Assembly: GCF_000621445.1 (NCBI RefSeq)
Contig: NZ_KK211278.1
Coordinates: 231,383 to 295,382 of the forward strand
Direction: 5' to 3'
Length of the DNA: 64,000 nt
Source of the DNA: Alkalihalobacillus bogoriensis ATCC BAA-922
Lineage (GTDB): Bacteria > Bacillota > Bacilli > Bacillales > Bacillaceae_F
The notes beneath the pieces were generated by a model. It had not been told where the DNA came from. It saw nothing but the letters and a program-made list of their open reading frames with translations, and ran no database searches. Of the stretch, positions 1 through 64,000 are shown piece by piece. A program made the translations under genes and the position numbers. Numbering within the stretch: the first letter of the stretch is position 1; each line of letters begins with the position of its first letter.

Positions 1-30
1 TAATAGAAAAAAATTAAAAGATGATAATAA

Positions 31-60
31 AAAGAACGCTTGATAAGCGTTCTTTTTATT
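31..60 (+). terminator. Rho-independent terminator
   Basis: An 8-bp stem (AGAACGCT / AGCGTTCT, 5-nt loop) is followed by TTTTTA. It probably ends a gene that lies upstream of the window. Confidence 0.75.
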
Positions 61-65
61 TGGCA

Positions 66-391
66 TTAATATATTATATTGAAGAGTTCTTTAGTATGTT
101 TAGAGAAATGAAAGAAGAGCTCGGATATGATGTTCAAATTGAACAGTTGCTTTGGTTTACTTTGAATACAAAGGAAAGTCATTTCATGAGATTGGATTGA
201 TTTACAAAGTCTCTACGACTAATAAAGTGAATGTAAATAGCGACTTTTTTTATGGAAAAGAAGGAGAACATTTGTTGTATAACTGGGTTCCTATTGAGGA
301 GCTTAACAAGATTATTTTATATCCAGAGTTTTTGAAAACAGGCCTTACTGAACTACCAACAGTGACACAACATCTTATTATCGGTAAATAA
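66..391 (+). pseudogene. NUDIX hydrolase remnant (5'-truncated, frameshifted)
   Basis: Two reading frames together spell the C-terminal two thirds of a NUDIX hydrolase. The first (about 66-150) carries the end of a NUDIX box (REMKEELGY) and runs to LLWF. The second (from about 152) continues with EYKGKSFHEIGLIY and a typical W-x-P-x-EEL tail. One frameshift near 145-155 separates them. The N-terminal strand and the glycine that opens the NUDIX box are absent, and a terminator lies directly upstream, so no complete protein can be made. This is seen directly; which NUDIX subfamily it came from cannot be said. Confidence 0.7.
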
Positions 392-477
392 AAATATCAT
401 GACATAGCCTTATTACGGTGGGCGTAATTAACATAATCTGTTAAAATGAAAGATAAGAACAGAGAGGGGATGTTTTG

Positions 478-860
478 ATGATTATTGGCCTACATCATGC
501 GCAAATTACAATCCCAAAAGGTAAGGAAGAAGAGGGAAAACAGTTTTATTGTAATGTATTAGGATTACGGGAAATCGAAAAACCAGCGTCATTACAAGGG
601 AGAGGCGGGTTTTGGTTACAGGTGGGGGAAAAGAAGTTCATGTCGGAACAGAAGCTGGTTTTGACCGGTTATCAACAAAAGCTCATTTAGCCTATGAAGT
701 CGAAAATCTAGCATTTTGGAAAGAAAAATTAAAGAGTCATTCGATTGAGATTCTAGATTCGGTCCCGATTCCTCATTATGAACGGTTTGAATTTCGAGAC
801 CCTTTTGGAAATCGGGTTGAGATGATAAAAGAAATCAGGGACGGAAATGAAGATGAGTAA
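478..860 (+). pseudogene. VOC/glyoxalase-family protein with a frameshift in a G run
   Basis: The first frame starts at ATG 478 behind a GAGAGGGG ribosome-binding site and encodes the opening of a vicinal-oxygen-chelate protein (LHHAQITIP, then a GGFWLQVG strand). The second frame continues as KEVHVGTEAGFD and ends with the typical FRDPFGNRVEM module. The two join if one G is added to the five-G run near 626. The family binds a divalent metal and acts in glyoxalase or dioxygenase-type reactions; the substrate here is unknown. The break may be a true mutation or a homopolymer error, because both halves are otherwise well preserved. Confidence 0.7.
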
Positions 861-1062
861 TAAAAGAGAATCTCCTGAAAATACGAGAGAAAGACTGCGA
901 CAAGAAGAGTTAAAGCGCAATTCATTAGGTAAGGCAAATGATGCATTTCATCGAGGAAGTAGTGGAAGTTTAGTGGATTTGGTTGGCAGTTTAGGTTGGA
1001 AAGGAACAGGGATACTGATTGTTGTGATAATTATAGTCGCTTTGATAGTATCTGTATTATAA
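853..1062 (+). CDS. DUF6366 family small membrane protein
   Basis: This 69-residue protein has a charged N-terminal half (RERLRQEELKRN), a conserved LVDLVGSLGWKGTG segment and one C-terminal hydrophobic helix rich in I and V. That layout matches the DUF6366 family of Firmicutes, whose function is unknown. The gene overlaps the last codons of the preceding VOC gene, so the two are probably cotranscribed. ATG 853 is preferred because it lies about 10 nt after an AGGGA site; ATG 847 in the same frame is possible. Confidence 0.75.
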   Translation: MSNKRESPENTRERLRQEELKRNSLGKANDAFHRGSSGSLVDLVGSLGWKGTGILIVVIIIVALIVSVL

Positions 1063-1080
1063 CGGGGTAATTGTTTAGAT

Positions 1081-1267
1081 GTAGCGGACATTTGTTCCGC
1101 TATTTCAACAAAAATGTAGTGTTTCAGATATCGTTCGGACAATTATTCCGTTATTTCACCAAATTTAAACTGAATACAACACACTTTCCTGAAATAGCGG
1201 AACGAATGTCCGATAGCATGTGAGAATCAGTCTTTTTTGATAAAGTAGCGGAACGAATGTCCGTTAG
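1081..1267. repeat. Four-site inverted element A
   Basis: Core copies begin at 1086 and 1137 (forward, GGACAtTTGTTCC type) and at 1199 and 1250 (reverse, GGAACgAATGTCC). Spacings are 51, 62 and 51 bp. The spacer between the forward pair resembles the reverse complement of the spacer between the reverse pair, so the whole element is one long imperfect palindrome. Confidence 0.85.
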
Positions 1268-1312
1268 AGGTTCACATTAAACTACATGCACATCAATTGG
1301 GAGGTGGATTCG

Positions 1313-1672
1313 GTGGTAAGAAATTTACTTTACGGAATGAGTATTTCTTTTAGTCTTTATATAATACTTACAATGTTTGTTTTAATGTTTACTAGAAGCT
1401 TTGACTTAGAACTTATAAAAATGTGGGGATTCGGATTGTTTTTGCTCTTGTTTTTAAGTTCATTCCCTTTGTATAAAGCTGTTTATCACGGAGGGAAAGT
1501 CGCCAATCCAACTTATACAACGTATGTTCCACCAGACGAGCATCACCACCATACCATTCAAAAGAACTATGATTCTAGTAAAAAGCGAAATACAGATCAT
1601 CTTCAAGGAATATTAATCTGGTCTAGTGTTTTTATGCTACTGATTACGATATTATTAGCGGTCTTGTTTTAA
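1313..1672 (+). CDS. Hypothetical membrane protein, three predicted TM segments
   Basis: This 119-residue protein has two hydrophobic segments near the N-terminus (about residues 6-30 and 38-58), a polar loop containing a run of four histidines, and a final membrane segment (about 97-118). GTG 1313 is preferred because GGGAGGTGG lies 7 nt upstream; an in-frame ATG at 1286 has no such site. The four-histidine stretch could bind metal, but that is only a suggestion. The family is not recognised. A strong terminator follows, so it looks monocistronic. Confidence 0.65.
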   Translation: MVRNLLYGMSISFSLYIILTMFVLMFTRSFDLELIKMWGFGLFLLLFLSSFPLYKAVYHGGKVANPTYTTYVPPDEHHHHTIQKNYDSSKKRNTDHLQGILIWSSVFMLLITILLAVLF

Positions 1673-1710
1673 CGAGGGATAAGGTCGTTATCATTATATT
1701 ACTACTAGTC

Positions 1711-1746
1711 AGTCCACCTTATTTTACGTATAAGGTGGACTTTTTT
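1711..1746 (+). terminator. Rho-independent terminator
   Basis: A perfect 12-bp stem (AGTCCACCTTAT / ATAAGGTGGACT) with a 7-nt loop is followed by six T. Confidence 0.9.
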
Positions 1747-1839
1747 AATACTTATAAAACCAGAATGAAAAAGCAAATTGTTTGCATAATAAAGTCGTAC
1801 TCTTTAGTATAAACATACGAGAAAAAGGAGGTTGAAAAA

Positions 1840-2967
1840 ATGAACAAAAAATATGAACCGTTATTTACCGAGTATACGTTTAAACGAGGAGTTAGTATAA
1901 AAAATCGGATTGTTATGGCGCCGATGACGAATTTTGCATCTGAAGAAAATGGTGCTGTGAGTGAGGAAGAGCTCGCTTATTATAAAGAACGTTCCAATGG
2001 TGTAGGAGCGGTTATTACTGCAGTTGCTTATGTAACAAGGGATGGCAAAGGTTTTGTGAATGAAATTAGTGCAGACTCTGATGAGATGATACCAGGCTTA
2101 AAGCGATTAGCTTGCACGATTAAAGGGCAAGGGGCTAAAGCGATTTTGCAAATTTTTCATGCCGGTAGAATGGCACCACCTGAATTGTTAGAGGATGGTC
2201 AATCTGTTAGTGCAAGTGCGGTGGCTGCGCTTCGTCCGGGGTTAGTGACACCACGCGAGTTAACAGAATCAGAAGTGGATTTAATTATTGAAGCATTTGG
2301 ACAGGCAACAAGACGTGCCATTGAAGCAGGTTTTGACGGGGTGGAAATTCACGGAGCGAATACGTATTTAATTCAACAATTTTTCTCTCCGCATTCTAAC
2401 CGACGAACAGATAAGTGGGGCGGTACGATTGAAAAGCGGATGGCATTTCCGATAGCGGTTATTGATGCGGTTAAAGCTACGGTAGAGGAACATGCGAAAG
2501 AGCCTTTTCTTGTTGGCTATCGAATTTCTCCAGAAGAGGTAGAAAACCCGGGGATTACAATGGAAGATACACTTTTGTTTGTCGACAAGTTAGCAGAGCA
2601 AGACCTTGATTATTTACATATCTCAGTCCAAGATTTTTGGCAAGGGTCGATTAGGGATGAACAGGATAAAACATCAAGAGTCATCCTCATTCATGAGCGT
2701 GTTGGTGACAAAGTTCCAATTATTGGCGTAGGATCCCTCCATACTCCAGATGATGTCATGAAAGCTTTTGATACAGGTGTACCGATACTTGCATTAGGGC
2801 GAGAATTGATTATGGAACCAAAATGGGTTGAAAAAGTTCAAGCTGGACAAGAAGATGAAATTGCAACAACGATGACAAAAGAGGACCAACAACGATTAGT
2901 TGTCCCGGATACGTTATGGACAACGATTATGAATACACCTGGTTGGTTTCCGGTTGTAGATAAATAA
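1840..2967 (+). CDS. Old-yellow-enzyme family NADH:flavin oxidoreductase (YqiG-like)
   Basis: This 375-residue FMN-dependent TIM-barrel oxidoreductase resembles B. subtilis YqiG in length and sequence. The family reduces activated C=C bonds or related substrates with NAD(P)H; the natural substrate is unknown. Visible family marks are the N-terminal KNRIVMAPMT strand, the substrate-binding pair EIHGAN (His and Asn), the following YLIQQFFSPHSNRRTDKWGG loop, and the C-terminal phosphate-binding GVGSLHTPDD and ALGRELI segments. The start has an AAAGGAGG site 8 nt upstream. It is flanked by terminators on both sides and is therefore a single-gene unit. Confidence 0.88.
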   Translation: MNKKYEPLFTEYTFKRGVSIKNRIVMAPMTNFASEENGAVSEEELAYYKERSNGVGAVITAVAYVTRDGKGFVNEISADSDEMIPGLKRLACTIKGQGAKAILQIFHAGRMAPPELLEDGQSVSASAVAALRPGLVTPRELTESEVDLIIEAFGQATRRAIEAGFDGVEIHGANTYLIQQFFSPHSNRRTDKWGGTIEKRMAFPIAVIDAVKATVEEHAKEPFLVGYRISPEEVENPGITMEDTLLFVDKLAEQDLDYLHISVQDFWQGSIRDEQDKTSRVILIHERVGDKVPIIGVGSLHTPDDVMKAFDTGVPILALGRELIMEPKWVEKVQAGQEDEIATTMTKEDQQRLVVPDTLWTTIMNTPGWFPVVDK

Positions 2968-2981
2968 GGATATTAAAAAAA

Positions 2982-3018
2982 ACTGAGTGAAGAAATCCAC
3001 TTCACTCAGTCTTTTTTT
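2982..3018 (+). terminator. Rho-independent terminator
   Basis: An 11-bp stem (ACTGAGTGAAG / CTTCACTCAGT) is followed by a C and seven T, just after the flavin oxidoreductase. Confidence 0.9.
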
Positions 3019-3028
3019 GGAAGATAAG

Positions 3029-3160
3029 AAAGCATAAAAATCTTGGTCTATCAGTGAAGCTTTGAAAACTTATTCAAGAAGAGCACTTGGTGTTCACTTT
3101 CAAAAGCGGGCAGGGCTCCGCACTTCCCTTGAAACGAAAGGACGTTTCCCGAGTTTTTTT
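3029..3160 (+). repeat. Terminator-like dispersed repeat, copy a
   Basis: It matches the family that reads TATAAAAATTTTGGTCTAGC, then GTGAAGCTTTGAAAGC, and ends in a GC-centred hairpin plus T run. This copy carries an internal stretch about GTTCACTTTCAAAAGCGGG that is also found in the copy at 63063. Confidence 0.75.
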
Positions 3161-3214
3161 AATTTCCTGCAAATCTGAAAGCCTGTACTCTCCTCCATGT
3201 AACCGTTTATAATA

Positions 3215-3515
3215 CTCAGGATACTTTGTCTAATAGTAGTATTCTATTAGACACTTCTCTCCAATTTTGCACTCATTTTGTCTAATAGAGCCTTTCTATT
3301 GGACACTTTTCTCCGATTTTGCACTCGTTTTGTCTAATAGAGCCTTTCTATTGGACACTTTTCTCCGGTTTTGCACTCGTTTTGTCTAATAGAGCCTTTC
3401 TATTGGACACTTTTCTCCGGTTTTGCACTCGTTTTGTCTAATAGAAGCCTTCTATTAGACATTTCTCTCCGGTTTTACTCTTGTTTTGTTCAATAGAATC
3501 TTATAACACACATTT
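3215..3515. repeat. Tandem array of 52-bp hairpin repeats (six units)
   Basis: TCTAATAG (last copy TCAATAG) recurs at 3229, 3281, 3333, 3385, 3437 and about 3490, a strict 52-bp period except for one 53-bp step. Each unit contains an inverted repeat, TGTCTAATAG ... CTATTGGACA, followed by a T-rich spacer with CTCCGGTTTTGCACTC. The middle units are almost identical and the outer ones diverge, as in arrays that grow by slippage or unequal exchange. No open frame of note runs through it. Confidence 0.9.
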
Positions 3516-3529
3516 CAAACGCCCCCCGT

Positions 3530-3636
3530 TAAAGAAAAACGCAGGAGCGTCTTTTCTTTTCAAGCGAAGTGCAAAGCCTTCGCTCTTCTAGATTAAGCTT
3601 TCAAAGCTTCACTGCTATATCTAAATTTTTAGTACT
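3530..3636 (-). repeat. Terminator-like dispersed repeat, copy b (inverted)
   Basis: This is the reverse complement of the copy upstream of the tandem array, with the AAGCTTTCAAAGCTTCAC core and the GCGAAG ... CTTCGC hairpin. The two copies bracket the 52-bp array in opposite orientations. Confidence 0.75.
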
Positions 3637-3651
3637 TTCATATATGTCAAA

Positions 3652-3697
3652 AAAGCCTGTAGTTATGATTTCACGAATCATCTACAGGCTTTTTTTG
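3652..3697. terminator. Bidirectional terminator
   Basis: A long stem (AAGCCTGTAGttATGAT / ATCATctACAGGCTT) has a run of T on either strand. It ends the efflux-pump transcript on the minus strand. Confidence 0.85.
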
Positions 3698-3700
3698 TTT

Positions 3701-5176
3701 TTACTGAGCTTTTGTTTCCTTAGGCTGTGTTACTCTGCGAACGAGTAAAGACATAATAATCGCAGCAATAGCTAAATAGAAACCGGTGGAGAAGCTTTGC
3801 TGTGACCCGTGAGTGAGGGCAGCAATCATGTCTTCACCAGTCGGATTGCTAATGCCGTTCGTTTGTAAATAACTTTGCTGACCATTTTCCATAACCGAAA
3901 TAAATAAAGCCGCACCGATCGCTCCGGACACTTGCGTTAATGTATTCATGATCGCTGTTCCGTGTGGATAAAGATGTTTTGGAATTTGGTTTAATCCATT
4001 TGTTTGCGCAGGCATCATAATCATCGCAACAGCGATCATTAAGATGGCTTGCTGGATAACCACGACCCAAACGGGGATGCCTGGTGTTGTATATCGGTAA
4101 GTAAAAACAATTATAGCAAGAATGATCGTCCCCGGAATTAAAAGTGGACGAGGACCAAACTTGTCAAAAAGCCGTCCCATAATTGGTGACATGGCACCGT
4201 TTAATAATCCGCCGGGTAACATAATAAGTCCTGCAGTGACAGCTGAAAACAATAATGCTCCTTGCATGTAAATAGGCATAACAAGCATCATCGCAAACAT
4301 CGTCATCATTACGATCATAACCATCAATAGACCGAGAGTGAACATAGGATATCGGAATACGCGAATGTCTAGTAACGGTATATCAATTTTTAATTGTCGC
4401 CAGCTAAATAAGGCAAGAGATAGGAACCCAACGAGCAAAAAGGAGAACACCATCGGATCAGCAAAGCTTGCATCCCCTTTTCCAGCTGCGCTAAATCCAT
4501 AAACAATACCACCAAAGCCAAGCATGGACAATAAGAATGAGAGAACATCAAGCTTTGGTTTTGATGTTTCTGAAATATTAATAAGTACTTTCATTCCGAA
4601 TAAAAGCGATGCTATTGAAATTGGTAAAATAAAGAAAAATAACCAGCGCCACGTTAAACTTTCGACAATTAATCCGGAAACAGTGGGTCCAATTGCTGGA
4701 GCGAACATAATGACAAGACCGACCATCCCCATCGCTGCCCCGCGTCGTTCAATCGGGATCACTGTTAAAATAATGTTAATTAAAAGCGGGATCATAAGAG
4801 CCGTTCCGACCGCCTGTGTTAAACGGCCAACTAATAATACCGAAAACACGGGACTTACTCCACAAATGATTGTTCCGATTGTAAACAAGGACATTGCCGT
4901 AATAAATAATTGTCGAGTCGTAAAGCGTTGCATAAAATAAGCGGATATTGGGATTAGTGTACCAATCACAAGCATATATCCAGTCACAAGCCATTGCACG
5001 GTGCTATGAGCAACACCGAAATCGGCTGTAATAACATTTAAGGCAACATTCAAAATCGTTTCACTTAAAATCGCAACGAATGCACCTGATAATAGCACTG
5101 CAAGAATAGGAATCGGGTTCACCTCTGGTTTACTCGTTTCCGAAGTTGCAGCATTTTCTTGAGCGATAACTGCCAT
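3701..5176 (-). CDS. DHA2-family MFS multidrug efflux transporter (EmrB/QacA type)
   Basis: This 491-residue integral membrane protein has about 14 hydrophobic segments, as expected for drug:H+ antiporters of the DHA2 group. The first helix carries FVAILSETILNVAL, and the family motif C region near helix 5 reads GPTVSGLI. ATG 5176 is chosen because GGAGGGAG lies just upstream; a further in-frame ATG would place that site inside the gene. It is divergently transcribed from a TetR regulator, with two palindromes in the shared promoter region. This is a classic substrate-inducible efflux pair; substrates cannot be predicted. Confidence 0.9.
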   Translation of the reverse strand: MAVIAQENAATSETSKPEVNPIPILAVLLSGAFVAILSETILNVALNVITADFGVAHSTVQWLVTGYMLVIGTLIPISAYFMQRFTTRQLFITAMSLFTIGTIICGVSPVFSVLLVGRLTQAVGTALMIPLLINIILTVIPIERRGAAMGMVGLVIMFAPAIGPTVSGLIVESLTWRWLFFFILPISIASLLFGMKVLINISETSKPKLDVLSFLLSMLGFGGIVYGFSAAGKGDASFADPMVFSFLLVGFLSLALFSWRQLKIDIPLLDIRVFRYPMFTLGLLMVMIVMMTMFAMMLVMPIYMQGALLFSAVTAGLIMLPGGLLNGAMSPIMGRLFDKFGPRPLLIPGTIILAIIVFTYRYTTPGIPVWVVVIQQAILMIAVAMIMMPAQTNGLNQIPKHLYPHGTAIMNTLTQVSGAIGAALFISVMENGQQSYLQTNGISNPTGEDMIAALTHGSQQSFSTGFYLAIAAIIMSLLVRRVTQPKETKAQ

Positions 5177-5207
5177 CGTCTCTCCCTCCAATGTACTCTA
5201 TATATAT

Positions 5208-5270
5208 GAAACGGAATCGTTTCGCTAAATAATAGTACCACCATTAAATACGAAACGCAATAGTTCCGTA
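5208..5270. promoter_or_regulatory. Probable TetR operators between efflux gene and regulator
   Basis: A perfect inverted repeat GAAACG-N4-CGTTTC occupies 5208-5223, and a related imperfect one (TACGAAACG ... TTCCGTA) lies at 5249-5270. Both are in the divergent intergenic region, where a TetR-family protein would be expected to bind. Confidence 0.6.
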
Positions 5271-5342
5271 ATTGTAAAAGTTTTATTAAGATGTTAAACT
5301 GAAGGAAGAAAAGCGAGACTCGGGAAAGAGGGAGGACTTTCG

Positions 5343-5969
5343 ATGTCAAAGCAACTTGAACAACAAGAAAGCAAAAGAGGGAGACCTCTTGATATGTCCC
5401 GTAACGAAGTGATTTTAACAACGACATTACAGTTGTTAGCAGAAAACGGGTTCGACGCTTTAACGATTGATGCGGTTGCAGCAAAAGCAAAAGTCGGAAA
5501 AGCAACGATATATAGACGTTGGTCTTCTAAAGCTGATCTTGTTATCGATGCCGCCTCTATGATAAGTCCTTTTCAAAAACTAGAGGAGAGTTTAAATCGT
5601 GAACAAGACGTGCGAGAACAATTAGTTGATATGCTGTCTTTTCTTTTTCAATGTGACGATGACAAAGCGCAAACGATGCTGACGGCGATTTATAATGCAG
5701 CTTCGTCAAATGAAAAAGTAGAAAAAGCACTTAGAAACGAATTTTACTGGCGTCATAGAGAAGCGATTAAATCGATTGTTTGTCCTTTTTTAAAAGAGGG
5801 GCATTCACTTACTGAAGCGGAGTTTGACTTGCTAGCAGATATTGGACCAGCGCTTATAACGTACCGGGGTGTATTTATCGGGGAGCCATTTGACCGCGCG
5901 TATGTAGAAAGAATGGTGGATACGTTAATGATGCCGATGATTAACTCTGTGCTGTCTAAGTGTGAGTAG
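5343..5969 (+). CDS. TetR/AcrR-family transcriptional regulator
   Basis: This 208-residue protein has an N-terminal TetR DNA-binding domain (about residues 16-62) with the motif ILTTTLQLLAENGFDALTID followed by KAKVGKATIYRRWSSK. The C-terminal half is a helical ligand-binding and dimerisation domain of the TetR_C type. A GGGAGGA site lies about 6 nt before ATG 5343. By its position it most likely represses the divergent MFS pump and its own gene. Confidence 0.9.
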   Translation: MSKQLEQQESKRGRPLDMSRNEVILTTTLQLLAENGFDALTIDAVAAKAKVGKATIYRRWSSKADLVIDAASMISPFQKLEESLNREQDVREQLVDMLSFLFQCDDDKAQTMLTAIYNAASSNEKVEKALRNEFYWRHREAIKSIVCPFLKEGHSLTEAEFDLLADIGPALITYRGVFIGEPFDRAYVERMVDTLMMPMINSVLSKCE

Positions 5970-5990
5970 TGTCGGAGGGTCGAGGAGAGG

Positions 5991-6176
5991 CTAACGGACA
6001 TGTGTTCCGCTAGTGTTATGAAAAACAGCTAATTTGAATTCTTATTGGACATCGGTTCCGTTATTAACGAAATTCATAATTGAATTTGCTTGTTTTTGCC
6101 AAATAGCGGAACGTATGTCCGTTAAGAAGGTGAAACGAGGCAAAATCATTGAAATAACGGAACAAATGTCCGAACG
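5991..6176. repeat. Four-site inverted element B
   Basis: Cores begin at 5996, 6047 (forward), 6108 and 6159 (reverse), giving spacings 51, 61 and 51 bp. The element lies between the convergent TetR and ABC-permease genes. Confidence 0.85.
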
Positions 6177-6190
6177 ATGCTCAAAACCTG

Positions 6191-6799
6191 TCATTCTCCT
6201 TTTTTACTATAAATATAGATGGATAGAAGCCAAGAACAAACATAAAGGAAAGATGCGCTACCAATTATTAATAAATATACTAGGGCGTCTTCTAACATGA
6301 GTAAGGTATGCATAAAGTCTCTAACTCTATCATGTAAGTTAGGAATAAACAGAGTGACAGTGATTAAATACAAAGCCAACAATCCAATTCCAGCAAAGGT
6401 AAGATACTGTGTTTTAAAACGATAAGAAAATGGAAAGTAAAATGAAGTAAATACCATTACGAGAGATAAAATGAGTAACGGTTCTTTCCATGGTAATATT
6501 TCTTGATGGAAAATGAGATGGCCGATAAATATGATAAAAATAAAAATCGCTGTAAAAATGAATGTGCCGGCATATTTTGAACTTACAATTTCCTTTCGTG
6601 TATAGGGAAGGGAATTTAATAAAACATGTATCGTTGGTTTCTCATCCATGACAAAAACGTTCATAATCGTGGCGATACTAAATACGACTCCAAACCAGAT
6701 GCTTGATGGTTCAAGAAATAATATCATGAGCAAAATAGGAATCAAGATTAGTAGGGTATATTTTTGTAAAAGTAAATCTTTACGAATGAGCGTGTACAT
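6191..6799 (-). CDS. ABC-2 type permease of a YtrB-class exporter
   Basis: This 202-residue protein has six hydrophobic segments and little soluble sequence, as for ABC-2 membrane subunits. Its start overlaps the 3' end of the ATPase gene by 20 bp, which implies translational coupling. With the upstream GntR and ATPase genes it forms a three-gene operon like the yhc/ytr groups of B. subtilis, which are often linked to cell-envelope stress. What it transports is unknown. Confidence 0.8.
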   Translation of the reverse strand: MYTLIRKDLLLQKYTLLILIPILLMILFLEPSSIWFGVVFSIATIMNVFVMDEKPTIHVLLNSLPYTRKEIVSSKYAGTFIFTAIFIFIIFIGHLIFHQEILPWKEPLLILSLVMVFTSFYFPFSYRFKTQYLTFAGIGLLALYLITVTLFIPNLHDRVRDFMHTLLMLEDALVYLLIIGSASFLYVCSWLLSIYIYSKKGE

Positions 6800-7661
6800 T
6801 TAGATTTTCCCCTTTCTTCGTATAATACATAATATCTTCAAGGTTAGGTTTCTCGATTAACGCCATTTCTCCAAATAATAACTGAACCCGTGTTTTGTTT
6901 GCTGTTAAGCCCTCAAAACCATGATTTGATTTGCGGACAGCGATAAATTCCCGTTCAGTATCGCGATCTAATAAGTCCATACTACCTTTAACAATCGCGT
7001 ATTCTTCTTCGATTTGATAAAATTCCTTCGTGAAAATATGCTCGCCATTATGGATAAACGTAATATAATCCGCAATTCGGTCTAAATCAGTTGTAATATG
7101 AGTCGAGAAAAAAATCGTTTTCTCTCCGTCCTGCATGAGTGAATGGAGGATGTCTAACAGTTCTCGTCGGAAAATAGGGTCTAAACCAGAAGTTGGTTCA
7201 TCCATAATAATTAATTCGGCATGATGCGATAGCGCAATCGTCAAGGAAGCTTTCATCATCATCCCTTTTGAGAACGTTTTTAACCTTTTATTAAGTGGCA
7301 ATTCAAATGTTTTTACGTATTCATAAAACACATCGTCATCCCAATTTGTATAAGCGGGTTTAATGATTTTTTTCAATTCTGCAAGAGTGATTTGTTCATA
7401 AAAAATGTTTTCATCAAAAACAAAGCCTATCCGTTGCTTGATTGCTTTTTCATGCTCTTTATACTTCAAGCCGAAGACAGAAACGGAACCCGAATCTGGT
7501 TGCAATAAATTCATAATGAGCTTAATTGTCGTTGATTTTCCAACCCCATTTCCACCGATAAACCCTGTTACAAATCCTTTTTTCACATTAAGGGAAAAAT
7601 CCTTTAATTGAAATCCAGCAAATGATTTTTGAATATTTTTTAATTCAATAATATTTTCCAT
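6780..7661 (-). CDS. ABC transporter ATP-binding protein (YtrB/YhcH-like)
   Basis: This 293-residue ATPase has Walker A GGNGVGKST (about residue 37), a degenerate signature FSKGM, Walker B LIIMDEPTSGLD and an H-loop STHI. A C-terminal extension of about 70 residues follows the nucleotide-binding domain, as in the exporter subfamily that pairs with small ABC-2 permeases. Its start codon touches the regulator's stop and its end overlaps the permease start, so the three proteins are coupled. Confidence 0.9.
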   Translation of the reverse strand: MENIIELKNIQKSFAGFQLKDFSLNVKKGFVTGFIGGNGVGKSTTIKLIMNLLQPDSGSVSVFGLKYKEHEKAIKQRIGFVFDENIFYEQITLAELKKIIKPAYTNWDDDVFYEYVKTFELPLNKRLKTFSKGMMMKASLTIALSHHAELIIMDEPTSGLDPIFRRELLDILHSLMQDGEKTIFFSTHITTDLDRIADYITFIHNGEHIFTKEFYQIEEEYAIVKGSMDLLDRDTEREFIAVRKSNHGFEGLTANKTRVQLLFGEMALIEKPNLEDIMYYTKKGENLNVHAHS

Positions 7662-8038
7662 TATTCTTCCTCCTTATATAACATCGTAAGTAATTCCACT
7701 AACTCTGTAAGCGAGACGTCAATTTCTTTACTGTTTTGAATGACAGTTAATAATTGTTCTTCAATGACTTGCATCTTTCGTTCTTTCATCATTTCTTTGT
7801 TTTGTTCGGCGACAAAAGATCCTTTCCCGACAACAGAATAAATGAAGCCGTGTTTTTCGAGTTCTTCATAAGCCCGTTTTGTCGTAATGACACTGATGGC
7901 CAACTCCTTTGCGAGTTGACGCATAGAAGGAAGAGGTTCTCCGGCCTTTAACTTGTTTGATAAAATTTGCTTTTTAATTTGTGTATAAATTTGCTCGTAA
8001 ATCGGTTCTTTCGAATGATTCGAAATGATGATTTCCAT
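7661..8038 (-). CDS. GntR-family regulator, YtrA subfamily
   Basis: This short 125-residue GntR protein has an N-terminal winged helix-turn-helix (PIYEQIYTQIKKQILSNKLK, then LPSMRQLAKELAISVITTKRAYEELEKHGFI split across the domain) and only a small C-terminal dimerisation helix. That size is diagnostic of the YtrA group, which normally represses its own ABC-transporter operon. It is the first gene of the operon, and a palindrome lies directly upstream of it. Confidence 0.9.
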   Translation of the reverse strand: MEIIISNHSKEPIYEQIYTQIKKQILSNKLKAGEPLPSMRQLAKELAISVITTKRAYEELEKHGFIYSVVGKGSFVAEQNKEMMKERKMQVIEEQLLTVIQNSKEIDVSLTELVELLTMLYKEEE

Positions 8039-8064
8039 AGGAAAACCTCGCTCATTGAATTGAT

Positions 8065-8089
8065 ATTGTATATGTACAATATATACAAT
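8065..8089 (-). promoter_or_regulatory. Probable YtrA-type operator
   Basis: A 9-bp perfect inverted repeat (ATTGTATAT / ATATACAAT, 7-nt gap) lies 27 bp upstream of the GntR start codon. Its position suggests autoregulation of the exporter operon. Confidence 0.6.
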
Positions 8090-8116
8090 ATACTCATTGA
8101 TTGCAACTTTTTTATG

Positions 8117-8157
8117 AAAAAAAGCTGTAAGGAAGAAATCAAATCTTCCTTACAGCT
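8117..8157 (-). terminator. Rho-independent terminator
   Basis: A perfect 14-bp stem (AGCTGTAAGGAAGA and its complement) with a T run on the minus strand ends the serine hydrolase transcript. Confidence 0.85.
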
Positions 8158-8198
8158 TATTTATCAAGGGTTTTCGCTCATTATTTATTTTTGTGAAA

Positions 8199-9497
8199 CT
8201 AGCTTTCTTTCCGGATGATATAACGATTGTTGTTATAGTCCTTATACTCAACCTGTTCAATTTTATTTGATGAAGAATAGTAAAAGGTGAGCTGCTCGTG
8301 AATCATTTCGGTTACAAAAGTTGTCTTTGTTGACTGGTGTTCAATAGCAATAAGCTTAAATTTATTGCGAACTCCATATCGTTTTGGAACAATGAAGTAA
8401 AGTTCATTACGGTCAATGGTAATATGTAATGTTGTTTCTTGATTTTCAAAACGATACATTCCAGTAAACGATGACAGGTTTGTAATAGGAATTGCATTTG
8501 CTAGAGGGGGTATGGCAATTTTATTTCCGAATAATAGATTTGCGATTTCACGAGAGAGTTGTGTGACAGGGGTTACATCAATATTACTAAGAAATATAAT
8601 AGTCACATTATCTTCATGAAAGCGAAGAAACTCATTTGAAAATCCACTTATATCACCGAAGTGGTGCAAACATCTCCGGTTTGAAATGTCAGAAACGACC
8701 CAACCACAAGCATAGGAACTTAAATGTGGCGAAAACATCAAATCAGTGAGCTCTTTAGGAAGAAGTTGAGATGATGAGAGTGCCTTATCCCAAAGGTGTA
8801 AGTCCTCTGTTGTCGAATAAAGTCCATAAGCCCCTAATGGAAAAGATAGGTCCGCATAAGCAGAATGGATTGGTGTTTCCCAATAAGAATAACCAGAAGC
8901 TAAATGCGGAACGACCTGAATCCCGTCATCACAACCAGTATTAACCATCCCTAATGGTCGACAGATATTTTCTAGAATGTAATCAGAATAAGACATATTG
9001 GAGACGTGCTCAATAATGGCAGTCAGGATAGCATAGCCAGAATTTGAGTATTCAAATCGACTTCCTGGATTAAAGTGGAGCTCAAGGTCTTTAAAAGAAT
9101 CAATCAATTGCGGTAATGTGGAAGGAAGTCTCATTGTTGTCGACCAAAAGTCAGGAAAGCTTGTGTAATTAGGAATACCTGCTGTATGGGTTAAACAGTT
9201 GTATATCGAGATACGATCGCCATTTGGATAGGCAGGAATATACTTAGTAATATTGTCGTTAACATTTAGCTTTCCTTTTTCGTGCAATTGAAAAATAGCA
9301 AGAGCAGTAAACGCCTTTGTTAGGGAACCAATTCGATATTTTGTCGTTGCAGTATTTGAAACGTGGTGTTCCCAATTTGCAAAACTAAAGCCTTGATTTA
9401 ACAATATTTTGTCATGATAACGAATGAAAAGTGAACCATTCAAATACTTATTTTCTTTGAATCTTTCAACCCAATTCTCTAGTTTTTCCTCTAACAA
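8199..9497 (-). CDS. Serine beta-lactamase-like / PBP4*-family hydrolase
   Basis: This protein of about 432 residues carries the SxxK nucleophile motif in IGSLTKAF and the YSN motif in FEYSNSGY, both standard for class C-type serine hydrolases and D-aminopeptidases. A C-terminal lipocalin-like domain is suggested by the beta-rich last 110 residues. TTG 9497 is proposed as the start because GAGGGGA lies about 7 nt upstream; the frame stays open to 9569 but through promoter-like sequence. No signal peptide is visible from this start, so it may be cytoplasmic. The substrate is unknown. Confidence 0.8.
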   Translation of the reverse strand: MLEEKLENWVERFKENKYLNGSLFIRYHDKILLNQGFSFANWEHHVSNTATTKYRIGSLTKAFTALAIFQLHEKGKLNVNDNITKYIPAYPNGDRISIYNCLTHTAGIPNYTSFPDFWSTTMRLPSTLPQLIDSFKDLELHFNPGSRFEYSNSGYAILTAIIEHVSNMSYSDYILENICRPLGMVNTGCDDGIQVVPHLASGYSYWETPIHSAYADLSFPLGAYGLYSTTEDLHLWDKALSSSQLLPKELTDLMFSPHLSSYACGWVVSDISNRRCLHHFGDISGFSNEFLRFHEDNVTIIFLSNIDVTPVTQLSREIANLLFGNKIAIPPLANAIPITNLSSFTGMYRFENQETTLHITIDRNELYFIVPKRYGVRNKFKLIAIEHQSTKTTFVTEMIHEQLTFYYSSSNKIEQVEYKDYNNNRYIIRKES

Positions 9498-9614
9498 CCA
9501 TAATCCCCTCGATTCTCTTAAAAAAAAGACATGACTTTTTGGAAAAATTTGATATGCTAAGTGTATCATAAGCTAACAAAATAAATAATAGAATTTGAAA
9601 GGGGCATGGTTCAA

Positions 9615-9968
9615 ATGAAGAAAATGGGGTTTTCTGTTTTTATTTTGATGTTGCTTTTTATTACAGGATGCAATGAACAACAAGAAATAAAAGCCGGAGC
9701 AGATTATAAACCGATGATATCAACCGAAAGTGAGATTTACGGCGATACTGGAAATGTAGAAAATGAATTGTTAAACGAGTGGAAGGAGCTAGGGGAAGTG
9801 AAACAACAGGTTTCCCAAACGGAACCAATGATATTAGGAGCTGAGTATATATCGAACACACTCCCCGTTGGTACTAAAATCTTTGCAGATGAGCAACAAA
9901 AAGATTTCATTTATGCGGAATACAATAACAAGTATATAGAATATGAAGCACTAGAGAGTAACAGGTAG
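9615..9968 (+). CDS. Small putative lipoprotein
   Basis: This 117-residue protein has a lipoprotein signal peptide ending in the lipobox FITGC. The mature part is charged and ends with a beta-rich module, LPVGTKIF ... FIYAEYNNKYIEYEAL. The same module occurs in the lipoprotein at 32112 and in a remnant at 34501, so it belongs to a small local family. ATG 9615 fits the AAAGGGG site better than ATG 9606. A terminator overlaps the stop codon. The function is unknown. Confidence 0.75.
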   Translation: MKKMGFSVFILMLLFITGCNEQQEIKAGADYKPMISTESEIYGDTGNVENELLNEWKELGEVKQQVSQTEPMILGAEYISNTLPVGTKIFADEQQKDFIYAEYNNKYIEYEALESNR

Positions 9969-9983
9969 CTCTCTAGTTTTTCC
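9950..9983 (+). terminator. Rho-independent terminator overlapping the stop codon
   Basis: A 9-bp perfect stem (ACTAGAGAG / CTCTCTAGT) followed by TTTTT overlaps the end of the lipoprotein gene. Confidence 0.8.
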
Positions 9984-10815
9984 TTGTCACGATATTCAAG
10001 AAAGCTTTTACTTGTGGAAGGTCTGTTGCGTTTTCGGAATAACTAATCCAAGTCGGTCGTGAGAGATGTGTCTCTTGTGATATCAAGGGATGGATATTAT
10101 ATAGACTAGTGTCTAAATCGGTGATGGCCGACTCAGGTAAAATGGCCATTCCGATTCCATGTAACATAAGTTGTTTACATGTTTCGATTTGATCGACGGT
10201 TATTTTTCGTGTCGGCCGCCAATTAGGGTGGTCGGTGAGCCATTCGTCTACAACAGAATGAAAACTAGGATCGCTTTGGAATTCGATTAATAATTTTTCT
10301 TTTTTTACATCTTTTCTTTCGATGATATAAAGTTTATCGGAAAAAAGTTGATGGCATTGCCTATCTTGTATTTTTTCTCCTCGTATAATGGCGACATGAT
10401 ACTGATTGATGGAATGACGGATATCTTGGCTTAAACCAGTAAACAGTTCAATGTTAACTTGAGGGTACTGTTCGATATAAGCTTCAAGAATTTCTGGAAG
10501 CAGGTATTGACCGACAACGGAAGAAACACCTAACGATAATCTTCCCGTCACTTCGTTTGTTGATTTTGAAATCTCATCTAGTAGTTTTGTTTCGCGCTCA
10601 ATTAGTTCTTCCCCAAATTCAATAATTTTTTCACCCGCGGGTGTGATGAGGATCTTTTTTGTCGTTCTTATAAAAAGTTTCTCGCCCCAGTGTTCCTCGA
10701 TTTGTTTCACCCTTTGACTAATCGCAGGTTGCGATAGATGTAATGCTTTAGCAGCGCCTCTAATTGTCCCTACATTTTTTATCTTCACTAATAGTCGATA
10801 GTCATCGATTTTCAT
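9973..10815 (-). CDS. LysR-family transcriptional regulator
   Basis: This 280-residue protein has an N-terminal winged helix (GTIRGAAKALHLSQPAISQR, about residues 16-35) and the periplasmic-binding-like effector domain of LysR proteins. It is transcribed divergently from the methyltransferase gene, the usual arrangement for a LysR target. An ATAAG-N5-CTTAT palindrome lies in the shared region. The effector is unknown. Confidence 0.9.
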   Translation of the reverse strand: MKIDDYRLLVKIKNVGTIRGAAKALHLSQPAISQRVKQIEEHWGEKLFIRTTKKILITPAGEKIIEFGEELIERETKLLDEISKSTNEVTGRLSLGVSSVVGQYLLPEILEAYIEQYPQVNIELFTGLSQDIRHSINQYHVAIIRGEKIQDRQCHQLFSDKLYIIERKDVKKEKLLIEFQSDPSFHSVVDEWLTDHPNWRPTRKITVDQIETCKQLMLHGIGMAILPESAITDLDTSLYNIHPLISQETHLSRPTWISYSENATDLPQVKAFLNIVTRKN

Positions 10816-10831
10816 TTTTGCCCCCTCATAT

Positions 10832-10846
10832 ATAAGTTTTTCTTAT
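10832..10846. promoter_or_regulatory. LysR-type T-N11-A box
   Basis: ATAAG-TTTTT-CTTAT is a perfect interrupted palindrome that satisfies the T-N11-A rule for LysR sites. It lies 17 bp upstream of the LysR start. A looser copy (AAG-N7-CTT) follows about 30 bp downstream. Confidence 0.55.
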
Positions 10847-10931
10847 CAATTTCAATAAAAAACAAGTATTATTCTTATGGGATTATTTTTATTATACTAA
10901 AAAAGAAGCGATGTGGAAGGGGAGAAAAGAG

Positions 10932-11708
10932 ATGACGATTAATTTTCATAGTCATGAACATAAGAAAACGTATACGACACGAAATGCAGATCAATCGTGG
11001 ATAGAAGCAATACGTAAGCTAGTTGAGGTGAAAACTGTTGATCATGCATTGGATATTGGGTGTGGCGGAGGAATTTATACAAAAGCACTAGCAGATTTAG
11101 GGATAGGAAAAGTGACAGGTATTGACTTTTCAGAGAGTATGCTTGAAGGAGCAGAGGAAAATTGTCAAAGCTACGAAAATATATCCTTAAAGTATGGCAA
11201 TGCATATGAAACAGGCTTGGAAAATGCACAATACGATCTCATAATACAAAGAGCATTGATTCATCATTTAGACGACTTACACCGTTGTTTTCAAGAAGGG
11301 TATAGAGTGTTAAAACGTGGCGGTACGTTCATTATTCAAGACCGTACTCCTGAAGACTGTTTCTTAAAAGGAGACAGAAACCATATTAGAGGTTATTTTT
11401 TCGAGCGATTTCCGCAATTGATGAATAGCGAGAGAGCACGCAGATATAAAAGTGAAACGGTTGATACTGCATTAAGAAATCAAGGGTTTACAAATATCGA
11501 AGAATTAAAATTGTGGGAAACGAGAAAAGTGTATGAGCAAAAAGACGAATTGCTTCAAGATATTAAAAACAGAACAGGTCGAAGTTTATTACATGAACTT
11601 GATGATAATGAAGTTAGCGAGCTTATTAATTTTATTCGTCCGTTAGTACCAATGGGTGGTCCAATTGTTGAAAAAGATCGCTGGACGATTTGGAAAGCGA
11701 TGAAATAA
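10932..11708 (+). CDS. Class I SAM-dependent methyltransferase
   Basis: This 258-residue Rossmann-fold methyltransferase has motif I as LDIGCGGGIYTKAL and motif II/post-I as VTGIDFSESM. A later acidic turn, ALIHHLDDL, matches the Methyltransf_11 type. ATG 10932 is preferred over ATG 10911 because GGGGAG lies in between. The trmO-like gene follows after 18 bp and is probably in the same transcript. The target of methylation is unknown. Confidence 0.85.
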   Translation: MTINFHSHEHKKTYTTRNADQSWIEAIRKLVEVKTVDHALDIGCGGGIYTKALADLGIGKVTGIDFSESMLEGAEENCQSYENISLKYGNAYETGLENAQYDLIIQRALIHHLDDLHRCFQEGYRVLKRGGTFIIQDRTPEDCFLKGDRNHIRGYFFERFPQLMNSERARRYKSETVDTALRNQGFTNIEELKLWETRKVYEQKDELLQDIKNRTGRSLLHELDDNEVSELINFIRPLVPMGGPIVEKDRWTIWKAMK

Positions 11709-11726
11709 CGAAGGAGGCGTGAGATT

Positions 11727-12185
11727 ATGATAACATTACAACCGATTGGAATAGCTTACAATGAGCGAGATAACATCCAAGACGATAATTGGGGAATAGT
11801 GGATTCTAAAATTGTAATCGATAGAACCATTCCAGAAGAAGCGTTAGCTGGGATTGAACACTTTTCCCATCTTGAAATTATTTATTATTTTCACAAAGTA
11901 AAAGAAGAAAACATTGAAGTGGGAGCGAGACATCCAAGGAACAATCTTGAATTACCAAAAGTCGGGATTTTTGCCCAACGAGGGAAAAATCGACCGAATC
12001 GTTTGGGATTAACGACAGTTCGATTATTAAAAAGAGAAGGAAGAGAGCTATATGTCCAACGATTGGATTGTTTGAACGAAACGCCTATTCTTGATATAAA
12101 GCCGGTAATGGAGGAGTTTCTGCCAAAAGAATCGATTAAGCAGCCGGAATGGACTCGGGATATAATGGAAAGGTATTGGGAGTGA
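11727..12185 (+). CDS. trmO: TrmO-family tRNA (N6-threonylcarbamoyl-A37)-N6-methyltransferase
   Basis: This 152-residue member of the TsaA/UPF0066 (TrmO) family has a SAM-binding beta-barrel fold that methylates t6A37 of tRNA-Thr in E. coli. Visible family marks are the N-terminal LQPIGIAYN, the FSHLEIIYYFHKV segment and the signature ARHPRNN ... GIFAQRGKNRPNRLGLTTV. Bacterial E. coli TrmO is longer, so this is the compact form common in Firmicutes and archaea, whose substrate has not always been verified. An AAGGAGGCGTG site precedes the start. Confidence 0.85.
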   Translation: MITLQPIGIAYNERDNIQDDNWGIVDSKIVIDRTIPEEALAGIEHFSHLEIIYYFHKVKEENIEVGARHPRNNLELPKVGIFAQRGKNRPNRLGLTTVRLLKREGRELYVQRLDCLNETPILDIKPVMEEFLPKESIKQPEWTRDIMERYWE

Positions 12186-12249
12186 AAAAAGAAAGTTTGA
12201 AAAAGGGTACTCTCCGATAAAGAGAGTGCTCTTTGGGATTAGCTCAAAT

Positions 12250-12436
12250 GTTACGGACATCTATTCCGCTATTTCTTGAAATCACGCCCCTTTTTCATTT
12301 CTTACGGACATACGTTCCGTTAATTGACGAAAAGAGCAGTAAAAACAAACTGTTTAGGTAAAATAGCGGAACGTATGTCCGTAAGCCTTTGAAAAATGCT
12401 ACTTTTTCTAAAAATAGCGGAACAAATGTCCGATAG
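12250..12436. repeat. Four-site inverted element C
   Basis: Cores begin at 12255, 12306 (forward), 12368 and 12419 (reverse): spacings 51, 62 and 51 bp. It lies between the convergent trmO and FtsW-like genes. Confidence 0.85.
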
Positions 12437-12470
12437 AGACTATTGATGTAACAGGGCGATTGAAATTTTT

Positions 12471-13799
12471 TTATTTAGCGCCATCTGACCGGTATTTTAT
12501 ATCTGCAATTGTTGGCTTTACAATATCTTTGCGTCGATACACGCTTAAAATAAGTCCTAATACAACAGAGTTAAAGAGTAGCGCACTTCCTCCATAACTA
12601 ACAAATGGAAATGATACTCCAATGATTGGGACAATACCAAAAGCCATTAAAATGCTCCAACAAGCTGGCACCGCAAATATAGAAGCACCACCGATAACTA
12701 ATAACTTACCGAATAAATCTTTAGTTTTAAAGGTGTTTTTAATAATTCTCGTAATAAAAGCAAAGAGAAGAAGGCAAAGGGTTATCCCAAATGCCCAACC
12801 AAATGTGTAAACGAGGTAAACAAAGGCAAAATCAGTATGTGTACCAGGCAGTAGCTGTATGAACTCATCATGAAAACCATTTCCAAACCAACCTGATCGA
12901 GAAAGTGCTTCTTTAGCTAATATATAGATATATCCGAACGCATCTTCGTAAGATTTTGGATTAAAGAAAGCTACTAATTTATGATAAAAGTAGACTCCAC
13001 GAGAGGTGGAAGGAATACTCATTATGACAACCAAACCCGCTATGATATTAGATATGATTAAACTAGTCGCTAGTTTTTTATGGACTCTCGAACAAGAAAA
13101 CATCGTCAGAATACAGACAAAATAAATAATAATATATATAAATTGGGGTAGAACCATATAGAAAAGAATAGGTACCCAAAATAAGGAGAATAATAAAGCT
13201 TGCTTTAACCAGCTGTTAAACTCATTAATTTTACTTATAATGCCGACCCATGCAATGAAGAATAATAGCAAGCTTAATGTTGTTGAGTTGACTTCAATTC
13301 CACCTACAGATATCCACCTCTTAACGCCATTCAGCGTATACCCAAAAATATAAGTGTAAATAAGAAGTGTTAAGCCACCCCCATAAAATAACATCCACAT
13401 ATTTTGTAATTTTCGATAATCGAAAAAAGTAAGACAAACGACAACTATGGTTGCAAGAGTAAGCCAGAGTGCTTGATAACCTAAATAATTGATAGCGAAA
13501 TCGCTCTGAATTAAAGGAAGAAACCCTATCCCCGCAATGATGAGAAACAAAACAATAAGGAACCAGTCGACTCTTGGTCGATAAAGCCGATTTAAATGTT
13601 CGCCGATTGTATAGGGATTTCCCATTTCTTGAACTGCTTTTTCTTCGGCTTCGTCTTTTGAAGTTTCTGTTTTTTGAAATGATTGACTTAACTGTTGAAG
13701 ATGATTGGACAGTTCCTTTTTGATTAGTGTGTGTGTCTCTTTTGCTTTCACTTTTGAAGTGACTTTATTTAAAAAATCATCAAACTTTTGTGACGTCAT
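12471..13799 (-). CDS. FtsW/RodA/SpoVE-family protein with an N-terminal HAAS-like domain
   Basis: This 442-residue protein has a soluble N-terminal domain of about 75 residues (FDDFLNKVTSKVKAKE ... EEKAVQEMGNPYTIGEHLNRLY), like the permease-prefix/HAAS domain. A ten-helix SEDS-type membrane domain follows. Conserved SEDS features are NGVKRWISVGG, the loop ending in THTDFAF, and SFPFVSYGGSALLFNSV near the end. SEDS proteins are peptidoglycan glycosyltransferases that work with class B PBPs. ATG 13799 has AGAGGAGGG upstream; the frame stays open for 27 more codons. No cognate PBP gene is adjacent, so this is probably an accessory paralogue. Confidence 0.85.
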   Translation of the reverse strand: MTSQKFDDFLNKVTSKVKAKETHTLIKKELSNHLQQLSQSFQKTETSKDEAEEKAVQEMGNPYTIGEHLNRLYRPRVDWFLIVLFLIIAGIGFLPLIQSDFAINYLGYQALWLTLATIVVVCLTFFDYRKLQNMWMLFYGGGLTLLIYTYIFGYTLNGVKRWISVGGIEVNSTTLSLLLFFIAWVGIISKINEFNSWLKQALLFSLFWVPILFYMVLPQFIYIIIYFVCILTMFSCSRVHKKLATSLIISNIIAGLVVIMSIPSTSRGVYFYHKLVAFFNPKSYEDAFGYIYILAKEALSRSGWFGNGFHDEFIQLLPGTHTDFAFVYLVYTFGWAFGITLCLLLFAFITRIIKNTFKTKDLFGKLLVIGGASIFAVPACWSILMAFGIVPIIGVSFPFVSYGGSALLFNSVVLGLILSVYRRKDIVKPTIADIKYRSDGAK

Positions 13800-13880
13800 A
13801 TTTAGCCCTCCTCTTTGAAGTGTTTTAATAAATGTGTTTGTCGCTAGTTTTTCTGAAGTAAGCGCACCTCGCTTATACAT

Positions 13881-14097
13881 TACGGATTCCCTCTTCGTTT
13901 ATTTTAGACGAAGCAACAGCTCTTTTGGTTTTAATAAATGAAAAAAATATAATTTATGAGTAAAAAAGGAAATGATAAGTTTAAAACTAGGAGAGGTAGT
14001 TGATCCTAGTACAAGAACTTGTCTCATAACGTTTGAATTCAAAAAGTTACGGTTATTGGACAAGAAGAAGTATTAGTTAAGGTGGGAGGAATAAAAG
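13881..14097. promoter_or_regulatory. Divergent intergenic region upstream of ilvD
   Basis: It is AT-rich. One hairpin is visible (ACTAGGA at 13986-13992 pairing with TCCTAGT at 14004-14010). No T-box, CodY box or leader peptide could be recognised by eye. The region must hold the promoters of ilvD and of the FtsW-like gene. Confidence 0.35.
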
Positions 14098-15789
14098 ATG
14101 ACGAATAAAAAAGATTTGCGCATCCGAAGTACGGACATTAGTGAAGGGGTCAATCGGTCGCCAAACCGAGCGATGTTGCGGGCGGTAGGTTTTACCGATG
14201 AAGATTTTAAAAAGCCAATGATTGGAATTGCAAGCACGTGGAGTGAAATCACACCTTGTAATATGCATATTGATGAGTTGGCCAAAAGCGCAAAAAAGGG
14301 GGCGACACAACATGGCGGTGCTCCGTTAATTTTTAACACGATTACTGTATCCGATGGAATTTCAATGGGTCATGAAGGAATGAGATATTCTTTACCGAGT
14401 CGGGAAGCCATTGCAGATTCAATTGAAATCGTCACAAATGCTGAACGATTTGATGCAATCGTTGCAATTGGAGGTTGCGATAAAAATACACCTGCCTGTT
14501 TAATGTCGATTGGAAGGATGAACATCCCAGCTGTTTACGTATACGGTGGAACGATTCAACCTGGTTTTTTAAATGGAGAAAAAGTCGACATCGTCAGTGC
14601 ATTTGAAGCTGTTGGAAAATACCATGAAGGACAAATTTCAGAAGAGGAATTACATAAAGTAGAATGTACTGCTTGCCCAGGAGCTGGGGCTTGTGGCGGA
14701 ATGTACACCGCCAATACGATGGCTTCAGCAGCAGAAGCGATGGGGATGAGTCTTCCAGGTTCTTCGTCAACCCCTGCTATTTCACCAAATAAGGCGATTG
14801 AATGTGAGGAAGCGGGAAAGAAAGCGATTGGACTTCTTGAAAAAGGCATTTACCCAAGGGACATTATGACGAAAAAAGCGTTTGAAAATGCAATTACAGT
14901 TGTGATGGCACTTGGAGGTTCGACAAATGCATTCCTCCACCTTTTAGCGATAGCACAATCTGTGGATGTTGAGTTAACTTATGATGATTTTGAACAGATT
15001 AGAAAAAGGGTGCCCCATATCGCTGATTTAAAACCGAGCGGAAAATATGCGATGCAAGACTTAAATGACATCGGTGGAGTACCTGGGGTCATGAAGCTCT
15101 TATTAGAAAAAGACTTACTTCATGGAGACTGTATGACGGTCACTGGCAAGACAATAGCAGAAAACTTAGCAGAAGTAGATGATTTGCAAAAAGATCAAGA
15201 CATTATTCGTCCGTTTGATAACCCGTTAAAGCCGAATGGACCATTAGTTGTGTTAAAAGGAAATTTAGCGCCTGAGGGAGCTATTGCGAAAATGTCCGGG
15301 ATGAAAAAATCTCGATTTGTCGGAACGGCAAAAGTGTTTGATAGTGAAGAGGAAGCAACTGACGCAATCATGAAAAATGATATAAAAGCGGGAGATGTTC
15401 TTGTCGTCAGATACACTGGTCCAAAAGGAGGACCAGGAATGCCGGAAATGTTATCGGTGACCGCCTTGATTGTTGGAAAAGGTTTAGGTGGAGAAGTCGC
15501 ACTCCTTACCGATGGAAGATTCTCGGGTGGTTCTCACGGGTTTGTCATTGGTCATATCGCACCAGAAGCCCAAGTTGGTGGCCCGATCGCGTTATTACAA
15601 AGTGGAGATACCGTTATAATTGATAGCGAAACGCAGGAAATTATGTTCGATGTGTCAGAAGAAGAGCTACAACGCCGACAAAAAGAGTGGAAACAGCCAC
15701 CACTAAAAGTTTCAAAAGGCGCATTAGGAAAGTATGCAAGGCTCGTTTCTTCAGCGGCAAAAGGGGCCGTAACGGATTTGTTTGAGTAA
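14098..15789 (+). CDS. ilvD: Dihydroxy-acid dehydratase
   Basis: IlvD converts 2,3-dihydroxy-3-methylbutanoate (or -pentanoate) to the 2-oxo acid, the third step of valine/isoleucine synthesis. The 563-residue length is standard. Iron-sulphur ligand regions are visible: [20 protein letters not shown] and [19 protein letters not shown]. The C-terminal substrate-binding loop [15 protein letters not shown] is intact. A GGGAGGA site precedes ATG 14098. The gene stands alone, away from other ilv/leu genes, and ends in its own terminator. Confidence 0.97.
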
Positions 15790-15795
15790 CGGATT

Positions 15796-15827
15796 AAAAG
15801 GTTATCCAAAACGGATAGCCTTTTTTT
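15796..15827 (+). terminator. Rho-independent terminator
   Basis: Stem AAAAGGTTATCC / GGATAGCCTTTT (one G-U pair) followed by T residues, after ilvD. Confidence 0.85.
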
Positions 15828-15957
15828 GAGCTTTGGATGCTCCATTCGGATCGTTGTTTTTATTCTTATTGAGTAGAATAATAGTTTCGTTAGACGTAGT
15901 ATGTTTACAATCTATTTTTTGGTAATATTAGGAGAAAGGATAAAAAGGAGGAATCAA

Positions 15958-16548
15958 ATGTTAGAAATAAGACCATATAAGCCAGAGGATGAAACCGGTT
16001 GGGTTCGCTGTCGAGTTCTTTCATTTTTGGATACGGCTTATTATGATAATGTATTACCGAAAAAAGAAATCTATCAAAATCCAGCGATTGAACTAGTAGC
16101 TGTTCTAAACAATGAGATAGTAGGACTGTTAGATATTGAATATGAAACAAAACCGAATACAGTTTGTACAAAAGGCTCTAATATAGGCGGAATGATATGG
16201 CATATCGCCGTCCATCCAGATTATCGTCGCAGAAGCATTGCAAGTCAATTGTTACACGAAGCTGAAAAGTTGGCAAAAGACCTTGGGATTACTTATTTTG
16301 AAGCGTGGACAAGAGATGATAAGTGGGTCCATCATTGGTACGAATCTAGGCAGTTTGTGCAAGTAGATTCATATCTTCATGTTTTTTTAGAAGACCCACA
16401 GGAGCTAAAGGTTTGTAACTGTGATATTCCCCAATTTACTCCGATTTTAGCTTTTGCTCATTATACAGGTGAAGATAAAGCAATGATTAGAGAAAAATTC
16501 AAACGTGTTCATGATTGTTTTTGTTTTATCAAACAAATAGGTCGTTAA
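15958..16548 (+). CDS. GNAT-family N-acetyltransferase
   Basis: This 196-residue protein has the acetyl-CoA-binding motif A in IWHIAVHPDYRRRSIASQLL (about residues 80-99), the hallmark of GNAT enzymes, followed by the motif B segment EAWTRDD. The last 60 residues form an extra Cys-containing tail (KVCNCDIP). ATG 15958 is chosen for its AAGGAGG site; an upstream in-frame start lacks one. It heads a run of small acetyltransferase and DinB genes. The substrate is unknown. Confidence 0.85.
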   Translation: MLEIRPYKPEDETGWVRCRVLSFLDTAYYDNVLPKKEIYQNPAIELVAVLNNEIVGLLDIEYETKPNTVCTKGSNIGGMIWHIAVHPDYRRRSIASQLLHEAEKLAKDLGITYFEAWTRDDKWVHHWYESRQFVQVDSYLHVFLEDPQELKVCNCDIPQFTPILAFAHYTGEDKAMIREKFKRVHDCFCFIKQIGR

Positions 16549-16579
16549 GTGGAAATTATAAACATGGAGGAGAGCTTTT

Positions 16580-16822
16580 ATGTTATGGGTTATGACGCAA
16601 AATAAGAAAAATATTATAAATGTTAAGGAAATTAGAGTAAGAGATTATTCAACATACACAAAAATAGAAGGGATTGTAAATAAAGGATTTTTGTGTACTT
16701 GGAGTAGAATGCTTGGAACGTATCCATCCAAAGAAAGAGCGTTTGAAGTATTGACGGACATGCATAACGCGATAGAGGATAATACGAAACATGCAGTGAC
16801 ATACTCGATGCCAGAAAATTAA
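16580..16822 (+). CDS. Conserved small protein of unknown function
   Basis: This 80-residue soluble protein opens with LWVMTQNKKNIINVKEI and later has LGTYPSKERAFEVLTDM. That pattern recurs in small uncharacterised Firmicutes proteins and looks like a mini beta-sheet followed by a helix. A GGAGGAGAG site lies 5 nt upstream of ATG 16580. No function can be inferred. Confidence 0.7.
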   Translation: MLWVMTQNKKNIINVKEIRVRDYSTYTKIEGIVNKGFLCTWSRMLGTYPSKERAFEVLTDMHNAIEDNTKHAVTYSMPEN

Positions 16823-16845
16823 GATTAGTAAAAGAAAGGACTCAT

Positions 16846-17319
16846 ATGATTAAAAGAATCGATATTACGAAGAAGGAACAGGCAGAGAGGGTTTTGCAAG
16901 TGCAACTTCCTTCTTATAAAATAGAGGCTAGTCTTATAGGGTCCTCTGATATTCCCCCTTTGTTTGATACGGCTTATTCATTACTATATTGCGGTGAAAC
17001 ATTTTACGGATATTGGGAAGCAGAAGCGTTATGTGGTGTGATTTCACTGAAAATAGAGAGTGATGAATTAGATATTCATCGGCTCGTTGTCCATCCCGAC
17101 CACTTTAAAAAAGGAATTGCGCAAAAGCTGCTATCTTTTATTGAACGGCAATATCCTGTTCCGCTCATAAAAGTAGCAACAGCTTCATTGAATCTTCCGG
17201 CTATTCAATTGTATCAGAAAAATGGATTTGAAAAGGTAAGGGAAGAAAAGGTTTTGACAGGCCTTTCTTTAAGTTTTTTTGAAAAACAGCATCAATGCTT
17301 TTTTAGAGGGACGTTTTAA
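16846..17319 (+). CDS. GNAT-family N-acetyltransferase
   Basis: This 157-residue GNAT protein has motif A as IHRLVVHPDHFKKGIAQKLL (about residues 83-102) and motif B in ATASLNLPAIQLYQKNGFEKV. It is the compact single-domain form. A GAAAGGA site lies just before ATG 16846. It lies 24 bp after the small protein gene and 50 bp before the DinB gene, so it is probably cotranscribed with them. Confidence 0.85.
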   Translation: MIKRIDITKKEQAERVLQVQLPSYKIEASLIGSSDIPPLFDTAYSLLYCGETFYGYWEAEALCGVISLKIESDELDIHRLVVHPDHFKKGIAQKLLSFIERQYPVPLIKVATASLNLPAIQLYQKNGFEKVREEKVLTGLSLSFFEKQHQCFFRGTF

Positions 17320-17369
17320 AATATGGCAATAAATAGGTTTGTGAAACTCATCAAGGGAGTGTGTGATAA

Positions 17370-17822
17370 ATGAATAAAACATTACAGCAATTTCAAGAAA
17401 CAATCGAGGACGTCATTCAATTTCAGGATATGAATGAGGAACTATTATGCGAGCCTTTAAGTGTGGGGAAATGGTCGATCCGTGAAATTATTGGTCATTT
17501 ATATTATTGGGACAAATTTAATCTTCAACAAATGGTTCCTTACATGCAGGATGGAAATGATTTACCTACTTTTCCAAACCATGATGAATTGAATCATGAA
17601 GCAATTAGATTGTTAAAAGATCATTCTGTTAAAGACATTAACACTTTGTTTATATCGACACGGAAAGAATTGATAACACAAATCTCCACTATTGATGAAA
17701 ATGTTCGATTTACAATTGGTGGAGGAAAACGAAAGCTATCAACAGAGAGCTTTGTGAAAATTTTTTTAAAACATGATAGCCATCACCTGAAACAAATGCG
17801 AGAAAAAGTAAAGAGTGCATGA
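17370..17822 (+). CDS. DinB-like four-helix protein
   Basis: This 150-residue protein has the DinB/YfiT-type fold: WSIREIIGHLYYWDKF supplies the first metal histidine, and HDSHHLKQM near the C-terminus supplies the other two. DinB-like proteins are metal-dependent, and some act as thiol S-transferases with bacillithiol; many are uncharacterised. The stop codon overlaps the next start (ATGATG), so translation is coupled to the following GNAT gene. Confidence 0.85.
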   Translation: MNKTLQQFQETIEDVIQFQDMNEELLCEPLSVGKWSIREIIGHLYYWDKFNLQQMVPYMQDGNDLPTFPNHDELNHEAIRLLKDHSVKDINTLFISTRKELITQISTIDENVRFTIGGGKRKLSTESFVKIFLKHDSHHLKQMREKVKSA

Positions 17823-18274
17823 TGGAATATAACGTAAAAAAGATACATAATCTCCTACACTATGACTTGAAGGAATTAAAAGAGCAGAGTAAGGCTGAAG
17901 GTTTTCGTTTTGTTGAAAGAGTAGAAGAAGAGTATAAAACGGGGGAAAATCAATTTAGTAATCGTGGAGAAGCACTATTTGGTGTGTTTAGCGAAAAAGA
18001 AGAACTTGTTGCTCTTGCTGGATTGAATAAAGACCCACATTCAAACGATTCTACTATCGGGAGAGTGAGACGGTTTTATATAAAACAAGAAGTGAGGCGT
18101 ATGGGAATTGGAAGATTGCTAATCAATCGTATTATCATGGAGGCGAAATTATATTTTCATACGTTAATTTTGTACACAGATACACGAGAAGCTGATGCTT
18201 TTTATCAATCTGTTGGGTTTATAAAAGGGGTCGAGTATACGAAGTCCACACATTATATGAAATTGGGCAAATAG
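17819..18274 (+). CDS. GNAT-family N-acetyltransferase
   Basis: This 151-residue protein carries the GNAT core motif VRRFYIKQEVRRMGIGRLLI (about residues 68-87) and the later TDTREADAFYQSVGF segment. It overlaps the DinB gene by 4 bp. It is the third acetyltransferase within 2.4 kb; such clusters of divergent GNATs are common in accessory regions of Bacillus genomes. Confidence 0.85.
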   Translation: MMEYNVKKIHNLLHYDLKELKEQSKAEGFRFVERVEEEYKTGENQFSNRGEALFGVFSEKEELVALAGLNKDPHSNDSTIGRVRRFYIKQEVRRMGIGRLLINRIIMEAKLYFHTLILYTDTREADAFYQSVGFIKGVEYTKSTHYMKLGK

Positions 18275-18288
18275 GGTGGTGATTAGCG

Positions 18289-18633
18289 TTGAAAAGAAAA
18301 AGGCTTTTTCTAGTTTCGCTTGGCCTGCTCATCTTCATCTTCATTAGCATTGTTTATGTGTGGAATAATGGGACGCCTTTTGGAAAGCATCAAGCGATTG
18401 AGTATGCGCTTGACTTGATTTCAGATGAGTATGAGATGGAGGAACAAGAGCTCGTTTTGTTTGGAACGAAGTACTTCCCAGGAAAAGGGCATTATACGGT
18501 TGTATTCATCGATTATGACCTAGAGTTGTATGTAGCAGATGTTAAGTTAAAGGCGTTTTCAACAGACTATTATTTCATTGAAAATAGAACAAACTCATAT
18601 GACAAAGATATCTTACTTGATATACTAGATTAA
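18289..18633 (+). CDS. Hypothetical membrane-anchored protein
   Basis: This 114-residue protein has one N-terminal hydrophobic helix (about residues 5-25) after a KRKR cluster, followed by an extracellular-type domain rich in aromatic and acidic residues. The start codon is TTG, with GGTGGTGATT upstream. The family is not recognised. It follows the GNAT gene by 14 bp and may be the last gene of the transcript. Confidence 0.6.
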   Translation: MKRKRLFLVSLGLLIFIFISIVYVWNNGTPFGKHQAIEYALDLISDEYEMEEQELVLFGTKYFPGKGHYTVVFIDYDLELYVADVKLKAFSTDYYFIENRTNSYDKDILLDILD

Positions 18634-18649
18634 GAAATGGAGTATCATT

Positions 18650-18754
18650 ATGATTCGAGAAAACCGAAGTAGCCTTGTGTTAAAAGTAATTAAGCAGCAT
18701 GAGGGTGGCATCACGAGCTTTGACGTTTCGGACATATATTCCGCTATTTGCTGA
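18650..18754 (+). pseudogene. Short frame running into repeat element D (possible truncated gene)
   Basis: ATG 18650 follows an AATGGAG site and opens a 34-codon frame with protein-like composition (SSLVLKVIKQHEGGITSFD). The last ten codons and the stop are supplied by the first core of the four-site element. This looks like a gene cut short by the repeat, or a chance frame. No recognisable continuation was found beyond the element. Confidence 0.35.
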
Positions 18755-18911
18755 AAAATAAAGCGATTTTTATATTTTACGGACATCTGTTCCGTTATTT
18801 CCCCAAAATTGGGATGGAATCAAGCGAATGGGGCCATATAACGGAACCAATGTCCGATAGCATTTGACAAACCCGACTTTTTCTTAAAATAGCGGAACGT
18901 ATGTCCGATAG
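18725..18911. repeat. Four-site inverted element D
   Basis: Cores begin at 18730, 18781 (forward), 18843 and 18894 (reverse): spacings 51, 62 and 51 bp. It sits between the GNAT cluster and the oxidase operon. Confidence 0.85.
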
Positions 18912-18920
18912 CACTCCGAT

Positions 18921-18975
18921 ACAAAAAGAAGGCGAGGAAATCGTAAAGATTTCTTTGCCTTCTTTTTGTTTTTAC
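18921..18975 (+). terminator. Strong Rho-independent terminator
   Basis: A 22-bp nearly perfect stem (ACAAAAAGAAGGCGAGGAAATC and its complement) is followed by a T run. It insulates the oxidase operon from upstream transcription. Confidence 0.88.
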
Positions 18976-19003
18976 GATATCTTCTTGCAATTAATTTTTA
19001 GAA

Positions 19004-19046
19004 TGTGATGTCAATCACGTATTTGAGAATGACTTTCAATTAAAAT
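19004..19046 (+). promoter_or_regulatory. Fnr/CRP-type site with class II promoter geometry
   Basis: TGTGA-TGTCAA-TCACG at 19004-19019 fits the Fnr/CRP consensus TGTGA-N6-TCACA except for the last base. A TAAAAT hexamer at 19041-19046 would place the start point near 19053, about 41.5 bp from the site centre. That is the spacing of class II activation. No good -35 hexamer is visible, which also fits an activator-dependent promoter. Confidence 0.6.
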
Positions 19047-19069
19047 GAAGGAAAAGGAGGGTGAATCAC

Positions 19070-19195
19070 ATGTCTATGCCTAAAAAAAATGAAAAAGGCT
19101 CCTTACGAGGTACGGCAATGGGGTTAGGGTTTGTGGGTGCGGTCATTTTAGTTACGTATTTTATTTTATATGGCATTTATTTAGCTAGAGTGTAA
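19070..19195 (+). CDS. ba3-type cytochrome c oxidase subunit IIa
   Basis: This is a 41-residue protein: a short basic N-terminus (PKKNEKGSLRG), then one membrane helix ending in LYGIYLARV. This is the size and shape of subunit IIa of ba3-type oxidases, a single helix that replaces the missing first helix of subunit II. An AAGGAGG site lies 8 nt upstream. Its place as first gene before subunits II and I supports the call. It is too short for most automatic gene tracks. Confidence 0.85.
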   Translation: MSMPKKNEKGSLRGTAMGLGFVGAVILVTYFILYGIYLARV

Positions 19196-19211
19196 AAAGG
19201 GGAGAGTAAAC

Positions 19212-19673
19212 ATGCATAAATCAGAGAAAATTTGGCTTTCATTAAGCTTTGGTATGATTTTACTTTTTATGATTGCAACGGGGTATCAAGCTTTTGCATT
19301 AGGGATGGCGCCACCAGGAGGGATGGAAACGATTGATCCGAAAAAAGTGGATGAAACCGCACCTTTTGATAATCCAGGAATTACACAAATTGGTGAAAAT
19401 GAATATGAAGTCGTTATGGTGTTAGAGTTGTATCGTTTTACGCCTGCTGACATTGAAATTCCTGCTGGCGCTACAGTTCATTTCAAATTAACGTCAAAAG
19501 ATGTGATTCATGGTTTTCAAATTGTAGGCACAAATGCGAATGGAATGGTAATGCCGGGTTATGTATTAAACATGACACAAACGTTTTCTGAGCCTGGGGA
19601 ATATTTAGTGCTGTGCAATGAATTTTGTGGTGCGGGTCATCAGTTCATGGCAACGACAATTATCGTGAAATAA
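19212..19673 (+). CDS. ba3-type cytochrome c oxidase subunit II (CuA)
   Basis: This 153-residue protein has one N-terminal anchor helix (about residues 8-29) and a cupredoxin domain. The CuA ligands are visible in VIHGFQI (first His) and in LCNEFCGAGHQFM, which gives two Cys, the bridging Glu carbonyl, His and Met. It accepts electrons from cytochrome c on the outer face of the membrane. It lies between subunits IIa and I in the operon. Confidence 0.93.
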   Translation: MHKSEKIWLSLSFGMILLFMIATGYQAFALGMAPPGGMETIDPKKVDETAPFDNPGITQIGENEYEVVMVLELYRFTPADIEIPAGATVHFKLTSKDVIHGFQIVGTNANGMVMPGYVLNMTQTFSEPGEYLVLCNEFCGAGHQFMATTIIVK

Positions 19674-19687
19674 AGGGGGGGAGTCTT

Positions 19688-21364
19688 GTGGAAGCAGTTC
19701 ATATAGACAGTAGACATAGAATCAATGAAGTGTTAGGTGTCAATGTAGAAGATGCAAAATTAACGAAATCCTATTTATTTGTAGCTTTTATTGCGTTGCT
19801 TTTGGGTGGTTTTTTTGGCTTACTTCAAGGATTAAATCGTTCGGGTTTGCTCGATTTGCCACTATGGTTTACTTATTATCAAGCATTAACGGCACATGGC
19901 ATCTTATTAGTCGTGATTTTTTCAGGATTTTTTATGATTGGTTATTTTTATTCGTGTCTTTCTCATACCCTCGGTGGACTTCTTCCTAAAGTAAGGAAGA
20001 TGGGGTGGGTCGGGTTTGGCTTAAGTATGTTTGGTACGGTACTCGTTGTCATTATGGTACTTATGAACGAAGCGTCTGTATTGTACACCTTTTATCCACC
20101 GATGAGAGCGAATCCGATATTTTATATTGGTTTAGTTTTTGTTGTACTCGGAATATGGCTGTGTTGTTTCGGTGCGTTTATACAAGTTGCGAATTGGAGA
20201 AAACGGCATAAAGGTCAGCATCTTCCCATTTTAGCTTTCTTTAGTACTGGCGCTTTCGTATTGCTATTAGGGGCAACGGCGTTTGTGGCGGTTGAAGTTC
20301 TTTTTCTTATTCTTCCGTGGTCCCTTGGTTGGGTGGATACGATTAATGTGATGCTCGCACGGACATTGTTTTGGGCATTTGGGCATACTGCGGTCAATAT
20401 TTGGTATTTAACAGCTGTTTCTGCCTGGTATGTTGTTGTTCCTAAAGTGATCGGTGGGACGCTTTGGAATGATACGTTAACGCGTGTTGTTGTGATTGCT
20501 TTAGTCATTATGAATATTACAGGGGGATTCCATCATCAAATTGTTGACCCTGGTATTACAGACTCGATTAAATATATGCACGTGTTTATGAGCTTAGCGA
20601 TCGGTTTTCCTTCATTAATGACGGCTTATGCTCTATTTGTTGTAATGGAGCGAACAGGGAGGAGAAAAGGAGGAAGAGGAGCCTTTGGTTGGCTCAAAAA
20701 ATTGCCATGGGATGATGTTCGCTTCTTAGCACCATTCATTGCCATGCTTGCCTTTATTGCAGGGGGAGCAGGTGGTATCGCCCAAACAACCTTTCAACTA
20801 AACTCAGTTGTTCATAATACGATGTGGGTAGTTGGACATTTTCACCTTACACTAGGAATGTCAGTTGCGATGACGTTTTTTGGCATTAGCTATTGGTTAA
20901 TTCCTTATTTATCAGGTAGAGTCTTAACCCCTACGATGAATAAAGTTGGGATATGGCAAACCATTGTGTGGTCGGTTGCTATGATAATAATGTCATTTGC
21001 GATGCATGCAGCAGGGTTATTGGGCTCTCCGCGAAGAACATCATACACAACATACGGTGACCATGCCGCAGCCATTGGCTGGGATCCGTATATGATGGCG
21101 ATTGGAATGGGGGCTGTGCTTCTATTAATTGGTGTTGTCATTCAAGTGTATGCGGTCATCCATTTGATGTTTTTTGCGCCGATTGGAAAAACAGAATTCC
21201 CGATTGCTGAAAAAGAGCCAGGGGACAATTCAGGATATTGGACAGAACGATGGGGTGTTTGGGTTGTCCTTATGATTATTGTTGTTGGGATGGCCTACGT
21301 TGTTCCGATCGTCGATATGATCGTGAATGCCCCGCCAGGTTCGCCACCATTTAGAACATGGTAA
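19688..21364 (+). CDS. ba3-type cytochrome c oxidase subunit I
   Basis: This is a 558-residue haem-copper oxidase catalytic subunit. Visible ligands are the low-spin haem His in ALTAHGILL, the CuB His and cross-linked Tyr region in FGHTAVNIWYLTAVSAWY, the paired CuB histidines in FHHQIVDPG, and the haem histidines in VVGHFHLTLG. It has the B-family (ba3) layout with reduced K/D-channel residues. GTG 19688 is chosen because GGGGGGAG lies 4-5 nt upstream; the longer frame would overlap subunit II by 49 bp. It reduces O2 to water while pumping protons. Confidence 0.95.
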   Translation: MEAVHIDSRHRINEVLGVNVEDAKLTKSYLFVAFIALLLGGFFGLLQGLNRSGLLDLPLWFTYYQALTAHGILLVVIFSGFFMIGYFYSCLSHTLGGLLPKVRKMGWVGFGLSMFGTVLVVIMVLMNEASVLYTFYPPMRANPIFYIGLVFVVLGIWLCCFGAFIQVANWRKRHKGQHLPILAFFSTGAFVLLLGATAFVAVEVLFLILPWSLGWVDTINVMLARTLFWAFGHTAVNIWYLTAVSAWYVVVPKVIGGTLWNDTLTRVVVIALVIMNITGGFHHQIVDPGITDSIKYMHVFMSLAIGFPSLMTAYALFVVMERTGRRKGGRGAFGWLKKLPWDDVRFLAPFIAMLAFIAGGAGGIAQTTFQLNSVVHNTMWVVGHFHLTLGMSVAMTFFGISYWLIPYLSGRVLTPTMNKVGIWQTIVWSVAMIIMSFAMHAAGLLGSPRRTSYTTYGDHAAAIGWDPYMMAIGMGAVLLLIGVVIQVYAVIHLMFFAPIGKTEFPIAEKEPGDNSGYWTERWGVWVVLMIIVVGMAYVVPIVDMIVNAPPGSPPFRTW

Positions 21365-21453
21365 TTGCTAACAGCAGGGGGAGCTTGTCCTCAATACCGT
21401 CTTCCCCTGTGGTAGTAGCAAGCCATCAGCTTTGATGATAGGAAGTGACTTAC

Positions 21454-22086
21454 ATGAATAACCGTCGGCGTCACATCATTTCAGTTCTCGTTGTTTGCCT
21501 ATTTGGAAGTTTGTTGTTTTATGTTGGAACAGATGGGTTTACTGCCTTTACAGCAGAAACGGCGAGAGTCAATCAATTAATGAAACAACAACCACAGTTT
21601 CCGGAAGTGACATTTGAAGATAGCTTTGGGAGAATTTATCCTTTTACTGAGTTCGAAAATAAATATGTATTGATTACATTTATGTATACAACGTGTACAA
21701 GTGTATGCTGGCAATTAGAAATGAATATGGCGGAAGTGTACGACCAAATTCCTAAACAGTTTATCGGAAATGACATCGTTTTTCTTAGTATTAGTTTTGA
21801 CCCAGAAACAGATGACTCAGAGACATTGGACGAATATAAAAATTATTTTAAGAGCGATGGAGAAACGTGGCGAATGGCAAGAATTCCGGATCAAGTGGAA
21901 TTAGAACGGTTGTTACAAGAGTTTGGGGTCATTGTAATCCCTGATGAATATGGAAACTTCGCTCATAATTCAGCGTTTTATTTTGTTGATAGAGAAGGCA
22001 CATTACAACATGTGATGGATTTTACAAAGCCAGATGAAGCCGCAGCGACAGTTAGGGCGGTTCTGGAAAAAGAGAAGGAGGGATAG
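21454..22086 (+). CDS. SCO1/SenC-family copper chaperone
   Basis: This 210-residue membrane-anchored thioredoxin-fold protein has one N-terminal helix. The copper/thiol motif is CTSVC, and the conserved third ligand His occurs in NFAHNSAFYFVD. Sco proteins deliver copper or reduce the Cys pair of CuA in subunit II. Its place in the oxidase operon fits this role. ATG 21454 is favoured by an AGGAAG site 8 nt upstream over GTG 21445. Confidence 0.9.
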   Translation: MNNRRRHIISVLVVCLFGSLLFYVGTDGFTAFTAETARVNQLMKQQPQFPEVTFEDSFGRIYPFTEFENKYVLITFMYTTCTSVCWQLEMNMAEVYDQIPKQFIGNDIVFLSISFDPETDDSETLDEYKNYFKSDGETWRMARIPDQVELERLLQEFGVIVIPDEYGNFAHNSAFYFVDREGTLQHVMDFTKPDEAAATVRAVLEKEKEG

Positions 22087-22090
22087 TGTG

Positions 22091-22648
22091 ATGGACCAAT
22101 GTAAACTAGGGTTAGCCCTCTTTTTTTTCCTAGCGCTCCCTCCAGTTGCTCGGTTTATGGAGTCGATAATGGTCATTCATATGCATATGCAAATGCCAAT
22201 GCTTGTCATCTCGGGTTTGTTAATGGCACCATTTTTCCAACGGCGATTCCCTCACTTTTTTGAAAAGTGGAATCACAATGGCGTCCCAGGAATTCTGTTG
22301 TTTACCTTCATTATTAGCTATTGGTTGTTGCCACGAACAATGGACGAGGCTTTAATGATAACAAGTGTAGAAGTGTTTAAGTTTATTAGTCTCCCTTTTC
22401 TAGCGGGGCTCCCATTACGTGATAGTTGGACAAAACTAACGGAATTTGCTAAAAATACAGTCATCCTGCTTTTTACCGTCCTTTTTATCGGTGTCGGGTT
22501 TTTATATGTTTTCGCTCCGTTCCAATTGTGCAATAATTATTTAATGATCGAACAATTAACGCTCGGCTGGGGGTTTTTATTAACAGCTTTGGCAATGGTT
22601 ATTTACCTTTGTTATAAAGCGTTCGTTGATCCAACGGAATATGAGTGA
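22091..22648 (+). CDS. Membrane protein of the ba3 oxidase operon, His/Met-rich motif
   Basis: This 185-residue protein has about five or six membrane helices. An early loop contains the alternating motif HMHMQMPM, which is the type of sequence that binds Cu(I). GGAGGG lies before ATG 22091, 4 bp after the sco stop, and a terminator follows, so it is the last gene of the operon. The family is not recognised with certainty. Position and motif suggest copper handling or oxidase assembly, as done by CtaG-type proteins, but this is inference. Confidence 0.65.
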   Translation: MDQCKLGLALFFFLALPPVARFMESIMVIHMHMQMPMLVISGLLMAPFFQRRFPHFFEKWNHNGVPGILLFTFIISYWLLPRTMDEALMITSVEVFKFISLPFLAGLPLRDSWTKLTEFAKNTVILLFTVLFIGVGFLYVFAPFQLCNNYLMIEQLTLGWGFLLTALAMVIYLCYKAFVDPTEYE

Positions 22649-22680
22649 CTGTAATAAAAGGTAGGGGGTCACAAAGGGAA

Positions 22681-22721
22681 AGCTCGAAAAGATAAATCCA
22701 AATCTTTTCGGGCTTTTTTTT
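22681..22721 (+). terminator. Rho-independent terminator
   Basis: A 13-bp stem (AGCTCGAAAAGAT / ATCTTTTCGGGCT, one G-U pair) with a T run closes the oxidase operon. Confidence 0.9.
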
Positions 22722-22745
22722 GCATTGACGCCAATAGAAGGACGG

Positions 22746-23942
22746 TCATTCATTGTTAAAATGATTAATGACTTGTTCGAGATCCATGACCCCTATGTTT
22801 CCTTTTTTTCTTTTCCGTAACGCGACAGTTTGTTCGTTCATCTCTTGATCACCAATAACAAGTGTATAAGGGATCTTCTGCTTTTCTGCTTCTCGAATTT
22901 TTAATCCAAGTTTCTCTACTCTATCGTCAACTTCCACACGATAACCAGCAGATTCTAACTGTGATTTCACTTCATATGCATAATGAATGTGGACATCAGA
23001 AATTGTTATTATACTTGCTTGAACTGGGGCTAGCCTTAGCGGGAAATCGCCAGCGAAGTGTTCAATTAATATCGCCATAAACCGCTCGACAGAACCATAA
23101 ATTGCACGATGAATCATAACGGGGCGTTGACGTTCATTTTCTTTGTCGACATAATAGCAATCAAATTGTTGTGGCATTTGAAAATCAAGCTGAATTGTAC
23201 CACATTGCCAGCTTCTTCCGAGAGAATCCAATATGTGAAAGTCGATTTTCGGACCATAAAAGGCACCATCTCCAGCGTTGATTTGAAAGGGAATTCCTTT
23301 GCTGTTTAACACAGATTCCAAAGCAAGTTCTGAAAAATCCCAAATGGCTTTATCCCCCATATAGGCTTCAGGTCTTGTTGATAGTTCAACTTTATATTCA
23401 AAGCCAAAATGAGAGTAGATTTCATCAATCAATTCAAGCACGTTCCCGATTTCTGATTCGATTTGGTCCATTGTTACAAATAAATGAGCATCATCTTGAG
23501 TGAATGATCGAACTCGAAGTAAGCCATTTAAAGACCCTGAAAGCTCGTGCCTGTGAACTAATCCTAGTTCAGCAAAGCGAATTGGAAGCTCACGATAGCT
23601 TCTTCGTTTACTATTATAAAGTAAAATAGCGCCAGGACAGCTCATTGGTTTTATCGCGTAGTTTTGTTGGTCAACAGTTGAAAAATACATATTGTCTTTG
23701 TAATGGTCCCAATGTCCAGACTGCTCCCACAATTGTTGTTTCATCATAATTGGTGTTTTGATTTCTTTGTACCCAGCTTTTTGATGTTTACTCCTCCAAA
23801 AACTTTCTAATTCATTTCGAATGATCATGCCTCTTGGTAAGAAAAAAGGCATCCCTGGTGCTTCTTCCATTGAAGTAAATAGCTCTAACTCTTCCCCTAG
23901 TTTACGATGATTAATTTTGTCTGCTTCTTCTTGTTTACACAT
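22746..23942 (-). CDS. thrS: Threonyl-tRNA synthetase lacking the TGS and editing domains
   Basis: This is a 398-residue class II synthetase. It begins at the catalytic domain (INHRKLGEELELF) and ends with the anticodon-binding domain (from about residue 298). Standard bacterial ThrRS is about 640 residues, with N-terminal TGS and editing domains that are entirely absent here. The zinc ligands are kept: C102 (MSCPGA), H153 (TQDDAH) and H278 (MIHRAIYGSVERF). The start is well supported by TAGGAGGAA, so this is a designed short form, not a broken gene. Two tandem T-boxes control it. It probably charges tRNA-Thr without clearing Ser-tRNA-Thr in cis, and is likely a second ThrRS induced by threonine shortage. 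Confidence 0.9.
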   Translation of the reverse strand: MCKQEEADKINHRKLGEELELFTSMEEAPGMPFFLPRGMIIRNELESFWRSKHQKAGYKEIKTPIMMKQQLWEQSGHWDHYKDNMYFSTVDQQNYAIKPMSCPGAILLYNSKRRSYRELPIRFAELGLVHRHELSGSLNGLLRVRSFTQDDAHLFVTMDQIESEIGNVLELIDEIYSHFGFEYKVELSTRPEAYMGDKAIWDFSELALESVLNSKGIPFQINAGDGAFYGPKIDFHILDSLGRSWQCGTIQLDFQMPQQFDCYYVDKENERQRPVMIHRAIYGSVERFMAILIEHFAGDFPLRLAPVQASIITISDVHIHYAYEVKSQLESAGYRVEVDDRVEKLGLKIREAEKQKIPYTLVIGDQEMNEQTVALRKRKKGNIGVMDLEQVINHFNNE

Positions 23943-23963
23943 GTAAATTCCTCCTACTTTTTA

Positions 23964-24215
23964 ATATAACAAAGACCACACTCATCCCAACTAAAGGGAC
24001 GAATGTGGTCGTGGTTCCACCCTAATTCCAAAAAAACAAATTCAAGTTTTATGCTCAAGAAAGATAACGGTTTTCCCGGTTATAGATATTCTATACAAGT
24101 ATATTTCCCTATAACAGCTCCGAGGTGGTAAATCATTTGCTTTTCTTCAGGGTTCTCAGCCAATGACCCTGTTCTCTGGAAAGAAAACAACAATTGATTC
24201 ATGTCCTCATCTACG
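23964..24215 (-). promoter_or_regulatory. T-box leader, proximal copy (Thr)
   Basis: Read on the minus strand, it contains the Stem I marks AGAGAA and GGGTCATTGGCTG, then TTTACCACC with specifier ACC (24127-24129), and the T-box AGGGTGGAACCAC (complement of 24011-24023). A terminator hairpin follows (arms 24010-23996 and 23988-23974, then TTTGTT). Uncharged tRNA-Thr would stabilise the antiterminator and allow thrS expression. Confidence 0.9.
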
Positions 24216-24231
24216 CCAATCTATTTTTTTG

Positions 24232-24480
24232 TATAAAAAAAACGCACTTATCCCAACTAAAGGGACGAGTGCGGTCGTGGTTCCACCCTGATTCCATAAA
24301 AAGACGAACTTCTTATGCTCAAGAAAAGATAACGGATTACCCGATTATAGATACTCTAAAAAGATATTTCCCTATAATAGCTCAAAGGTGGTAAACCATC
24401 CCGTTTTCTTCGGGGCTTACAGCCAGTGACCCCGTTCTCTGGAAAGAAAAATTGAAATGATTCATGTCCTTATCACAGCT
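24232..24480 (-). promoter_or_regulatory. T-box leader, distal copy (Thr)
   Basis: This copy has the same order of elements: AGAGAACGGGGTCACTGGCTG, specifier ACC at 24390-24392 in GTTTACCACC, T-box AGGGTGGAACCAC at 24289-24277, and a terminator (arms 24273-24262 and 24254-24243) followed by nine T. Two T-boxes in series should tighten control and make expression respond more steeply to tRNA charging. Confidence 0.9.
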
Positions 24481-24511
24481 TTATTTGATGTGTGATTAAA
24501 TATTGTTTTTC

Positions 24512-24540
24512 ATTTTAAGCTATAAAAAAGTGAAAAGCAA
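24512..24540 (-). promoter_or_regulatory. SigA-type promoter of the T-box/thrS transcript
   Basis: On the minus strand TTGCTT (24540-24535) and TAAAAT (24517-24512) are separated by exactly 17 bp, just upstream of the distal T-box. Confidence 0.65.
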
Positions 24541-24589
24541 GTAGTTATTTTGGGGATGTTTAAATTTTGAATGGTGATTTTACAGAGAT

Positions 24590-25255
24590 TTAAAAGTCTA
24601 GTTGAATCTTTATATTTTTAGCTTCCTTTGTATGTAGTTCGATTTTATAATGCCCTTCTTTCCCTTGAAGATGAATTTGGTCATGTGTCTCAACTGAAAG
24701 TTTTTCAGACCAAACAATTCCATCTTCACTTCTAAGGATTAATTTTACCTCACCATCAGTAATGTTGAAATCAAAAGGAATAATAATTAAGCCTTCTTTC
24801 GTAACTGTAAATTCTTCAACTTGATGTGTCCCTTTTAATGAATCTATGGAAACGTTTATTCTATTTCCATCTTCTACATTTTTTGTAACATTGTTTGCTA
24901 CATTTGTTACTACGTGGTCTCCAAACAATAGAAAGGAGAAGACACCCCCGATTGCTACGATACCGAATAGAAAAGGAATTAAAAAAGCGGTGATAAAAAA
25001 AGGTTTTTTATTTCCAGATATAAATTCATGTAACAACCAGACATTTAACTTGTAAACAACTCTAAATAAAATAGGGAATAGTAAAGCAAATATGATAAAT
25101 GAAATCCAATGCCCGTTTAGAAGACCGTATATACCGAAACTCACAACTGCTAACGCGTAAAAGATAATACTAGCCCAATATCCAAACAAAAAAACAGAAT
25201 TATCACGCATGGGTTTACCAAAGATTTTTTCTGCTACTTTTTTAATAACAATCAT
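24590..25255 (-). CDS. Membrane protein with an exposed C-terminal domain (DUF4282-like N-terminus)
   Basis: About 221 residues. The N-terminal half has a pair of helices followed by RVVYKLNVWLLHEFI, which resembles DUF4282 proteins, and then a third helix (FLIPFLFGIVAIGGVFSFLLFG). The last 110 residues are soluble, beta-rich and free of cysteine. AAGGA precedes ATG 25255 closely; a TTG six codons earlier is the alternative. The function is unknown. It lies upstream of the thrS promoter on the same strand but is not part of that transcript. Confidence 0.6.
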   Translation of the reverse strand: MIVIKKVAEKIFGKPMRDNSVFLFGYWASIIFYALAVVSFGIYGLLNGHWISFIIFALLFPILFRVVYKLNVWLLHEFISGNKKPFFITAFLIPFLFGIVAIGGVFSFLLFGDHVVTNVANNVTKNVEDGNRINVSIDSLKGTHQVEEFTVTKEGLIIIPFDFNITDGEVKLILRSEDGIVWSEKLSVETHDQIHLQGKEGHYKIELHTKEAKNIKIQLDF

Positions 25256-25455
25256 CACATCCTTAACCCACAAATGCTATTATCAAGTAATTAATTTTAA
25301 CATAATTTAGAAAGATACGCATTTATAGGAAATTATATGAAATCAAAACAGTCGTTTCAAAGAATTCGAATGAAAAATGAAAACAAACTAATATAACTAC
25401 ATACAATTTCTACTTGACGTTTAGCACTGCTATTACTCGCCTGATTGGATTAACT

Positions 25456-25509
25456 AGAAAAAGAGTTGTTCCAAAAGGGCGAAAATACCCTTTTGGACAG
25501 CTCTTTTTT
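25456..25509 (-). terminator. Rho-independent terminator
   Basis: A long stem (GAGCTGTCCAAAAGGG / CCCTTTTGGAACAACTC) with TTTTT on the minus strand ends the Cys-rich small gene. Confidence 0.85.
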
Positions 25510-25515
25510 CACTTT

Positions 25516-25758
25516 CTATTCTTCGCTTTCGCCAGCTCCTAAATTTGCAATTGCACTAAGAATCCCTTGCAGTACACCTACTAATTGTTGCACTTGGTCT
25601 TCAGTTAAATCTTCGGGAGAACTAATTCTAACACAAGGTAACTCGACTTGAAGTTCAATCCCTAATAGAACAATATCAATCGGACATGGAATGCCGATAC
25701 ATAGAATTTCATCACCTGTACAACAGCTGTCAGGACAAGTGTTCATATTGTTTCCCAT
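25516..25758 (-). CDS. Small Cys-rich protein, possibly spore-associated
   Basis: This 80-residue acidic protein has six cysteines in the first half (including CPDSCC and CIGIPC) and a predicted helix near the C-terminus (EDLTEDQVQQLVGVLQGIL). A GGAGGGGAA site precedes the start, and a strong terminator follows. Cys-rich small proteins of this kind are frequent in spore coats, and the divergent neighbours are coat-associated ATP-grasp genes, but a coat role is only inferred. The family is not recognised. Confidence 0.6.
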   Translation of the reverse strand: MGNNMNTCPDSCCTGDEILCIGIPCPIDIVLLGIELQVELPCVRISSPEDLTEDQVQQLVGVLQGILSAIANLGAGESEE

Positions 25759-25947
25759 CTGTTTCCCCTCCTTTCTATCAATCTAATTCTATCCGTATGG
25801 TAGGGGGGATTTTGTTGCTTGTATGAAAACCTATTAATCCTTTGATTTTGAAAAAAGAGGCAAATTGATAGGGTGTCTTGTCCATACTTCTTTTCTTTTT
25901 TGAACATAGAATACAGCATGAATAACTAGAGAAGGAGTGGTGAAAAA

Positions 25948-27042
25948 GTGAGTGAAAGAATACGGAGCGATGAAAATCAAGTAACGATAGGATTACTTGT
26001 CTCCCGTGCAAATAAAAAACTGAGGCAGCGAATTCTCGACCTTACTGATTTGGCTGAGTGTAGTATAGGTGGAGAAGTCGTTGCTTTTTCTTTGAAAGGG
26101 ATAAGGAAAACGACGAATGTCATTAACGGATATGTGTATTCCACAAAAGAGAAGAACTGGAACCGATCTATATTTCCAATGCCGGATGCTATCATAAACC
26201 AAATTTCTTTATCTCATAAATGGGAACGGTATTTTACAAAAGTAGTCGGTGAGAAAATGATAAATAATTTTACATTTAGTAAATGGGAGTTGTATGAATG
26301 GTTATCTCAACATAATAACTATCACAACTATTTACCCTACACTGAACGACTTGATGAACCGAATAAAGTTCTTACATTTTTGCAAGAAAAACAAGAAGCA
26401 TATTTGAAGCCGATTTTCGGAAGCTATGGAAAAGGAATTATGAAAATAACAAAACAAGAAGATGTTTTTCAAGTGAAAGTTCGTTCGAAAAAGAAAGTAA
26501 AAACATTTTATTGGAATGAGAAAGAGCTTCTCCTCTGTATTCAAAAAACATGCAAACCGAATACGTATATTATTCAACAGGTGATTGACTTATATATTAG
26601 GAATCGTCCAATTGATTTTCGATTGATTACTGTAAAAAACGGAGGTGGAGAATGGGAAAATATCGGCTTGCTTGCTAGAAAAGGCAGTGAAGGGGAGATT
26701 GTGAGCAATACAGGGGTGGTGAAAGCCGGGAATTCTGGACTTCAAAACCTATTGTCTTTACCGAAATGGAAAGCGATTGAACTAAGAACAAAAATGAGTC
26801 AACTTGCAGTAGGGATGGCACAGCAAATGGAAAAATATAAAAGTGAAGGAGGGAATCTAGGAAACTTAGGTTTTGATTTTGCTGTCGACAAAAATCAAAA
26901 CCTATGGATGATTGAAATGAATCATCGCAACCCTCGTCATCAAATGGCTGTTGATACAGGAATGCATGCCATGTATGTTCAAGCGAATCAATTGATGATG
27001 GAATACGCGACTTCCATAGCACAACAATCTAGTTTTGAGTAA
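25948..27042 (+). CDS. YheC/YheD-family ATP-grasp protein
   Basis: This 364-residue protein begins at GTG behind AAGGAGTGG. The family comprises endospore coat-associated proteins of the ATP-grasp superfamily. Visible marks are FSKWELYEWLSQ, YLKPIFGSYGKGIMKI (nucleotide-binding loop), RNRPIDFRLITVKN and the C-terminal NLGFDFAVDKNQNLWMIEMN metal/ATP site. The ligase substrate is unknown. A larger paralogue follows after 111 bp, and both are probably expressed in the mother cell during sporulation. Confidence 0.88.
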   Translation: MSERIRSDENQVTIGLLVSRANKKLRQRILDLTDLAECSIGGEVVAFSLKGIRKTTNVINGYVYSTKEKNWNRSIFPMPDAIINQISLSHKWERYFTKVVGEKMINNFTFSKWELYEWLSQHNNYHNYLPYTERLDEPNKVLTFLQEKQEAYLKPIFGSYGKGIMKITKQEDVFQVKVRSKKKVKTFYWNEKELLLCIQKTCKPNTYIIQQVIDLYIRNRPIDFRLITVKNGGGEWENIGLLARKGSEGEIVSNTGVVKAGNSGLQNLLSLPKWKAIELRTKMSQLAVGMAQQMEKYKSEGGNLGNLGFDFAVDKNQNLWMIEMNHRNPRHQMAVDTGMHAMYVQANQLMMEYATSIAQQSSFE

Positions 27043-27153
27043 TCTGTCTACTATTGCAAAGAAAAAGACGAAACCCCTACTCTTTCAGTCTATTCAGGCT
27101 TAGCTACTTTTTCATATGGTATTAAGAGGCTGAAAGAAAAAGGAGGGAGATTT

Positions 27154-28524
27154 TTGAAAGTTAAATGGATTAAAGATAACGAAGAAGATAACATTTATTT
27201 TCCGAGGAGCTTCTTGCAAACGATTCAGTCACAAGGAAAACGAATGTTTTATTTTGGTTTATGGAAAAAAGAACTTACCGTTAATATTCTAACAGATTTA
27301 TCAGAAGGGATGATTGGGCTTTCTCGTAATTTAAAAGAGGAAGTGTTTATCCCAGATCTTGATTACGAGATACTGGTAGATGAAAAACAGGTAAATGTTG
27401 GGCCGGTCATGGCTTATTTAGTATCAAATCGGTTTATTCAAAAACTAGATGTCATTAAAGAACGAATCGAAAATGCGGTACCGGTGAAAGGGTTACTCAT
27501 TTTAAGCACAGTGTCTAGAATTAATGTTGAGAATGAAACAATGGAAGGTTATTATTTTCAACCTGGTTCAAAAAAGGCAGAATCACAATGGAAGGAAGGA
27601 AACTTTAAATACCCAGCCTCGATTTTTAAAAGAGTTCCTGTACCTTCTGACATCGATGAACATTTATATGAAAAGACAAATGGTCGTATTTTTAACTCAA
27701 ACTTCTTTAATAAGTGGGAAATGTGGGAATGGTTACACCCTGACCCAGTAATCAGGAAGCATCTACCTACGACAAAAGAGGTAAATCGTATCGATGATCT
27801 GTATAATATGCTCGATATTTACCCAGCCATTTATTTAAAACCGAAAGAGGGATCAGGTGGAAAAGGGATTATTCAAGTAAAATATGATGGTCATTTCTAC
27901 CAAATTTCTTCAAAACAAGAGAAGCATGAGAAAGTCGAAAATTTAGAAGGACATCGCAAAATTAAAAAAATAATGAAAAAGAAAAGTAAATATATGATTC
28001 AGCAAGGTGTCCCTTTAACACATGATTCAAGAAATGTTGATTTTCGTCTTTACATGCAAAAAGATGAAACCCAACAATGGAAATGTTCCGGCTTCATTGC
28101 TAGGTTTGCTGTCCCAGGCAGCGTAACAACAAATATGAGATATCTTGACTATTTAATGGAAGGAAGCGAGGCCCTTCGCAAGCTTTTTCAACTAGACGAA
28201 AAGGGAATTACCGAGTTAGAACAAAAAATAGAAACAATTTGTTTGCGAGCATGTCAGCTTCTTGATAAACAAGGCTGCTTTGGTGATATTGCCATTGATT
28301 TTATACTCGACCAAAATCAACATTTGTGGATATTAGAAATGAACAAACGATATGGATACAAAAGCTTATCTTTAATTGGAGATAGCGAGTTTCATAATAA
28401 AATCATTAGTAACCCATTTCTTTTCGCATATTCATTAGCGGGATTTAAAGCGGAAAATACGGAAACTAGTCATTCTGAGAAAGAGAAGGGCAAACTAGAA
28501 AAAGTGTTGAAGTCAAGTAAGTAG
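27154..28524 (+). CDS. YheC/YheD-family ATP-grasp protein (larger paralogue)
   Basis: This 456-residue protein starts at TTG with AAAGGAGGGAG upstream. Its N-terminal region of about 160 residues is longer than in the neighbour and matches the YheC/D beta-rich domain. The ATP-grasp part has FNKWEMWEWLHP, YLKPKEGSGGKGIIQV, RNVDFRLYMQK and AIDFILDQNQHLWILEMNKR. The last 25 residues are a charged tail. Tandem YheC/D genes are typical of Bacillaceae and are linked to the spore coat. Confidence 0.88.
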   Translation: MKVKWIKDNEEDNIYFPRSFLQTIQSQGKRMFYFGLWKKELTVNILTDLSEGMIGLSRNLKEEVFIPDLDYEILVDEKQVNVGPVMAYLVSNRFIQKLDVIKERIENAVPVKGLLILSTVSRINVENETMEGYYFQPGSKKAESQWKEGNFKYPASIFKRVPVPSDIDEHLYEKTNGRIFNSNFFNKWEMWEWLHPDPVIRKHLPTTKEVNRIDDLYNMLDIYPAIYLKPKEGSGGKGIIQVKYDGHFYQISSKQEKHEKVENLEGHRKIKKIMKKKSKYMIQQGVPLTHDSRNVDFRLYMQKDETQQWKCSGFIARFAVPGSVTTNMRYLDYLMEGSEALRKLFQLDEKGITELEQKIETICLRACQLLDKQGCFGDIAIDFILDQNQHLWILEMNKRYGYKSLSLIGDSEFHNKIISNPFLFAYSLAGFKAENTETSHSEKEKGKLEKVLKSSK

Positions 28525-28540
28525 TCTTCGTTTTATATGT

Positions 28541-28582
28541 GGCTGGGTGTAAACGTTTAGTTCCGAACCCAGCCCTTCTTTT
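28541..28582 (+). terminator. Rho-independent terminator
   Basis: Stem GGCTGGGT / ACCCAGCC with a 17-nt loop, then CTTCTTTTT, after the second ATP-grasp gene. Confidence 0.75.
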
Positions 28583-28589
28583 TACAACT

Positions 28590-28772
28590 CTAAAGGACAT
28601 CTATTCCTCTATTTTAAAGAAAATGACCTTTTTTCACATGCTATCGGACATCTGTTCCGATAAACTAGAAAAACGAGCGGTTCGTAAAGTTAGTTTCATG
28701 AAATAACGGAACGAATGTCCGTAACTTGAAGACGAAGAAGGATACAGTCTACTTGCTGGATATTTATGTTAA
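28590..28772. repeat. Four-site inverted element E (last site degenerate)
   Basis: Cores begin at 28595, 28646 (forward) and 28708 (reverse): spacings 51 and 62 bp. Where the fourth core is expected, 28758 reads GGATATTTATGTT, a decayed match. The NUDIX pseudogene begins 35 bp later. Confidence 0.75.
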
Positions 28773-28805
28773 AATAAAGGAAGTAACAAATCTTGGAGGG
28801 CGGTT

Positions 28806-29347
28806 ATGGAAAAATGGAGAACGATTAAATCTGACTATCTACATAAAAGTCCATTTGGGAATATTCGACGGGATTGCTGTGAGCTTCCAGGAATACTATG
28901 TAAATGAATATTCAGATTGGGTAAATGCGGTTGTCATTACAAAAAAAAAACGAATTGGTATTGGTCGAACAATATCGTCATGCTGGAGAAGGTTTCTTTC
29001 TGGAAGTCCCAGCAGGAAAAAAGGAACAAGGTGAAACATTTGAACAAGCGGTCGTTAGAGAAGTGAAGGAAGAAACTGGATATATTTCAATAGAAAAACC
29101 GATATTCCTTGGTGAATTTATGGTGAATCCAGCGACGCAAACGAACAAAATTAGAACGTACTTAATTGTCGATGCTTTCAAATCCTTTGAACAAGACTTA
29201 GAAGACACAGAAGAGATAAAGATATCATTGTATGATTTTCATCACTTTGGCAAGCAAATAACAACAGGGGAAATCAATACACAGCTTTTTACTGTCAGTG
29301 CTTATTATTTGGCGAAAAATTACATAGCAGAAAATAAAGATAGATAA
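28806..29347 (+). pseudogene. NUDIX hydrolase (ADP-ribose pyrophosphatase type) with two frameshifts
   Basis: Three frames together encode one NUDIX protein. The first, from ATG 28806, reads KWRTIKSDYLHKSPFGNIRRD. The second, from about 28893, reads EYYVNEYSDWVNAVVITKK. The third, from about 28945, reads NELVLVEQYRHAGEGFF and contains a complete NUDIX box (G-x5-E-x7-REVKEETGY). The first break looks like a small deletion; the second falls in a run of ten A and needs one A fewer. The catalytic residues are intact, so decay is recent, or the second break is a homopolymer error. Confidence 0.75.
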
Positions 29348-29374
29348 TTTTCAAAATAGAGAGGTGGAGAGAGT

Positions 29375-29437
29375 ATGAATGTAACAATTGGGTTAATCTC
29401 GATAGGATTGGGTTTAGCTCTTATGGGTTATTTTTAA
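29375..29437 (+). CDS. Putative 20-residue hydrophobic peptide
   Basis: ATG 29375 follows GAGGTGGAGAG and encodes MNVTIGLISIGLGLALMGYF, a single membrane helix. Longer proteins with the same start are common in Bacillus and phages, so this may be a shortened version. It lies between the NUDIX pseudogene and the adenylyltransferase gene. Function unknown. Confidence 0.4.
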   Translation: MNVTIGLISIGLGLALMGYF

Positions 29438-29469
29438 ACATTAAGAAATGTTTGTTGGAGGGATGATGG

Positions 29470-30351
29470 TTGAGAAATGAGCAAGACATGATGGACGTAA
29501 TCTTATCGACCGCAAAAGATGACGAACGTATTCGAGCTGTATATATGAATGGTTCGAGAACAAATCCGAACGTAAAAAAAGATATATTTCAAGATTATGA
29601 TATTGTTTTTGTCGTAACGGAAACGATGTCGTTTATAAAAGATAAAACGTGGATCGACCGTTTTGGTGAACTTATTATGATGCAGGAACCTGACAAAAAT
29701 GATTTCGGCATTGTACAAGACATCGATTTTCATAAATCATACGGATTTTTAATGCTTTTTACAGATGGGAATCGGATTGACCTTCGTATTGAAACAGTAG
29801 AAGTGATGGCAGAAAAGTACAAGAAAGAAAAATTGACTTTGCCGCTATTGGATAAAGATCATCTCTTACCGGCGATTAGTCCGCCTACCGATATCGACTA
29901 TTATTTGAAGCCGCCTACAAAAGAGGAGTTTGATAGTTACACGAATAATTTCTGGTGGTGCTTGCAAAATGTTGCAAAAGGAATGTGGCGTGATGAACTC
30001 CCCTATTCCAAACTCATGTTTGAATATACGACAAGAGATGCGTTAGATAAAATAATCGCTTGGTGGATTGGGATACAATATGAGTTTCAAGTTTCGATAG
30101 GAAGTTTAGGAAAGTATGTGAAAAACTATCTTCCAAAGCAGTATTGGAACATGTATAAAGGCACGTATTCGAATGCAGAATATGATAATATGTGGGAATC
30201 TATTTTTGTTACGTGTCAGTTATTTAGAACATTGGCTCAAGATGTCGCAGCACATTTTAATTTCAGGTACCCTATTAAGGATGACAATAATATGATGAGT
30301 TATCTTAAACATGTGAGAAACTTGCCTTTTGATGCGAAAGAGATATATTAA
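29470..30351 (+). CDS. Aminoglycoside 6-adenylyltransferase family protein (AadK/ANT(6)-like)
   Basis: This 293-residue nucleotidyltransferase has the active-site motif VYMNGSRTNPN followed by the metal-binding acidic pair in FQDYDIVFVV, and the later DFGIVQDIDF and RIDLRIET strands. The length and the C-terminal helical domain (NFWWCLQNVAKGMWRDELP) match chromosomal AadK of Bacillus, which adenylates streptomycin at the 6 position. The start codon is TTG with TTGGAGGGATG upstream. Whether it gives resistance here cannot be told. Confidence 0.88.
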   Translation: MRNEQDMMDVILSTAKDDERIRAVYMNGSRTNPNVKKDIFQDYDIVFVVTETMSFIKDKTWIDRFGELIMMQEPDKNDFGIVQDIDFHKSYGFLMLFTDGNRIDLRIETVEVMAEKYKKEKLTLPLLDKDHLLPAISPPTDIDYYLKPPTKEEFDSYTNNFWWCLQNVAKGMWRDELPYSKLMFEYTTRDALDKIIAWWIGIQYEFQVSIGSLGKYVKNYLPKQYWNMYKGTYSNAEYDNMWESIFVTCQLFRTLAQDVAAHFNFRYPIKDDNNMMSYLKHVRNLPFDAKEIY

Positions 30352-30378
30352 ATTTCCAGAATGAATGGAGGAAAAAGG

Positions 30379-30750
30379 ATGGAAGTGTTTGCTGAATTTA
30401 TAGCAGCGATTCAAAAAGAGGAACACCGTAATCGAACGAACGAAGTGTTAAGTTGGGTGTCTAAAAAATTCCCGCAGTTAAACCCGAAAATAGCCTGGAA
30501 CCAGCCGATGTTTACTGATCACGATACGTTTATTATTGGGTTTAGTGTAGCAAAACAACATTTAGCTATTGCCCCTGAAAAAGTGGCAATTGATCGATTT
30601 GCCGAGAAAATTAAGGAAGCCGGATATGATCACACGAAAGAGATCATTCGAATCAAGTGGAATCATCAGGTGGACTACTCTTTGCTTGAGGAAATCATTG
30701 AATTTAATATAATTGATAAGGCTGATTGTACGAGTTTTTGGCGGAAATAA
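30379..30750 (+). CDS. DUF1801/YdhG-family protein (iron-chaperone-like fold)
   Basis: This 123-residue protein of the SRPBCC-unrelated YdhG/YjdI fold, often labelled iron chaperone (frataxin-like), has family segments [25 protein letters not shown] and a C-terminal [24 protein letters not shown] 30379 is chosen for GGAGGAAAAAGG upstream. The gene follows the adenylyltransferase by 27 bp and may share its transcript. The molecular function is uncertain. Confidence 0.75.
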
Positions 30751-30808
30751 AGTATTGAAGGTTCTAGTAGAGATAGAATAAAAGAATACCGGGAAGGGAG
30801 ATAAACGA

Positions 30809-32119
30809 GTGGATGATGGGGCTGAAAGCATAAGCGTAGAGAAGGAAAATCCGGTTTGGGTACAAAAGTATATCGACTCACCTGAACAACAAAAGAAATT
30901 ATACAAACGAACATTACTCATTGTTGTTCTTTCACAAATTTTTGGTGGAGCAGGACTTGCTGCGGGTATTACTGTTGGTGCTCTTCTTGCCCAAGATATG
31001 TTAGGGACCGATAGTGTGGCTGGTCTTCCGATGGCTTTGTTTACTTTAGGATCAGCAGGGGCTGCGTTTTTAGTCGGACGACTTTCACAATCGTATGGGA
31101 GACGGCCGGGGCTTGCAACTGGGTTTTTAGCTGGTGGAATTGGAGCGCTTGGCGTTATTATAGCCGCAGTAACAAGCAATATTTTTCTTCTGTTTGCCTG
31201 CTTATTCATTTATGGAGCGGGAACGGCCACGAATTTGCAAGCTCGGTATGCGGGGACTGATTTAGCAAAGTCTACCCAACGAGCAACTGCTGTTAGTATT
31301 GCCTTAGTATCGACAACGTTTGGGGCTGTAGCCGGGCCTAATTTAGTTAGAGTAATGGGCAATGTCGCTGATTCTATCGGTGTACCGACATTGGCAGGAC
31401 CATTTATATTAGCTGCGGCAGCGTATATACTTGCTGGTTTAGTCATTTTATTTTTTCTCCGTCCAGATCCTTTTCTTGTCGCTAAAGCGATAGCTGCTGC
31501 TGAGAAGACGACAGCTACGATAAGCGCAGAACCGAATTCTCGGGAAGAGATAGAGAAAAAGCGAAAGGTTAAAGCGGGCATAACAATTATGGTCGTTGCT
31601 CAGTTCGTGATGATTGCTATTATGACAATGACGCCTGTTCATATGGGGCATTATGGACATGGATTACAAGATGTTGGACTTGTAATTGGTTTTCATATTG
31701 GCGCGATGTTTTTACCTTCATTAGTTACTGGTGTTCTCGTAGATAAAGTCGGAAGAACGGTTATGGCCATAGCTTCAGCCATAACACTATGTCTAGCCGG
31801 AATGTTAGCGGCTTTTGGTCCAGCTGAGTCAATGTTTATGCTTCATACAGCTCTTATTTTGTTAGGAATTGGTTGGAACTTTGGTTTGATTAGTGGAACG
31901 GCACTTATTGTAGATGGAACAAGCACAGATACTCGTGCAAAAACACAAGGAACGTCAGATGTGTTAGTTGCCCTATCAGGTGCAGCGGGTGGAGCTATTT
32001 CTGGAATTGTTGTCTCGTATACTAGTTTTTCAACATTATCGATATGGGGAGCTGTTTTCTCATTGATTATCATTCCGGTTGTGTTTTGGAGTAAACGCGG
32101 AAGGAAGAAAAATGAATAG
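30809..32119 (+). CDS. MFS transporter
   Basis: This 436-residue protein has 12 hydrophobic segments. The loop between helices 2 and 3 carries FLVGRLSQSYGRRPGLATGF, a version of the MFS motif A (G-x3-D/S-x-x-GRR). A long cytoplasmic central loop of about 50 residues (EKTTATISAEPNSREEIEKK) separates the two halves. GTG 30809 has AAGGGAG upstream. The stop overlaps the next gene's start (ATGAATAG). The substrate is unknown. Confidence 0.88.
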   Translation: MDDGAESISVEKENPVWVQKYIDSPEQQKKLYKRTLLIVVLSQIFGGAGLAAGITVGALLAQDMLGTDSVAGLPMALFTLGSAGAAFLVGRLSQSYGRRPGLATGFLAGGIGALGVIIAAVTSNIFLLFACLFIYGAGTATNLQARYAGTDLAKSTQRATAVSIALVSTTFGAVAGPNLVRVMGNVADSIGVPTLAGPFILAAAAYILAGLVILFFLRPDPFLVAKAIAAAEKTTATISAEPNSREEIEKKRKVKAGITIMVVAQFVMIAIMTMTPVHMGHYGHGLQDVGLVIGFHIGAMFLPSLVTGVLVDKVGRTVMAIASAITLCLAGMLAAFGPAESMFMLHTALILLGIGWNFGLISGTALIVDGTSTDTRAKTQGTSDVLVALSGAAGGAISGIVVSYTSFSTLSIWGAVFSLIIIPVVFWSKRGRKKNE

Positions 32120-32504
32120 ATTACTTGGCTTGCTCGTTTATTTTCTTATTGTTCTATTGATGCTAGCTAGTTGTGGTTTGGCTGATGGCGGAAAAGTAAC
32201 GGCACAAGAAGTACTACAACAAAATGGCGAGGCAGATGTTTTTCAATATAATGGCTTTATTTACAGCAATATGACTGATGTGGAGTGGTTTCAAGAGGAA
32301 AAACAAAACTATCTAAAACATGATGAAATAGGAGCTGTGCGAAGACAATCAACGGATGCTAGAAGCTTTAAAGACTTTACCGCTACAAAATTGCCTGTTG
32401 GAACAACAATATATAGAGCAAGTAAAAATGAGAAGGATACAGGGATTTTGATTGTGGAATATGAAGGGGAAACTTTGTTTTATATGGAGTTATTAGAAGG
32501 GTAG
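32112..32504 (+). CDS. Small putative lipoprotein, paralogue of the one at 9615
   Basis: This 130-residue protein has a hydrophobic signal ending in the lipobox MLASC. The mature part includes FQYNGFIYSNMTDVEWFQ and the same C-terminal module as the 9615 lipoprotein: KLPVGTTIY ... GILIVEYEGETLFYMELLE. It overlaps the 3' end of the MFS gene by 8 bp and so is translated in coupling with it. AAGGAAG lies just before ATG 32112. The function is unknown. Confidence 0.75.
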   Translation: MNRLLGLLVYFLIVLLMLASCGLADGGKVTAQEVLQQNGEADVFQYNGFIYSNMTDVEWFQEEKQNYLKHDEIGAVRRQSTDARSFKDFTATKLPVGTTIYRASKNEKDTGILIVEYEGETLFYMELLEG

Positions 32505-32528
32505 AGTCTACATTTTAGCAGGAGCAGA

Positions 32529-32566
32529 AGGGCGTTTCTATTTGGAAATAGAACGCTCTTTTTTGA
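32529..32566 (+). terminator. Rho-independent terminator
   Basis: Stem GGGCGTTTCTATTT / AAATAGAACGCTC with a very short loop, followed by TTTTTT. Confidence 0.88.
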
Positions 32567-32758
32567 GTCACTAGCAAAATTCAAAATAAAGAAGAAAAAA
32601 TTTCGTATTTTGCGACTTTTCATAATAAATTACGTCTTAAGGGAACTGAATTTTTTGGGGGGGATGAAGTTGCACGATTGTCTCATTTAATAGAAAGCTA
32701 TCGGAAAGGAACAGTTGATGAGTTGTACCAAAAATCGGAAATATATAATGAAAATTAA
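32567..32758 (+). pseudogene. Orphan C-terminal gene fragment, family not recognised
   Basis: A 63-codon open stretch without a start codon begins right at a terminator and ends at TAA 32758. Its second half has protein-like composition (FFGGDEVARLSHLIESYRKG, then TVDELYQKSEIYNEN). The run of seven G at 32657 sits inside the frame. It reads like the tail of a gene whose 5' part has been lost. A chance open frame cannot be excluded. Confidence 0.4.
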
Positions 32759-32781
32759 ATTTCATATTAAGGTGGAATGAT

Positions 32782-33744
32782 ATGCCTAAAATTGACAATA
32801 TGTTAGCAATTCTATGGATGCTTCGTTCAGGTGAAAAAATTACTGCAAAACAAATTTCAGAAAAGTTAGAGATGAATATAAGGACTGTGTATCGTTATAT
32901 TGATACACTTTCTACAAGTGGAGTACCTATAATTTCAGAACCGGGACATAACGGTGGATACACTTTATTGAACAATTTTATTGAAGCCCCTCTATTTTTT
33001 GATATTGAAGAGCAAACTGCACTATATCACGCTGCTGTTTTTGCAGAAGAAGCCGGATATTATGGAGGTGAAGCACTAAATAGGGCCATTTCAAAACTAA
33101 GTAAATACTCAAATCATGAGCAGGAAACAAAGGTAAACCAACATTTAACTAGTCTTGAAGTAATAAGTCCAGTAAGTTCGCTCTCTATCGAACCTTTTTT
33201 GAAGGAGTTGGAGCAGGCTGTAGCTGACGGGTACTCAGTAAAAATTCTTTACCATAAAAGTGGGGAAAAGCAAGTAAATGATAGATTGGTCGATCCGTAC
33301 AGAATTATCTATTGGAATAATAAGTGGTATGTGATTGGATTTTGTCATCTTAGGAATGATATCCGTAGTTTTAGAGTAGAGCGAATTGAAAGTCTTATGC
33401 TAACCGAAAATAAGTTTAACCTGCCAGAAAACTTTTCAGCACGTGACTTTTTTATGAAAAGCCTCCTTCCAACTATAGAATATAAGGATGGGATTATTTC
33501 TTTAGTTATTAAAGGAAATACAAGCGCGTTAGATGATATTTGCCAACATTGGTTTTTAGGACGTTATTTACTAGAACGAACATCAAATCAAGCAGTTTTT
33601 CTTCTTGAAGAAGATATGATACATACATATGTACCTTATTTACTTTTGCCGTACAATAAATCTATTAAAGTTATTGAGCCAATAAGTCTTAAGAAAAGAC
33701 TTGTTGAAGTTCTGTCGGAACTAATAAAATTTCATCAAGAATGA
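32782..33744 (+). CDS. HTH-WYL transcriptional regulator (YafY-like)
   Basis: This 320-residue protein has an N-terminal HTH_11 winged helix (LRSGEKITAKQISEKLEMNI, about residues 15-34, then RTVYRYIDTLSTSGVPI) and a central WYL domain recognised by YRIIYWNNKWYVIGFCHLR and RSFRVERIE. The C-terminal 80 residues match the WCX extension. WYL proteins sense ligands, sometimes nucleic acids. The DJ-1/PfpI gene downstream is separated by a terminator and may be the regulated partner. Confidence 0.9.
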   Translation: MPKIDNMLAILWMLRSGEKITAKQISEKLEMNIRTVYRYIDTLSTSGVPIISEPGHNGGYTLLNNFIEAPLFFDIEEQTALYHAAVFAEEAGYYGGEALNRAISKLSKYSNHEQETKVNQHLTSLEVISPVSSLSIEPFLKELEQAVADGYSVKILYHKSGEKQVNDRLVDPYRIIYWNNKWYVIGFCHLRNDIRSFRVERIESLMLTENKFNLPENFSARDFFMKSLLPTIEYKDGIISLVIKGNTSALDDICQHWFLGRYLLERTSNQAVFLLEEDMIHTYVPYLLLPYNKSIKVIEPISLKKRLVEVLSELIKFHQE

Positions 33745-33746
33745 TA

Positions 33747-33780
33747 ACTTCCCTGACGCTAGCTGTCAGGGAAGTTATTT
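33747..33780 (+). terminator. Rho-independent terminator
   Basis: A perfect 12-bp stem (AACTTCCCTGAC / GTCAGGGAAGTT) is followed by ATTTTATT. Confidence 0.8.
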
Positions 33781-33817
33781 TATTATAGTTATATCAACGT
33801 GATTGGAGTGTTATTGG

Positions 33818-34450
33818 ATGAAAACAAAAAAAGCTTTTCTTTATGTATTTAATACAATGTCAGACTGGGAATATGGATATTTAATTGCTGAACTACACTC
33901 AGGAAGGTATTTCAAAAAAGGTTTAGCACCTTTAAAAGTAACTACTGTAGGTGCTAATAAAGAAATGATTACTACCATGGGAGGACTTAGCATTAAACCA
34001 GATATTTCCCTTGATGAATGTACTCTTGAGAGTAAAGATCTTTTAATTTTACCAGGAGGGACTACTTGGAATGAAGAAATCCATCAACCTATCTTGGATA
34101 GAATTGGCCAAGCTTTAAAGCTTGGCACCATTGTTGCTGCAATTTGTGGTGCAACTGTGGCCCTCGCGAATATGGGATACCTAGATTCTAGAAAGCATAC
34201 AAGTAATAGCTTAGATTATATTAAAATGGTATGTCCAAATTATAAAGGAGAAAAGTTTTATGAGTTAGGACCAGTTGTATCTGATGCGAATTTAGTTACG
34301 GCATCAGGAGTAGCTCCACTGGAATTTGCTATGGAAGTACTAAAAAAAATAGATGCATTTACACTAGATACATTACATTCATGGTATAACCTAAATAAGA
34401 CTCATCAACCGGAATACTTCTTCGAGTTAATGAATTCAATAAATAAATGA
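33818..34450 (+). CDS. DJ-1/PfpI-family protein
   Basis: This 210-residue protein has the DJ-1 fold with the nucleophile elbow in IVAAICGATVALA (Cys in AICGAT) and an upstream acidic residue in LLILPGGTTWNEE. The same architecture occurs in B. subtilis-type YoaZ/YdeA proteins, which are putative glyoxalases or deglycases of unproven function. ATG 33818 is used; the GGAG site lies 10 nt upstream. It follows the WYL regulator, which suggests stress-inducible expression. Confidence 0.85.
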   Translation: MKTKKAFLYVFNTMSDWEYGYLIAELHSGRYFKKGLAPLKVTTVGANKEMITTMGGLSIKPDISLDECTLESKDLLILPGGTTWNEEIHQPILDRIGQALKLGTIVAAICGATVALANMGYLDSRKHTSNSLDYIKMVCPNYKGEKFYELGPVVSDANLVTASGVAPLEFAMEVLKKIDAFTLDTLHSWYNLNKTHQPEYFFELMNSINK

Positions 34451-34500
34451 AATAACTGAAAAGCTCAATTTCAACCTCAATAGATTTAATCCATGAAGAT

Positions 34501-34578
34501 GATAGGAACGATACAGGGATTTTAATTGTTGAAGATGAAGGAGATGCTTTGTATGATATGGAATTGTTAGAGAGGTAG
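34501..34578 (+). pseudogene. Remnant of the 32112-type lipoprotein
   Basis: The frame reads DRNDTGILIVEDEGDALYDM then ELLER and a stop, closely matching the C-terminus of the lipoprotein at 32112 (KDTGILIVEYEGETLFYMELLEG). No start codon, signal peptide or N-terminal part is present. It is a duplicated and truncated copy about 2 kb from its parent. Confidence 0.65.
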
Positions 34579-34579
34579 A

Positions 34580-34613
34580 AAAGAGCGGTTTTTCAGCACG
34601 CTCTTTTTCTTTT
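34580..34613 (+). terminator. Rho-independent terminator
   Basis: Stem AAAGAGCG / CGCTCTTT followed by TTCTTTTT, directly after the lipoprotein remnant. Confidence 0.75.
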
Positions 34614-34634
34614 TAAAGAAATCGAATAGATGTC

Positions 34635-34991
34635 CTACTCACTAAGCATATACCCAATCACCCTATTTGTATCACTGTCAATTAAGATGGAAGGTGTACT
34701 AACCACACTGTCCTTATCATCTTCAAAAGAGACGGTCAAAACTTCTTTTCCTTCAAAGGTAGGATCTAATAATTCGTAATTATCATCAACAACAAGTTTT
34801 GAAACTTCGGCGGTCTGCCAATTTTTCTTTGCTGTTTCATTCCACCCTTGCTCGTTAATAAAATTCCAAGCCGTTTCTTTCACCTCATAATAGCTATCTG
34901 AATTACTTTCCATTGTTTCATTATTGAAACAGCCTCCTAGCAAAAGTACGATGAAGACGGTTATTGTTATAGTTATCATGTTTGTTTTCAC
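34635..34991 (-). CDS. Small putative lipoprotein
   Basis: This 118-residue protein has a typical lipoprotein signal (hydrophobic stretch, lipobox LGGC at about residue 21). The mature part has YEVKETAWNFINEQGW and a final strand DTNRVIGYML, reminiscent of PepSY-like small domains, though this is not certain. GGGGGGAA lies upstream of the start. It is unrelated in sequence to the lipoproteins at 9615 and 32112. Function unknown. Confidence 0.7.
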   Translation of the reverse strand: MKTNMITITITVFIVLLLGGCFNNETMESNSDSYYEVKETAWNFINEQGWNETAKKNWQTAEVSKLVVDDNYELLDPTFEGKEVLTVSFEDDKDSVVSTPSILIDSDTNRVIGYMLSE

Positions 34992-35125
34992 AGTATTCCC
35001 CCCTTTTCTAATAAAACGTTGAAAATCGTATTTTGTTACAAGTTTATCTAATTTTATTGGAGAGGACTTCTAGGTTTATTGAAAACTATAAAAATAGTAA
35101 GCTAATAAATATAGGAGGATCGACG

Positions 35126-35704
35126 ATGAAGTTTGACGCTATATGTAATACAATTACGTCTGAAAGATTGTTGTTAATATTGTTCCAGCCTTCAGATACA
35201 GCAGCAGTTACACACCTTTGTAATAATTATAATATTTATAAAAATACATTGTATTTACCATTTCCTTATTCTGAAGAAGATGCCTTAGCTTGGATTGCGA
35301 ATCACCTCGACAACTATAATACTGACAAATCATATGAGTTTGCAATTACAGACCGCAGAACGGGGGAATTATATGGCGCCATTGCTTTAACGAATAACCA
35401 CCACTTTAATCATGGTGAAATGGCATTTTGGATTGGGGAACAGTATTGGGGAAACGGGTATGCAACAGAAGCAAGTAAAGCCATGCTTACTTTTGCATTC
35501 ACTGTTAAGCAGCTTCATAAAGTATTTGCTCGTCACTTTCATACGAATCAAGCTTCAGGTAAGGTGATTCAAAATTTAGGAATGACAAAAGAAGGAGTAT
35601 TACGAGAGCATGTACAGAAGGAAAATCAATATTTAGATCTCGTATATTATGGGATGCTCCAACACGAATTCACAGGAAATTGTAAAGTATGGAGGAATCT
35701 ATGA
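35126..35704 (+). CDS. RimJ/RimL-type GNAT acetyltransferase
   Basis: This 192-residue protein has the Acetyltransf_3 pattern: TSERLLLILFQPSDTAAV at the start, FWIGEQYWGNGYATEASKAM as motif A and ARHFHTNQASGKVIQNLGM as motif B. RimJ/L-like enzymes acetylate protein N-termini or small amines. ATG 35126 has AGGAGG upstream. Its stop overlaps the start of the HAD gene (ATGA). Confidence 0.88.
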   Translation: MKFDAICNTITSERLLLILFQPSDTAAVTHLCNNYNIYKNTLYLPFPYSEEDALAWIANHLDNYNTDKSYEFAITDRRTGELYGAIALTNNHHFNHGEMAFWIGEQYWGNGYATEASKAMLTFAFTVKQLHKVFARHFHTNQASGKVIQNLGMTKEGVLREHVQKENQYLDLVYYGMLQHEFTGNCKVWRNL

Positions 35705-37191
35705 TTAAAGCAGTCATTTTTGATTTAGACGGGACATTATTGAACCGAGACGCGTCAGTTAAACTGTTTATCGAGAAGCAGTATGAACGATTTTTCCCGT
35801 TTGTTGGTCATATCCCAAAAAAACGATATAAATCCAGATTTATTGAGTTAGATAACGGTGGGTATGTATGGAAAGACAAAGTGTATCAGCAACTAGTTAC
35901 TGAATTTGAGATTACGGGTGTAACATGGGAAGCGTTACTACAAGATTATGAAAATGAGTTTAAATATAGTTGTGTGCCTTTCCCAAATCTCAAACCAATG
36001 CTAGAAACGTTAAATAAGAGAAACGTGTTGCTTGGGATGATAACAAACGGGTATGGTCAGTTTCAACTAGATAATATCAAAGCACTAGGGATCGAAGAAT
36101 ATTTTGATGTTATCTTAATTTCAGAATGGGAAAAAGTGAAGAAGCCGGACCGAGAAATATTTGAAAGAGCGGTTGAACGTCTTCAAGTGTTAGCCCATCA
36201 ATGTGTATTTGTCGGAGACCATCCTGAAAATGATGTCCTTGCCGCTCAAAAGGTTGGGATGACAGCAATCTGGAAAATGGATGAACGATGGGATGGTGTA
36301 GAAGCAGACTTTAAGGTTGACGATATAGGAGATATTCCTCGTATTGTTGAAGAAATAAATAAAATGGTAGGTAAGGAAGAAAAAATAGTAAAGGAGAATG
36401 TTATGAAAAAGATTATTGACCCTTGGTTTACCGTTACCCCAATCGGTGAGAAAACATTTGCGATAAGTGAGTTTGGGCACTGGGAAAAAGTCCATTCTTT
36501 TTTGTTAATAGGGGAAAAGGAAGCGGCGTTAATTGATACAGGGCTTGGTATAGACAATATCAAAAGGATTACCGATCAAGTAACGGATTTGCCAATACGA
36601 GTCGTAACAACACATGTCCATTGGGATCATATCGGCAGTCATGGGGAGTTTGATTCCGTTTACGTACATAAAGAGGAAGAGGATTGGTTAGTAAACGGAA
36701 TAAAAAAACTACCGATTGAGCAAATCAGACATGATGTAAGTCGAGATATTACGAAACCAACACCAGCATCATTTCAACCGGAAACTTATACCCCTTTTCA
36801 AGGGCAGCCAACAGGATTACTAGATGACGGTGATGTGATTGAACTTGGGAACCGAAAGCTAGTCATCTATCATACGCCGGGACATTCGCCAGGTCATATT
36901 TCGATTTTGGATAAAAGCAGTGGCTATTTATTTACAGGAGATTTGTTATATGATGAAACACCTGTGTATGCTTTTTTTCCGACAACCGACCCTGTCCAGC
37001 TTGTTCAATCATTAGAAAAAATAGCAAACTTAAAAAATGTAACAAAAATTTATGGGTCCCATAATACAATTGGACTTGAACCAAGTCTTTTAGATGAAGT
37101 GAAAAAGGCAGTTCAAGAGCTGAAACGACAAGACGTGATTAAGTTTGGAACTGGTATCCATACGTTTAATGGCTTTAGTGTGCAGTTTTAA
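35701..37191 (+). CDS. HAD hydrolase fused in frame to a metallo-beta-lactamase hydrolase
   Basis: This is a 496-residue open frame. Residues 1-230 are a HAD phosphatase: FDLDGTLL (Asp8, Asp10), MITNG, KKPDREIF and FVGDHPENDV give motifs I-IV. Residues 235-496 are an MBL-fold hydrolase: HVHWDHIG, HTPGHSPGH, FTGDLLY and a final GSHN. Each part has the length of a normal single-domain protein, joined by a short charged linker (NKMVGKEEKIVKENV). A ribosome-binding site and ATG sit at the junction, so the MBL part may also be made alone. Two independent genes with a lost stop codon would look like this. Confidence 0.85.
   Translation: MIKAVIFDLDGTLLNRDASVKLFIEKQYERFFPFVGHIPKKRYKSRFIELDNGGYVWKDKVYQQLVTEFEITGVTWEALLQDYENEFKYSCVPFPNLKPMLETLNKRNVLLGMITNGYGQFQLDNIKALGIEEYFDVILISEWEKVKKPDREIFERAVERLQVLAHQCVFVGDHPENDVLAAQKVGMTAIWKMDERWDGVEADFKVDDIGDIPRIVEEINKMVGKEEKIVKENVMKKIIDPWFTVTPIGEKTFAISEFGHWEKVHSFLLIGEKEAALIDTGLGIDNIKRITDQVTDLPIRVVTTHVHWDHIGSHGEFDSVYVHKEEEDWLVNGIKKLPIEQIRHDVSRDITKPTPASFQPETYTPFQGQPTGLLDDGDVIELGNRKLVIYHTPGHSPGHISILDKSSGYLFTGDLLYDETPVYAFFPTTDPVQLVQSLEKIANLKNVTKIYGSHNTIGLEPSLLDEVKKAVQELKRQDVIKFGTGIHTFNGFSVQF
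36391..36405 (+). promoter_or_regulatory. Internal ribosome-binding site at the HAD/MBL junction
   Basis: AAGGAG (36391-36396) lies 6 nt before ATG 36403, in the same frame as the fused protein. It matches a native start for a free MBL hydrolase of about 262 residues. Confidence 0.6.
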
Positions 37192-37236
37192 AATAAAACT
37201 TCTTTTTAGAGTGGGTTTATATAAGGAGATACAAAG

Positions 37237-37407
37237 ATGAGCATTGGTTTGATAGTATTTTTAGTGTCTTTGCAATTTTTGAGTATTGGCGTGGGAATTT
37301 ACGCTTCTACGCAAGGGAAAAAAGGATGGCAGATGATTCGAATTTGGTCTGTTGTTGCTTTCTTTATTCTGCTAGTTTTTATTGTTTGGCATTTTACTAG
37401 AGCTTGA
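37237..37407 (+). CDS. Small two-helix membrane protein
   Basis: This 56-residue protein has helix 1 at about residues 4-23, a short basic loop (STQGKKGWQMIR), then helix 2 ending in FIVWHFTRA. AAGGAGAT lies 7 nt upstream of ATG 37237. It is too short for the usual length cut-off but has good coding features. Family not recognised. Confidence 0.6.
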   Translation: MSIGLIVFLVSLQFLSIGVGIYASTQGKKGWQMIRIWSVVAFFILLVFIVWHFTRA

Positions 37408-37420
37408 TGGATGTCTTTGT

Positions 37421-37608
37421 GTAACGGACATTTATTACTCTATATTGTGAAAAAGAAGCGTTATTCATTTTTTATTGGACACCTGTTCCGTTAATTCCTC
37501 AAAATCGTGGTCAAAACCAAGCGTTTTCTATGATTTAGCGGAACTGATGTCCGGTAGCATTCTCAAAACGTTACTTTTTCTTGAAATAGCAGAACGTATG
37601 TCCGAACG
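37421..37608. repeat. Four-site inverted element F
   Basis: Cores begin at 37426, 37477 (forward), 37540 and 37591 (reverse): spacings 51, 63 and 51 bp. The first core has lost its right half (GGACATTTATTAC). It lies 100 bp upstream of comGA. Confidence 0.8.
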
Positions 37609-37707
37609 CGTAAAGAATGATAAATGATTTTCTCAAGGCGTTGATTTTTAAAGGAGGAGAAATCATACTTTTCACGAATTAAGCTTTATCATAAAGGAGG
37701 TGATGGG

Positions 37708-38751
37708 GTGGAGGACATTGAAAAAAAGTCCGCCAATCTGATTATGAAAGCAAGTGACACACATGCGAGCGACATTCATTTTGTTCCGAGACGGAATGAT
37801 GCTCTGATTCAATATCGCATTAATCAATCACTTGTCGACGGAGAAACGATTAGTCTTAGAGTGTTAGAGCGATTAATTAGTCATTTTAAATTTGTGGCTG
37901 GGATGGATATTGGCGAACGACGCAAGCCGCAAAATGGTGCAATGGAATTTCAGCATAACGGGATGACTATCAGTTTACGCTTGTCGACCGTTCCAACCAT
38001 TTTTCATGAAAGTTTAGTTATTCGGCTTCATCCGCAAACCTCTTTTCTTACCCTCGAACAACTCTCATTATTTGCTTCACCTGTTCAAAAACTTCACAAA
38101 CTTATTTCAAAAAAATCTGGTTTGCTTTTAGTGACTGGTCCAACTGGTTCAGGGAAAACGACGACATTATATACGATTCTTCAAACGTTAAAACTGAGTA
38201 GTGGTCGACAAGTCATAACGTTGGAAGATCCAGTAGAAAAGAAAAATGATTTGTTTTTGCAAATTGAAATGAATGAAAAAGCGGGGATTACATTTGCAGA
38301 AGGGCTTCGTGCGATTTTGCGTCATGACCCGGATATTATTATGGTCGGGGAAATTAGGGATGAAGAAACAGCAAGATTGGCCGTTCGGGCGGCGCTTACA
38401 GGGCATCTTGTTATTTCAACATTACATACACGTAACGCAGCAGGAGCTGTTATTCGGCTGCTTGAGTTTGGGATTCCGTTATTAGATTTAAAAGAAACAT
38501 TGGAAGGTGTCATGGCACAACGTCTTGTTGTTCGATATTGTCCGTTATGTCATGGGAGATGTCATCGCTTTTGTACCAACTTGGGCAAAAGAAAACAAGT
38601 CGCGATTTTTGAAATTTTAATGGGACAACCGTTGGATTATTATTTGCATAATCAACAACAAGATGAAAAACAAACCTACTCAACACTACATTCAGAATTA
38701 AGAAAAGCAATTGCTTTAGGATTTATTTGTGAAACGGAGTGGAAAATATGA
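37708..38751 (+). CDS. comGA: ComGA, competence traffic ATPase
   Basis: This is a 347-residue GspE/PilB-type ATPase that powers assembly of the competence pseudopilus. The N-terminal motif is ASDIHFVPR, Walker A is GPTGSGKTTT, the Asp/Walker B boxes are LEDPVEKK and LRHDPDIIMVGEIRDEET, and the His box is LVISTLHT. A C-terminal four-Cys zinc motif is visible (CPLCHGRCHRFC). GTG 37708 follows AAAGGAGGTGATGG. It is the first gene of the comG operon. No convincing pair of ComK boxes was found by eye upstream. Confidence 0.95.
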   Translation: MEDIEKKSANLIMKASDTHASDIHFVPRRNDALIQYRINQSLVDGETISLRVLERLISHFKFVAGMDIGERRKPQNGAMEFQHNGMTISLRLSTVPTIFHESLVIRLHPQTSFLTLEQLSLFASPVQKLHKLISKKSGLLLVTGPTGSGKTTTLYTILQTLKLSSGRQVITLEDPVEKKNDLFLQIEMNEKAGITFAEGLRAILRHDPDIIMVGEIRDEETARLAVRAALTGHLVISTLHTRNAAGAVIRLLEFGIPLLDLKETLEGVMAQRLVVRYCPLCHGRCHRFCTNLGKRKQVAIFEILMGQPLDYYLHNQQQDEKQTYSTLHSELRKAIALGFICETEWKI

Positions 38752-39782
38752 GAAAAAAGAAGTGGAAGGATAAGGATAAAGCAGAGTTTTTAAAACGGCT
38801 TGGTACTTTACTTGCCCAAGGCTATCCACTAGCAGAAGGTATCGAGCTTTTGACCGTGTACAAACCTCAACATGTAAAAGATGCATTGCGTTCGATTGTT
38901 TTAAAATTACGGTCGGGAACAACGCTGCACCAAGCATTAGAAGCCGAGAAATTTCCACAAGATGTGCTGCTATATTTATATTTTGCCGAACAAAATGGCG
39001 ACACGAGTACAGGGTTAGTTGAATCAGGTGAGCTATTTTCAAAACGTGTCGATATGATAAAAAAAATAACCGGGTTGCTAAGGTATCCAGTCATTTTATT
39101 ATGGGTCGTTTCGATGCTTACATTAGTCATGGTTAATTATTTGTTTCCACATTTTCAAAATATATTTTCAGTGATGGCAATGGAACCTCCTCTTATTACA
39201 AAGTTGTTTCTTTCCTTTATTGATTTTGTCCCTTTTATTTTTTGGGGAGGGAGTGCTTTCGTTACCCTTTTCCTCTGTTATTACTTCTTCATTTTCAGAA
39301 AATATTCCCCTCACGAAAAAGTACGCATACTGCAAAAAATACCTGGTGTGTCGACATTTACCGAATCCTTGATTACCTATTATTTTTCTTCCCAACTAAG
39401 CAGTTTGTTAAAAGGCGGTATTTCCATATTACATGCATTATCGATTTTCGAAGGTCAAAATTATATACGCTTTTTTAAAGATGAAGCGAAAAGTGTGAAA
39501 GAACAATTGCAAGAAGGATATAGTCTTGATGGTGTCATTGCCCAACGCTCGTATTATCAAGCAGACATGTCGCTAATTATAAAGCAAGGTCAAAGTCGAG
39601 GCAGGCTTGCATCCGAATTAAGACATTACAGCGACATGTTGTTTAGCTCAATTGAAGAAAATGTAAAAAAAACAGTGATGACGATTCAGCCGATTTGTTT
39701 TCTTCTTATCGGATCCGTCGTTTTGCTTATGTTTTTATCGATCTTACTTCCTATCTTTGGGCTGATTAATACCATGGGGTAG
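38748..39782 (+). CDS. comGB: ComGB, competence pseudopilus platform protein
   Basis: This 344-residue polytopic protein of the GspF/PilC family has two repeated domains (LLAQGYPLAEGIELL and LLKGGISILHALSIF) and three membrane segments. It overlaps the comGA stop by 4 bp (ATGA) with GGAGTGG upstream. It anchors the ATPase and the pseudopilins at the membrane. Unusually, 290 bp separate it from comGC. Confidence 0.93.
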   Translation: MRKKKWKDKDKAEFLKRLGTLLAQGYPLAEGIELLTVYKPQHVKDALRSIVLKLRSGTTLHQALEAEKFPQDVLLYLYFAEQNGDTSTGLVESGELFSKRVDMIKKITGLLRYPVILLWVVSMLTLVMVNYLFPHFQNIFSVMAMEPPLITKLFLSFIDFVPFIFWGGSAFVTLFLCYYFFIFRKYSPHEKVRILQKIPGVSTFTESLITYYFSSQLSSLLKGGISILHALSIFEGQNYIRFFKDEAKSVKEQLQEGYSLDGVIAQRSYYQADMSLIIKQGQSRGRLASELRHYSDMLFSSIEENVKKTVMTIQPICFLLIGSVVLLMFLSILLPIFGLINTMG

Positions 39783-40072
39783 TTCTTTAGATGAATGAAC
39801 ACACCAATTTACAAGAAAATCCATCTAGTGCTTTGTTCTTTGTAAAGAGAAAGTAAACATAAATGTGTATTATGAATCATTTTGTAGAAGGAAGGAGGGA
39901 ATTGAAAGAATATGTCAAAATCAGTACATGCGTTTTTAAAAACACACACTGGTGGTGATGTTCCTTTCTGGACAGTCCTCTTCCATTCTTAGTTCCTCAG
40001 TTGCCAACCTCTTGTTCTCTTTAATTTGATTCCTCGGTTTACAATCTTCATTTATGAAAAAGGAGTGGAATT
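39783..40072 (+). other. Unusual comGB-comGC gap with a possible 26-residue frame
   Basis: The com genes on either side are tightly packed, so this 290-bp gap stands out. One small frame (39912-39992) starts at ATG 12 nt after AAGGAGGG and encodes SKSVHAFLKTHTGGDVPFW plus seven more residues. No terminator was seen. The remainder is pyrimidine-rich and holds nothing recognisable. Confidence 0.35.
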
Positions 40073-40390
40073 ATGAAAAAACTGTTGAAAAAGCAAGCTG
40101 GGTTTACGCTGATTGAAATGATGATTGTGTTGCTGATTATTTCGATTTTATTATTAATTGCTGTGCCAAACATGACGAAAAACACGGCAGTCGCGGGTGA
40201 TAAAAGCTGCGATGCTACGATTAAGTTGCTTCAAACCCAAGTAGGTGCGTATGAAGTGGAAAAAGGAAGCTTGCCGGCAAGTTTACAAGCGCTGCAAGAC
40301 GAAGGGTACGTGGACAATATTACTTGCCCGAATAATGAAACTCTATCATTAAATACTAATGGTGTAGTGGTGAAATCACCATCTAACTAA
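40073..40390 (+). CDS. comGC: ComGC, major competence pseudopilin
   Basis: This is a 105-residue type IV pilin-like protein. The prepilin peptidase (ComC) site is KKQAG/FTLIEMMIVLL with the conserved Glu5. Two cysteines (KSCDAT and ITCPNN) would form the intramolecular disulphide known for ComGC. AAAGGAGTGG precedes ATG 40073. It polymerises into the pseudopilus that captures DNA. Confidence 0.95.
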   Translation: MKKLLKKQAGFTLIEMMIVLLIISILLLIAVPNMTKNTAVAGDKSCDATIKLLQTQVGAYEVEKGSLPASLQALQDEGYVDNITCPNNETLSLNTNGVVVKSPSN

Positions 40391-40833
40391 TGGACATGAA
40401 CAAACATGAAAAAGGCTACACGATGACAGAATTGATTGTAACTTTAAGTATTATCATGATGATGAGCTCACTAGTCACATTAACATTTAGTCCTCTTCAA
40501 AAGGCACAGCAAAAAGAGCATTTTCTCCATGAATTCAAAAATGACCTCTATTTAACCCAACAGCTTGCGATCTCAACTGGGAACCCCACGACATTATATA
40601 TTCGTACAACGAACCACACATATTCCATTAACCAACAAACAAAACCTCTTTATACTCGAACATTTGATTCTACGATTTCTTTTGAAAAAGGGACATTGTC
40701 ATTTACAGATGTCATTTACCATTATAACGGCAATATTAGCAAATCTGGTACATTGTTAATGACGATTGACGGTACTCGTTATCGAGTCGTGTTTCTCCTT
40801 GGGAAAGGGAGGTTTTACATTGAAAAAATGTAG
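40390..40833 (+). CDS. comGD: ComGD, minor competence pseudopilin
   Basis: This 147-residue protein has the prepilin motif EKG/YTMTELIVTLSII. The start overlaps the last base of the comGC stop (taATG); ATG 40396 is an alternative. The globular part is divergent, as usual for minor pseudopilins. It is part of the comG operon. Confidence 0.9.
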   Translation: MDMNKHEKGYTMTELIVTLSIIMMMSSLVTLTFSPLQKAQQKEHFLHEFKNDLYLTQQLAISTGNPTTLYIRTTNHTYSINQQTKPLYTRTFDSTISFEKGTLSFTDVIYHYNGNISKSGTLLMTIDGTRYRVVFLLGKGRFYIEKM

Positions 40834-41155
40834 CGGATTTACGTTAATGGAAGTCGTGATGGCATTAAGTATTGTCATGATGATGACAAGCTTTTTATTG
40901 CCTGTATTATTGAAAGTGTATCAAGAAAACAGGACGATTCAAGAGCAGACATGGGCAAATGTATATGTTCATAAAACACTACAAGAATGGTTATATGATG
41001 AAAAAACACTCCTCGCTTCATTTACCATCCAACAAAAAGGAACAACGTATGAGGCAACTTCCAAAATGGAAGCTAATCAGGTGGAATTTTGTTTAACTTG
41101 GATAGGAAGAAACAGTCGAAGTTATGTGACATGTCAATATGCGAAAAAAACATGA
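40820..41155 (+). CDS. comGE: ComGE, minor competence pseudopilin
   Basis: This 111-residue protein has the prepilin-like motif CSG/FTLMEVVMALSIVMM. TTG 40820 with GGGAGG 7 nt upstream is the best start, overlapping comGD by 14 bp. Assignment rests on position between comGD and comGF and on the pilin-like helix; sequence conservation in this family is low. Confidence 0.88.
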   Translation: MKKCSGFTLMEVVMALSIVMMMTSFLLPVLLKVYQENRTIQEQTWANVYVHKTLQEWLYDEKTLLASFTIQQKGTTYEATSKMEANQVEFCLTWIGRNSRSYVTCQYAKKT

Positions 41156-41567
41156 AGCAGGAATGACGCTACTAGAAGTATTGATTGCGTTGTTTATTTT
41201 CCTTTTAGTTCTCCCCTTATTTCCTCTTGTCATTCATGTAGTCGCCACTTCTCTATCCTCGGACCGATTACACGAATATGAAGTCGAGTTGTTCTACACA
41301 CAGCTTGCAATGGAAGTGCGTGAAGCAAAACAAGTGAATGTCCAAAACAACATCATTCGGTTACAAAAATGGGATGACTCGCTCGTGACGATTGAACCGT
41401 ATGGAACAAGAATCAGGCGGCGTGTTAACCAAACAGGGCATGATGTTTTATTACAAAATGTTGAAATGGTTTCGTTTGAAAAGACAAACAATGGTGTCAT
41501 CGTGTCTGTTGGCTCATCGAAAAAAAGCTATGAAAGAAGGCTGTCGCAAGCAGATGTTTTCGAGTAA
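41139..41567 (+). CDS. comGF: ComGF, minor competence pseudopilin
   Basis: This 142-residue protein has EAG/MTLLEVLIALFIFLLVLP at the N-terminus, matching a processed pseudopilin, followed by the ComGF-type region with RRRVNQTGHDVLLQNVEMV. It overlaps comGE by 17 bp. Confidence 0.9.
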   Translation: MRKKHEAGMTLLEVLIALFIFLLVLPLFPLVIHVVATSLSSDRLHEYEVELFYTQLAMEVREAKQVNVQNNIIRLQKWDDSLVTIEPYGTRIRRRVNQTGHDVLLQNVEMVSFEKTNNGVIVSVGSSKKSYERRLSQADVFE

Positions 41568-41949
41568 CAATAAAGAGGCAGGTTTTATCCTGCCTCTCAC
41601 TTTAATTATCATGTTCCTCTTGTCCGCTGTTGTGTTATTTGAAGTTCGCGATTTTATGCATAAAAGGATATTTTATGAAAAGCAACAGGAGTTATTTACG
41701 ATCGAATCCTTATTGCAAATGGCAGCAGTTGACCTTGTTGATAGGATGAACGAAGCTGTGGTGGAAACGACAGGAACATTTTCTTATGAACATGGCTCAG
41801 CACACTACTGGATGGAACCAGTAACTCATGATACAGTATATATACAAATGACAATGGAGACGAATGCGAAAAATAAAAGGCTTGTTCGGATTACGTATGA
41901 TGTAGAAAAAAAGAAAATCACTCATTGGTGGGAGGTAACTAAAGGATGA
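41554..41949 (+). CDS. comGG: ComGG, competence protein
   Basis: About 131 residues, close to the B. subtilis length. The N-terminus EAGFILPLTLIIMFLLSAVV is a pilin-like helix, and the C-terminus ends KKKITHWWEVTKG. ATG 41554 gives the expected length; ATG 41530 is also possible, and neither has a strong ribosome-binding site because the start lies inside comGF. The stop overlaps aroK. Confidence 0.85.
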   Translation: MFSSNNKEAGFILPLTLIIMFLLSAVVLFEVRDFMHKRIFYEKQQELFTIESLLQMAAVDLVDRMNEAVVETTGTFSYEHGSAHYWMEPVTHDTVYIQMTMETNAKNKRLVRITYDVEKKKITHWWEVTKG

Positions 41950-42464
41950 TGGTTTATTTTACAGGCTTTATGGGGTCTGGCAAAAGTACGATTGGCAGTA
42001 TTATTGGGAAATGCTTGGATTATCAAGTCATTGATACAGATGACTATTTGCAAAAGAAATATGGAAAATCAATTTCTGACTTATTTGCTAAGTATGGAGA
42101 AGAGAAGTTTCGTGATTTAGAGTCAGCAGCATTAAAAGAAATAAAAGATGAATTCCTCATTGTGACAACTGGTGGTGGAATGGTGATGAGAAAAGAAAAT
42201 CGTGATTTTATGAAAGAAAACGGATTTGTCATTTTTTTAGATGTAAGTCTCGACCAAATTTTATACAGGCTTGAAGGTGATACGACTCGCCCCTTAATGC
42301 AAAAACCACTACAAGAAATTGAAGCTTTATATTTAGAAAGACAACCGCTTTATCGTGAAGCGGATTTAATTGTAGATATCGACTCGTTAAATATACCGCA
42401 AATTGTCCAATTGATTACAGATGAAGTGTATAAAGTAAGTGAAGCTAGGGGATACTGTTCGTAA
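41946..42464 (+). CDS. aroK: Shikimate kinase
   Basis: This 172-residue P-loop kinase phosphorylates shikimate in the chorismate pathway. GFMGSGKSTIG is the Walker A loop, DTDDYLQKKYGKSI the shikimate-binding DxD region, TTGGGMV the substrate glycines, and the LID-type arginine lies in GDTTRPLM. It overlaps comGG by 4 bp and so is cotranscribed with the competence operon, an odd partner for a biosynthetic enzyme. GGTAAC/AAAGGATG precedes the start. Confidence 0.93.
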   Translation: MMVYFTGFMGSGKSTIGSIIGKCLDYQVIDTDDYLQKKYGKSISDLFAKYGEEKFRDLESAALKEIKDEFLIVTTGGGMVMRKENRDFMKENGFVIFLDVSLDQILYRLEGDTTRPLMQKPLQEIEALYLERQPLYREADLIVDIDSLNIPQIVQLITDEVYKVSEARGYCS

Positions 42465-42495
42465 AACGATTGTTTTCGAATAGGAGTGTTTTGCG

Positions 42496-42690
42496 ATGTC
42501 GTTTAACGATATTGTCAAATATATAACCCAGCAGTTCGTCACGTACGTCGACCAGCCAAGCGAGAAAAGAAAAGAGCTTCGACAAGAACGAAAAAGTACG
42601 AGGTCTCCGATGCATTATCAAATGTTTGGAATGGTGCCATTGGCGTTATCGATTTTCTTTAAGAATTCACGGTCTAAGCGAAACAAATAA
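42496..42690 (+). CDS. yqzE: YqzE family protein
   Basis: This 64-residue basic protein opens with SFNDIVKYITQQFVTYVDQP and has a conserved FGMVPLALSIFFKNSR near the end. It is the standard small gene next to comGG in Bacillus. Function unknown. A terminator follows immediately. Confidence 0.9.
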   Translation: MSFNDIVKYITQQFVTYVDQPSEKRKELRQERKSTRSPMHYQMFGMVPLALSIFFKNSRSKRNK

Positions 42691-42723
42691 AAAGGTGGCA
42701 TCTAGTTGCTGCCTTTTTTATTT
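42688..42723 (+). terminator. Rho-independent terminator
   Basis: Stem AAAAGGTGGCA / TGCTGCCTTTT followed by TTATTTT, at the end of the comG-aroK-yqzE transcript. Confidence 0.75.
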
Positions 42724-42732
42724 TCTAAAATG

Positions 42733-42923
42733 GTAACGGACATCTGTTCCGTTATTCCGGTGAAAACCGCGTATTTGCTTTTTTTACGGACGTGTGTTCC
42801 GCTATTGATGAGATTAGAATAGGTAAGAATTCATTCGGAATTGTCACCATTAACGGAACAGGTGTCCGTTAGCTTTTCGAAATCGCGTGTTTTTACTAAA
42901 ATAACGTACTGGATGTCCGAATG
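42733..42923. repeat. Four-site inverted element G
   Basis: Cores begin at 42738, 42788 (forward), 42855 and 42906 (reverse): spacings 50, 67 and 51 bp. This is the most divergent of the nine, yet the outer reverse spacing is still exactly 51. Confidence 0.75.
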
Positions 42924-43070
42924 CTTGTTCATCATCCGGAAAAATGGCAAATTAGCGAACTTCTTTAAGATATCGGATAAAAGCAAAGAAAACATAGAAA
43001 AAAACATTATTCTTTTTTCCTATTTATATTATAATGATGGTGTAATAGAGGAAAAGGGGTGAGCCATCCA

Positions 43071-43775
43071 ATGGATCAAACATTAAAAATAACAAATGTA
43101 TTATCAGACCCTACTCGATTTTCCATTTATCAGTATGTGTCAAGGATACATCGCGAAGTAACGGTGCAAGAAATTGCGGAGCATTTTAAAATTCACGCAA
43201 ATGTTGCTCGGCTTCATCTTTCGAAATTGGAAGACGTGAAAATGCTTGTTTCACATACTCAAAAAACAGGGAAAGGTGGCCGACCAAGTCGGACATACCA
43301 ATTATCCGAAGAAGTTGTTAGCTTACAGTTTCCGTATCGTGATTATCAACGTCTTGCTGAAATGTGTTTGGAAACATTAGTTGAATTTGGAGAGCAAGGG
43401 CAAGTCGTTCTTAATAAAATTGGTTTGAAATATGGAAGAGAGTTAGCTGGAAATTATTTAGCGTATCTCGGCAAACAAGTTGAAGACTTATCGACAAAAC
43501 AAAAATTAAGTTGTGTTGAAACAATTGCTCAAAACCAAGGTTTGAGTCCTGAGTTGGCATTTAATGAAGAAGAGCGAAAAGCCACCTTTTCTATTTACAA
43601 TTGCACGTTTAAAGAATTAATTCAAGATTATTCAGATGCCCTATGTCCGCTTCATCATGCATTAATTCAAGGAATATTTCAATATTTCTTTGGGGATATT
43701 ACAATACAAGAAGAGCATTTAATGACAAAACCAGAGTGTGACACTTGTCAATATAAAACGGTATTAACGTATTAA
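43071..43775 (+). CDS. ArsR-like HTH regulator with a Cys-rich C-terminal domain
   Basis: This 234-residue protein has an N-terminal winged helix (LSDPTRFSIYQYVSRIHREV, then EHFKIHANVARLHLSKLED). The C-terminal domain has five or more cysteines, including IYNCTF, ALCPLHH and the last CDTCQY, the sort of ligand set seen in SufR-type iron-sulphur regulators. AAAGGGGTGA fits best as the ribosome-binding site for ATG 43071. Redox or Fe-S sensing is an inference from the cysteines. Targets are unknown. Confidence 0.75.
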   Translation: MDQTLKITNVLSDPTRFSIYQYVSRIHREVTVQEIAEHFKIHANVARLHLSKLEDVKMLVSHTQKTGKGGRPSRTYQLSEEVVSLQFPYRDYQRLAEMCLETLVEFGEQGQVVLNKIGLKYGRELAGNYLAYLGKQVEDLSTKQKLSCVETIAQNQGLSPELAFNEEERKATFSIYNCTFKELIQDYSDALCPLHHALIQGIFQYFFGDITIQEEHLMTKPECDTCQYKTVLTY

Positions 43776-43811
43776 AAACGAGGATACCAAATTATTGTCA
43801 TACATTAAATA

Positions 43812-43841
43812 TTTACAAGTGCTTTCATTCTCATATATAAT
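43812..43841 (+). promoter_or_regulatory. SigA-like promoter of yqgY
   Basis: TTTACA (43812-43817) and TATAAT (43836-43841) are separated by 18 bp. A small hairpin (AACACAA / TTGTGTT at 43871-43887) lies in the leader. Confidence 0.6.
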
Positions 43842-43925
43842 ATAACATGTATTATGCTAAAAATGATGCCAACACAACATTTGTGTTAGTTTTATTGAAT
43901 TGATAGAGAGAAGGAGGGGACAGTT

Positions 43926-44171
43926 ATGGATCGCATGTTTCGTGTCTTGAGCTTCTGGACGGGTATCTTCGCAGTATTATTCTTTGTTGGAGATATGTAC
44001 AACATGGCTCTCTTATTCTTCGCGCAAACGGGTGGATTGTTAGCGCTAAGCTATTTAAACCTTTCTGAGCGTGTGTATATTTATATTTTCGGTGCTTATT
44101 TAACAGTATTCTTTGTAGGATTTACATATTATTCTACATTCCTGTTACAACCAGGCGTCGGAGGTCACTAA
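43926..44171 (+). CDS. yqgY: DUF2626 family membrane protein (YqgY)
   Basis: This 81-residue protein has three hydrophobic stretches and the conserved frame FRVLSFWTGIFAVLFFVGDM ... SERVYIYIFGAYLTVFFVGF. It matches YqgY of B. subtilis in size and sequence pattern. GAAGGAGGGG precedes ATG 43926. Function unknown; it is present in nearly all Bacillaceae. Confidence 0.85.
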   Translation: MDRMFRVLSFWTGIFAVLFFVGDMYNMALLFFAQTGGLLALSYLNLSERVYIYIFGAYLTVFFVGFTYYSTFLLQPGVGGH

Positions 44172-44189
44172 AAACGTGTGTTTTACATA

Positions 44190-44232
44190 CAAAAAGCTGA
44201 GTTCTCTTTTTGAGAAGCTCAGCTTTTTTGTT
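44190..44232 (+). terminator. Rho-independent terminator
   Basis: A 14-bp stem (AAAAGCTGAGTTCTC / GAGAAGCTCAGCTTTT) with a T run, after yqgY. Confidence 0.9.
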
Positions 44233-44239
44233 TTTGGAT

Positions 44240-44396
44240 ATGCGTGTCTAAAGGACAGACCTGCTTTTTATTAAGGGTTCTATTAGATATTTCAGTGAAA
44301 AAGGAATCAAAGTGTCTAAAAGGAGTGTTCTATTAGACACTTCAGAGTGAAAAAACATGTAAAGTGTCCAATAGGAAAGCTCTAATGTACAGTTCT
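44240..44396. repeat. Degenerate 52-bp hairpin repeats (second locus)
   Basis: TGTCTA/TGTCCA motifs occur at 44245, 44313 and 44365; the last two are 52 bp apart. Hairpin halves such as TCTATTAGACACTT and GTGTCCAATAGG match the array at 3215. The rest of this convergent region holds no gene. Confidence 0.7.
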
Positions 44397-44461
44397 CAAT
44401 AATCTAACAAGAGTTTTGTCCTTTATCATGGAAAAAAGAATTCCCACCTTCACCATCGTCG

Positions 44462-45535
44462 CTACATCCCTTTTGTTTGTTTAATGACATAAAAATACGT
44501 GCTCATTGTTAAAAGCGACCGGATCGCACGGTTCCTTTTGCTTTCTGCAGAAAAAGGATCTGGGTTATGGTGGTCTTGCAAATAAGAAAGGATGTCTGCT
44601 TCTAATAGAAATTTATCCTGGGTGTTTACATATTGTAGCTGAAAGCCAAGCTCTGTTCCCATTTCAATTAGAGCGTCTAAATGTATATGAGTTGTTAAAT
44701 CCATCTCACCAGGGTGTAAAAGTGGATTTGTTATCATCTGATGCTCATAATAGCCACGTAAGCTGCCATCTTTTCGCTCTGGTTGTTCCCAGTCTTTCTT
44801 TGTATAACCATAGTCTAAAGTGAAAATAACGGCCTGTTCGACCCAGTCGGCTAGGTGTTGAACCCATTGTTTCATGGCGAGTGGGATTTCAATGCGTTGT
44901 CCTTCTTGCAGTGGGGGGCCGTATTGGTGTAGCCACTCATGTAGCTCTGCGCGGTCACATTTTGTTTTCACTTCTTGTAATAAACTGTTTTCATCCATTG
45001 TGATTTTTATTTCATATAATTGACCATGCTCCCACGAAACGACATCAACAGGGAATGCATCAAGCAATTCGTTGGAAAACACAATTCCTGAAAACGGCTT
45101 TGTTTGAAACTCATCAATAGAACGATAATAATGAACATTACGATGTTCTTTTAGCCGTTGTTTTTGTTCGTGTAAGTGATATGGACTAGTTTCTACAATG
45201 CTGTATGTAAGTTCTTCATAAGTCGCGGGGCACAGCTCTTTTATTTTTGTTAAAACATCAAAGGCAAACCGACCGGTTCCTGCACCAAATTCACAAATAT
45301 GAAATGGAAGAGGAGTGGATTGCCATATATCAATAAATTGCTGGGCAAACACTTCAGCAAATACGGTACTGACATTACTGCTCGTATAAAAATCACCGGT
45401 CTTTCCGACTTTTTGTTTTTCTTTCATGTAATAGCCGAATTGTGGATGGTAAAGGGCTAAGCTCATAAATTCGGAGTACGATATTTGTTTTTGTTCATTT
45501 GCCTTGATAGAAGCAATAATATAGTTCAACAACAT
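44462..45535 (-). CDS. MidA/NDUFAF7-family SAM-dependent methyltransferase
   Basis: This 357-residue protein has the N-terminal ISYSEFMSLALYHPQFGYY segment and the SAM motif ICEFGAGTGRFAFDVL, followed by FSNELLDAFPVD. All three are marks of the MidA (DUF185) family. In mitochondria the homologue methylates an arginine of complex I; bacterial substrates are mostly unknown. It starts with ATG 45535 behind AAAGGGA and is convergent with yqgY. Confidence 0.88.
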   Translation of the reverse strand: MLLNYIIASIKANEQKQISYSEFMSLALYHPQFGYYMKEKQKVGKTGDFYTSSNVSTVFAEVFAQQFIDIWQSTPLPFHICEFGAGTGRFAFDVLTKIKELCPATYEELTYSIVETSPYHLHEQKQRLKEHRNVHYYRSIDEFQTKPFSGIVFSNELLDAFPVDVVSWEHGQLYEIKITMDENSLLQEVKTKCDRAELHEWLHQYGPPLQEGQRIEIPLAMKQWVQHLADWVEQAVIFTLDYGYTKKDWEQPERKDGSLRGYYEHQMITNPLLHPGEMDLTTHIHLDALIEMGTELGFQLQYVNTQDKFLLEADILSYLQDHHNPDPFSAESKRNRAIRSLLTMSTYFYVIKQTKGM

Positions 45536-45686
45536 AGTTAAATCCCTTTCATCTTTAGCGTCAAATAGGTTAACATCATTGACATAGTGTTAACCAATAT
45601 TTTATAATTTTGTATGTGGATGCTAAGGAAAAGGGAGTCCCCCTCCCCCTATACATTCATGCTTGTTTTACAATTTACTCCCCATT

Positions 45687-45712
45687 GACCTCCGTTTGAG
45701 GTCCTTTTTTTA
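45687..45712 (+). terminator. Isolated terminator-like hairpin
   Basis: GACCTC-N5-GAGGTC followed by CTTTTTTT, reading on the plus strand, where no gene lies directly upstream. It may protect the 3' end of yqgX from antisense transcription, or end an unseen short RNA. Confidence 0.4.
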
Positions 45713-45718
45713 TGCGGT

Positions 45719-46354
45719 TTAAAATCCAGATAAAAAGGGATTTGAGTCCATTTCATTTCCAATCGTTGTTGTTGGGCCATGACCAGATGCGACAACAGTT
45801 TCTTCTGGTAATTCTAATAATTTCGAATGGATACTTTGTAAAAGTTGTTCATGATTTCCGCCTGGTAAATCGGTACGACCGATGCTTCCTGAAAACAAAG
45901 CATCACCTGAGAAAACTATGTTTTCTTTTTCGAAGTAATAAGATATACTTCCAGGCGAGTGCCCCGGTGTGAAGAAGACGGTAAATGTAAATGGTCCGAC
46001 AGTAATGGGTTCCTCTTTTACAACTAAATGGGAAGCTTCTTTCATTTTCACTTCTTCATCACCCATAAAGTACATCGAACCATTTTGGGCCGGGTCGCTT
46101 AACCAGCCTTTTTCATTTTCGTGTAGATAGACGGGGATGTCCCATTTCTCACGGATGAAATCAACAGCGCCAATATGGTCAAAATGAGCGTGCGTTAATA
46201 AAATAGCGACTGGTGTATATTGTTGCTCGGTTAAAAAATTTTGCAATTGCTCTGCGTTGCCACCTGGATCAAAGATGACCGCTTCTCCTTTGTCATTAGA
46301 TAGGACATAACAGTTCGTTTGTAATGGTCCTAGTGGAATTTGGTGTATATTCAT
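45719..46354 (-). CDS. yqgX: YqgX, MBL-fold hydrolase (hydroxyacylglutathione hydrolase-like)
   Basis: This 211-residue metallo-beta-lactamase fold protein has LTHAHFDHIGAVD (HxHxDH), the later FTPGHSPGS and FSGDALFSGSIGRTDLPGG with the bridging Asp, and SGHGP at the end. It opens with IPLGPLQTNCYVL, the usual YqgX/GloB-like N-terminus. In Bacillaceae, which use bacillithiol, it may act in methylglyoxal detoxification; this is inference. Confidence 0.9.
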   Translation of the reverse strand: MNIHQIPLGPLQTNCYVLSNDKGEAVIFDPGGNAEQLQNFLTEQQYTPVAILLTHAHFDHIGAVDFIREKWDIPVYLHENEKGWLSDPAQNGSMYFMGDEEVKMKEASHLVVKEEPITVGPFTFTVFFTPGHSPGSISYYFEKENIVFSGDALFSGSIGRTDLPGGNHEQLLQSIHSKLLELPEETVVASGHGPTTTIGNEMDSNPFLSGF

Positions 46355-46428
46355 ATGAGTTCCTCCATTGCAATCATTTGGTTCTTATTTTACACTTTAC
46401 GAAAAGGATGTTCAAAGGAAGTGTGACA

Positions 46429-46935
46429 ATGACCGTATTTTATGCGATTGAATGGAAGCAAAGTGGGGAAGATATGGAATGGGACTCCTTTTACGAAGCG
46501 TTGTTTCTTGTTGCAGTTCCACTTGATGAAGCAGACGATATGTTTATTTATCAATCTAATCAAGAAGCAGATGAAGCCGCTTTGTTTTTAGAAGACTTTG
46601 GTTTGCTTGAGGCAAGTCATACTGTATATCAGCTGCACAATCCACTAGTTGAAGATCGCTTTTCTGATTATGGGTTTACTTCAAATTTGAATCGTTGTTA
46701 TTTATATGAAGAATTAGTGCTACCGTTTATCATTACAAGCGGGGAGAAACAACAGATAGATATGGCGTTATTGCAAATTAAAGAAGACTTAATTGCCCTT
46801 GACCAAGCAGAGTCGCCTGTTCTTTTTATTGATAAACAAATGAAGGAATTAATGCAAGGATATGCGGATGCTTATAAGATTACGATTTCATTTTTACTCT
46901 CGACAAATAGGATAAATACGAGTAAAATGGAATAG
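46429..46935 (+). CDS. Hypothetical protein, 168 residues
   Basis: This is an acidic soluble protein that opens with FYAIEWKQSGEDMEWDSFYE and contains DDMFIYQSNQEADEAALFLE. No known catalytic motif or membrane segment is evident. ATG 46429 has AGGAAGTG upstream; the frame stays open further 5', overlapping the divergent yqgX, but without a ribosome-binding site. It lies between yqgX and yqgW, an area otherwise conserved with B. subtilis. Function unknown. Confidence 0.6.
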   Translation: MTVFYAIEWKQSGEDMEWDSFYEALFLVAVPLDEADDMFIYQSNQEADEAALFLEDFGLLEASHTVYQLHNPLVEDRFSDYGFTSNLNRCYLYEELVLPFIITSGEKQQIDMALLQIKEDLIALDQAESPVLFIDKQMKELMQGYADAYKITISFLLSTNRINTSKME

Positions 46936-47050
46936 ATTCGTCCATTCTATAAACAAATGGTAAGAATGTTCATAAAAAATTCATAGTATCATTTCAAAAG
47001 AACGCTTATACTAATGATAGCTACGTGTGTACATAAGGGGGGAACAATCA

Positions 47051-47239
47051 ATGTTTTTAGCCATTAATTTTCTACTTGTCGCTATCCTCTGTGCGATCGG
47101 ATTAATTCGTGAATTCCGTAAAAAGAATTTCTTTGCGGTAGGATTTGCAGGACTATCTGTAGCTGTATTCGGATGGTTCGCAGTGATGACGATTTATTCA
47201 ATCCTTACAACAGGAACAGGTGCACCAGTTGCCCACTAA
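47051..47239 (+). CDS. yqgW: DUF2759 family membrane protein (YqgW)
   Basis: This 62-residue protein has two membrane helices separated by REFRKKNFFAVGFAGLSVAV, ending in GAPVAH. It matches the DUF2759/YqgW pattern of B. subtilis. ATG 47051 follows AAGGGGGGAA; the longer frame upstream would include that site. Function unknown. Confidence 0.82.
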   Translation: MFLAINFLLVAILCAIGLIREFRKKNFFAVGFAGLSVAVFGWFAVMTIYSILTTGTGAPVAH

Positions 47240-47242
47240 AAA

Positions 47243-47283
47243 AAGAAGCTCAATTCAGTTGATGAATTGAGCTTCTTTTTTTG
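47243..47283 (+). terminator. Rho-independent terminator
   Basis: A perfect stem AAAGAAGCTCAATTCA / TGAATTGAGCTTCTTT, 5-nt loop, T run. It works in both directions. Confidence 0.9.
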
Positions 47284-47284
47284 A

Positions 47285-47352
47285 ACATATATGATATAGC
47301 AGTGAAGCTTTGATAGTTTATTCGAAAAGAAGCTCCCGTGTTTTTCTTTATT
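47285..47352 (+). repeat. Terminator-like dispersed repeat, copy c (short)
   Basis: It has TATAGCAGTGAAGCTTTGATAG and then AAGCTCCCGTGTTTTTCTTT; the middle GCGAAG hairpin is deleted. Confidence 0.65.
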
Positions 47353-47415
47353 GACTCTCACGTTGCGTTATCCTTTATTGTCAGTAGTAATGACAGAGCG
47401 AAAGGTGTGTGTTGC

Positions 47416-48309
47416 ATGAAAGTTATTGTTGAAAATACGATGGAACAATATGAAACGATGTTTGCGATGACTGAAGGCAGAGAGGATTATTTTCGGTATA
47501 CGATGATGAAGCCGTTTGAACCGATGTGGAAGACGATACAAGTCCCACTACAACCGAAACAACATGGGGGTTATGATGTATTAATGGCCGTTGACATGCT
47601 CGGCTATATGCCAGTATTTGAAGAGGAAAAAGGGCGGGAAGCGATAGCAAAGTTAAAAGAAATAAACGCACTTCAAACGGCTAAAGCTACGTTGCGATTA
47701 TGTGTTGAACGGATGAAGAAAAAAGACATAGAGGTAAAGACAAATGAACTGAGGTTTGGAATATATATTGCTAATCCAGAAAAGCTCAAATTGCAAAAAG
47801 GCTATTGTGGGTTTGGGGGGATTCCTGGTTTTATTCACGTGTCTATTTTTCCGAATTCTTATAATATCCCTAGGCTACCTGCAGTGATTGCCCATGAATT
47901 TCACCATAATATTCGCTTTTCCTATTTTGACTGGGACCATGGCAATGTTACAGTTGGTGATTATTTAGTGATTGAAGGGCTGGCTGAATCGTTTGCAAAA
48001 GAATTGTACGGAGAACACTTATTAGGGCCTTGGGTCACATCTATCGATAAAGATGATTTGCTGTATTCGCTTGCTGTTATTAAAGAAAATCTCGGTGTGA
48101 AAGGTTTTGCGGAAGTGAGTAGTTATATGTTCGGGGATGTGTTTGCTAAAGAACAAGGCTATTCTCCAGTAGGCTTGTCACCGTTTGCAGGATATGCGGT
48201 AGGGTATGAACTAGTTCAATCATTTATGAGAGAAAATGGCATTGGGATAGAGGAAGCAACATTCTTATCGACAAAGGACATTATTGGGAATTGTAGGATG
48301 TTTGAGTAA
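47416..48309 (+). CDS. DUF2268 family putative zinc metallopeptidase
   Basis: This 297-residue protein carries the metal site HEFHHNIRF (HExxH type) with a downstream Glu in VIEGLAESFAKELYG. It also has YCGFGGIPGFIHVSIFPN, a frequent DUF2268 segment. There is no signal peptide, so it is cytoplasmic. ATG 47416 has AAAGGTG upstream. Similar proteins are annotated as putative Zn-dependent proteases without known targets. Confidence 0.82.
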   Translation: MKVIVENTMEQYETMFAMTEGREDYFRYTMMKPFEPMWKTIQVPLQPKQHGGYDVLMAVDMLGYMPVFEEEKGREAIAKLKEINALQTAKATLRLCVERMKKKDIEVKTNELRFGIYIANPEKLKLQKGYCGFGGIPGFIHVSIFPNSYNIPRLPAVIAHEFHHNIRFSYFDWDHGNVTVGDYLVIEGLAESFAKELYGEHLLGPWVTSIDKDDLLYSLAVIKENLGVKGFAEVSSYMFGDVFAKEQGYSPVGLSPFAGYAVGYELVQSFMRENGIGIEEATFLSTKDIIGNCRMFE

Positions 48310-48329
48310 GTAAAACAGGATGTTATGGA

Positions 48330-48514
48330 ATTAAGGACACCTGTTCCGCTAAATGAACGTAAATGACGATTTATTCGATGCTATCGGGCGTACGTTCCGT
48401 TAAATGAGTAAATGATCCACTTTGACACTTTTTTTCCCTGTTAACGGAATGTATGTCCGTAGGGCAATGAACAAGACTCATTTTACATGAAATAGCAGAA
48501 TGATTATCCGTTAC
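48330..48514. repeat. Four-site inverted element H
   Basis: Cores begin at 48335, 48386 (forward), 48446 and 48497 (reverse): spacings 51, 60 and 51 bp. The cores are more degenerate (GGGCGTACGTTCC and AGAATGATTATCC) but spacing is kept. Confidence 0.78.
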
Positions 48515-48596
48515 GGTTAAGTGTGAAATATCTCAAGAAAAATCTACCAATTTATTCCTCCATATATTATACTTTTAAAAACAAAAGGGGGTAGCA

Positions 48597-49046
48597 ATGG
48601 TGGAAGGTTGTTTTATCTGTCAAAAACATAGCGGTACGATTCAAACAGCGGGAAACACGATTTATGAAAATGAGTTTGTTTATGTTGGTCACATCGATAA
48701 CGGAGAAAATCCTCATTATTTAGGACATGTCATGATTGATTTAAAAAGACATGCCCCGACGTTAGCGGATATGACAGAAGTGGAATCGGCTGCCTTTGGG
48801 AAGATGATGTCTGCGGTTAGTAAAGCGTTAATGGAAACGGAAAAAGCAGAGCATGTTTACTGCTATGTTTTAGGTGATGCTGTACCCCATCTTCATATGC
48901 ATGTTGTGCCCCGATATCCGAACACGCCAAAACAATATTGGGGGCCTAATGGGGTTTATGACTGGGAAGAAGATCCAATGGGGAACAAAGAAGATGTACG
49001 AGCACTTTGTGAACGATTAGCAGCGTACTTCAAAAACATAACATGA
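48597..49046 (+). CDS. HIT-family protein
   Basis: This 149-residue histidine-triad protein has the catalytic motif HLHMHVVPRY. An early CFICQ could bind zinc with a His further on. HIT enzymes hydrolyse nucleotide phosphoramidates or dinucleoside polyphosphates. AAGGGGGTAG precedes ATG 48597. It overlaps the PP2C-like gene by 4 bp (ATGA), so the pair is translated together. Confidence 0.9.
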   Translation: MVEGCFICQKHSGTIQTAGNTIYENEFVYVGHIDNGENPHYLGHVMIDLKRHAPTLADMTEVESAAFGKMMSAVSKALMETEKAEHVYCYVLGDAVPHLHMHVVPRYPNTPKQYWGPNGVYDWEEDPMGNKEDVRALCERLAAYFKNIT

Positions 49047-49849
49047 GGAAAGTTGAACAATCGAGTTGGGTAGGAGATCAACGAGATTTTATTGATGCCC
49101 CACATGTTTTCAGTCAACAACATATTAGTATCGGACGGTATGGTGGAAACTCAGCAGCAGGACAAACGAAAAATGAAGATGGATGTTTAGTTTGGTCTCA
49201 TCCGATACAAGGCTGGGAGTTTAGTATTGTAGTAGATGCTCACCATACAGCAGAAAGTGCAAATTTGATTATTCAATATATAAAAGAAAACGAAGAGGTT
49301 CTTCTACAAATCTTTTCGAACGACAATGTACAAAAGATGTTTACACAACTCGATGCTAAAATTATCTCATTATTTCAATCTGAATCATTTATTCGTCGTT
49401 GTGAACGGGTAAATGGAGAAGCCTCATGTTTACTTATTGCTAGAAAAGAAAGCTATGTGTGGTGGTTTTCTGTTGGAGATTGTGTCCTTTTTGTTTTTCA
49501 TGATGATTTCGCAGCATTACAACAGTTTCAAGTGAATCAACGCCAATTTTTTGAATGGATCGGGAAAGAAAATACGTTTGCACAGACGGTTCCTAGTTAT
49601 AGTCATGGCATTCGTCAGCTTAGAAAAGGGTGGAACACACTTTTTTTAACGACAGATGGAATCATCGAATGTCCTAGTGAACCGTACAATGACCCAGTTT
49701 TAATTCAAAAGGAGTTGGAGCGGAAGTCTCTTGAAGAAGGGGTGCTAACATTGTTTGAAACGATACGAAAAAACAATGTAAGAGACAATACAACAATAAT
49801 CACGTGGAAAGTTTATGTGGAAGAAGAAGGCATGAAACCTTCACAATAA
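49043..49849 (+). CDS. PP2C-family protein phosphatase-like
   Basis: This 268-residue protein shows the PP2C motif order: GGNSAAGQTKNEDGCLVW (usually RxxNEDA), VVDAHH (usually DGHG), ASCLLIARKESYVWWFSVGDC (usually GSTA ... GDSR), FLTTDGIIE and RDNTTIITW. The metal-binding aspartates are kept, while the glycine and the arginine of two motifs are changed. It may still hydrolyse phosphoserine or be specialised. Coupled to the HIT gene. Confidence 0.78.
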   Translation: MRKVEQSSWVGDQRDFIDAPHVFSQQHISIGRYGGNSAAGQTKNEDGCLVWSHPIQGWEFSIVVDAHHTAESANLIIQYIKENEEVLLQIFSNDNVQKMFTQLDAKIISLFQSESFIRRCERVNGEASCLLIARKESYVWWFSVGDCVLFVFHDDFAALQQFQVNQRQFFEWIGKENTFAQTVPSYSHGIRQLRKGWNTLFLTTDGIIECPSEPYNDPVLIQKELERKSLEEGVLTLFETIRKNNVRDNTTIITWKVYVEEEGMKPSQ

Positions 49850-49880
49850 AACAGCGTCCATTTGCTTTCAAAAAATACAA

Positions 49881-49920
49881 AAGAAGCCGTGAGTCCAATC
49901 TATCACGGCTTCTTTCTTTA
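49881..49920 (+). terminator. Rho-independent terminator
   Basis: A perfect 10-bp stem (GAAGCCGTGA / TCACGGCTTC) followed by TTTCTTT. Confidence 0.85.
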
Positions 49921-50005
49921 GTGAGGGAGTATAAAAAATTTGGTCTAGCAATGAAGCATTGAAAGCTTATTCTTGAAAGAAAAGACGCTCCCGCGTTTTT
50001 CTTAT
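49920..50005 (+). repeat. Terminator-like dispersed repeat, copy d
   Basis: It contains GTATAAAAAATTTGGTCTAG, GAAGCATTGAAAGCTTATTC and the hairpin end AAAGACGCTCCCGCGTTTTTC. On the minus strand the hairpin sits right after the yqhG stop and could end that transcript. Confidence 0.75.
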
Positions 50006-50799
50006 TGTTGTAAATAAAACATCCCACCATTGATGACTTTTACTTTTACAACAGGTTCATATTGACTTCGTAATGCTTCTTTTTCAATGTCATAGCTTTC
50101 TGGTAATTCCTCAGTATCTTCATAAAATTGGTTTAATAAATGTAAGTCTTCATCCCACCGTTTTTTTGCTTCTTCTGCCCATGTTTTATCTTGCTCGTCA
50201 ATAAATGTTCGAATGACTTTTTCTAAGCGTAACATCCCACTTTTTGGCGTGATAAGCGGTGAAAGCTTAAAACAAAAATCAGGTATATTCGGAGTGAGCT
50301 CCCGTTTTATCATGTTCTCATAAAAATTCGGTATCATAGCCCCGTTAATTAAATTTAACCCGAGTGATAACAAAACATCTTTTTTTCGATCGCATTGAAA
50401 GGAAATCTTCGTATTCATACAAACCCATGGTTGAAGTGGTGTCATTTGTCTTTCCTGTGTTTGCACCTGGACTTGTTCATATAAACGAATAAAGCCCCCA
50501 AGCTCCTGTGTCGATTGAAAGATTTGATGGAGGCGAGGAGAGCCGAAATGGATTAGCTCGCCTCTTATATCGTCAGGTGCTTTTTCTTGGTTTGTAATTA
50601 ACGTCATTTTCATCGGGTTCGGTTCGCCACCGGTTTTTTCTAAGTAGTGCCAATAAAAAGGCCGGTTCATTAATGCTTTATCTAATTCTATCGATAATTG
50701 AACTTGCATATATCCTTCTTGTTTTTCAATGACTGGACTTTGATTGGCTGTAAAATAACGTTCAAGAAAATGATTAATTTGATGCTGTTGCACGTTCAT
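50002..50799 (-). CDS. yqhG: YqhG family protein
   Basis: This 265-residue protein has the YqhG pattern: FLERYFTANQSPVIEKQEGY near the start and VKVKVINGGMFYL at the end. ATG 50799 has TTGAGGAGGGAG upstream and overlaps the 3' end of yqhH by 26 bp. It always follows the yqhH helicase in Bacillus, implying a joint role, but no function is established. Confidence 0.88.
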   Translation of the reverse strand: MNVQQHQINHFLERYFTANQSPVIEKQEGYMQVQLSIELDKALMNRPFYWHYLEKTGGEPNPMKMTLITNQEKAPDDIRGELIHFGSPRLHQIFQSTQELGGFIRLYEQVQVQTQERQMTPLQPWVCMNTKISFQCDRKKDVLLSLGLNLINGAMIPNFYENMIKRELTPNIPDFCFKLSPLITPKSGMLRLEKVIRTFIDEQDKTWAEEAKKRWDEDLHLLNQFYEDTEELPESYDIEKEALRSQYEPVVKVKVINGGMFYLQQ

Positions 50800-52459
50800 C
50801 TCCCTCCTCAAGCTCTTCTTTTGCCACTTCATTTATAATCGCTGTTAAATGGTCCATCTTTACTTTGATCTCACCATCTGAATCAGAGTGATACAAAATT
50901 TCTTGAATATGGTCTTCGAGTGAAGGAAGCTCTAGCTTTGATAAAATATCATCTAATTCACCGATCACACTTTCAAACAAATTGATTTTTTCATAGAGAA
51001 GAGAAAGGATATGCTGCTCAATTGTATTTTCCACGGCAAAATTATAAATGCGAACATCTTCTTTTTGACCGAGACGATGAATTCGGCCAATCCGTTGTTC
51101 AATTCGCATTGGGTTCCATGGAAGGTCATAATTAATAATATGACTACAAAATTGTAGATTAATCCCTTCACCACCCGCTTCTGTTGCAATTAATACTTGG
51201 GCATGATTTTGGAATAGTTGGCGCATCCAGTCTTTTTTACCACGTTTAAAGCCTCCACGGAATGGGACAGAGGAAATGCCATTTTGTTTTAAAAACCATT
51301 GTAAATACAATTGAGTTGCTCGATATTCGGTGAAGATAATCACTTTCCCATCAATTTGTTTTATAATCTCTAACGCTTTTTCCGCTTTTGAATTGACGGA
51401 AATATTGCCAATCATCTCCATAAAAGATTCAGCTTGAGGAATGGTTTTATTATCTTCCTGTGCTTTTTCAATCATATTTTTTAAGGTCATAAAGGCGGCT
51501 TCACGACTAGAACAGATTTCTCGTTGCAATGTGAGCAATGCAAAATGATTGGTAAGAATATCTTTATTTTCCTTTAAAGAAGAGATCGCATCATAAAGCT
51601 CGCGTTCTTCTTTGCTAAATGTGATTGGTACCGTTTCAACAATCCGTTTTGTCCAAGTGATACCCGTTTCTTCACGGCGATTGCGGACCATCACTTTATT
51701 AACCAATTCTCGCAATTGTTCTTCGTTTTTCGGTGAGCGCTTTCCTGAACGGTATGATTTTTCAAACGATGATAAATCACCAAGGTGACCTGGTTTTAAT
51801 AAAGATACGAGATTAAAGATTTCTTCGAGTTTGTTTTGCACTGGTGTTGCTGTTAATAGCAGACAAAACTTTTTCTTTAGCTTTTTCACAAATTCATAAT
51901 TTTTCGTTTTCGGATTTTTTAATTTGTGAGCCTCGTCAATAATGATGAGATCATAGTCTTGTTCCATGACAATGTCATAGTGAGGCTGTCGTTTCGCTGT
52001 ATCCATCGACGCGACAACAACATCAAACTGTTCCCACACATACGCTTTCTTTTGCGCGACTGCCGGAATATGAAACTTTTGATTTAATTCATAAGCCCAT
52101 TGTGAAACAAGAGAAGCGGGAACGAGAATGAGTGCTTTCTTTACAAGTCCTCGAATCATATATTCTTTTAAAATAAGGCCAGCTTCGATTGTTTTTCCTA
52201 GCCCTACTTCATCCGCTAAAATCGCTTTTCCATTCATTTTTTCAATAACCGTATTGGCAACTTCAATTTGATGTGGGTACGGTTCAAGCTGTGGTAGATG
52301 CTTGGGTGCTTGTAAGCCTTGAAACTCTGGAACAGCTAAATGTTGTTCTGCTTCATAGGCAAGTTGAAACAACTCCCAATTGGCCCATGGCCCGTCCTCA
52401 TCCAATCTTTTTATAAATTCATCTTGCCACGATTGAGAAAATTCAATTTCTATGTTCAT
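50774..52459 (-). CDS. yqhH: YqhH, SNF2-type DEAD/DEAH-box helicase
   Basis: This 561-residue protein has both RecA-like lobes: ADEVGLGKTIEAGL (Walker A), IIIDEAHKLKN (DEAH), LLTATPVQNK (motif III), and in lobe 2 IATEAGGEGINLQFC followed by DLPWNPMRIEQRIGRIHRLG. SNF2 proteins translocate on double-stranded DNA and displace proteins; bacterial versions such as RapA act on RNA polymerase. ATG 52459 follows AAAGGATGATC. It is divergent from the glycine riboswitch. Confidence 0.9.
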   Translation of the reverse strand: MNIEIEFSQSWQDEFIKRLDEDGPWANWELFQLAYEAEQHLAVPEFQGLQAPKHLPQLEPYPHQIEVANTVIEKMNGKAILADEVGLGKTIEAGLILKEYMIRGLVKKALILVPASLVSQWAYELNQKFHIPAVAQKKAYVWEQFDVVVASMDTAKRQPHYDIVMEQDYDLIIIDEAHKLKNPKTKNYEFVKKLKKKFCLLLTATPVQNKLEEIFNLVSLLKPGHLGDLSSFEKSYRSGKRSPKNEEQLRELVNKVMVRNRREETGITWTKRIVETVPITFSKEERELYDAISSLKENKDILTNHFALLTLQREICSSREAAFMTLKNMIEKAQEDNKTIPQAESFMEMIGNISVNSKAEKALEIIKQIDGKVIIFTEYRATQLYLQWFLKQNGISSVPFRGGFKRGKKDWMRQLFQNHAQVLIATEAGGEGINLQFCSHIINYDLPWNPMRIEQRIGRIHRLGQKEDVRIYNFAVENTIEQHILSLLYEKINLFESVIGELDDILSKLELPSLEDHIQEILYHSDSDGEIKVKMDHLTAIINEVAKEELEEGDERATASN

Positions 52460-52584
52460 GGCGATCATCCTTTCTAAAAAAAATAGTATTGCCTTCTTAG
52501 TCAGCAATTGGTAGGATATTATTATATTTAGTATGGTCAAAATAATAAATTTTATAAAAAAATCGTATATAGGCGAATGAAAGT

Positions 52585-52800
52585 AAGGGGAGAGACTGCA
52601 AAATGTTCGTAAAATGCAGCGCCGAAGGAGCAAGCGAAAGCGAATCTCTCAGGCAAAAGAACTCTTACTCGACGCAACTCTGGAGAGCGTTCAAAATGAA
52701 CCACCCACGAAGACATTTCTTACGAAAGTAAGAAAGAAACTTTCTGGTAACAGGACAGAGGAATACAAAGAATATTTGTATTTCTCTGTCTTTTTTTTCG
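52585..52800 (+). ncRNA. Tandem glycine riboswitch with terminator (gcvT leader)
   Basis: Aptamer 1 (52585-52690) has all conserved blocks: GGGGAGAG, GCGCCGAAGGAGCAAGCG, TCTCTCAGGCAAAAGAAC and CGACGCAACTCTGGAGAG. Aptamer 2 (52691-52761) has CCACCCACGAAGAC and AACTTTCTGGTAACAGGAC, with several changes from the usual core. A 16-bp terminator stem (52754-52790) followed by eight T overlaps the 3' end of aptamer 2, so glycine binding should prevent terminator formation and switch on the cleavage system. Confidence 0.92.
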
Positions 52801-52875
52801 TTTTTTGAGTGGGATCTAGAGAATTAAGCCGTTTGTTTTCGCTGACAATACATAAAAACGAAGGAGGACAAATGT

Positions 52876-53970
52876 ATGGCAAATGGAAACCAAACTCCGT
52901 TGTATCCGTTGTATGAACAATATGGTGGAAAGACGATTGATTTCGGTGGCTGGGATTTACCTGTTCAGTTTTCAAGTATAAAAGAAGAGCATGAAGCAGT
53001 TCGTACAAAAGCAGGATTGTTTGATGTGTCTCACATGGGGGAAGTGGAAGTAACAGGAGAAAAAGCCCTTGAGTTCCTTCAATATGTGATGACAAATGAT
53101 GTTTCTAAACTTCAAGACAATCAAGCTCTTTATACGGTAATGTGTTATGAAAACGGAGGAACCGTTGATGACCTTCTCGTATACAAAAAGAAAGACAATG
53201 AGTATTTGCTTGTTGTGAATGCAGCTAATATTGAAAAAGACGTTGCTTGGTTACTAGAACATAAGGTAGAAGGAGTATCTGTTACGAATAAATCAGATGA
53301 GTTTGCTTTACTTGCTTTGCAAGGACCAGTCGCAGAACAAGTTCTACAACGGTTAACAGATGTTGATTTATCAGCGATTCGCTTTTTCTGGTTTGCTGAT
53401 AATGTGACAATCGCAGGAAAACAAGTTCTCGTTTCAAGAACAGGCTATACAGGTGAAGATGGATTTGAGCTTTACTGTAAGGCAGAAGACGCAACGAGAT
53501 TGTGGAAAGCTATTTTAGAAGAAGGGAAAGAAGACGGTGTTCTTCCATGTGGCTTAGGCGCACGTGATACCCTTCGTTTTGAAGCGAAACTCCCGCTTTA
53601 TGGGCAAGAACTAACAAAAGAAATTTCTCCGCTTGAAGCAGGAATCGGCTTTGCGGTGAAGCTGAACAAAGAAGCTGATTTTATCGGGAAAGAATCATTA
53701 AAGAAACAAAAAGAAGACGGCTTGACTCGTAAATTAGTCGGGATTGAAATGATAGATAAGGGCATCCCAAGAACAGGATATGAAGTGTTTGTCCAAGATA
53801 ACAACATTGGGACGGTGACAACAGGAACACAATCACCAACATTAAAACGAAATGTTGGATTAGCGTTATTGCAAAAAGAATTTACAGAGCTTAACCAAGA
53901 AGTCGAAGTTCAAGTAAGAAAAAAACGATTAAAAGCCAAAGTCGTAAAAACACCATTTTATAAACGATAA
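52876..53970 (+). CDS. gcvT: Glycine cleavage system T protein (aminomethyltransferase)
   Basis: This 364-residue protein transfers the methylene group from the aminomethyl-H protein to tetrahydrofolate and releases ammonia. Family marks are [49 protein letters not shown] and [20 protein letters not shown] with the conserved Asp and Arg. AAGGAGGAC precedes ATG 52876. It is the first gene after the glycine riboswitch and heads the gcvT-gcvPA-gcvPB operon. Confidence 0.97.
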
Positions 53971-53988
53971 GGATGAGGGGGAAAATCA

Positions 53989-55338
53989 ATGTCATTTCGA
54001 TATTTACCAATGACGGAAGAAGATAAAAAAGAGATGCTCGAATCAATCGGGGTCCAATCGATTGAGGAGCTATTTTCAGATATTCCAGAAGATATTCGAT
54101 TTAAAGGACAGTTAAACATTAAAGAAGCGTTAACAGAGCCAGAGCTTGTACGATATTTACAAGGGTTAGCGAATAAAAATACAAATGTAAAACAAAAGCC
54201 GTCCTTTTTAGGAGCAGGTGTATACGAGCACTATATTCCATCTGTTGTTGACCATGTTATTTCACGTTCTGAATTTTATACGGCGTATACACCGTATCAA
54301 CCAGAAATTTCTCAAGGCGAATTACAAGCGATTTTTGAATTCCAATCGATGATTTGTGAATTAACAGGGATGGATATAGCCAATTCATCAATGTATGATG
54401 GACCAACGGCATTAGCAGAAGCAGCGATGATGTGTGCAGGTCAAACACGTAAGAAAAAAGTGCTTGTATCCAAAGCTGTTCATCCTGAAGCAAGAGATGT
54501 TTTAAAAACAAACGCTAAAGGTCAAAACGTTACGGTTATTGAAGTGGATATTGCCGATGGGATAACAGATCTTGACGATTTAAAACAAAAATATGATGCA
54601 GAAACCGCTTGTGTCATTGTTCAATATCCAAACTTCTTTGGTGCGATTGAAAATTTAGCGGCGATTGAAGAAATTACGCACGCTGAAAAAGGCATGTTTG
54701 TCGTTTCTAGTAATCCGGTTTCGCTTGGTGCGTTAAAATCACCAGGTGAATACGGGGCAGATGTTGTTGTCGGAGATGCGCAACCATTTGGGATTCCGAC
54801 TCAATTTGGCGGACCACATTGTGGTTATTTTGCCGTTACAACAAAGCTAATGAGAAAAGTACCTGGTCGTTTAGTAGGTCAAACGGTTGATGATGAAGGT
54901 CAACGTGGATTTGTGTTAACACTGCAAGCACGTGAACAACATATTCGTCGTGAGAAAGCAACATCAAATATTTGTTCAAACCAAGCATTAAATGCTTTAG
55001 CCGCTTCTGTGGCCATGAGTGCGATTGGCAAACAAGGCGTACGTGACATGGCGGTACAAAACATTCAAAAAGCAGCATATATGAAAAAGCAATTGCAACA
55101 ACAAGGGGTAACGATTGCGTTTGCGGCACCAACATTTAATGAATTTGTTGTCAAACTCAATGCATCCGTTGCCGACGTAAATGCAAGATTGTTTGAAGAA
55201 GGCTTTATTGGTGGTTATGACCTTGGCCGTGATTATCCTGAATTAGCTGGCCATGTTTTATTATGTGTAACGGAAATTCGTACAAAAGAAGAGATTGACC
55301 AATTTGTGAATGTACTTGGGAAGGTGAATAACGAATGA
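53989..55338 (+). CDS. gcvPA: Glycine dehydrogenase (decarboxylating) subunit 1
   Basis: This 449-residue N-terminal half of the split P protein has [20 protein letters not shown] and the [12 protein letters not shown] loop; it lacks the PLP lysine, which is on the partner. With GcvPB it decarboxylates glycine and passes the aminomethyl group to lipoyl-GcvH. It overlaps gcvPB by 4 bp (ATGA). Confidence 0.97.
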
Positions 55339-56792
55339 AGGATCAGCCGTTAATTTTTGAACTTAGCAAAGAAGGAAGAATTGGACATAGTTTACCACCT
55401 TGTGATGTAGAAGAAATAGCGTTAGAGGATGTAATTCCTGCTGAATATATACGAACTTCTGAACCAGAATTACCGGAAGTTTCTGAGCTGCAATTAATGC
55501 GTCACTATACGGCTTTATCAAAGAGAAACCATGGTGTAGACTCTGGGTTTTATCCGCTTGGTTCTTGTACGATGAAATACAATCCGAAAATTAATGAAGA
55601 CGTTGCACGTTATGATGGCTTTGCACATATCCACCCTCATCAAGAGGAGTCTCAAGTTCAAGGAGCACTGGAATTATTATATGAATTACAAACATCTTTA
55701 GCTGAAATTACGGGAATGGATGAAGTGACATTACAACCAGCAGCAGGCGCCCACGGTGAATGGACTGGATTAATGTTAATTCGGGCGTTCCACGAAAAAA
55801 ATGGGGATACGAACCGGACGAAAGTCATCGTACCTGACTCAGCCCATGGTACAAACCCAGCTTCTGCAACGGTGGCCGGCTTTGATTCCATTACCGTTCG
55901 AACAAATGAGCAAGGCCTAGTTGACCTTGACCATTTACGTGAAGTAGCTGGTCCAGATACAGCTGCATTGATGTTAACAAACCCAAATACGCTAGGTTTA
56001 TTTGAAGAATATATTGTGGAAATGGCCAAAATCATTCATGATGCAGGTGGAAAATTGTATTATGATGGAGCAAACTCTAACGCGATTTTAGGAATTGCGC
56101 GTCCAGGAGACATGGGATTTGATGTTGTTCACTTAAACTTGCATAAAACATTTACTGGCCCACATGGTGGAGGCGGACCTGGTTCAGGCCCTGTCGGAGT
56201 GAAAAAAGATTTGATTCCGTTTTTACCAAAGCCAGTTATTGTGAAAAAAGGAGACGTGTACGGATTTGACTACGACCGTCCAGAATCAATTGGTCGAGTA
56301 AAACCGTATTACGGAAATTTCGGCATTAATGTCCGTGCGTACACATACATCCGCACGATGGGACCTGAAGGATTACGTCTTGTATCTGAATATGCGGTCT
56401 TAAATGCAAACTATATGATGAGACGATTAGAGCCATATTTTGATTTGCCTTATGGTCAGCATTGTAAGCATGAATTTGTCTTGTCAGGACGTCGCCAAAA
56501 GAAACTAGGTGTTCGTACACTTGATATCGCAAAACGCTTATTAGATTTCGGCTATCATCCACCAACGATTTACTTCCCGCTTAACGTGGAAGAGTGTATG
56601 ATGATCGAACCAACGGAAACAGAAGCAAAAGAAACATTAGATGAATTTATCGAGGCAATGATTCAAATCGCAAAAGAAACAGAAGAAAATCCTGAAATCG
56701 TTCAAGAAGCACCACACCATACCGTGATTGGTCGCCTTGATGAAACGTTAGCCGCGAGAAAACCGGTGTTACGATATCAGAAAGCAGAATAA
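55335..56792 (+). CDS. gcvPB: Glycine dehydrogenase (decarboxylating) subunit 2
   Basis: This 485-residue catalytic subunit has the PLP lysine in [20 protein letters not shown], preceded by [13 protein letters not shown]. Conserved [19 protein letters not shown] lies near the N-terminus. It forms the alpha2beta2 P protein with GcvPA. The operon ends at a terminator 8 bp downstream. The lipM octanoyltransferase nearby builds the lipoyl arm on GcvH that this system needs. Confidence 0.97.
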
Positions 56793-56799
56793 GAAAGGG

Positions 56800-56831
56800 A
56801 AGGTGAGCTATACTTGTGGCTCGCCTTTTTT
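56800..56831 (+). terminator. Rho-independent terminator
   Basis: Stem AAGGTGAGC / GCTCGCCTT followed by T residues, ending the gcv operon. Confidence 0.85.
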
Positions 56832-56849
56832 GTTTAGGGGAGGGATGTC

Positions 56850-57036
56850 GTAATGGACAAATGATCCGTTATTTTAGCGAAAATAGAGGATTTCGAATCG
56901 CTATCGGACATGTGTTCCGTTACTTGTTGTTTTTTTGGCTCGAATGGCTTGATTTCTGCTAAATAGCGGAACAGATGTCCGTAACTTGTTTGAAAAAATC
57001 GTATTTGGCAAATATAACGGAACACATGTCCGGTAG
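56850..57036. repeat. Four-site inverted element I
   Basis: Cores begin at 56855, 56906 (forward), 56968 and 57019 (reverse): spacings 51, 62 and 51 bp. It lies between the gcv operon and a convergent gene. Confidence 0.85.
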
Positions 57037-57042
57037 CATATA

Positions 57043-57516
57043 CTAGTCACGTACTTTATAAGTTTTTGTTACCGGGAAACCGAAATATCTGTATTGTATC
57101 GTTAACGATTCAATAAGATGCTCAGGCTGTTCTACTTTTATCCCGTAATGGATCGGTGTCATTTCGTTTTTTTCAATGATGGCTTTAATATCTTTTGGTG
57201 ATACTTTTGGGAAAATCGGTTCTTGGTCGAACTCCATAAACATAATGTTTGGGTTATCTGATAAGAATTGTACAAATTGCGATGTATCATAGCTAACACC
57301 TAATTGCACAATATCAGAGTCGCTTCTTCCATTTACGGCAACATCTTTAATATGAACTTTTGTAAAACCATCATTATGTAGTTCATATACAACAACCTGT
57401 GTGTGACCATCATCAAAAGTTGAATGGCCTTCAATTTTTAGTGGTTGACTTGTATAGATAAATAAGAAGAATGCAAGTATACTGGCAAGTAAAATAGAAG
57501 TGATAATTTTTTTCAT
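57043..57516 (-). CDS. Hypothetical secreted or membrane-anchored protein
   Basis: This 157-residue protein has an N-terminal KK-initiated hydrophobic segment (about residues 4-22) that could be a signal or anchor. The rest is polar with beta-strand character (GHTQVVVYELHNDGFTKVHI). AAGGAGAAG precedes ATG 57516. The family is not recognised. The stop lies only 7 bp from repeat element I. Confidence 0.6.
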   Translation of the reverse strand: MKKIITSILLASILAFFLFIYTSQPLKIEGHSTFDDGHTQVVVYELHNDGFTKVHIKDVAVNGRSDSDIVQLGVSYDTSQFVQFLSDNPNIMFMEFDQEPIFPKVSPKDIKAIIEKNEMTPIHYGIKVEQPEHLIESLTIQYRYFGFPVTKTYKVRD

Positions 57517-57604
57517 TTTTCTTCTCCTTGTGCGATGCTTATTGGTAAAAAGAGTATATTCGCTTCGGCCAGCTTGTTTTCCTCTATTTTCCATTGAACA
57601 AACA

Positions 57605-57639
57605 AAAAAGAATGAACATAGTGTCCATTCTTTTTTTTT
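57605..57639. terminator. Bidirectional terminator-like hairpin
   Basis: AAAGAATG-N11-CATTCTTT with T runs on both strands. It lies upstream of the 57516 gene and downstream of yqhL on the minus strand. Confidence 0.6.
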
Positions 57640-57644
57640 AACAT

Positions 57645-57762
57645 GTAAGAAAGTATAAAAATTTTGGTCTAGCAGTGAAGCTTTGAAAGTTTATTCTAGA
57701 AGAGCGAAGGCTCTGTCCTTCGCTTGAAAAGAAAAGGCGCTCCCGCGTTTTTCTTTATTTCT
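57645..57762 (+). repeat. Terminator-like dispersed repeat, copy e
   Basis: This is the best full copy: AGTATAAAAATTTTGGTCTA, GTGAAGCTTTGAAAG, GCGAAGGCTCTGTCCTTCGC hairpin and AAAGGCGCTCCCGCGTTTTTC. Its end overlaps the last codons of yqhL on the other strand. Confidence 0.8.
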
Positions 57763-58135
57763 TTTTATTAATGCGTCCTGACCATTTTTTAAATCCACCT
57801 TTAAGGTGGTACAACTCCTCGCAGCCACGTTTTTTCTTTAGTACAGTTGCGGCTTGTTTACTTCTTGCGCCGGATTGGCAATATAAATATACTGGTTGGT
57901 CTGTGCGGATTTCTTTCATTCGTGTTCGTAGTTGCGTAAGAGGGATATTTCTAGCTCCTAAAATATGCCCGCCTTCATATTCTCTTTGTTCTCTAACATC
58001 TATTAATTGAGCTTTTCGGTACCCTTTAATAAAATCTTCTTGAGATAGTGGGGTTAAGTACTTTGGTGTTATAAACCGTTTTGTAATAAAAAATACGAGT
58101 ACTGCTGCTAGAATTGCGGGTAAAATCCATTCCAT
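57755..58135 (-). CDS. yqhL: YqhL, membrane-anchored rhodanese-like protein
   Basis: This 126-residue protein has one N-terminal helix (residues 3-18) and a rhodanese domain. LIDVREQREYEGGHILGARNIP and the active-site loop YLYCQSGARS (Cys then Arg) show a catalytically competent sulphurtransferase. The final NKKK codons fall in the neighbouring repeat, so the C-terminus may have been altered by its arrival. It lies between gcv and lipM as in B. subtilis. Confidence 0.92.
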   Translation of the reverse strand: MEWILPAILAAVLVFFITKRFITPKYLTPLSQEDFIKGYRKAQLIDVREQREYEGGHILGARNIPLTQLRTRMKEIRTDQPVYLYCQSGARSKQAATVLKKKRGCEELYHLKGGFKKWSGRINKKK

Positions 58136-58302
58136 TGACTCACTAACACTCCTTTTGTTTTCATGCTCTCTTTAAATTATATACATGTCTTAGTGTTAAG
58201 GCAAAGAAAAAATGAGTGGGAATGAAAGTCAAATTGCTATGAACTTAATTTCTCATTTGGTACACTATTGTGTGCAAGTATATGGAAAAGAGGGACAAGC
58301 TT

Positions 58303-59136
58303 ATGAAGGAAACATGGCGTTTTATTGATTCAGGGCATTGCTCACCGTCATATAATATGGCGTTAGATGAAATGTTATTACAATGGCATAGTGAAGGAAA
58401 AATTCCTCCTACAATTCGCTTTTATGGTTGGAATCCAGCGACACTATCGATCGGATATTTTCAAAAGGTTGAAAAAGAAATTAATATGGAAGCAGTAAAA
58501 AAATATAATGTTGGTTTTGTGCGCAGACCTACAGGAGGAAGAGGGGTTCTCCATGACCAAGAACTAACATATAGTGTCATTGTGACGGAGGAACACCCTG
58601 ATATGCCCCAAACGGTCACAGAGGCATATCGAGTCATTTCTCAAGGATTATTAGAAGGGTTTCGTGATGTTGGCTTAGATGCTTATTTTGCCATTCCGAA
58701 AACAAAAGAAGAGCAAGAGGCATTAAAAAATCCTCGTTCTGCGGTTTGTTTTGATGCGCCGTCTTGGTATGAACTTGTTGTGGAAGGACGTAAAGTGGCT
58801 GGAAGCGCACAAACGAGACAAAAAGGCGTTATACTTCAACACGGGTCCATTATTCTAGATTTAGATGAAAATAAATTATTTGATATGTTTACGTATCCGA
58901 GTGATCGTGTCCGCGAACGGATGCAACGGAATTTTAAAAACAAAGCGGTTGCAATTAATGAACTCGTCGCTCACCCGATTGCTTATGATGACGCAAAAGT
59001 CGCATTTAAAAATGGGTTTGAGAAAGGCTTAAATATTGAACTTGAATTGTATGAGTTAACGAAAGAAGAAGAGGAACAAGTGTTAAAGGTCGCCAAAGAA
59101 AGATACGAGCAAGATGATTGGAATTTCAGAAGATAA
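58303..59136 (+). CDS. lipM: LipM, octanoyl-[GcvH]:protein N-octanoyltransferase pathway enzyme
   Basis: This 277-residue LplA/LipB/BirA-fold transferase moves octanoate from acyl carrier protein to GcvH, the entry step of lipoyl assembly in Bacillus. [19 protein letters not shown], the catalytic Cys in [12 protein letters not shown] and [14 protein letters not shown] (Lys) are all present. ATG 58303 has AGAGGGA upstream; the in-frame ATG 58270 has no site. It adjoins the gcv operon whose H protein it modifies. Confidence 0.93.
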
Positions 59137-59148
59137 AAGATGAGGTCA

Positions 59149-59180
59149 GCCACTATATATAGAGGCTGGCTTTTCTTTAT
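59149..59180 (+). terminator. Rho-independent terminator
   Basis: Stem GTCAGCC / GGCTGGC (one G-U pair) followed by TTTTCTTT, after lipM. Confidence 0.75.
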
Positions 59181-59182
59181 GA

Positions 59183-59270
59183 GGGAGTATAAAAAATTTG
59201 GTATAACAGTGAAGATTTGATAGCTGTATCCAAGAAGGGCGAAGGCTCCGCACTTCGGATGAAACGAAGA
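59183..59270 (+). repeat. Terminator-like dispersed repeat, copy f
   Basis: AGTATAAAAAATTTGGTATAAC, GTGAAGATTTGATAGC and GGGCGAAGGCTCCGCACTTC; the 3' hairpin end is missing. Confidence 0.7.
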
Positions 59271-59293
59271 ATGAATTAGGGATTTGGAATACT

Positions 59294-59392
59294 ATGAGAC
59301 AGCAAGAAAAGACCCAAGTGAATCATTCAACACTTGGGCGGGGGTTTATCGCGTTAGCAATTTTGTTGTTTATGGTAAGTAAGCGGCCATGA
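59294..59392 (+). CDS. Possible 32-residue membrane peptide ending in an inserted element
   Basis: ATG 59294 encodes RQQEKTQVNHSTLGRGFIAL followed by AILLFMVSKRP and a stop. The N-terminal part is hydrophilic and the rest one membrane helix. The last several codons lie in the 181-bp element and its left flank, which is shared with the copy at 62862. It may be a small gene whose end was replaced. The ribosome-binding site is weak (GGGATTTGGA). Confidence 0.35.
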   Translation: MRQQEKTQVNHSTLGRGFIALAILLFMVSKRP

Positions 59393-59563
59393 AAACCGTT
59401 ATCTGTGAACATCGGTATCGTTTTGGAACGTTGGAGGACACAGGAGCAGTTAATCATGATATATCGCTAGAAATAGAGTGGCTTTTGCGTGAATAAGCGC
59501 TCTTGTGGCAGCTAAAAAACGGAAACCCGTATCATGTTCACAAATAACGGTTGCTCTGACCGC
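59383..59563 (+). repeat. 181-bp element with imperfect inverted ends, copy 1
   Basis: The left end GCGGCCATGAAAACCGTTAT and right end ATAACGGTTGCTCTGACCGC are imperfect reverse complements over about 30 bp, extended by TCTGTGAACAT / ATGTTCACAA. A copy of the same length lies downstream of nrdJ. It carries no transposase; a short chance frame begins AAKKRKPVSCSQITVAL in both copies. Confidence 0.75.
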
Positions 59564-59605
59564 AAAAATGGGACATGGTATGTGTTTGTTGTTTCATCAT
59601 ACACT

Positions 59606-59643
59606 TCGCTTGAAAGAAAAGACGCTCCGTATTTTTCTTTTTT
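59606..59643 (+). repeat. Terminator-like dispersed repeat, copy g (3' end only)
   Basis: ACTTCGCTTGAAAGAAAAG then ACGCTCCGTATTTTTCTTT, the hairpin end of the family. Confidence 0.6.
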
Positions 59644-59855
59644 TACCTTGTTTTCATTACATTTACATTACAAATGACCTAAGTCTAAAAAAATAGTAAT
59701 TACAAGTTTTTGGTAAAAAACGTGGAATCCTTATGTAAAAAGGGGTTGCATTTTCCTATAAAAATGCAATGTAGAAAATTGTCCGAAATTCGGGTTTTCT
59801 TAGGTATTTTAGCGTATTTTCTCATTGATACTCTATTATTTGAATAGTTTTATAG

Positions 59856-59933
59856 TTGACAAAAAAATATTTCTTCTGCAAGATTCACAATATATAGTAT
59901 ATGCATAAGATTTATGGACACAATATATTGATT
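59856..59933 (+). promoter_or_regulatory. nrdJ promoter region with tandem NrdR boxes
   Basis: Two 16-bp matches to the NrdR consensus (ACAC-wATATaTw-GTGT) lie at 59885-59900 (TCACAATATATAGTAT) and 59918-59933 (ACACAATATATTGATT). Their starts are 33 bp apart, about three helical turns, as is typical. A TTGACA (59856-59861) with a weak -10 (CAAGAT) after 17 bp ends where the first box begins. NrdR-dATP would block transcription here. Confidence 0.75.
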
Positions 59934-60101
59934 TGTTATTTCGTTTATGGTACGATTAGCCAAGTTGAAAAACATAGCAATCTATTAGCGAAACCACATC
60001 AAAGATCGTACGATATGCTAGGTTACGGCTTAGTCTTACATACATCAAGATGCACATGTTTTACGAATTAATTTTTGTTTCTGGAGAAGGAGGAAATCTC
60101 A
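59934..60101 (+). promoter_or_regulatory. nrdJ leader region
   Basis: The leader contains a 7-bp inverted repeat GTACGAT (59950-59956) / ATCGTAC (60005-60011) enclosing 48 nt. No cobalamin riboswitch core was recognised despite the B12-dependence of the enzyme. AAGGAGGAAA lies before ATG 60102. Confidence 0.35.
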
Positions 60102-62663
60102 ATGACGATGATGATGTCAAAAGTAATGAACATTAACATTGAGCGCTTAAATCAAGATATTGCACAATTCCCACAAGTACATGAAATAACAGCAGATATG
60201 GGGATTACTAAAAAAGGTGTATCTCGTCTCGTAATGTTGGACAGATATACATTTAAGGATACAGAAAAGAAAACGTTAAAAGAAGGCGACTTCGTTGTTC
60301 TAACGGTTAAAGATGACCCGAAATTCCCTGCAAGAGGTTACGGCTATGTTTTAGAAATGTTGAAAGATGAAAACAAAGCGAAAATCTTAGTGGATGAGGA
60401 ATTCCAAGGTGTGTTAGATGACCCACAGGAAATGAAAACAGGAGTAGTCCTTCGTTCTCTAGATTCAATTGAAAAACCATTAGAAATTTATTATGAGCAA
60501 ATTGCAAAACGTGTTGCAACAGGATTGGCTTCAGTTGAAGTTGATGAAGCCAAACGAACAGAATCATTTGAAAAATTTTACCATGAGTTAATGAACATGA
60601 ATTTTATCCCGGCAGGTCGTGTGTTATACGGAGCGGGTGCAGGTACGGACGTTACGTATTTTAACTGTTACGTTATGCCGTATGTAAAAGATTCAAGAAA
60701 CGGGATTTCAGAACACCGTACGCAAGTAATGGAGATTATGAGTCGTGGTGGTGGAGTTGGAACGAATGGTTCGACTCTTCGTCCAAGAAATACATTAGCA
60801 CGGGGAGTTAACGGTAAATCATCTGGTTCAGTATCATGGTTAGACGATATTGCAAAATTAACACATCTAGTGGAACAAGGCGGAAGTCGTCGCGGAGCAC
60901 AGATGATTATGCTTATCGATTCACATCCTGATATTTTAGAATTTATTATTTCAAAAATGCAAAATCCTCGTATTTTACGATTTTTGCTTGAGAATACAAA
61001 AGACGCTCAAATTAAACAGCTGGTAAAAGAAAAATTAAAATTCACTCCATTGTCTGAAGTGGAAACAGCGATGTATCAAGGAATTGTAAACTTCAAAAAA
61101 GTGGTCGGCCAAGGTGGATTTGACCAAAAAGTGATTAAAGAAGCAGAAGAAAAATTAGCATTAGGTGGCACTTATAGTGTCAATAATCCAGAATTTTTAA
61201 CAGGGGCGAATATTTCAGTTTGTTTAACAAAAGAGTTCATGGCAGCTGTGGAAGCTGACGAAGAATACGCTCTTCGTTTCCCTGATGTTGAAAATTACAG
61301 TCCAGAAGAAATGGAAATTTACAATAACGAGTGGCACGAATGTGGGGATGTGCGCGAGTGGGAACAACGTGGTTTTAAAGTTCGCACATACCGAAAAATT
61401 AAAGCAAAAGAGCTTTGGAATTTAATTAATATTTGTGCAACATATAGTGCTGAGCCAGGAATCTTCTTTATTGATAATGCGAATGATATGACAAATGCAA
61501 AAGCATATGGTCAAAAAGTTGTGGCGACAAATCCTTGTGGAGAACAACCATTAGCTCCATATTCAGTTTGTAATTTAGCTGCGATTAATTTAGCAGAAAT
61601 GGCGGACCGCACGAACAAAGTGGTTGACTTTGAAAAGCTAAAACAAACCGTGGAAACAGGCGTGCGTATGCAAGACAATGTTATCGATGCCACACCATAT
61701 TTCTTAGAAGATAATACAAAGCAAGCTAAAGGTGAGCGTCGTGTTGGCTTAGGTGTTATGGGATTACATGATTTGCTTATTTATTGTGAAACGGTGTATG
61801 GATCTGAAGAAGGCAATCAAATGGTTGACGAAGTGTTTGAAACAATTGCGACAACAGCCTATCGTACAAGCATAGAGTTAGCAAAAGAAAAGGGCAGCTT
61901 CCCGTTTTTAGTTGGAGACACGTATGAAGAAACATTAGCTTTACGTGAAGCGTTTATTAATACGGGTTATATGCAAAAGATGCCTGAGGACATTCGTGAA
62001 GGCGTGCTGGCTCACGGTATTCGTAACTCTCATTTATTAACGGTTGCTCCAACTGGAAGTACAGGAACAATGGTTGGTGTTTCAACAGGACTAGAGCCAT
62101 ATTTCTCATTTTCTTATTACCGTAGTGGTCGATTAGGGAAATTTATTGAAGTAAAAGCTGAGATTGTACAACATTACTTGAATGAAAATCCGGATGCTGA
62201 CCCGAATCAACTTCCAGAATGGTTTATTTCTACAATGGAATTAGCACCAGAAGCACATGCTGATGTGCAGTGTATTATCCAACGTTGGGTAGATAGCTCA
62301 TTATCAAAAACAGTTAATGCACCTAGAGGATATACGGTGGAGCAAGTTCAACAAGTATATGAGCGTCTTTATCGTGGAGGAGCTAAAGGTGGTACGGTTT
62401 ATGTTGATGGTAGCCGTGATGCGCAAGTTCTTTCGTTAAAAGCAGAAGATAATCAATTTGATGATTATGAAGAAACAGCAGTTACAAAGGAAAAAGGTCC
62501 AGTTGTTTTAGTGGATACGATTGCTGATTTACGTTCCACTAAAGTAACGATCGGCTCTGAAGTAGGAGATACGTGCCCTGTTTGTCGTGAAGGTACAGTC
62601 GAAGACCTCGGTGGATGTAATACATGCACAAGTTGTGGCGCCCAGTTAAAATGTGGGTTATAA
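60102..62663 (+). CDS. nrdJ: Adenosylcobalamin-dependent (class II) ribonucleotide reductase
   Basis: This 853-residue enzyme reduces ribonucleotides to deoxyribonucleotides with a B12-derived radical and needs no oxygen. Catalytic features are the first redox Cys in TYFNCYVMPY, the NPCGEQPLAPYSVCN active-site loop (radical Cys in NPCGE), and TVAPTGSTGTMVGVSTGLEP. A C-terminal zinc-ribbon tail CPVCREG ... CNTCTSCGAQLKCGL carries the exchange cysteines. The N-terminal 110 residues are the extra domain typical of the large B12-dependent form. NrdR boxes lie upstream, and 181-bp elements flank the gene on both sides. Confidence 0.95.
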   Translation: MTMMMSKVMNINIERLNQDIAQFPQVHEITADMGITKKGVSRLVMLDRYTFKDTEKKTLKEGDFVVLTVKDDPKFPARGYGYVLEMLKDENKAKILVDEEFQGVLDDPQEMKTGVVLRSLDSIEKPLEIYYEQIAKRVATGLASVEVDEAKRTESFEKFYHELMNMNFIPAGRVLYGAGAGTDVTYFNCYVMPYVKDSRNGISEHRTQVMEIMSRGGGVGTNGSTLRPRNTLARGVNGKSSGSVSWLDDIAKLTHLVEQGGSRRGAQMIMLIDSHPDILEFIISKMQNPRILRFLLENTKDAQIKQLVKEKLKFTPLSEVETAMYQGIVNFKKVVGQGGFDQKVIKEAEEKLALGGTYSVNNPEFLTGANISVCLTKEFMAAVEADEEYALRFPDVENYSPEEMEIYNNEWHECGDVREWEQRGFKVRTYRKIKAKELWNLINICATYSAEPGIFFIDNANDMTNAKAYGQKVVATNPCGEQPLAPYSVCNLAAINLAEMADRTNKVVDFEKLKQTVETGVRMQDNVIDATPYFLEDNTKQAKGERRVGLGVMGLHDLLIYCETVYGSEEGNQMVDEVFETIATTAYRTSIELAKEKGSFPFLVGDTYEETLALREAFINTGYMQKMPEDIREGVLAHGIRNSHLLTVAPTGSTGTMVGVSTGLEPYFSFSYYRSGRLGKFIEVKAEIVQHYLNENPDADPNQLPEWFISTMELAPEAHADVQCIIQRWVDSSLSKTVNAPRGYTVEQVQQVYERLYRGGAKGGTVYVDGSRDAQVLSLKAEDNQFDDYEETAVTKEKGPVVLVDTIADLRSTKVTIGSEVGDTCPVCREGTVEDLGGCNTCTSCGAQLKCGL

Positions 62664-62733
62664 ACGGATAAATAAAGAGAAAGTGTAGCTCTGAAATAAA
62701 GTTGCGATGTTTATAAAAAAGTCGCGAAGAAAT

Positions 62734-62771
62734 GCCTCTTTGGATATTATTATCTGAAGGGGTGTTTTTTT
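62734..62771 (+). terminator. Rho-independent terminator of nrdJ
   Basis: A 12-bp stem GCCTCTTTGGAT / ATCTGAAGGGGT (four G-U pairs), 6-nt loop, followed by seven T. Confidence 0.65.
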
Positions 62772-62775
62772 AAAA

Positions 62776-62847
62776 GATAAGAAGTATAAAAATTTTGGTG
62801 TAGCAGTGAAGCTTTGAAAGAAAAGGCGCTCCGCGTTTTTCTTATTG
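62776..62847 (+). repeat. Terminator-like dispersed repeat, copy h
   Basis: AGTATAAAAATTTTGGTGTA, GTGAAGCTTTGAAAG joined directly to AAAAGGCGCTCCGCGTTTTTC; the central hairpin is deleted. Confidence 0.75.
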
Positions 62848-62861
62848 TTTATGGGAAGTAA

Positions 62862-63042
62862 GCGGCCATGAAAACCGTTATCTGTGAACATTGCTAGCGT
62901 TTTGGAACGTTGGTGGACACAGGAACAGTTAATCATCATATATCGCTAGAAATAGAGTGACTATTGTGTGAATATGCGCTCCTATGGCCGCTAAAAAACG
63001 GAAACCCGTATCATGTTCACAAATAACGGTTGCTCTGACCGC
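62862..63042 (+). repeat. 181-bp element with imperfect inverted ends, copy 2
   Basis: It has the same length and orientation as the copy upstream of nrdJ, and the shared stretch extends left over TTGTTTATGG-AAGTAA and right over GCAAAAATG. Differences are scattered substitutions (for example CATCGGTATC versus CATTGCTAGC), so the two have diverged independently. Confidence 0.75.
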
Positions 63043-63062
63043 AAAAATGAGACAAATGAGGG

Positions 63063-63196
63063 AGCATCATATTTTTGGTGTAGCAGTGAAGCTTTGGAAG
63101 CTATTTCAAGAAGAGCACTTGGGGTTCACTGTCAAAAGCAGGCGGGGCTCCGCACTTCGCTTGAAAGAAAAGGCGCTCCCGCGTTTTTCTTATAGT
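63063..63196 (+). repeat. Terminator-like dispersed repeat, copy i
   Basis: A long copy with TTTTTGGTGTAGCAGTGAAG, the extra GTTCACTGTCAAAAGCAGG segment also seen in copy a, CTCCGCACTTCGC, and the AAAGGCGCTCCCGCGTTTTTC end. Confidence 0.78.
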
Positions 63197-63224
63197 AACA
63201 GGACAAAACGAAATAGGTGATATT

Positions 63225-63905
63225 ATGTATGAAGGCAAACGAATTTTAATTGTTGAAGACGACCAAGAGATTAGTAGACTACTAACTGTCATTTTGGAAA
63301 AATCACAGATGGAATCGGTTACAGCTTATTCTGGTACAGAAGGTTTGTTGCATTTACAAAATCATTCGTTTGATTTAATCTTACTGGATTTAATGCTACC
63401 AGGTAAAAGTGGGGAGGATCTGATAAAAGAAATTAGAGAAAAGAGTATGGTTCCCATTATTGTGATTTCAGCTAAAGTGGATCTTGAGAATAAAGTGCAA
63501 GTATTAAAAATGGGTGCGGACGATTACATAACAAAACCATTTCATCAGGAAGAAGTGATGGCCCGAGTAGAAGTTCAATTACGAAAAGCGAGTTTTCAAC
63601 CGATGCAACCAAGTAAAAGGAGATGGCGAGGGCTTAAAGTGAATAGTGAAAAAAGGTCTGTAACTTTAAACGAGAAGGAGCTACAGTTGACGAATGCTGA
63701 GTTTGATATTTTAACATTTTTTATAAATAATCCTGAGCGTGCCCTTTCCAAAAAGGAAATCTATGAAAGAATCTGGACCGGGACGTATTATGGTGATGAT
63801 AATACAATCAGTGTTCACGTTTCTAATCTCCGTAAGAAAATTTCAGAAATAACTACGGAAGAATATATAAAGACCATATGGGGAGTAGGTTTTATACTTG
63901 TTTGA
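63225..63905 (+). CDS. OmpR/PhoB-family response regulator
   Basis: This is a 226-residue two-component regulator. The receiver domain (1-118) has the acidic pocket EDD, the phospho-acceptor Asp in LILLDLMLPG, Thr/Ser in VISAK and Lys in ITKPF. The C-terminal winged helix has LTNAEFDILTFFINNPERAL and NTISVHVSNLRKKI. It resembles regulators that sit next to BceAB-type ABC transporters in Bacillus, and an AAGGAGTCG ribosome-binding site at the window edge suggests a following gene. The partner kinase is outside the window. Confidence 0.9.
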   Translation: MYEGKRILIVEDDQEISRLLTVILEKSQMESVTAYSGTEGLLHLQNHSFDLILLDLMLPGKSGEDLIKEIREKSMVPIIVISAKVDLENKVQVLKMGADDYITKPFHQEEVMARVEVQLRKASFQPMQPSKRRWRGLKVNSEKRSVTLNEKELQLTNAEFDILTFFINNPERALSKKEIYERIWTGTYYGDDNTISVHVSNLRKKISEITTEEYIKTIWGVGFILV

Positions 63906-64000
63906 CTTCTTTATGATTTCTTTATGTTTTGCTTAAAGGTTTTTAAAGACTTCTAAGCTAAACTAAAAACAATAAGAAATTTAGTGAAGGAGTCGAAAAA
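63906..64000 (+). promoter_or_regulatory. Upstream region of the next gene
   Basis: AT-rich, with a TTCTTTATGATTTCTTTATG direct repeat (TTCTTTATG twice, 11 bp apart) and GTGAAGGAGTCG at the end. Evenly spaced direct repeats like this are usual targets of OmpR-type regulators. The gene itself lies beyond the window. Confidence 0.45.

Follow-up and report, generated by a model that had tools for sequence, protein, structure and literature searches.

A four-site array with 51-62-51 spacing at gene 3' ends in Bacilli, a likely platform for DNA wrapping

Several described repeats resemble the element reported herein, which is approximately 180 bp long, dyad-symmetric and bounded by terminal inverted repeats, with four sites of 15-25 bp in the order forward-forward-reverse-reverse. 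The BIME-2 repeat and the DNA gyrase binding motif of E. coli are intergenic and lie 3' of genes (PMC6379681), and the element shares this placement together with a phased 10-bp variation in AT/GC content; however, it is longer than the 130-bp gyrase motif, its four sites are strongly conserved and set at fixed distances, and its rhythm also runs through the centre. GTAG- or CGTC-tagged REP families (PMC3733652) and REPINs (PMC8049555) are high-copy palindromic repeats located mainly in convergent and co-directional gaps, as the element is; unlike them, it has no tag, no linked RAYT and no co-varying core positions 6 and 9, and it consists of four units in one fixed frame. The bacterial MITE bcr1 of the B. 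cereus group (PMC3733652, PMC2267715) is likewise short, inverted-repeat, intergenic and found in Bacilli; the element is set apart by description, since its spacers are unrelated between copies while its sites are kept, and neither a transposase nor a target duplication was found. PMC2267715 also names Bhal-1, an undescribed 74-bp family of B. halodurans. In the best reading, the element works like REP/BIME elements, yet is not a member of them. No description of it was found among the titles and abstract openings of the top-ranked results listed in a literature search, with subscription journals mostly outside its scope, and six literature matches to core strings were judged unrelated from their listing.

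In the present study, the window, a stretch of 64,000 nucleotides of Alkalihalobacillus bogoriensis ATCC BAA-922, was analyzed. We consider it rather likely that its nine elements are four-site arrays serving, at gene 3' ends, as a platform for DNA wrapping by a putative DNA-binding protein of Bacilli. The sequence-only reading had listed nine four-site clusters in the window, and all nine were recovered. With up to 3 mismatches allowed, CGGACATNTGTTCCG occurs at 34 places in the window, where 3.1 would be expected (the top of 100 shuffles was 9), and 33 of the 34 lie in the nine clusters. The earlier core starts point to the right clusters, but every coordinate is 1 base too high (1085, not 1086). 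The spacing was also as claimed: forward sites are 51 bp apart in eight of nine clusters and 50 bp apart in the remaining one, reverse sites are 51 bp apart in all eight clusters where this is measurable, and the middle gaps of clusters 1 to 9 are 62, 61, 62, 62, 62, 63, 67, 60 and 62 bp. The fourth site bracketed earlier at 28758 is not a site; exactly one 51-bp unit is missing from this 28.6-kb copy, and its orthologue in the sister genome retains the fourth site with one mismatch. In the copy at 48.3 kb, four core mismatches have accumulated in the fourth site (48496), whose orthologue has one. The elements are listed below (window coordinates, no strand assigned; F, forward; R, reverse).

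1085..1263, element 1, FFRR, 51-62-51; orthologue present in the sister genome
5995..6172, element 2, FFRR, 51-61-51; convergent genes, with stops 25 and 18 bp away
12254..12432, element 3, FFRR, 51-62-51; convergent genes on either side
18729..18907, element 4, FFRR, 51-62-51
28594..28721, element 5, FFR; one 51-bp unit, present in the sister genome, is deleted between sites 3 and 4
37425..37604, element 6, FFRR, 51-63-51
42737..42919, element 7, FFRR, 50-67-51; the sister genome is without one forward unit here
48334..48510, element 8, FFRR, 51-60-51; decayed fourth site, 4 mismatches
56854..57032, element 9, FFRR, 51-62-51; convergent genes; directly past the upstream gene's terminator-like hairpin

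First, the same spacing recurs across genomes. Exact CGGACATNNGTTCCG was found 406 times (194 + 212) in the window's genome, and the reversed control pattern was not found at all. The near sister species (G001) holds 525 exact cores, and the exact core is absent from a third congener (G002) and four further family members (G003-G006), so the function of the element is dispensable. Of 397 genomes sampled across the order, 24 are carriers, and these fall in 16 of 135 sampled genera; every named host genome seen, Rossellomorea marisflavi among them, belongs to the Bacilli. When clusters were built by nearness alone, most showed 51/62-63/51 in the two sister genomes; in further families belonging to the order, as well as in Paenibacillus, the spacing was 50-51/62/50-51, with decayed exceptions. 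A geometry of 51-62-51 or 50-62-50 is therefore common to families whose spacers are unrelated, and spacing in the rest of the genome and in relatives is not random. A recent segmental duplication is also excluded as the source of the copies, whose spacers average 41% identity to each other. Among the 27 viral stretches in which an exact flanked core occurs, only L175 and L181 showed array spacing, and one element compared by blastn with plasmids and phages gave no match. An even spacing of arrays along the chromosome reached significance for the window and for a 195-kb region picked post hoc (and its syntenic copy), but not over wider stretches or in 120 kb of the sister, and is therefore not claimed.

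Second, the copies are maintained where they stand. All 30 testable elements occupy the same location in the sister species. Among these 30 orthologous pairs, changed bases numbered 70 of 1421 in the core outside its central NN, 36 of 220 in the NN and 1036 of 10022 in the flanks, and the nine inner core positions changed at 23 of 984 bases compared with 369 of 2759 in the spacers (p = 9e-28). Since cores were called in one genome only, a fair neutral expectation is approximately half the spacer rate, 6.7%, and the inner core rate of 2.3% is far below it. Inner cores thus change far less than spacers, and the copies are under selection at their present positions. A point against the reading is that net length changes of more than 2 bp, seen in 2 of 72 core-to-core intervals, are only marginally less frequent than in the flanks, where 27 of 275 were found (p = 0.057). 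The comparison of unrelated families bears out the earlier observation that spacing is kept while the sequence between cores drifts.

The sequence-only reading had also suggested a mobile repeat. Spread of the family must have occurred, given its patchy hosts and the local duplicates and tandem arrays observed, but the sister species show no insertion and no mobilising enzyme was found. In Tn7, Mu and IS21, the transposase binds two sites per end, and the arrays might similarly be old copies of a miniature transposon, with 51-62-51 as the geometry of its ends and the transposase lost or located elsewhere. The dyad symmetry and the pair of sites at each end, the patchy distribution over genera, the loss of conservation approximately 4-6 bp beyond the outer cores, duplication both local and in tandem, a site-3 variant at 48 places in one genome (G257) and an orientation linked to replication, as expected from fork-coupled insertion, are consistent with such an origin. 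However, we regard it as unlikely: dead copies would be expected to lose their cores, which are constrained in place, a 10.2-bp rhythm through the middle is not required for ends, and no insertion polymorphism was seen between the sister species. Two arrays occur only in G001; one reflects a clear deletion in the window's genome, where a remnant core was left behind, and for the other, whose site is not clean, deletion between flanking repeats is the simplest account. The sister-species comparison yielded no clean empty site or target duplication. An autonomous element with such ends was not found, as no protein family recurs beside the arrays in stretches whose partial annotation could miss one. 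One copy of an IS21-like ATPase gene lies inside one of the stretches (L041), but the three arrays of that stretch do not flank it, and this candidate was rejected.

Some arrays also contain additional units, giving FFF or five R in a row, and the central NN is somewhat alike within an array (F1F2 z 4.4, R3R4 z 3.1, F1R4 z 3.4, F2R3 z 1.4; in a second test, F1R4 and F2R3 z 2.1 each), which could stem from unequal exchange between units or, in part, from a hairpin. Site-specific recombination, with the cores as recombinase sites, the NN as crossover bases and the arrays deleting, amplifying and inverting, would accommodate the added units and the NN likeness, as well as precise losses of one unit within cores and an inner array found in both orientations relative to outer modules (G257/G212). 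We give this explanation very little credence, because slippage and homologous recombination between repeats explain these features, no recurrent protein family adjoins the arrays, and neither fixed spacing nor rhythm is required for it. Outside the NN, TA follows the core in 218 of 218 half-arrays with 51-bp spacing, some of which were found by a pattern requiring TA, and core position 9 is A in 35-40% of outer cores.

Third, the spacers carry a helical rhythm. In the window's genome and its sister (30 arrays), AT content oscillates with a period of 10.15 bp (R2 0.35), and in other genomes (48 arrays, tandem copies among them) the period is 10.20 bp (R2 0.69); the largest R2 in 500 shuffles of each set was 0.17 and 0.15. 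This AT/GC rhythm is centred on the dyad and in phase with it, and the distances from the dyad to the centres of the cores are 31 and 82 bp, or 3.0 and 8.0 turns at 10.2 bp. Together with the spacing shared across families, the dyad-phased rhythm supports the earlier suggestion of a selected geometry with all four cores on one face of the helix. Each site would bind a dimeric protein, the AT-rich steps between the four sites on this face may bend inward, and a wrapped nucleoprotein particle would result.

The element is polar, a property that was absent from the sequence-only reading, and in the complete chromosome of G001 its polarity follows replication. The 59 matches with C at core position 6 were distributed 26:4 (plus:minus) on the right replichore and 7:22 on the left (p = 1.3e-6), with p = 4e-5 or better when tandem copies were collapsed and the split was shifted to 2.7 Mb; the sign is the reverse of the GC-skew expectation. 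The 90 matches with NN = AC gave 13:43 and 27:7 (p = 2e-7), and arrays between convergent genes also obeyed the polarity in 26 of 32 cases. In a second lineage, counts of 19:7 and 10:12 were not significant (p = 0.077). KOPS/SRS and Chi are single short polar motifs whose orientation follows the replichore; the element is like them in this respect and unlike them in being a multi-site array.

With orthologues left out, 61 clusters were assigned a gene context: 3 lie in a called ORF, 3 at an edge, and 55 were classified as 27 co-directional, 24 convergent and 4 divergent, compared with 191, 79 and 87 gaps, respectively, so that divergent gaps are avoided (p = 0.003). Counting orthologues, the numbers were 33, 27 and 4. 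Arrays thus lie mostly at the 3' ends of genes, away from divergent promoter regions. Genes next to the four divergent-flanked arrays, among them two ECF sigma factors, an IS110 transposase and a bile-acid-type symporter, had nothing in common. Strong terminators were found at 9 of 35 array-abutting gene ends and at 171 of 358 others (p = 0.013) when the sister genomes, largely orthologues, were pooled; separately, the genomes gave 4 of 17 versus 82 of 171 (p = 0.07) and 5 of 18 versus 89 of 187 (p = 0.14). As significance depends on pooling orthologues, a terminator shortage is not claimed. A GC stem followed by a T run fell within the array for 1 of the 35 gene ends that abut one and for 2 of the other 51, which does not fit an intrinsic terminator.

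This placement, the weak and non-independent terminator shortage, a single copy folding far better than shuffles (z -12.3), and NN and position 15 of F1/R4 being more alike than shuffled (position 15 z 2.7, 2.2) would suit DNA encoding a long RNA hairpin, acting as a terminator or an mRNA 3' stabiliser, as was also proposed earlier. However, the dyad by itself accounts for the strong fold. In a set of 44 copies, the two spacer arms of one copy matched each other no better than arms taken from different copies, core position 9 does not co-vary (F1/R4 z -0.4, F2/R3 z -0.5; 137 copies), nor does position 6, and position 15 of F2/R3 is less alike than shuffled (z -3.1). The hairpin is therefore not supported and appears improbable. 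In addition, many arrays sit past a terminator, which precedes the array at 25 of 51 gene ends with room (orthologues included), and the whole window had no above-threshold Rfam match at arrays; a loose Rfam search of two stretches returned only sub-threshold microRNA and snoRNA models.

Being high-copy, intergenic, persistent and 3' of genes, the array might instead be a REP/BIME/REPIN-type repeat maintained and copied by a RAYT (Y1) transposase. Y1 genes were present in 12 of 13 array-bearing genomes tested, and in one genome (G075) a weak and partial match to Y1 has an array approximately 1.3 kb away. However, Y1 genes are equally common without arrays (11 of 12 genomes), G270 has no Y1 despite 30 exact flanked cores, 16 of 19 Y1-gene stretches are array-free and none has arrays on both sides. 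Moreover, the four bases before the core vary, with no fixed GTAG or CGTC tag, and the paired sites lack co-variation at core positions 6 and 9. A RAYT link was thus unsupported in 25 genomes and 19 stretches, and we consider it highly doubtful.

An array-level scan detected two more places in the window (59384 and 62863) with the same spacing and different sites, scoring 44 and 43 of 64 against 36 for the best of five base shuffles. This second family of 213 bp was not in the earlier cluster list and gave no blastn match to plasmids.

59363..59575, no strand assigned, second family, copy 1, 213 bp; other site consensus, weak match to the 51-62-51 geometry
62842..63054, no strand assigned, second family, copy 2, 213 bp; 92% identity to the copy at 59363

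A protein-binding array, also among the earlier suggestions, is the best reading of the element, although no protein was found. Among the ORFs of stretches from 29 genome labels, only generic families recur; the seven ORF clusters reaching four labels (short-chain dehydrogenase, ABC transporter parts, response regulator and others) are generic by reading, and ORF lists inspected by eye beside three large tandem arrays had nothing in common. More speculatively, the element might act on topology, roadblock transcription at gene ends, or both, and its direction might matter to a passing replication fork. Herein, we tentatively propose, as a possibility short of likely, a bacterial counterpart to nucleosome-positioning DNA: a dedicated, replication-oriented four-site platform that would hold a wrapped particle in place at the ends of hundreds of genes and would be acquired and lost as one package in the Bacilli, with at least two site specificities, one per repeat family, in one 51-62-51 frame. 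The usual view of intergenic repeats is that of parasites or hairpins. In the present case, hundreds of sites persist in place as the spacers drift. If a protein wraps these arrays, they would represent a sequence-coded chromosome particle in bacteria and give direct access to a new nucleoid or boundary factor, for which the close relatives without the whole set would provide a natural experiment.

Nine arrays of about 180 bp, each with four 15-bp cores ordered forward-forward-reverse-reverse (F1, F2, R3 and R4), occur in the window where the sequence-only reading had placed them, with starts one base earlier, and the pattern gave 34 matches against 3.1 expected. The spacings proposed in that reading are borne out by the pattern search and by core spacing across the window. 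Its fourth site in the copy at 28.6 kb was mistaken: exactly one unit has been lost there between sites 3 and 4, and the sister species (G001) keeps that unit. The opposite case is seen at 42.7 kb, where G001 is without one forward unit that the window copy has. When clusters were formed by nearness alone, spacings of 51, 62-63 and 51 bp were kept in most clusters of the window's genome (G000) and of G001, with exceptions comprising some losses or odd gaps, e.g. 43, 54, 60, 67 and 92. In other families, spacings of 51-62-51, 50-62-50, 50-62-51 or 51-62-50 were found with unrelated spacers, i.e. the DNA between cores, and with decayed copies alongside. A four-core collection, limited to 49-52, 60-64 and 49-52 bp, contained 163 arrays with tandem copies counted (137 when the sister's syntenic set was omitted); 93 of the 163 were exactly 51-62-51, and the middle interval was not 62 bp in 22. 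Between the sister genomes, length was kept to within 2 bp in 70/72 spacers versus 248/275 flank windows, a marginal difference (p 0.057), and the agreement of unrelated families is the stronger argument for a kept length. Some tandem arrays recur every ~213 bp, their units being set ~50 bp apart, and others are extended on one side at 50 bp. Multi-copy tandem arrays with periods of ~213-235 bp were observed in fetched stretches from several genera (L085, L064, L044 and L230). In two other carriers, G257 and G212 (stretches L070, L071, L079, L098 and L099), the four-site array is nested within a bigger mosaic repeat, in which, as judged by eye, the inner array is found pointing either way with respect to the outer modules.

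Exact cores numbered 194 + 212 in G000 (5.0 Mb; reversed control pattern 0) and 242 + 283 in G001, and none were found in a third congener (G002) or in four family members (G003-G006). Of the 397 genomes of the order, 24 matched the core with its flanking TA; these represent 16 of the 135 genera, and many carrier genera also include congeners with zero matches. In a collection of 84,980 named species, possibly without the window's genome, a host scan for a pair of exact forward cores at a distance of 50-51 bp returned 45 stretches; these belong to species of Paenibacillus, Rossellomorea, Texcoconibacillus, Gracilibacillus, Halalkalibacter, Calidifontibacillus, Salibacterium and Bacillus, all of them Bacilli. 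A half-specific pattern had 60 listed matches on contig 2 of G000, where 31 arrays were found; extrapolation of this ratio to the 457 matches genome-wide suggests a total of ~240 arrays.

The arrays are not a recent duplication, and the family must have spread at some past time. Pairwise comparison of 56 arrays with exact spacing in G000 and G001 gave a mean identity of 0.84 for cores, 0.41 for spacers (0.31 in columns outside the AT tracts) and 0.27 for flanks, and spacer identity exceeded 0.65 in just 9 of 1540 pairs, every one neighbours at a single locus. The two genomes are ~93% identical in the region compared, and a same-place array was present in G001 for 30 of 30 testable arrays of G000 contig 2, the 31st falling at the end of that region. 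Two arrays were found in G001 only: the first reflects a clear deletion in G000 with a remnant core left, and the second, which is not a clean site, is most simply a deletion between flanking repeats. Among the 30 pairs, changes were counted in 70/1421 core bases outside the central dinucleotide (NN), 36/220 at NN, 369/2759 in spacers, 1036/10022 in flanks and 4/435 in the core GGAC. Nine core positions had changed in 23/984, a sixfold difference; cores were called in G000, which biases the core rate downward by about twofold at most, too little to explain this difference. In the nine window elements, inner cores changed in 7/262 and outer cores in 23/263, near the flank rate, and the outer sites are therefore less strongly constrained.

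The alternative that the array DNA encodes an RNA hairpin is not supported. A copy folds well as RNA, but such a fold is expected from any dyad; complementarity of left and right spacers was no higher within a copy than between copies (44 copies), and no co-variation between paired sites was seen at core positions 6 and 9, which are variable (137 copies). On the other side, the NN was more alike than shuffled both in the 44-copy spacer test set (F1R4 and F2R3, z 2.1 each) and in 137 copies (z: F1F2 4.4, F1R4 3.4, R3R4 3.1, F2R3 1.4); this likeness was greatest between adjacent tandem units, the pattern that unequal exchange would leave. Core position 15 was mixed (F1R4 z 2.2 to 2.7; F2R3 z -1.0 to -3.1).

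In line with the preferred reading of an array wrapped by protein, the core is followed in every unit by an invariant TA, and AT-rich tracts lie at set offsets. A dyad-centred cosine described the AT content of spacers, with a best period of 10.15 bp (R2 0.35) in 30 arrays of G000 and G001 and of 10.20 bp (R2 0.69) in 48 arrays of other genomes, whereas shuffled spacers reached at most 0.17 and 0.15, respectively. The core centres share the phase of this rhythm, which is what protein-wrapped DNA would need. The E. coli gyrase motif was reported to have a phased 10-bp G/C variation across 130 bp, interpreted as bending (PMC6379681).

The near-palindromic array nonetheless has a head and a tail. 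With coordinate 1 of G001 at dnaA and the replichore split set at 2.45 Mb, cores with C at position 6 (all 59) were distributed plus:minus 26:4 before the split and 7:22 after, and cores with NN=AC (all 90) 13:43 and 27:7. The precise split is uncertain, since GC skew flips sign between ~2.57 and 2.83 Mb; with tandem copies collapsed and the split at 2.7 Mb, p was still 4e-5 and 1.4e-4. The position-6 bias opposes GC skew, and the NN bias, which agrees with it, is the weaker evidence. A leave-one-out profile oriented arrays with replication in 40/51 cases on the right and 23/29 on the left, a fraction of 0.79 against a mean of 0.49 and a maximum of 0.64 in 60 sets of random flips. By gene context, arrays followed replication in 26/33 cases where the neighbouring genes run with the fork, 26/32 where they converge, 5/6 where they face the fork and 2/4 where they diverge. 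These counts support rather than prove that polarity is independent of transcription, because matches of the two marker patterns guided the fetching of the left-replichore arrays, and some columns of the profile track skew. In a second lineage, G257, a site-3 variant was distributed 19:7 and 10:12, a difference short of significance when the origin is placed by assumption at 0 and the terminus at 2.0 Mb.

A second repeat family emerged from the array-level scan, in which two window places scored 44 and 43 out of 64, against 36 for the highest of five base shuffles, and from a repeat search. This family and other window features are as follows.

Repeat and RNA features of the window
59363-59575: second-family 213-bp repeat
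62842-63054: second-family 213-bp repeat
23992-24222, minus strand: T-box leader, first of two in tandem
24258-24485, minus strand: T-box leader, second of two in tandem
52577-52674, plus strand: glycine riboswitch

The second family gave 20 long matches including the query and orthologues, all in fetched G000/G001 DNA; the remaining 19 copies are 87-95% identical to the query, strongly conserved, and the repeat is strongly structured (z -4.85). Its sites are unlike those of the first family, with a weak match to the 51-62-51 geometry, and being one family it counts as one observation. A common geometry with other sites may be the trace expected from related binding proteins. A third repeat, with 65-nt and 33-nt parts, forms mosaics with the second family at 57641-57757, 59175-59642, 62772-62846 and 63052-63193, reminiscent of composite BIMEs. 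The T-box leaders lie upstream of a class II tRNA-synthetase-like gene (398 aa, 22746-23942), and the riboswitch precedes glycine-cleavage genes. The G001 chromosome carries several copies of a 252-aa ATPase with a weak DnaA match, presumably IstB-like, which suggests active IS21-type elements in that genome.

With orthologues omitted, and with gene orientation taken from a simple ORF caller, 61 clusters comprised 27 between co-directional genes, 24 convergent, 4 divergent, 3 within a called ORF and 3 at an edge, versus 191 co-directional, 79 convergent and 87 divergent among background gaps of at least 60 bp (p 0.003); with window orthologues included, the counts were 33, 27 and 4 of 70. In the pooled sister genomes, where the stop lay at least 35 bp from the array, a strong terminator preceded the array in 25/51 cases versus 171/358 controls; where the stop abutted it, one was found before the array in 0/35, inside in 1/35 and beyond in 8/35. 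Terminators were scarcer at abutting ends when the genomes were pooled (p 0.013) but not significantly so per genome (p 0.07 and 0.14), so that no shortage is claimed; a role of the arrays in transcription ending is possible. The arrays were not classed as REP/REPIN, because no linked RAYT, tag or core co-variation was found, nor as MITEs, because no insertion or target duplication was found between the sister species and no transposase beside the arrays in the fetched stretches, and dead copies are expected to be unconstrained. By analogy, the arrays would be closest in working to BIME/gyrase-type topological sites at gene ends.
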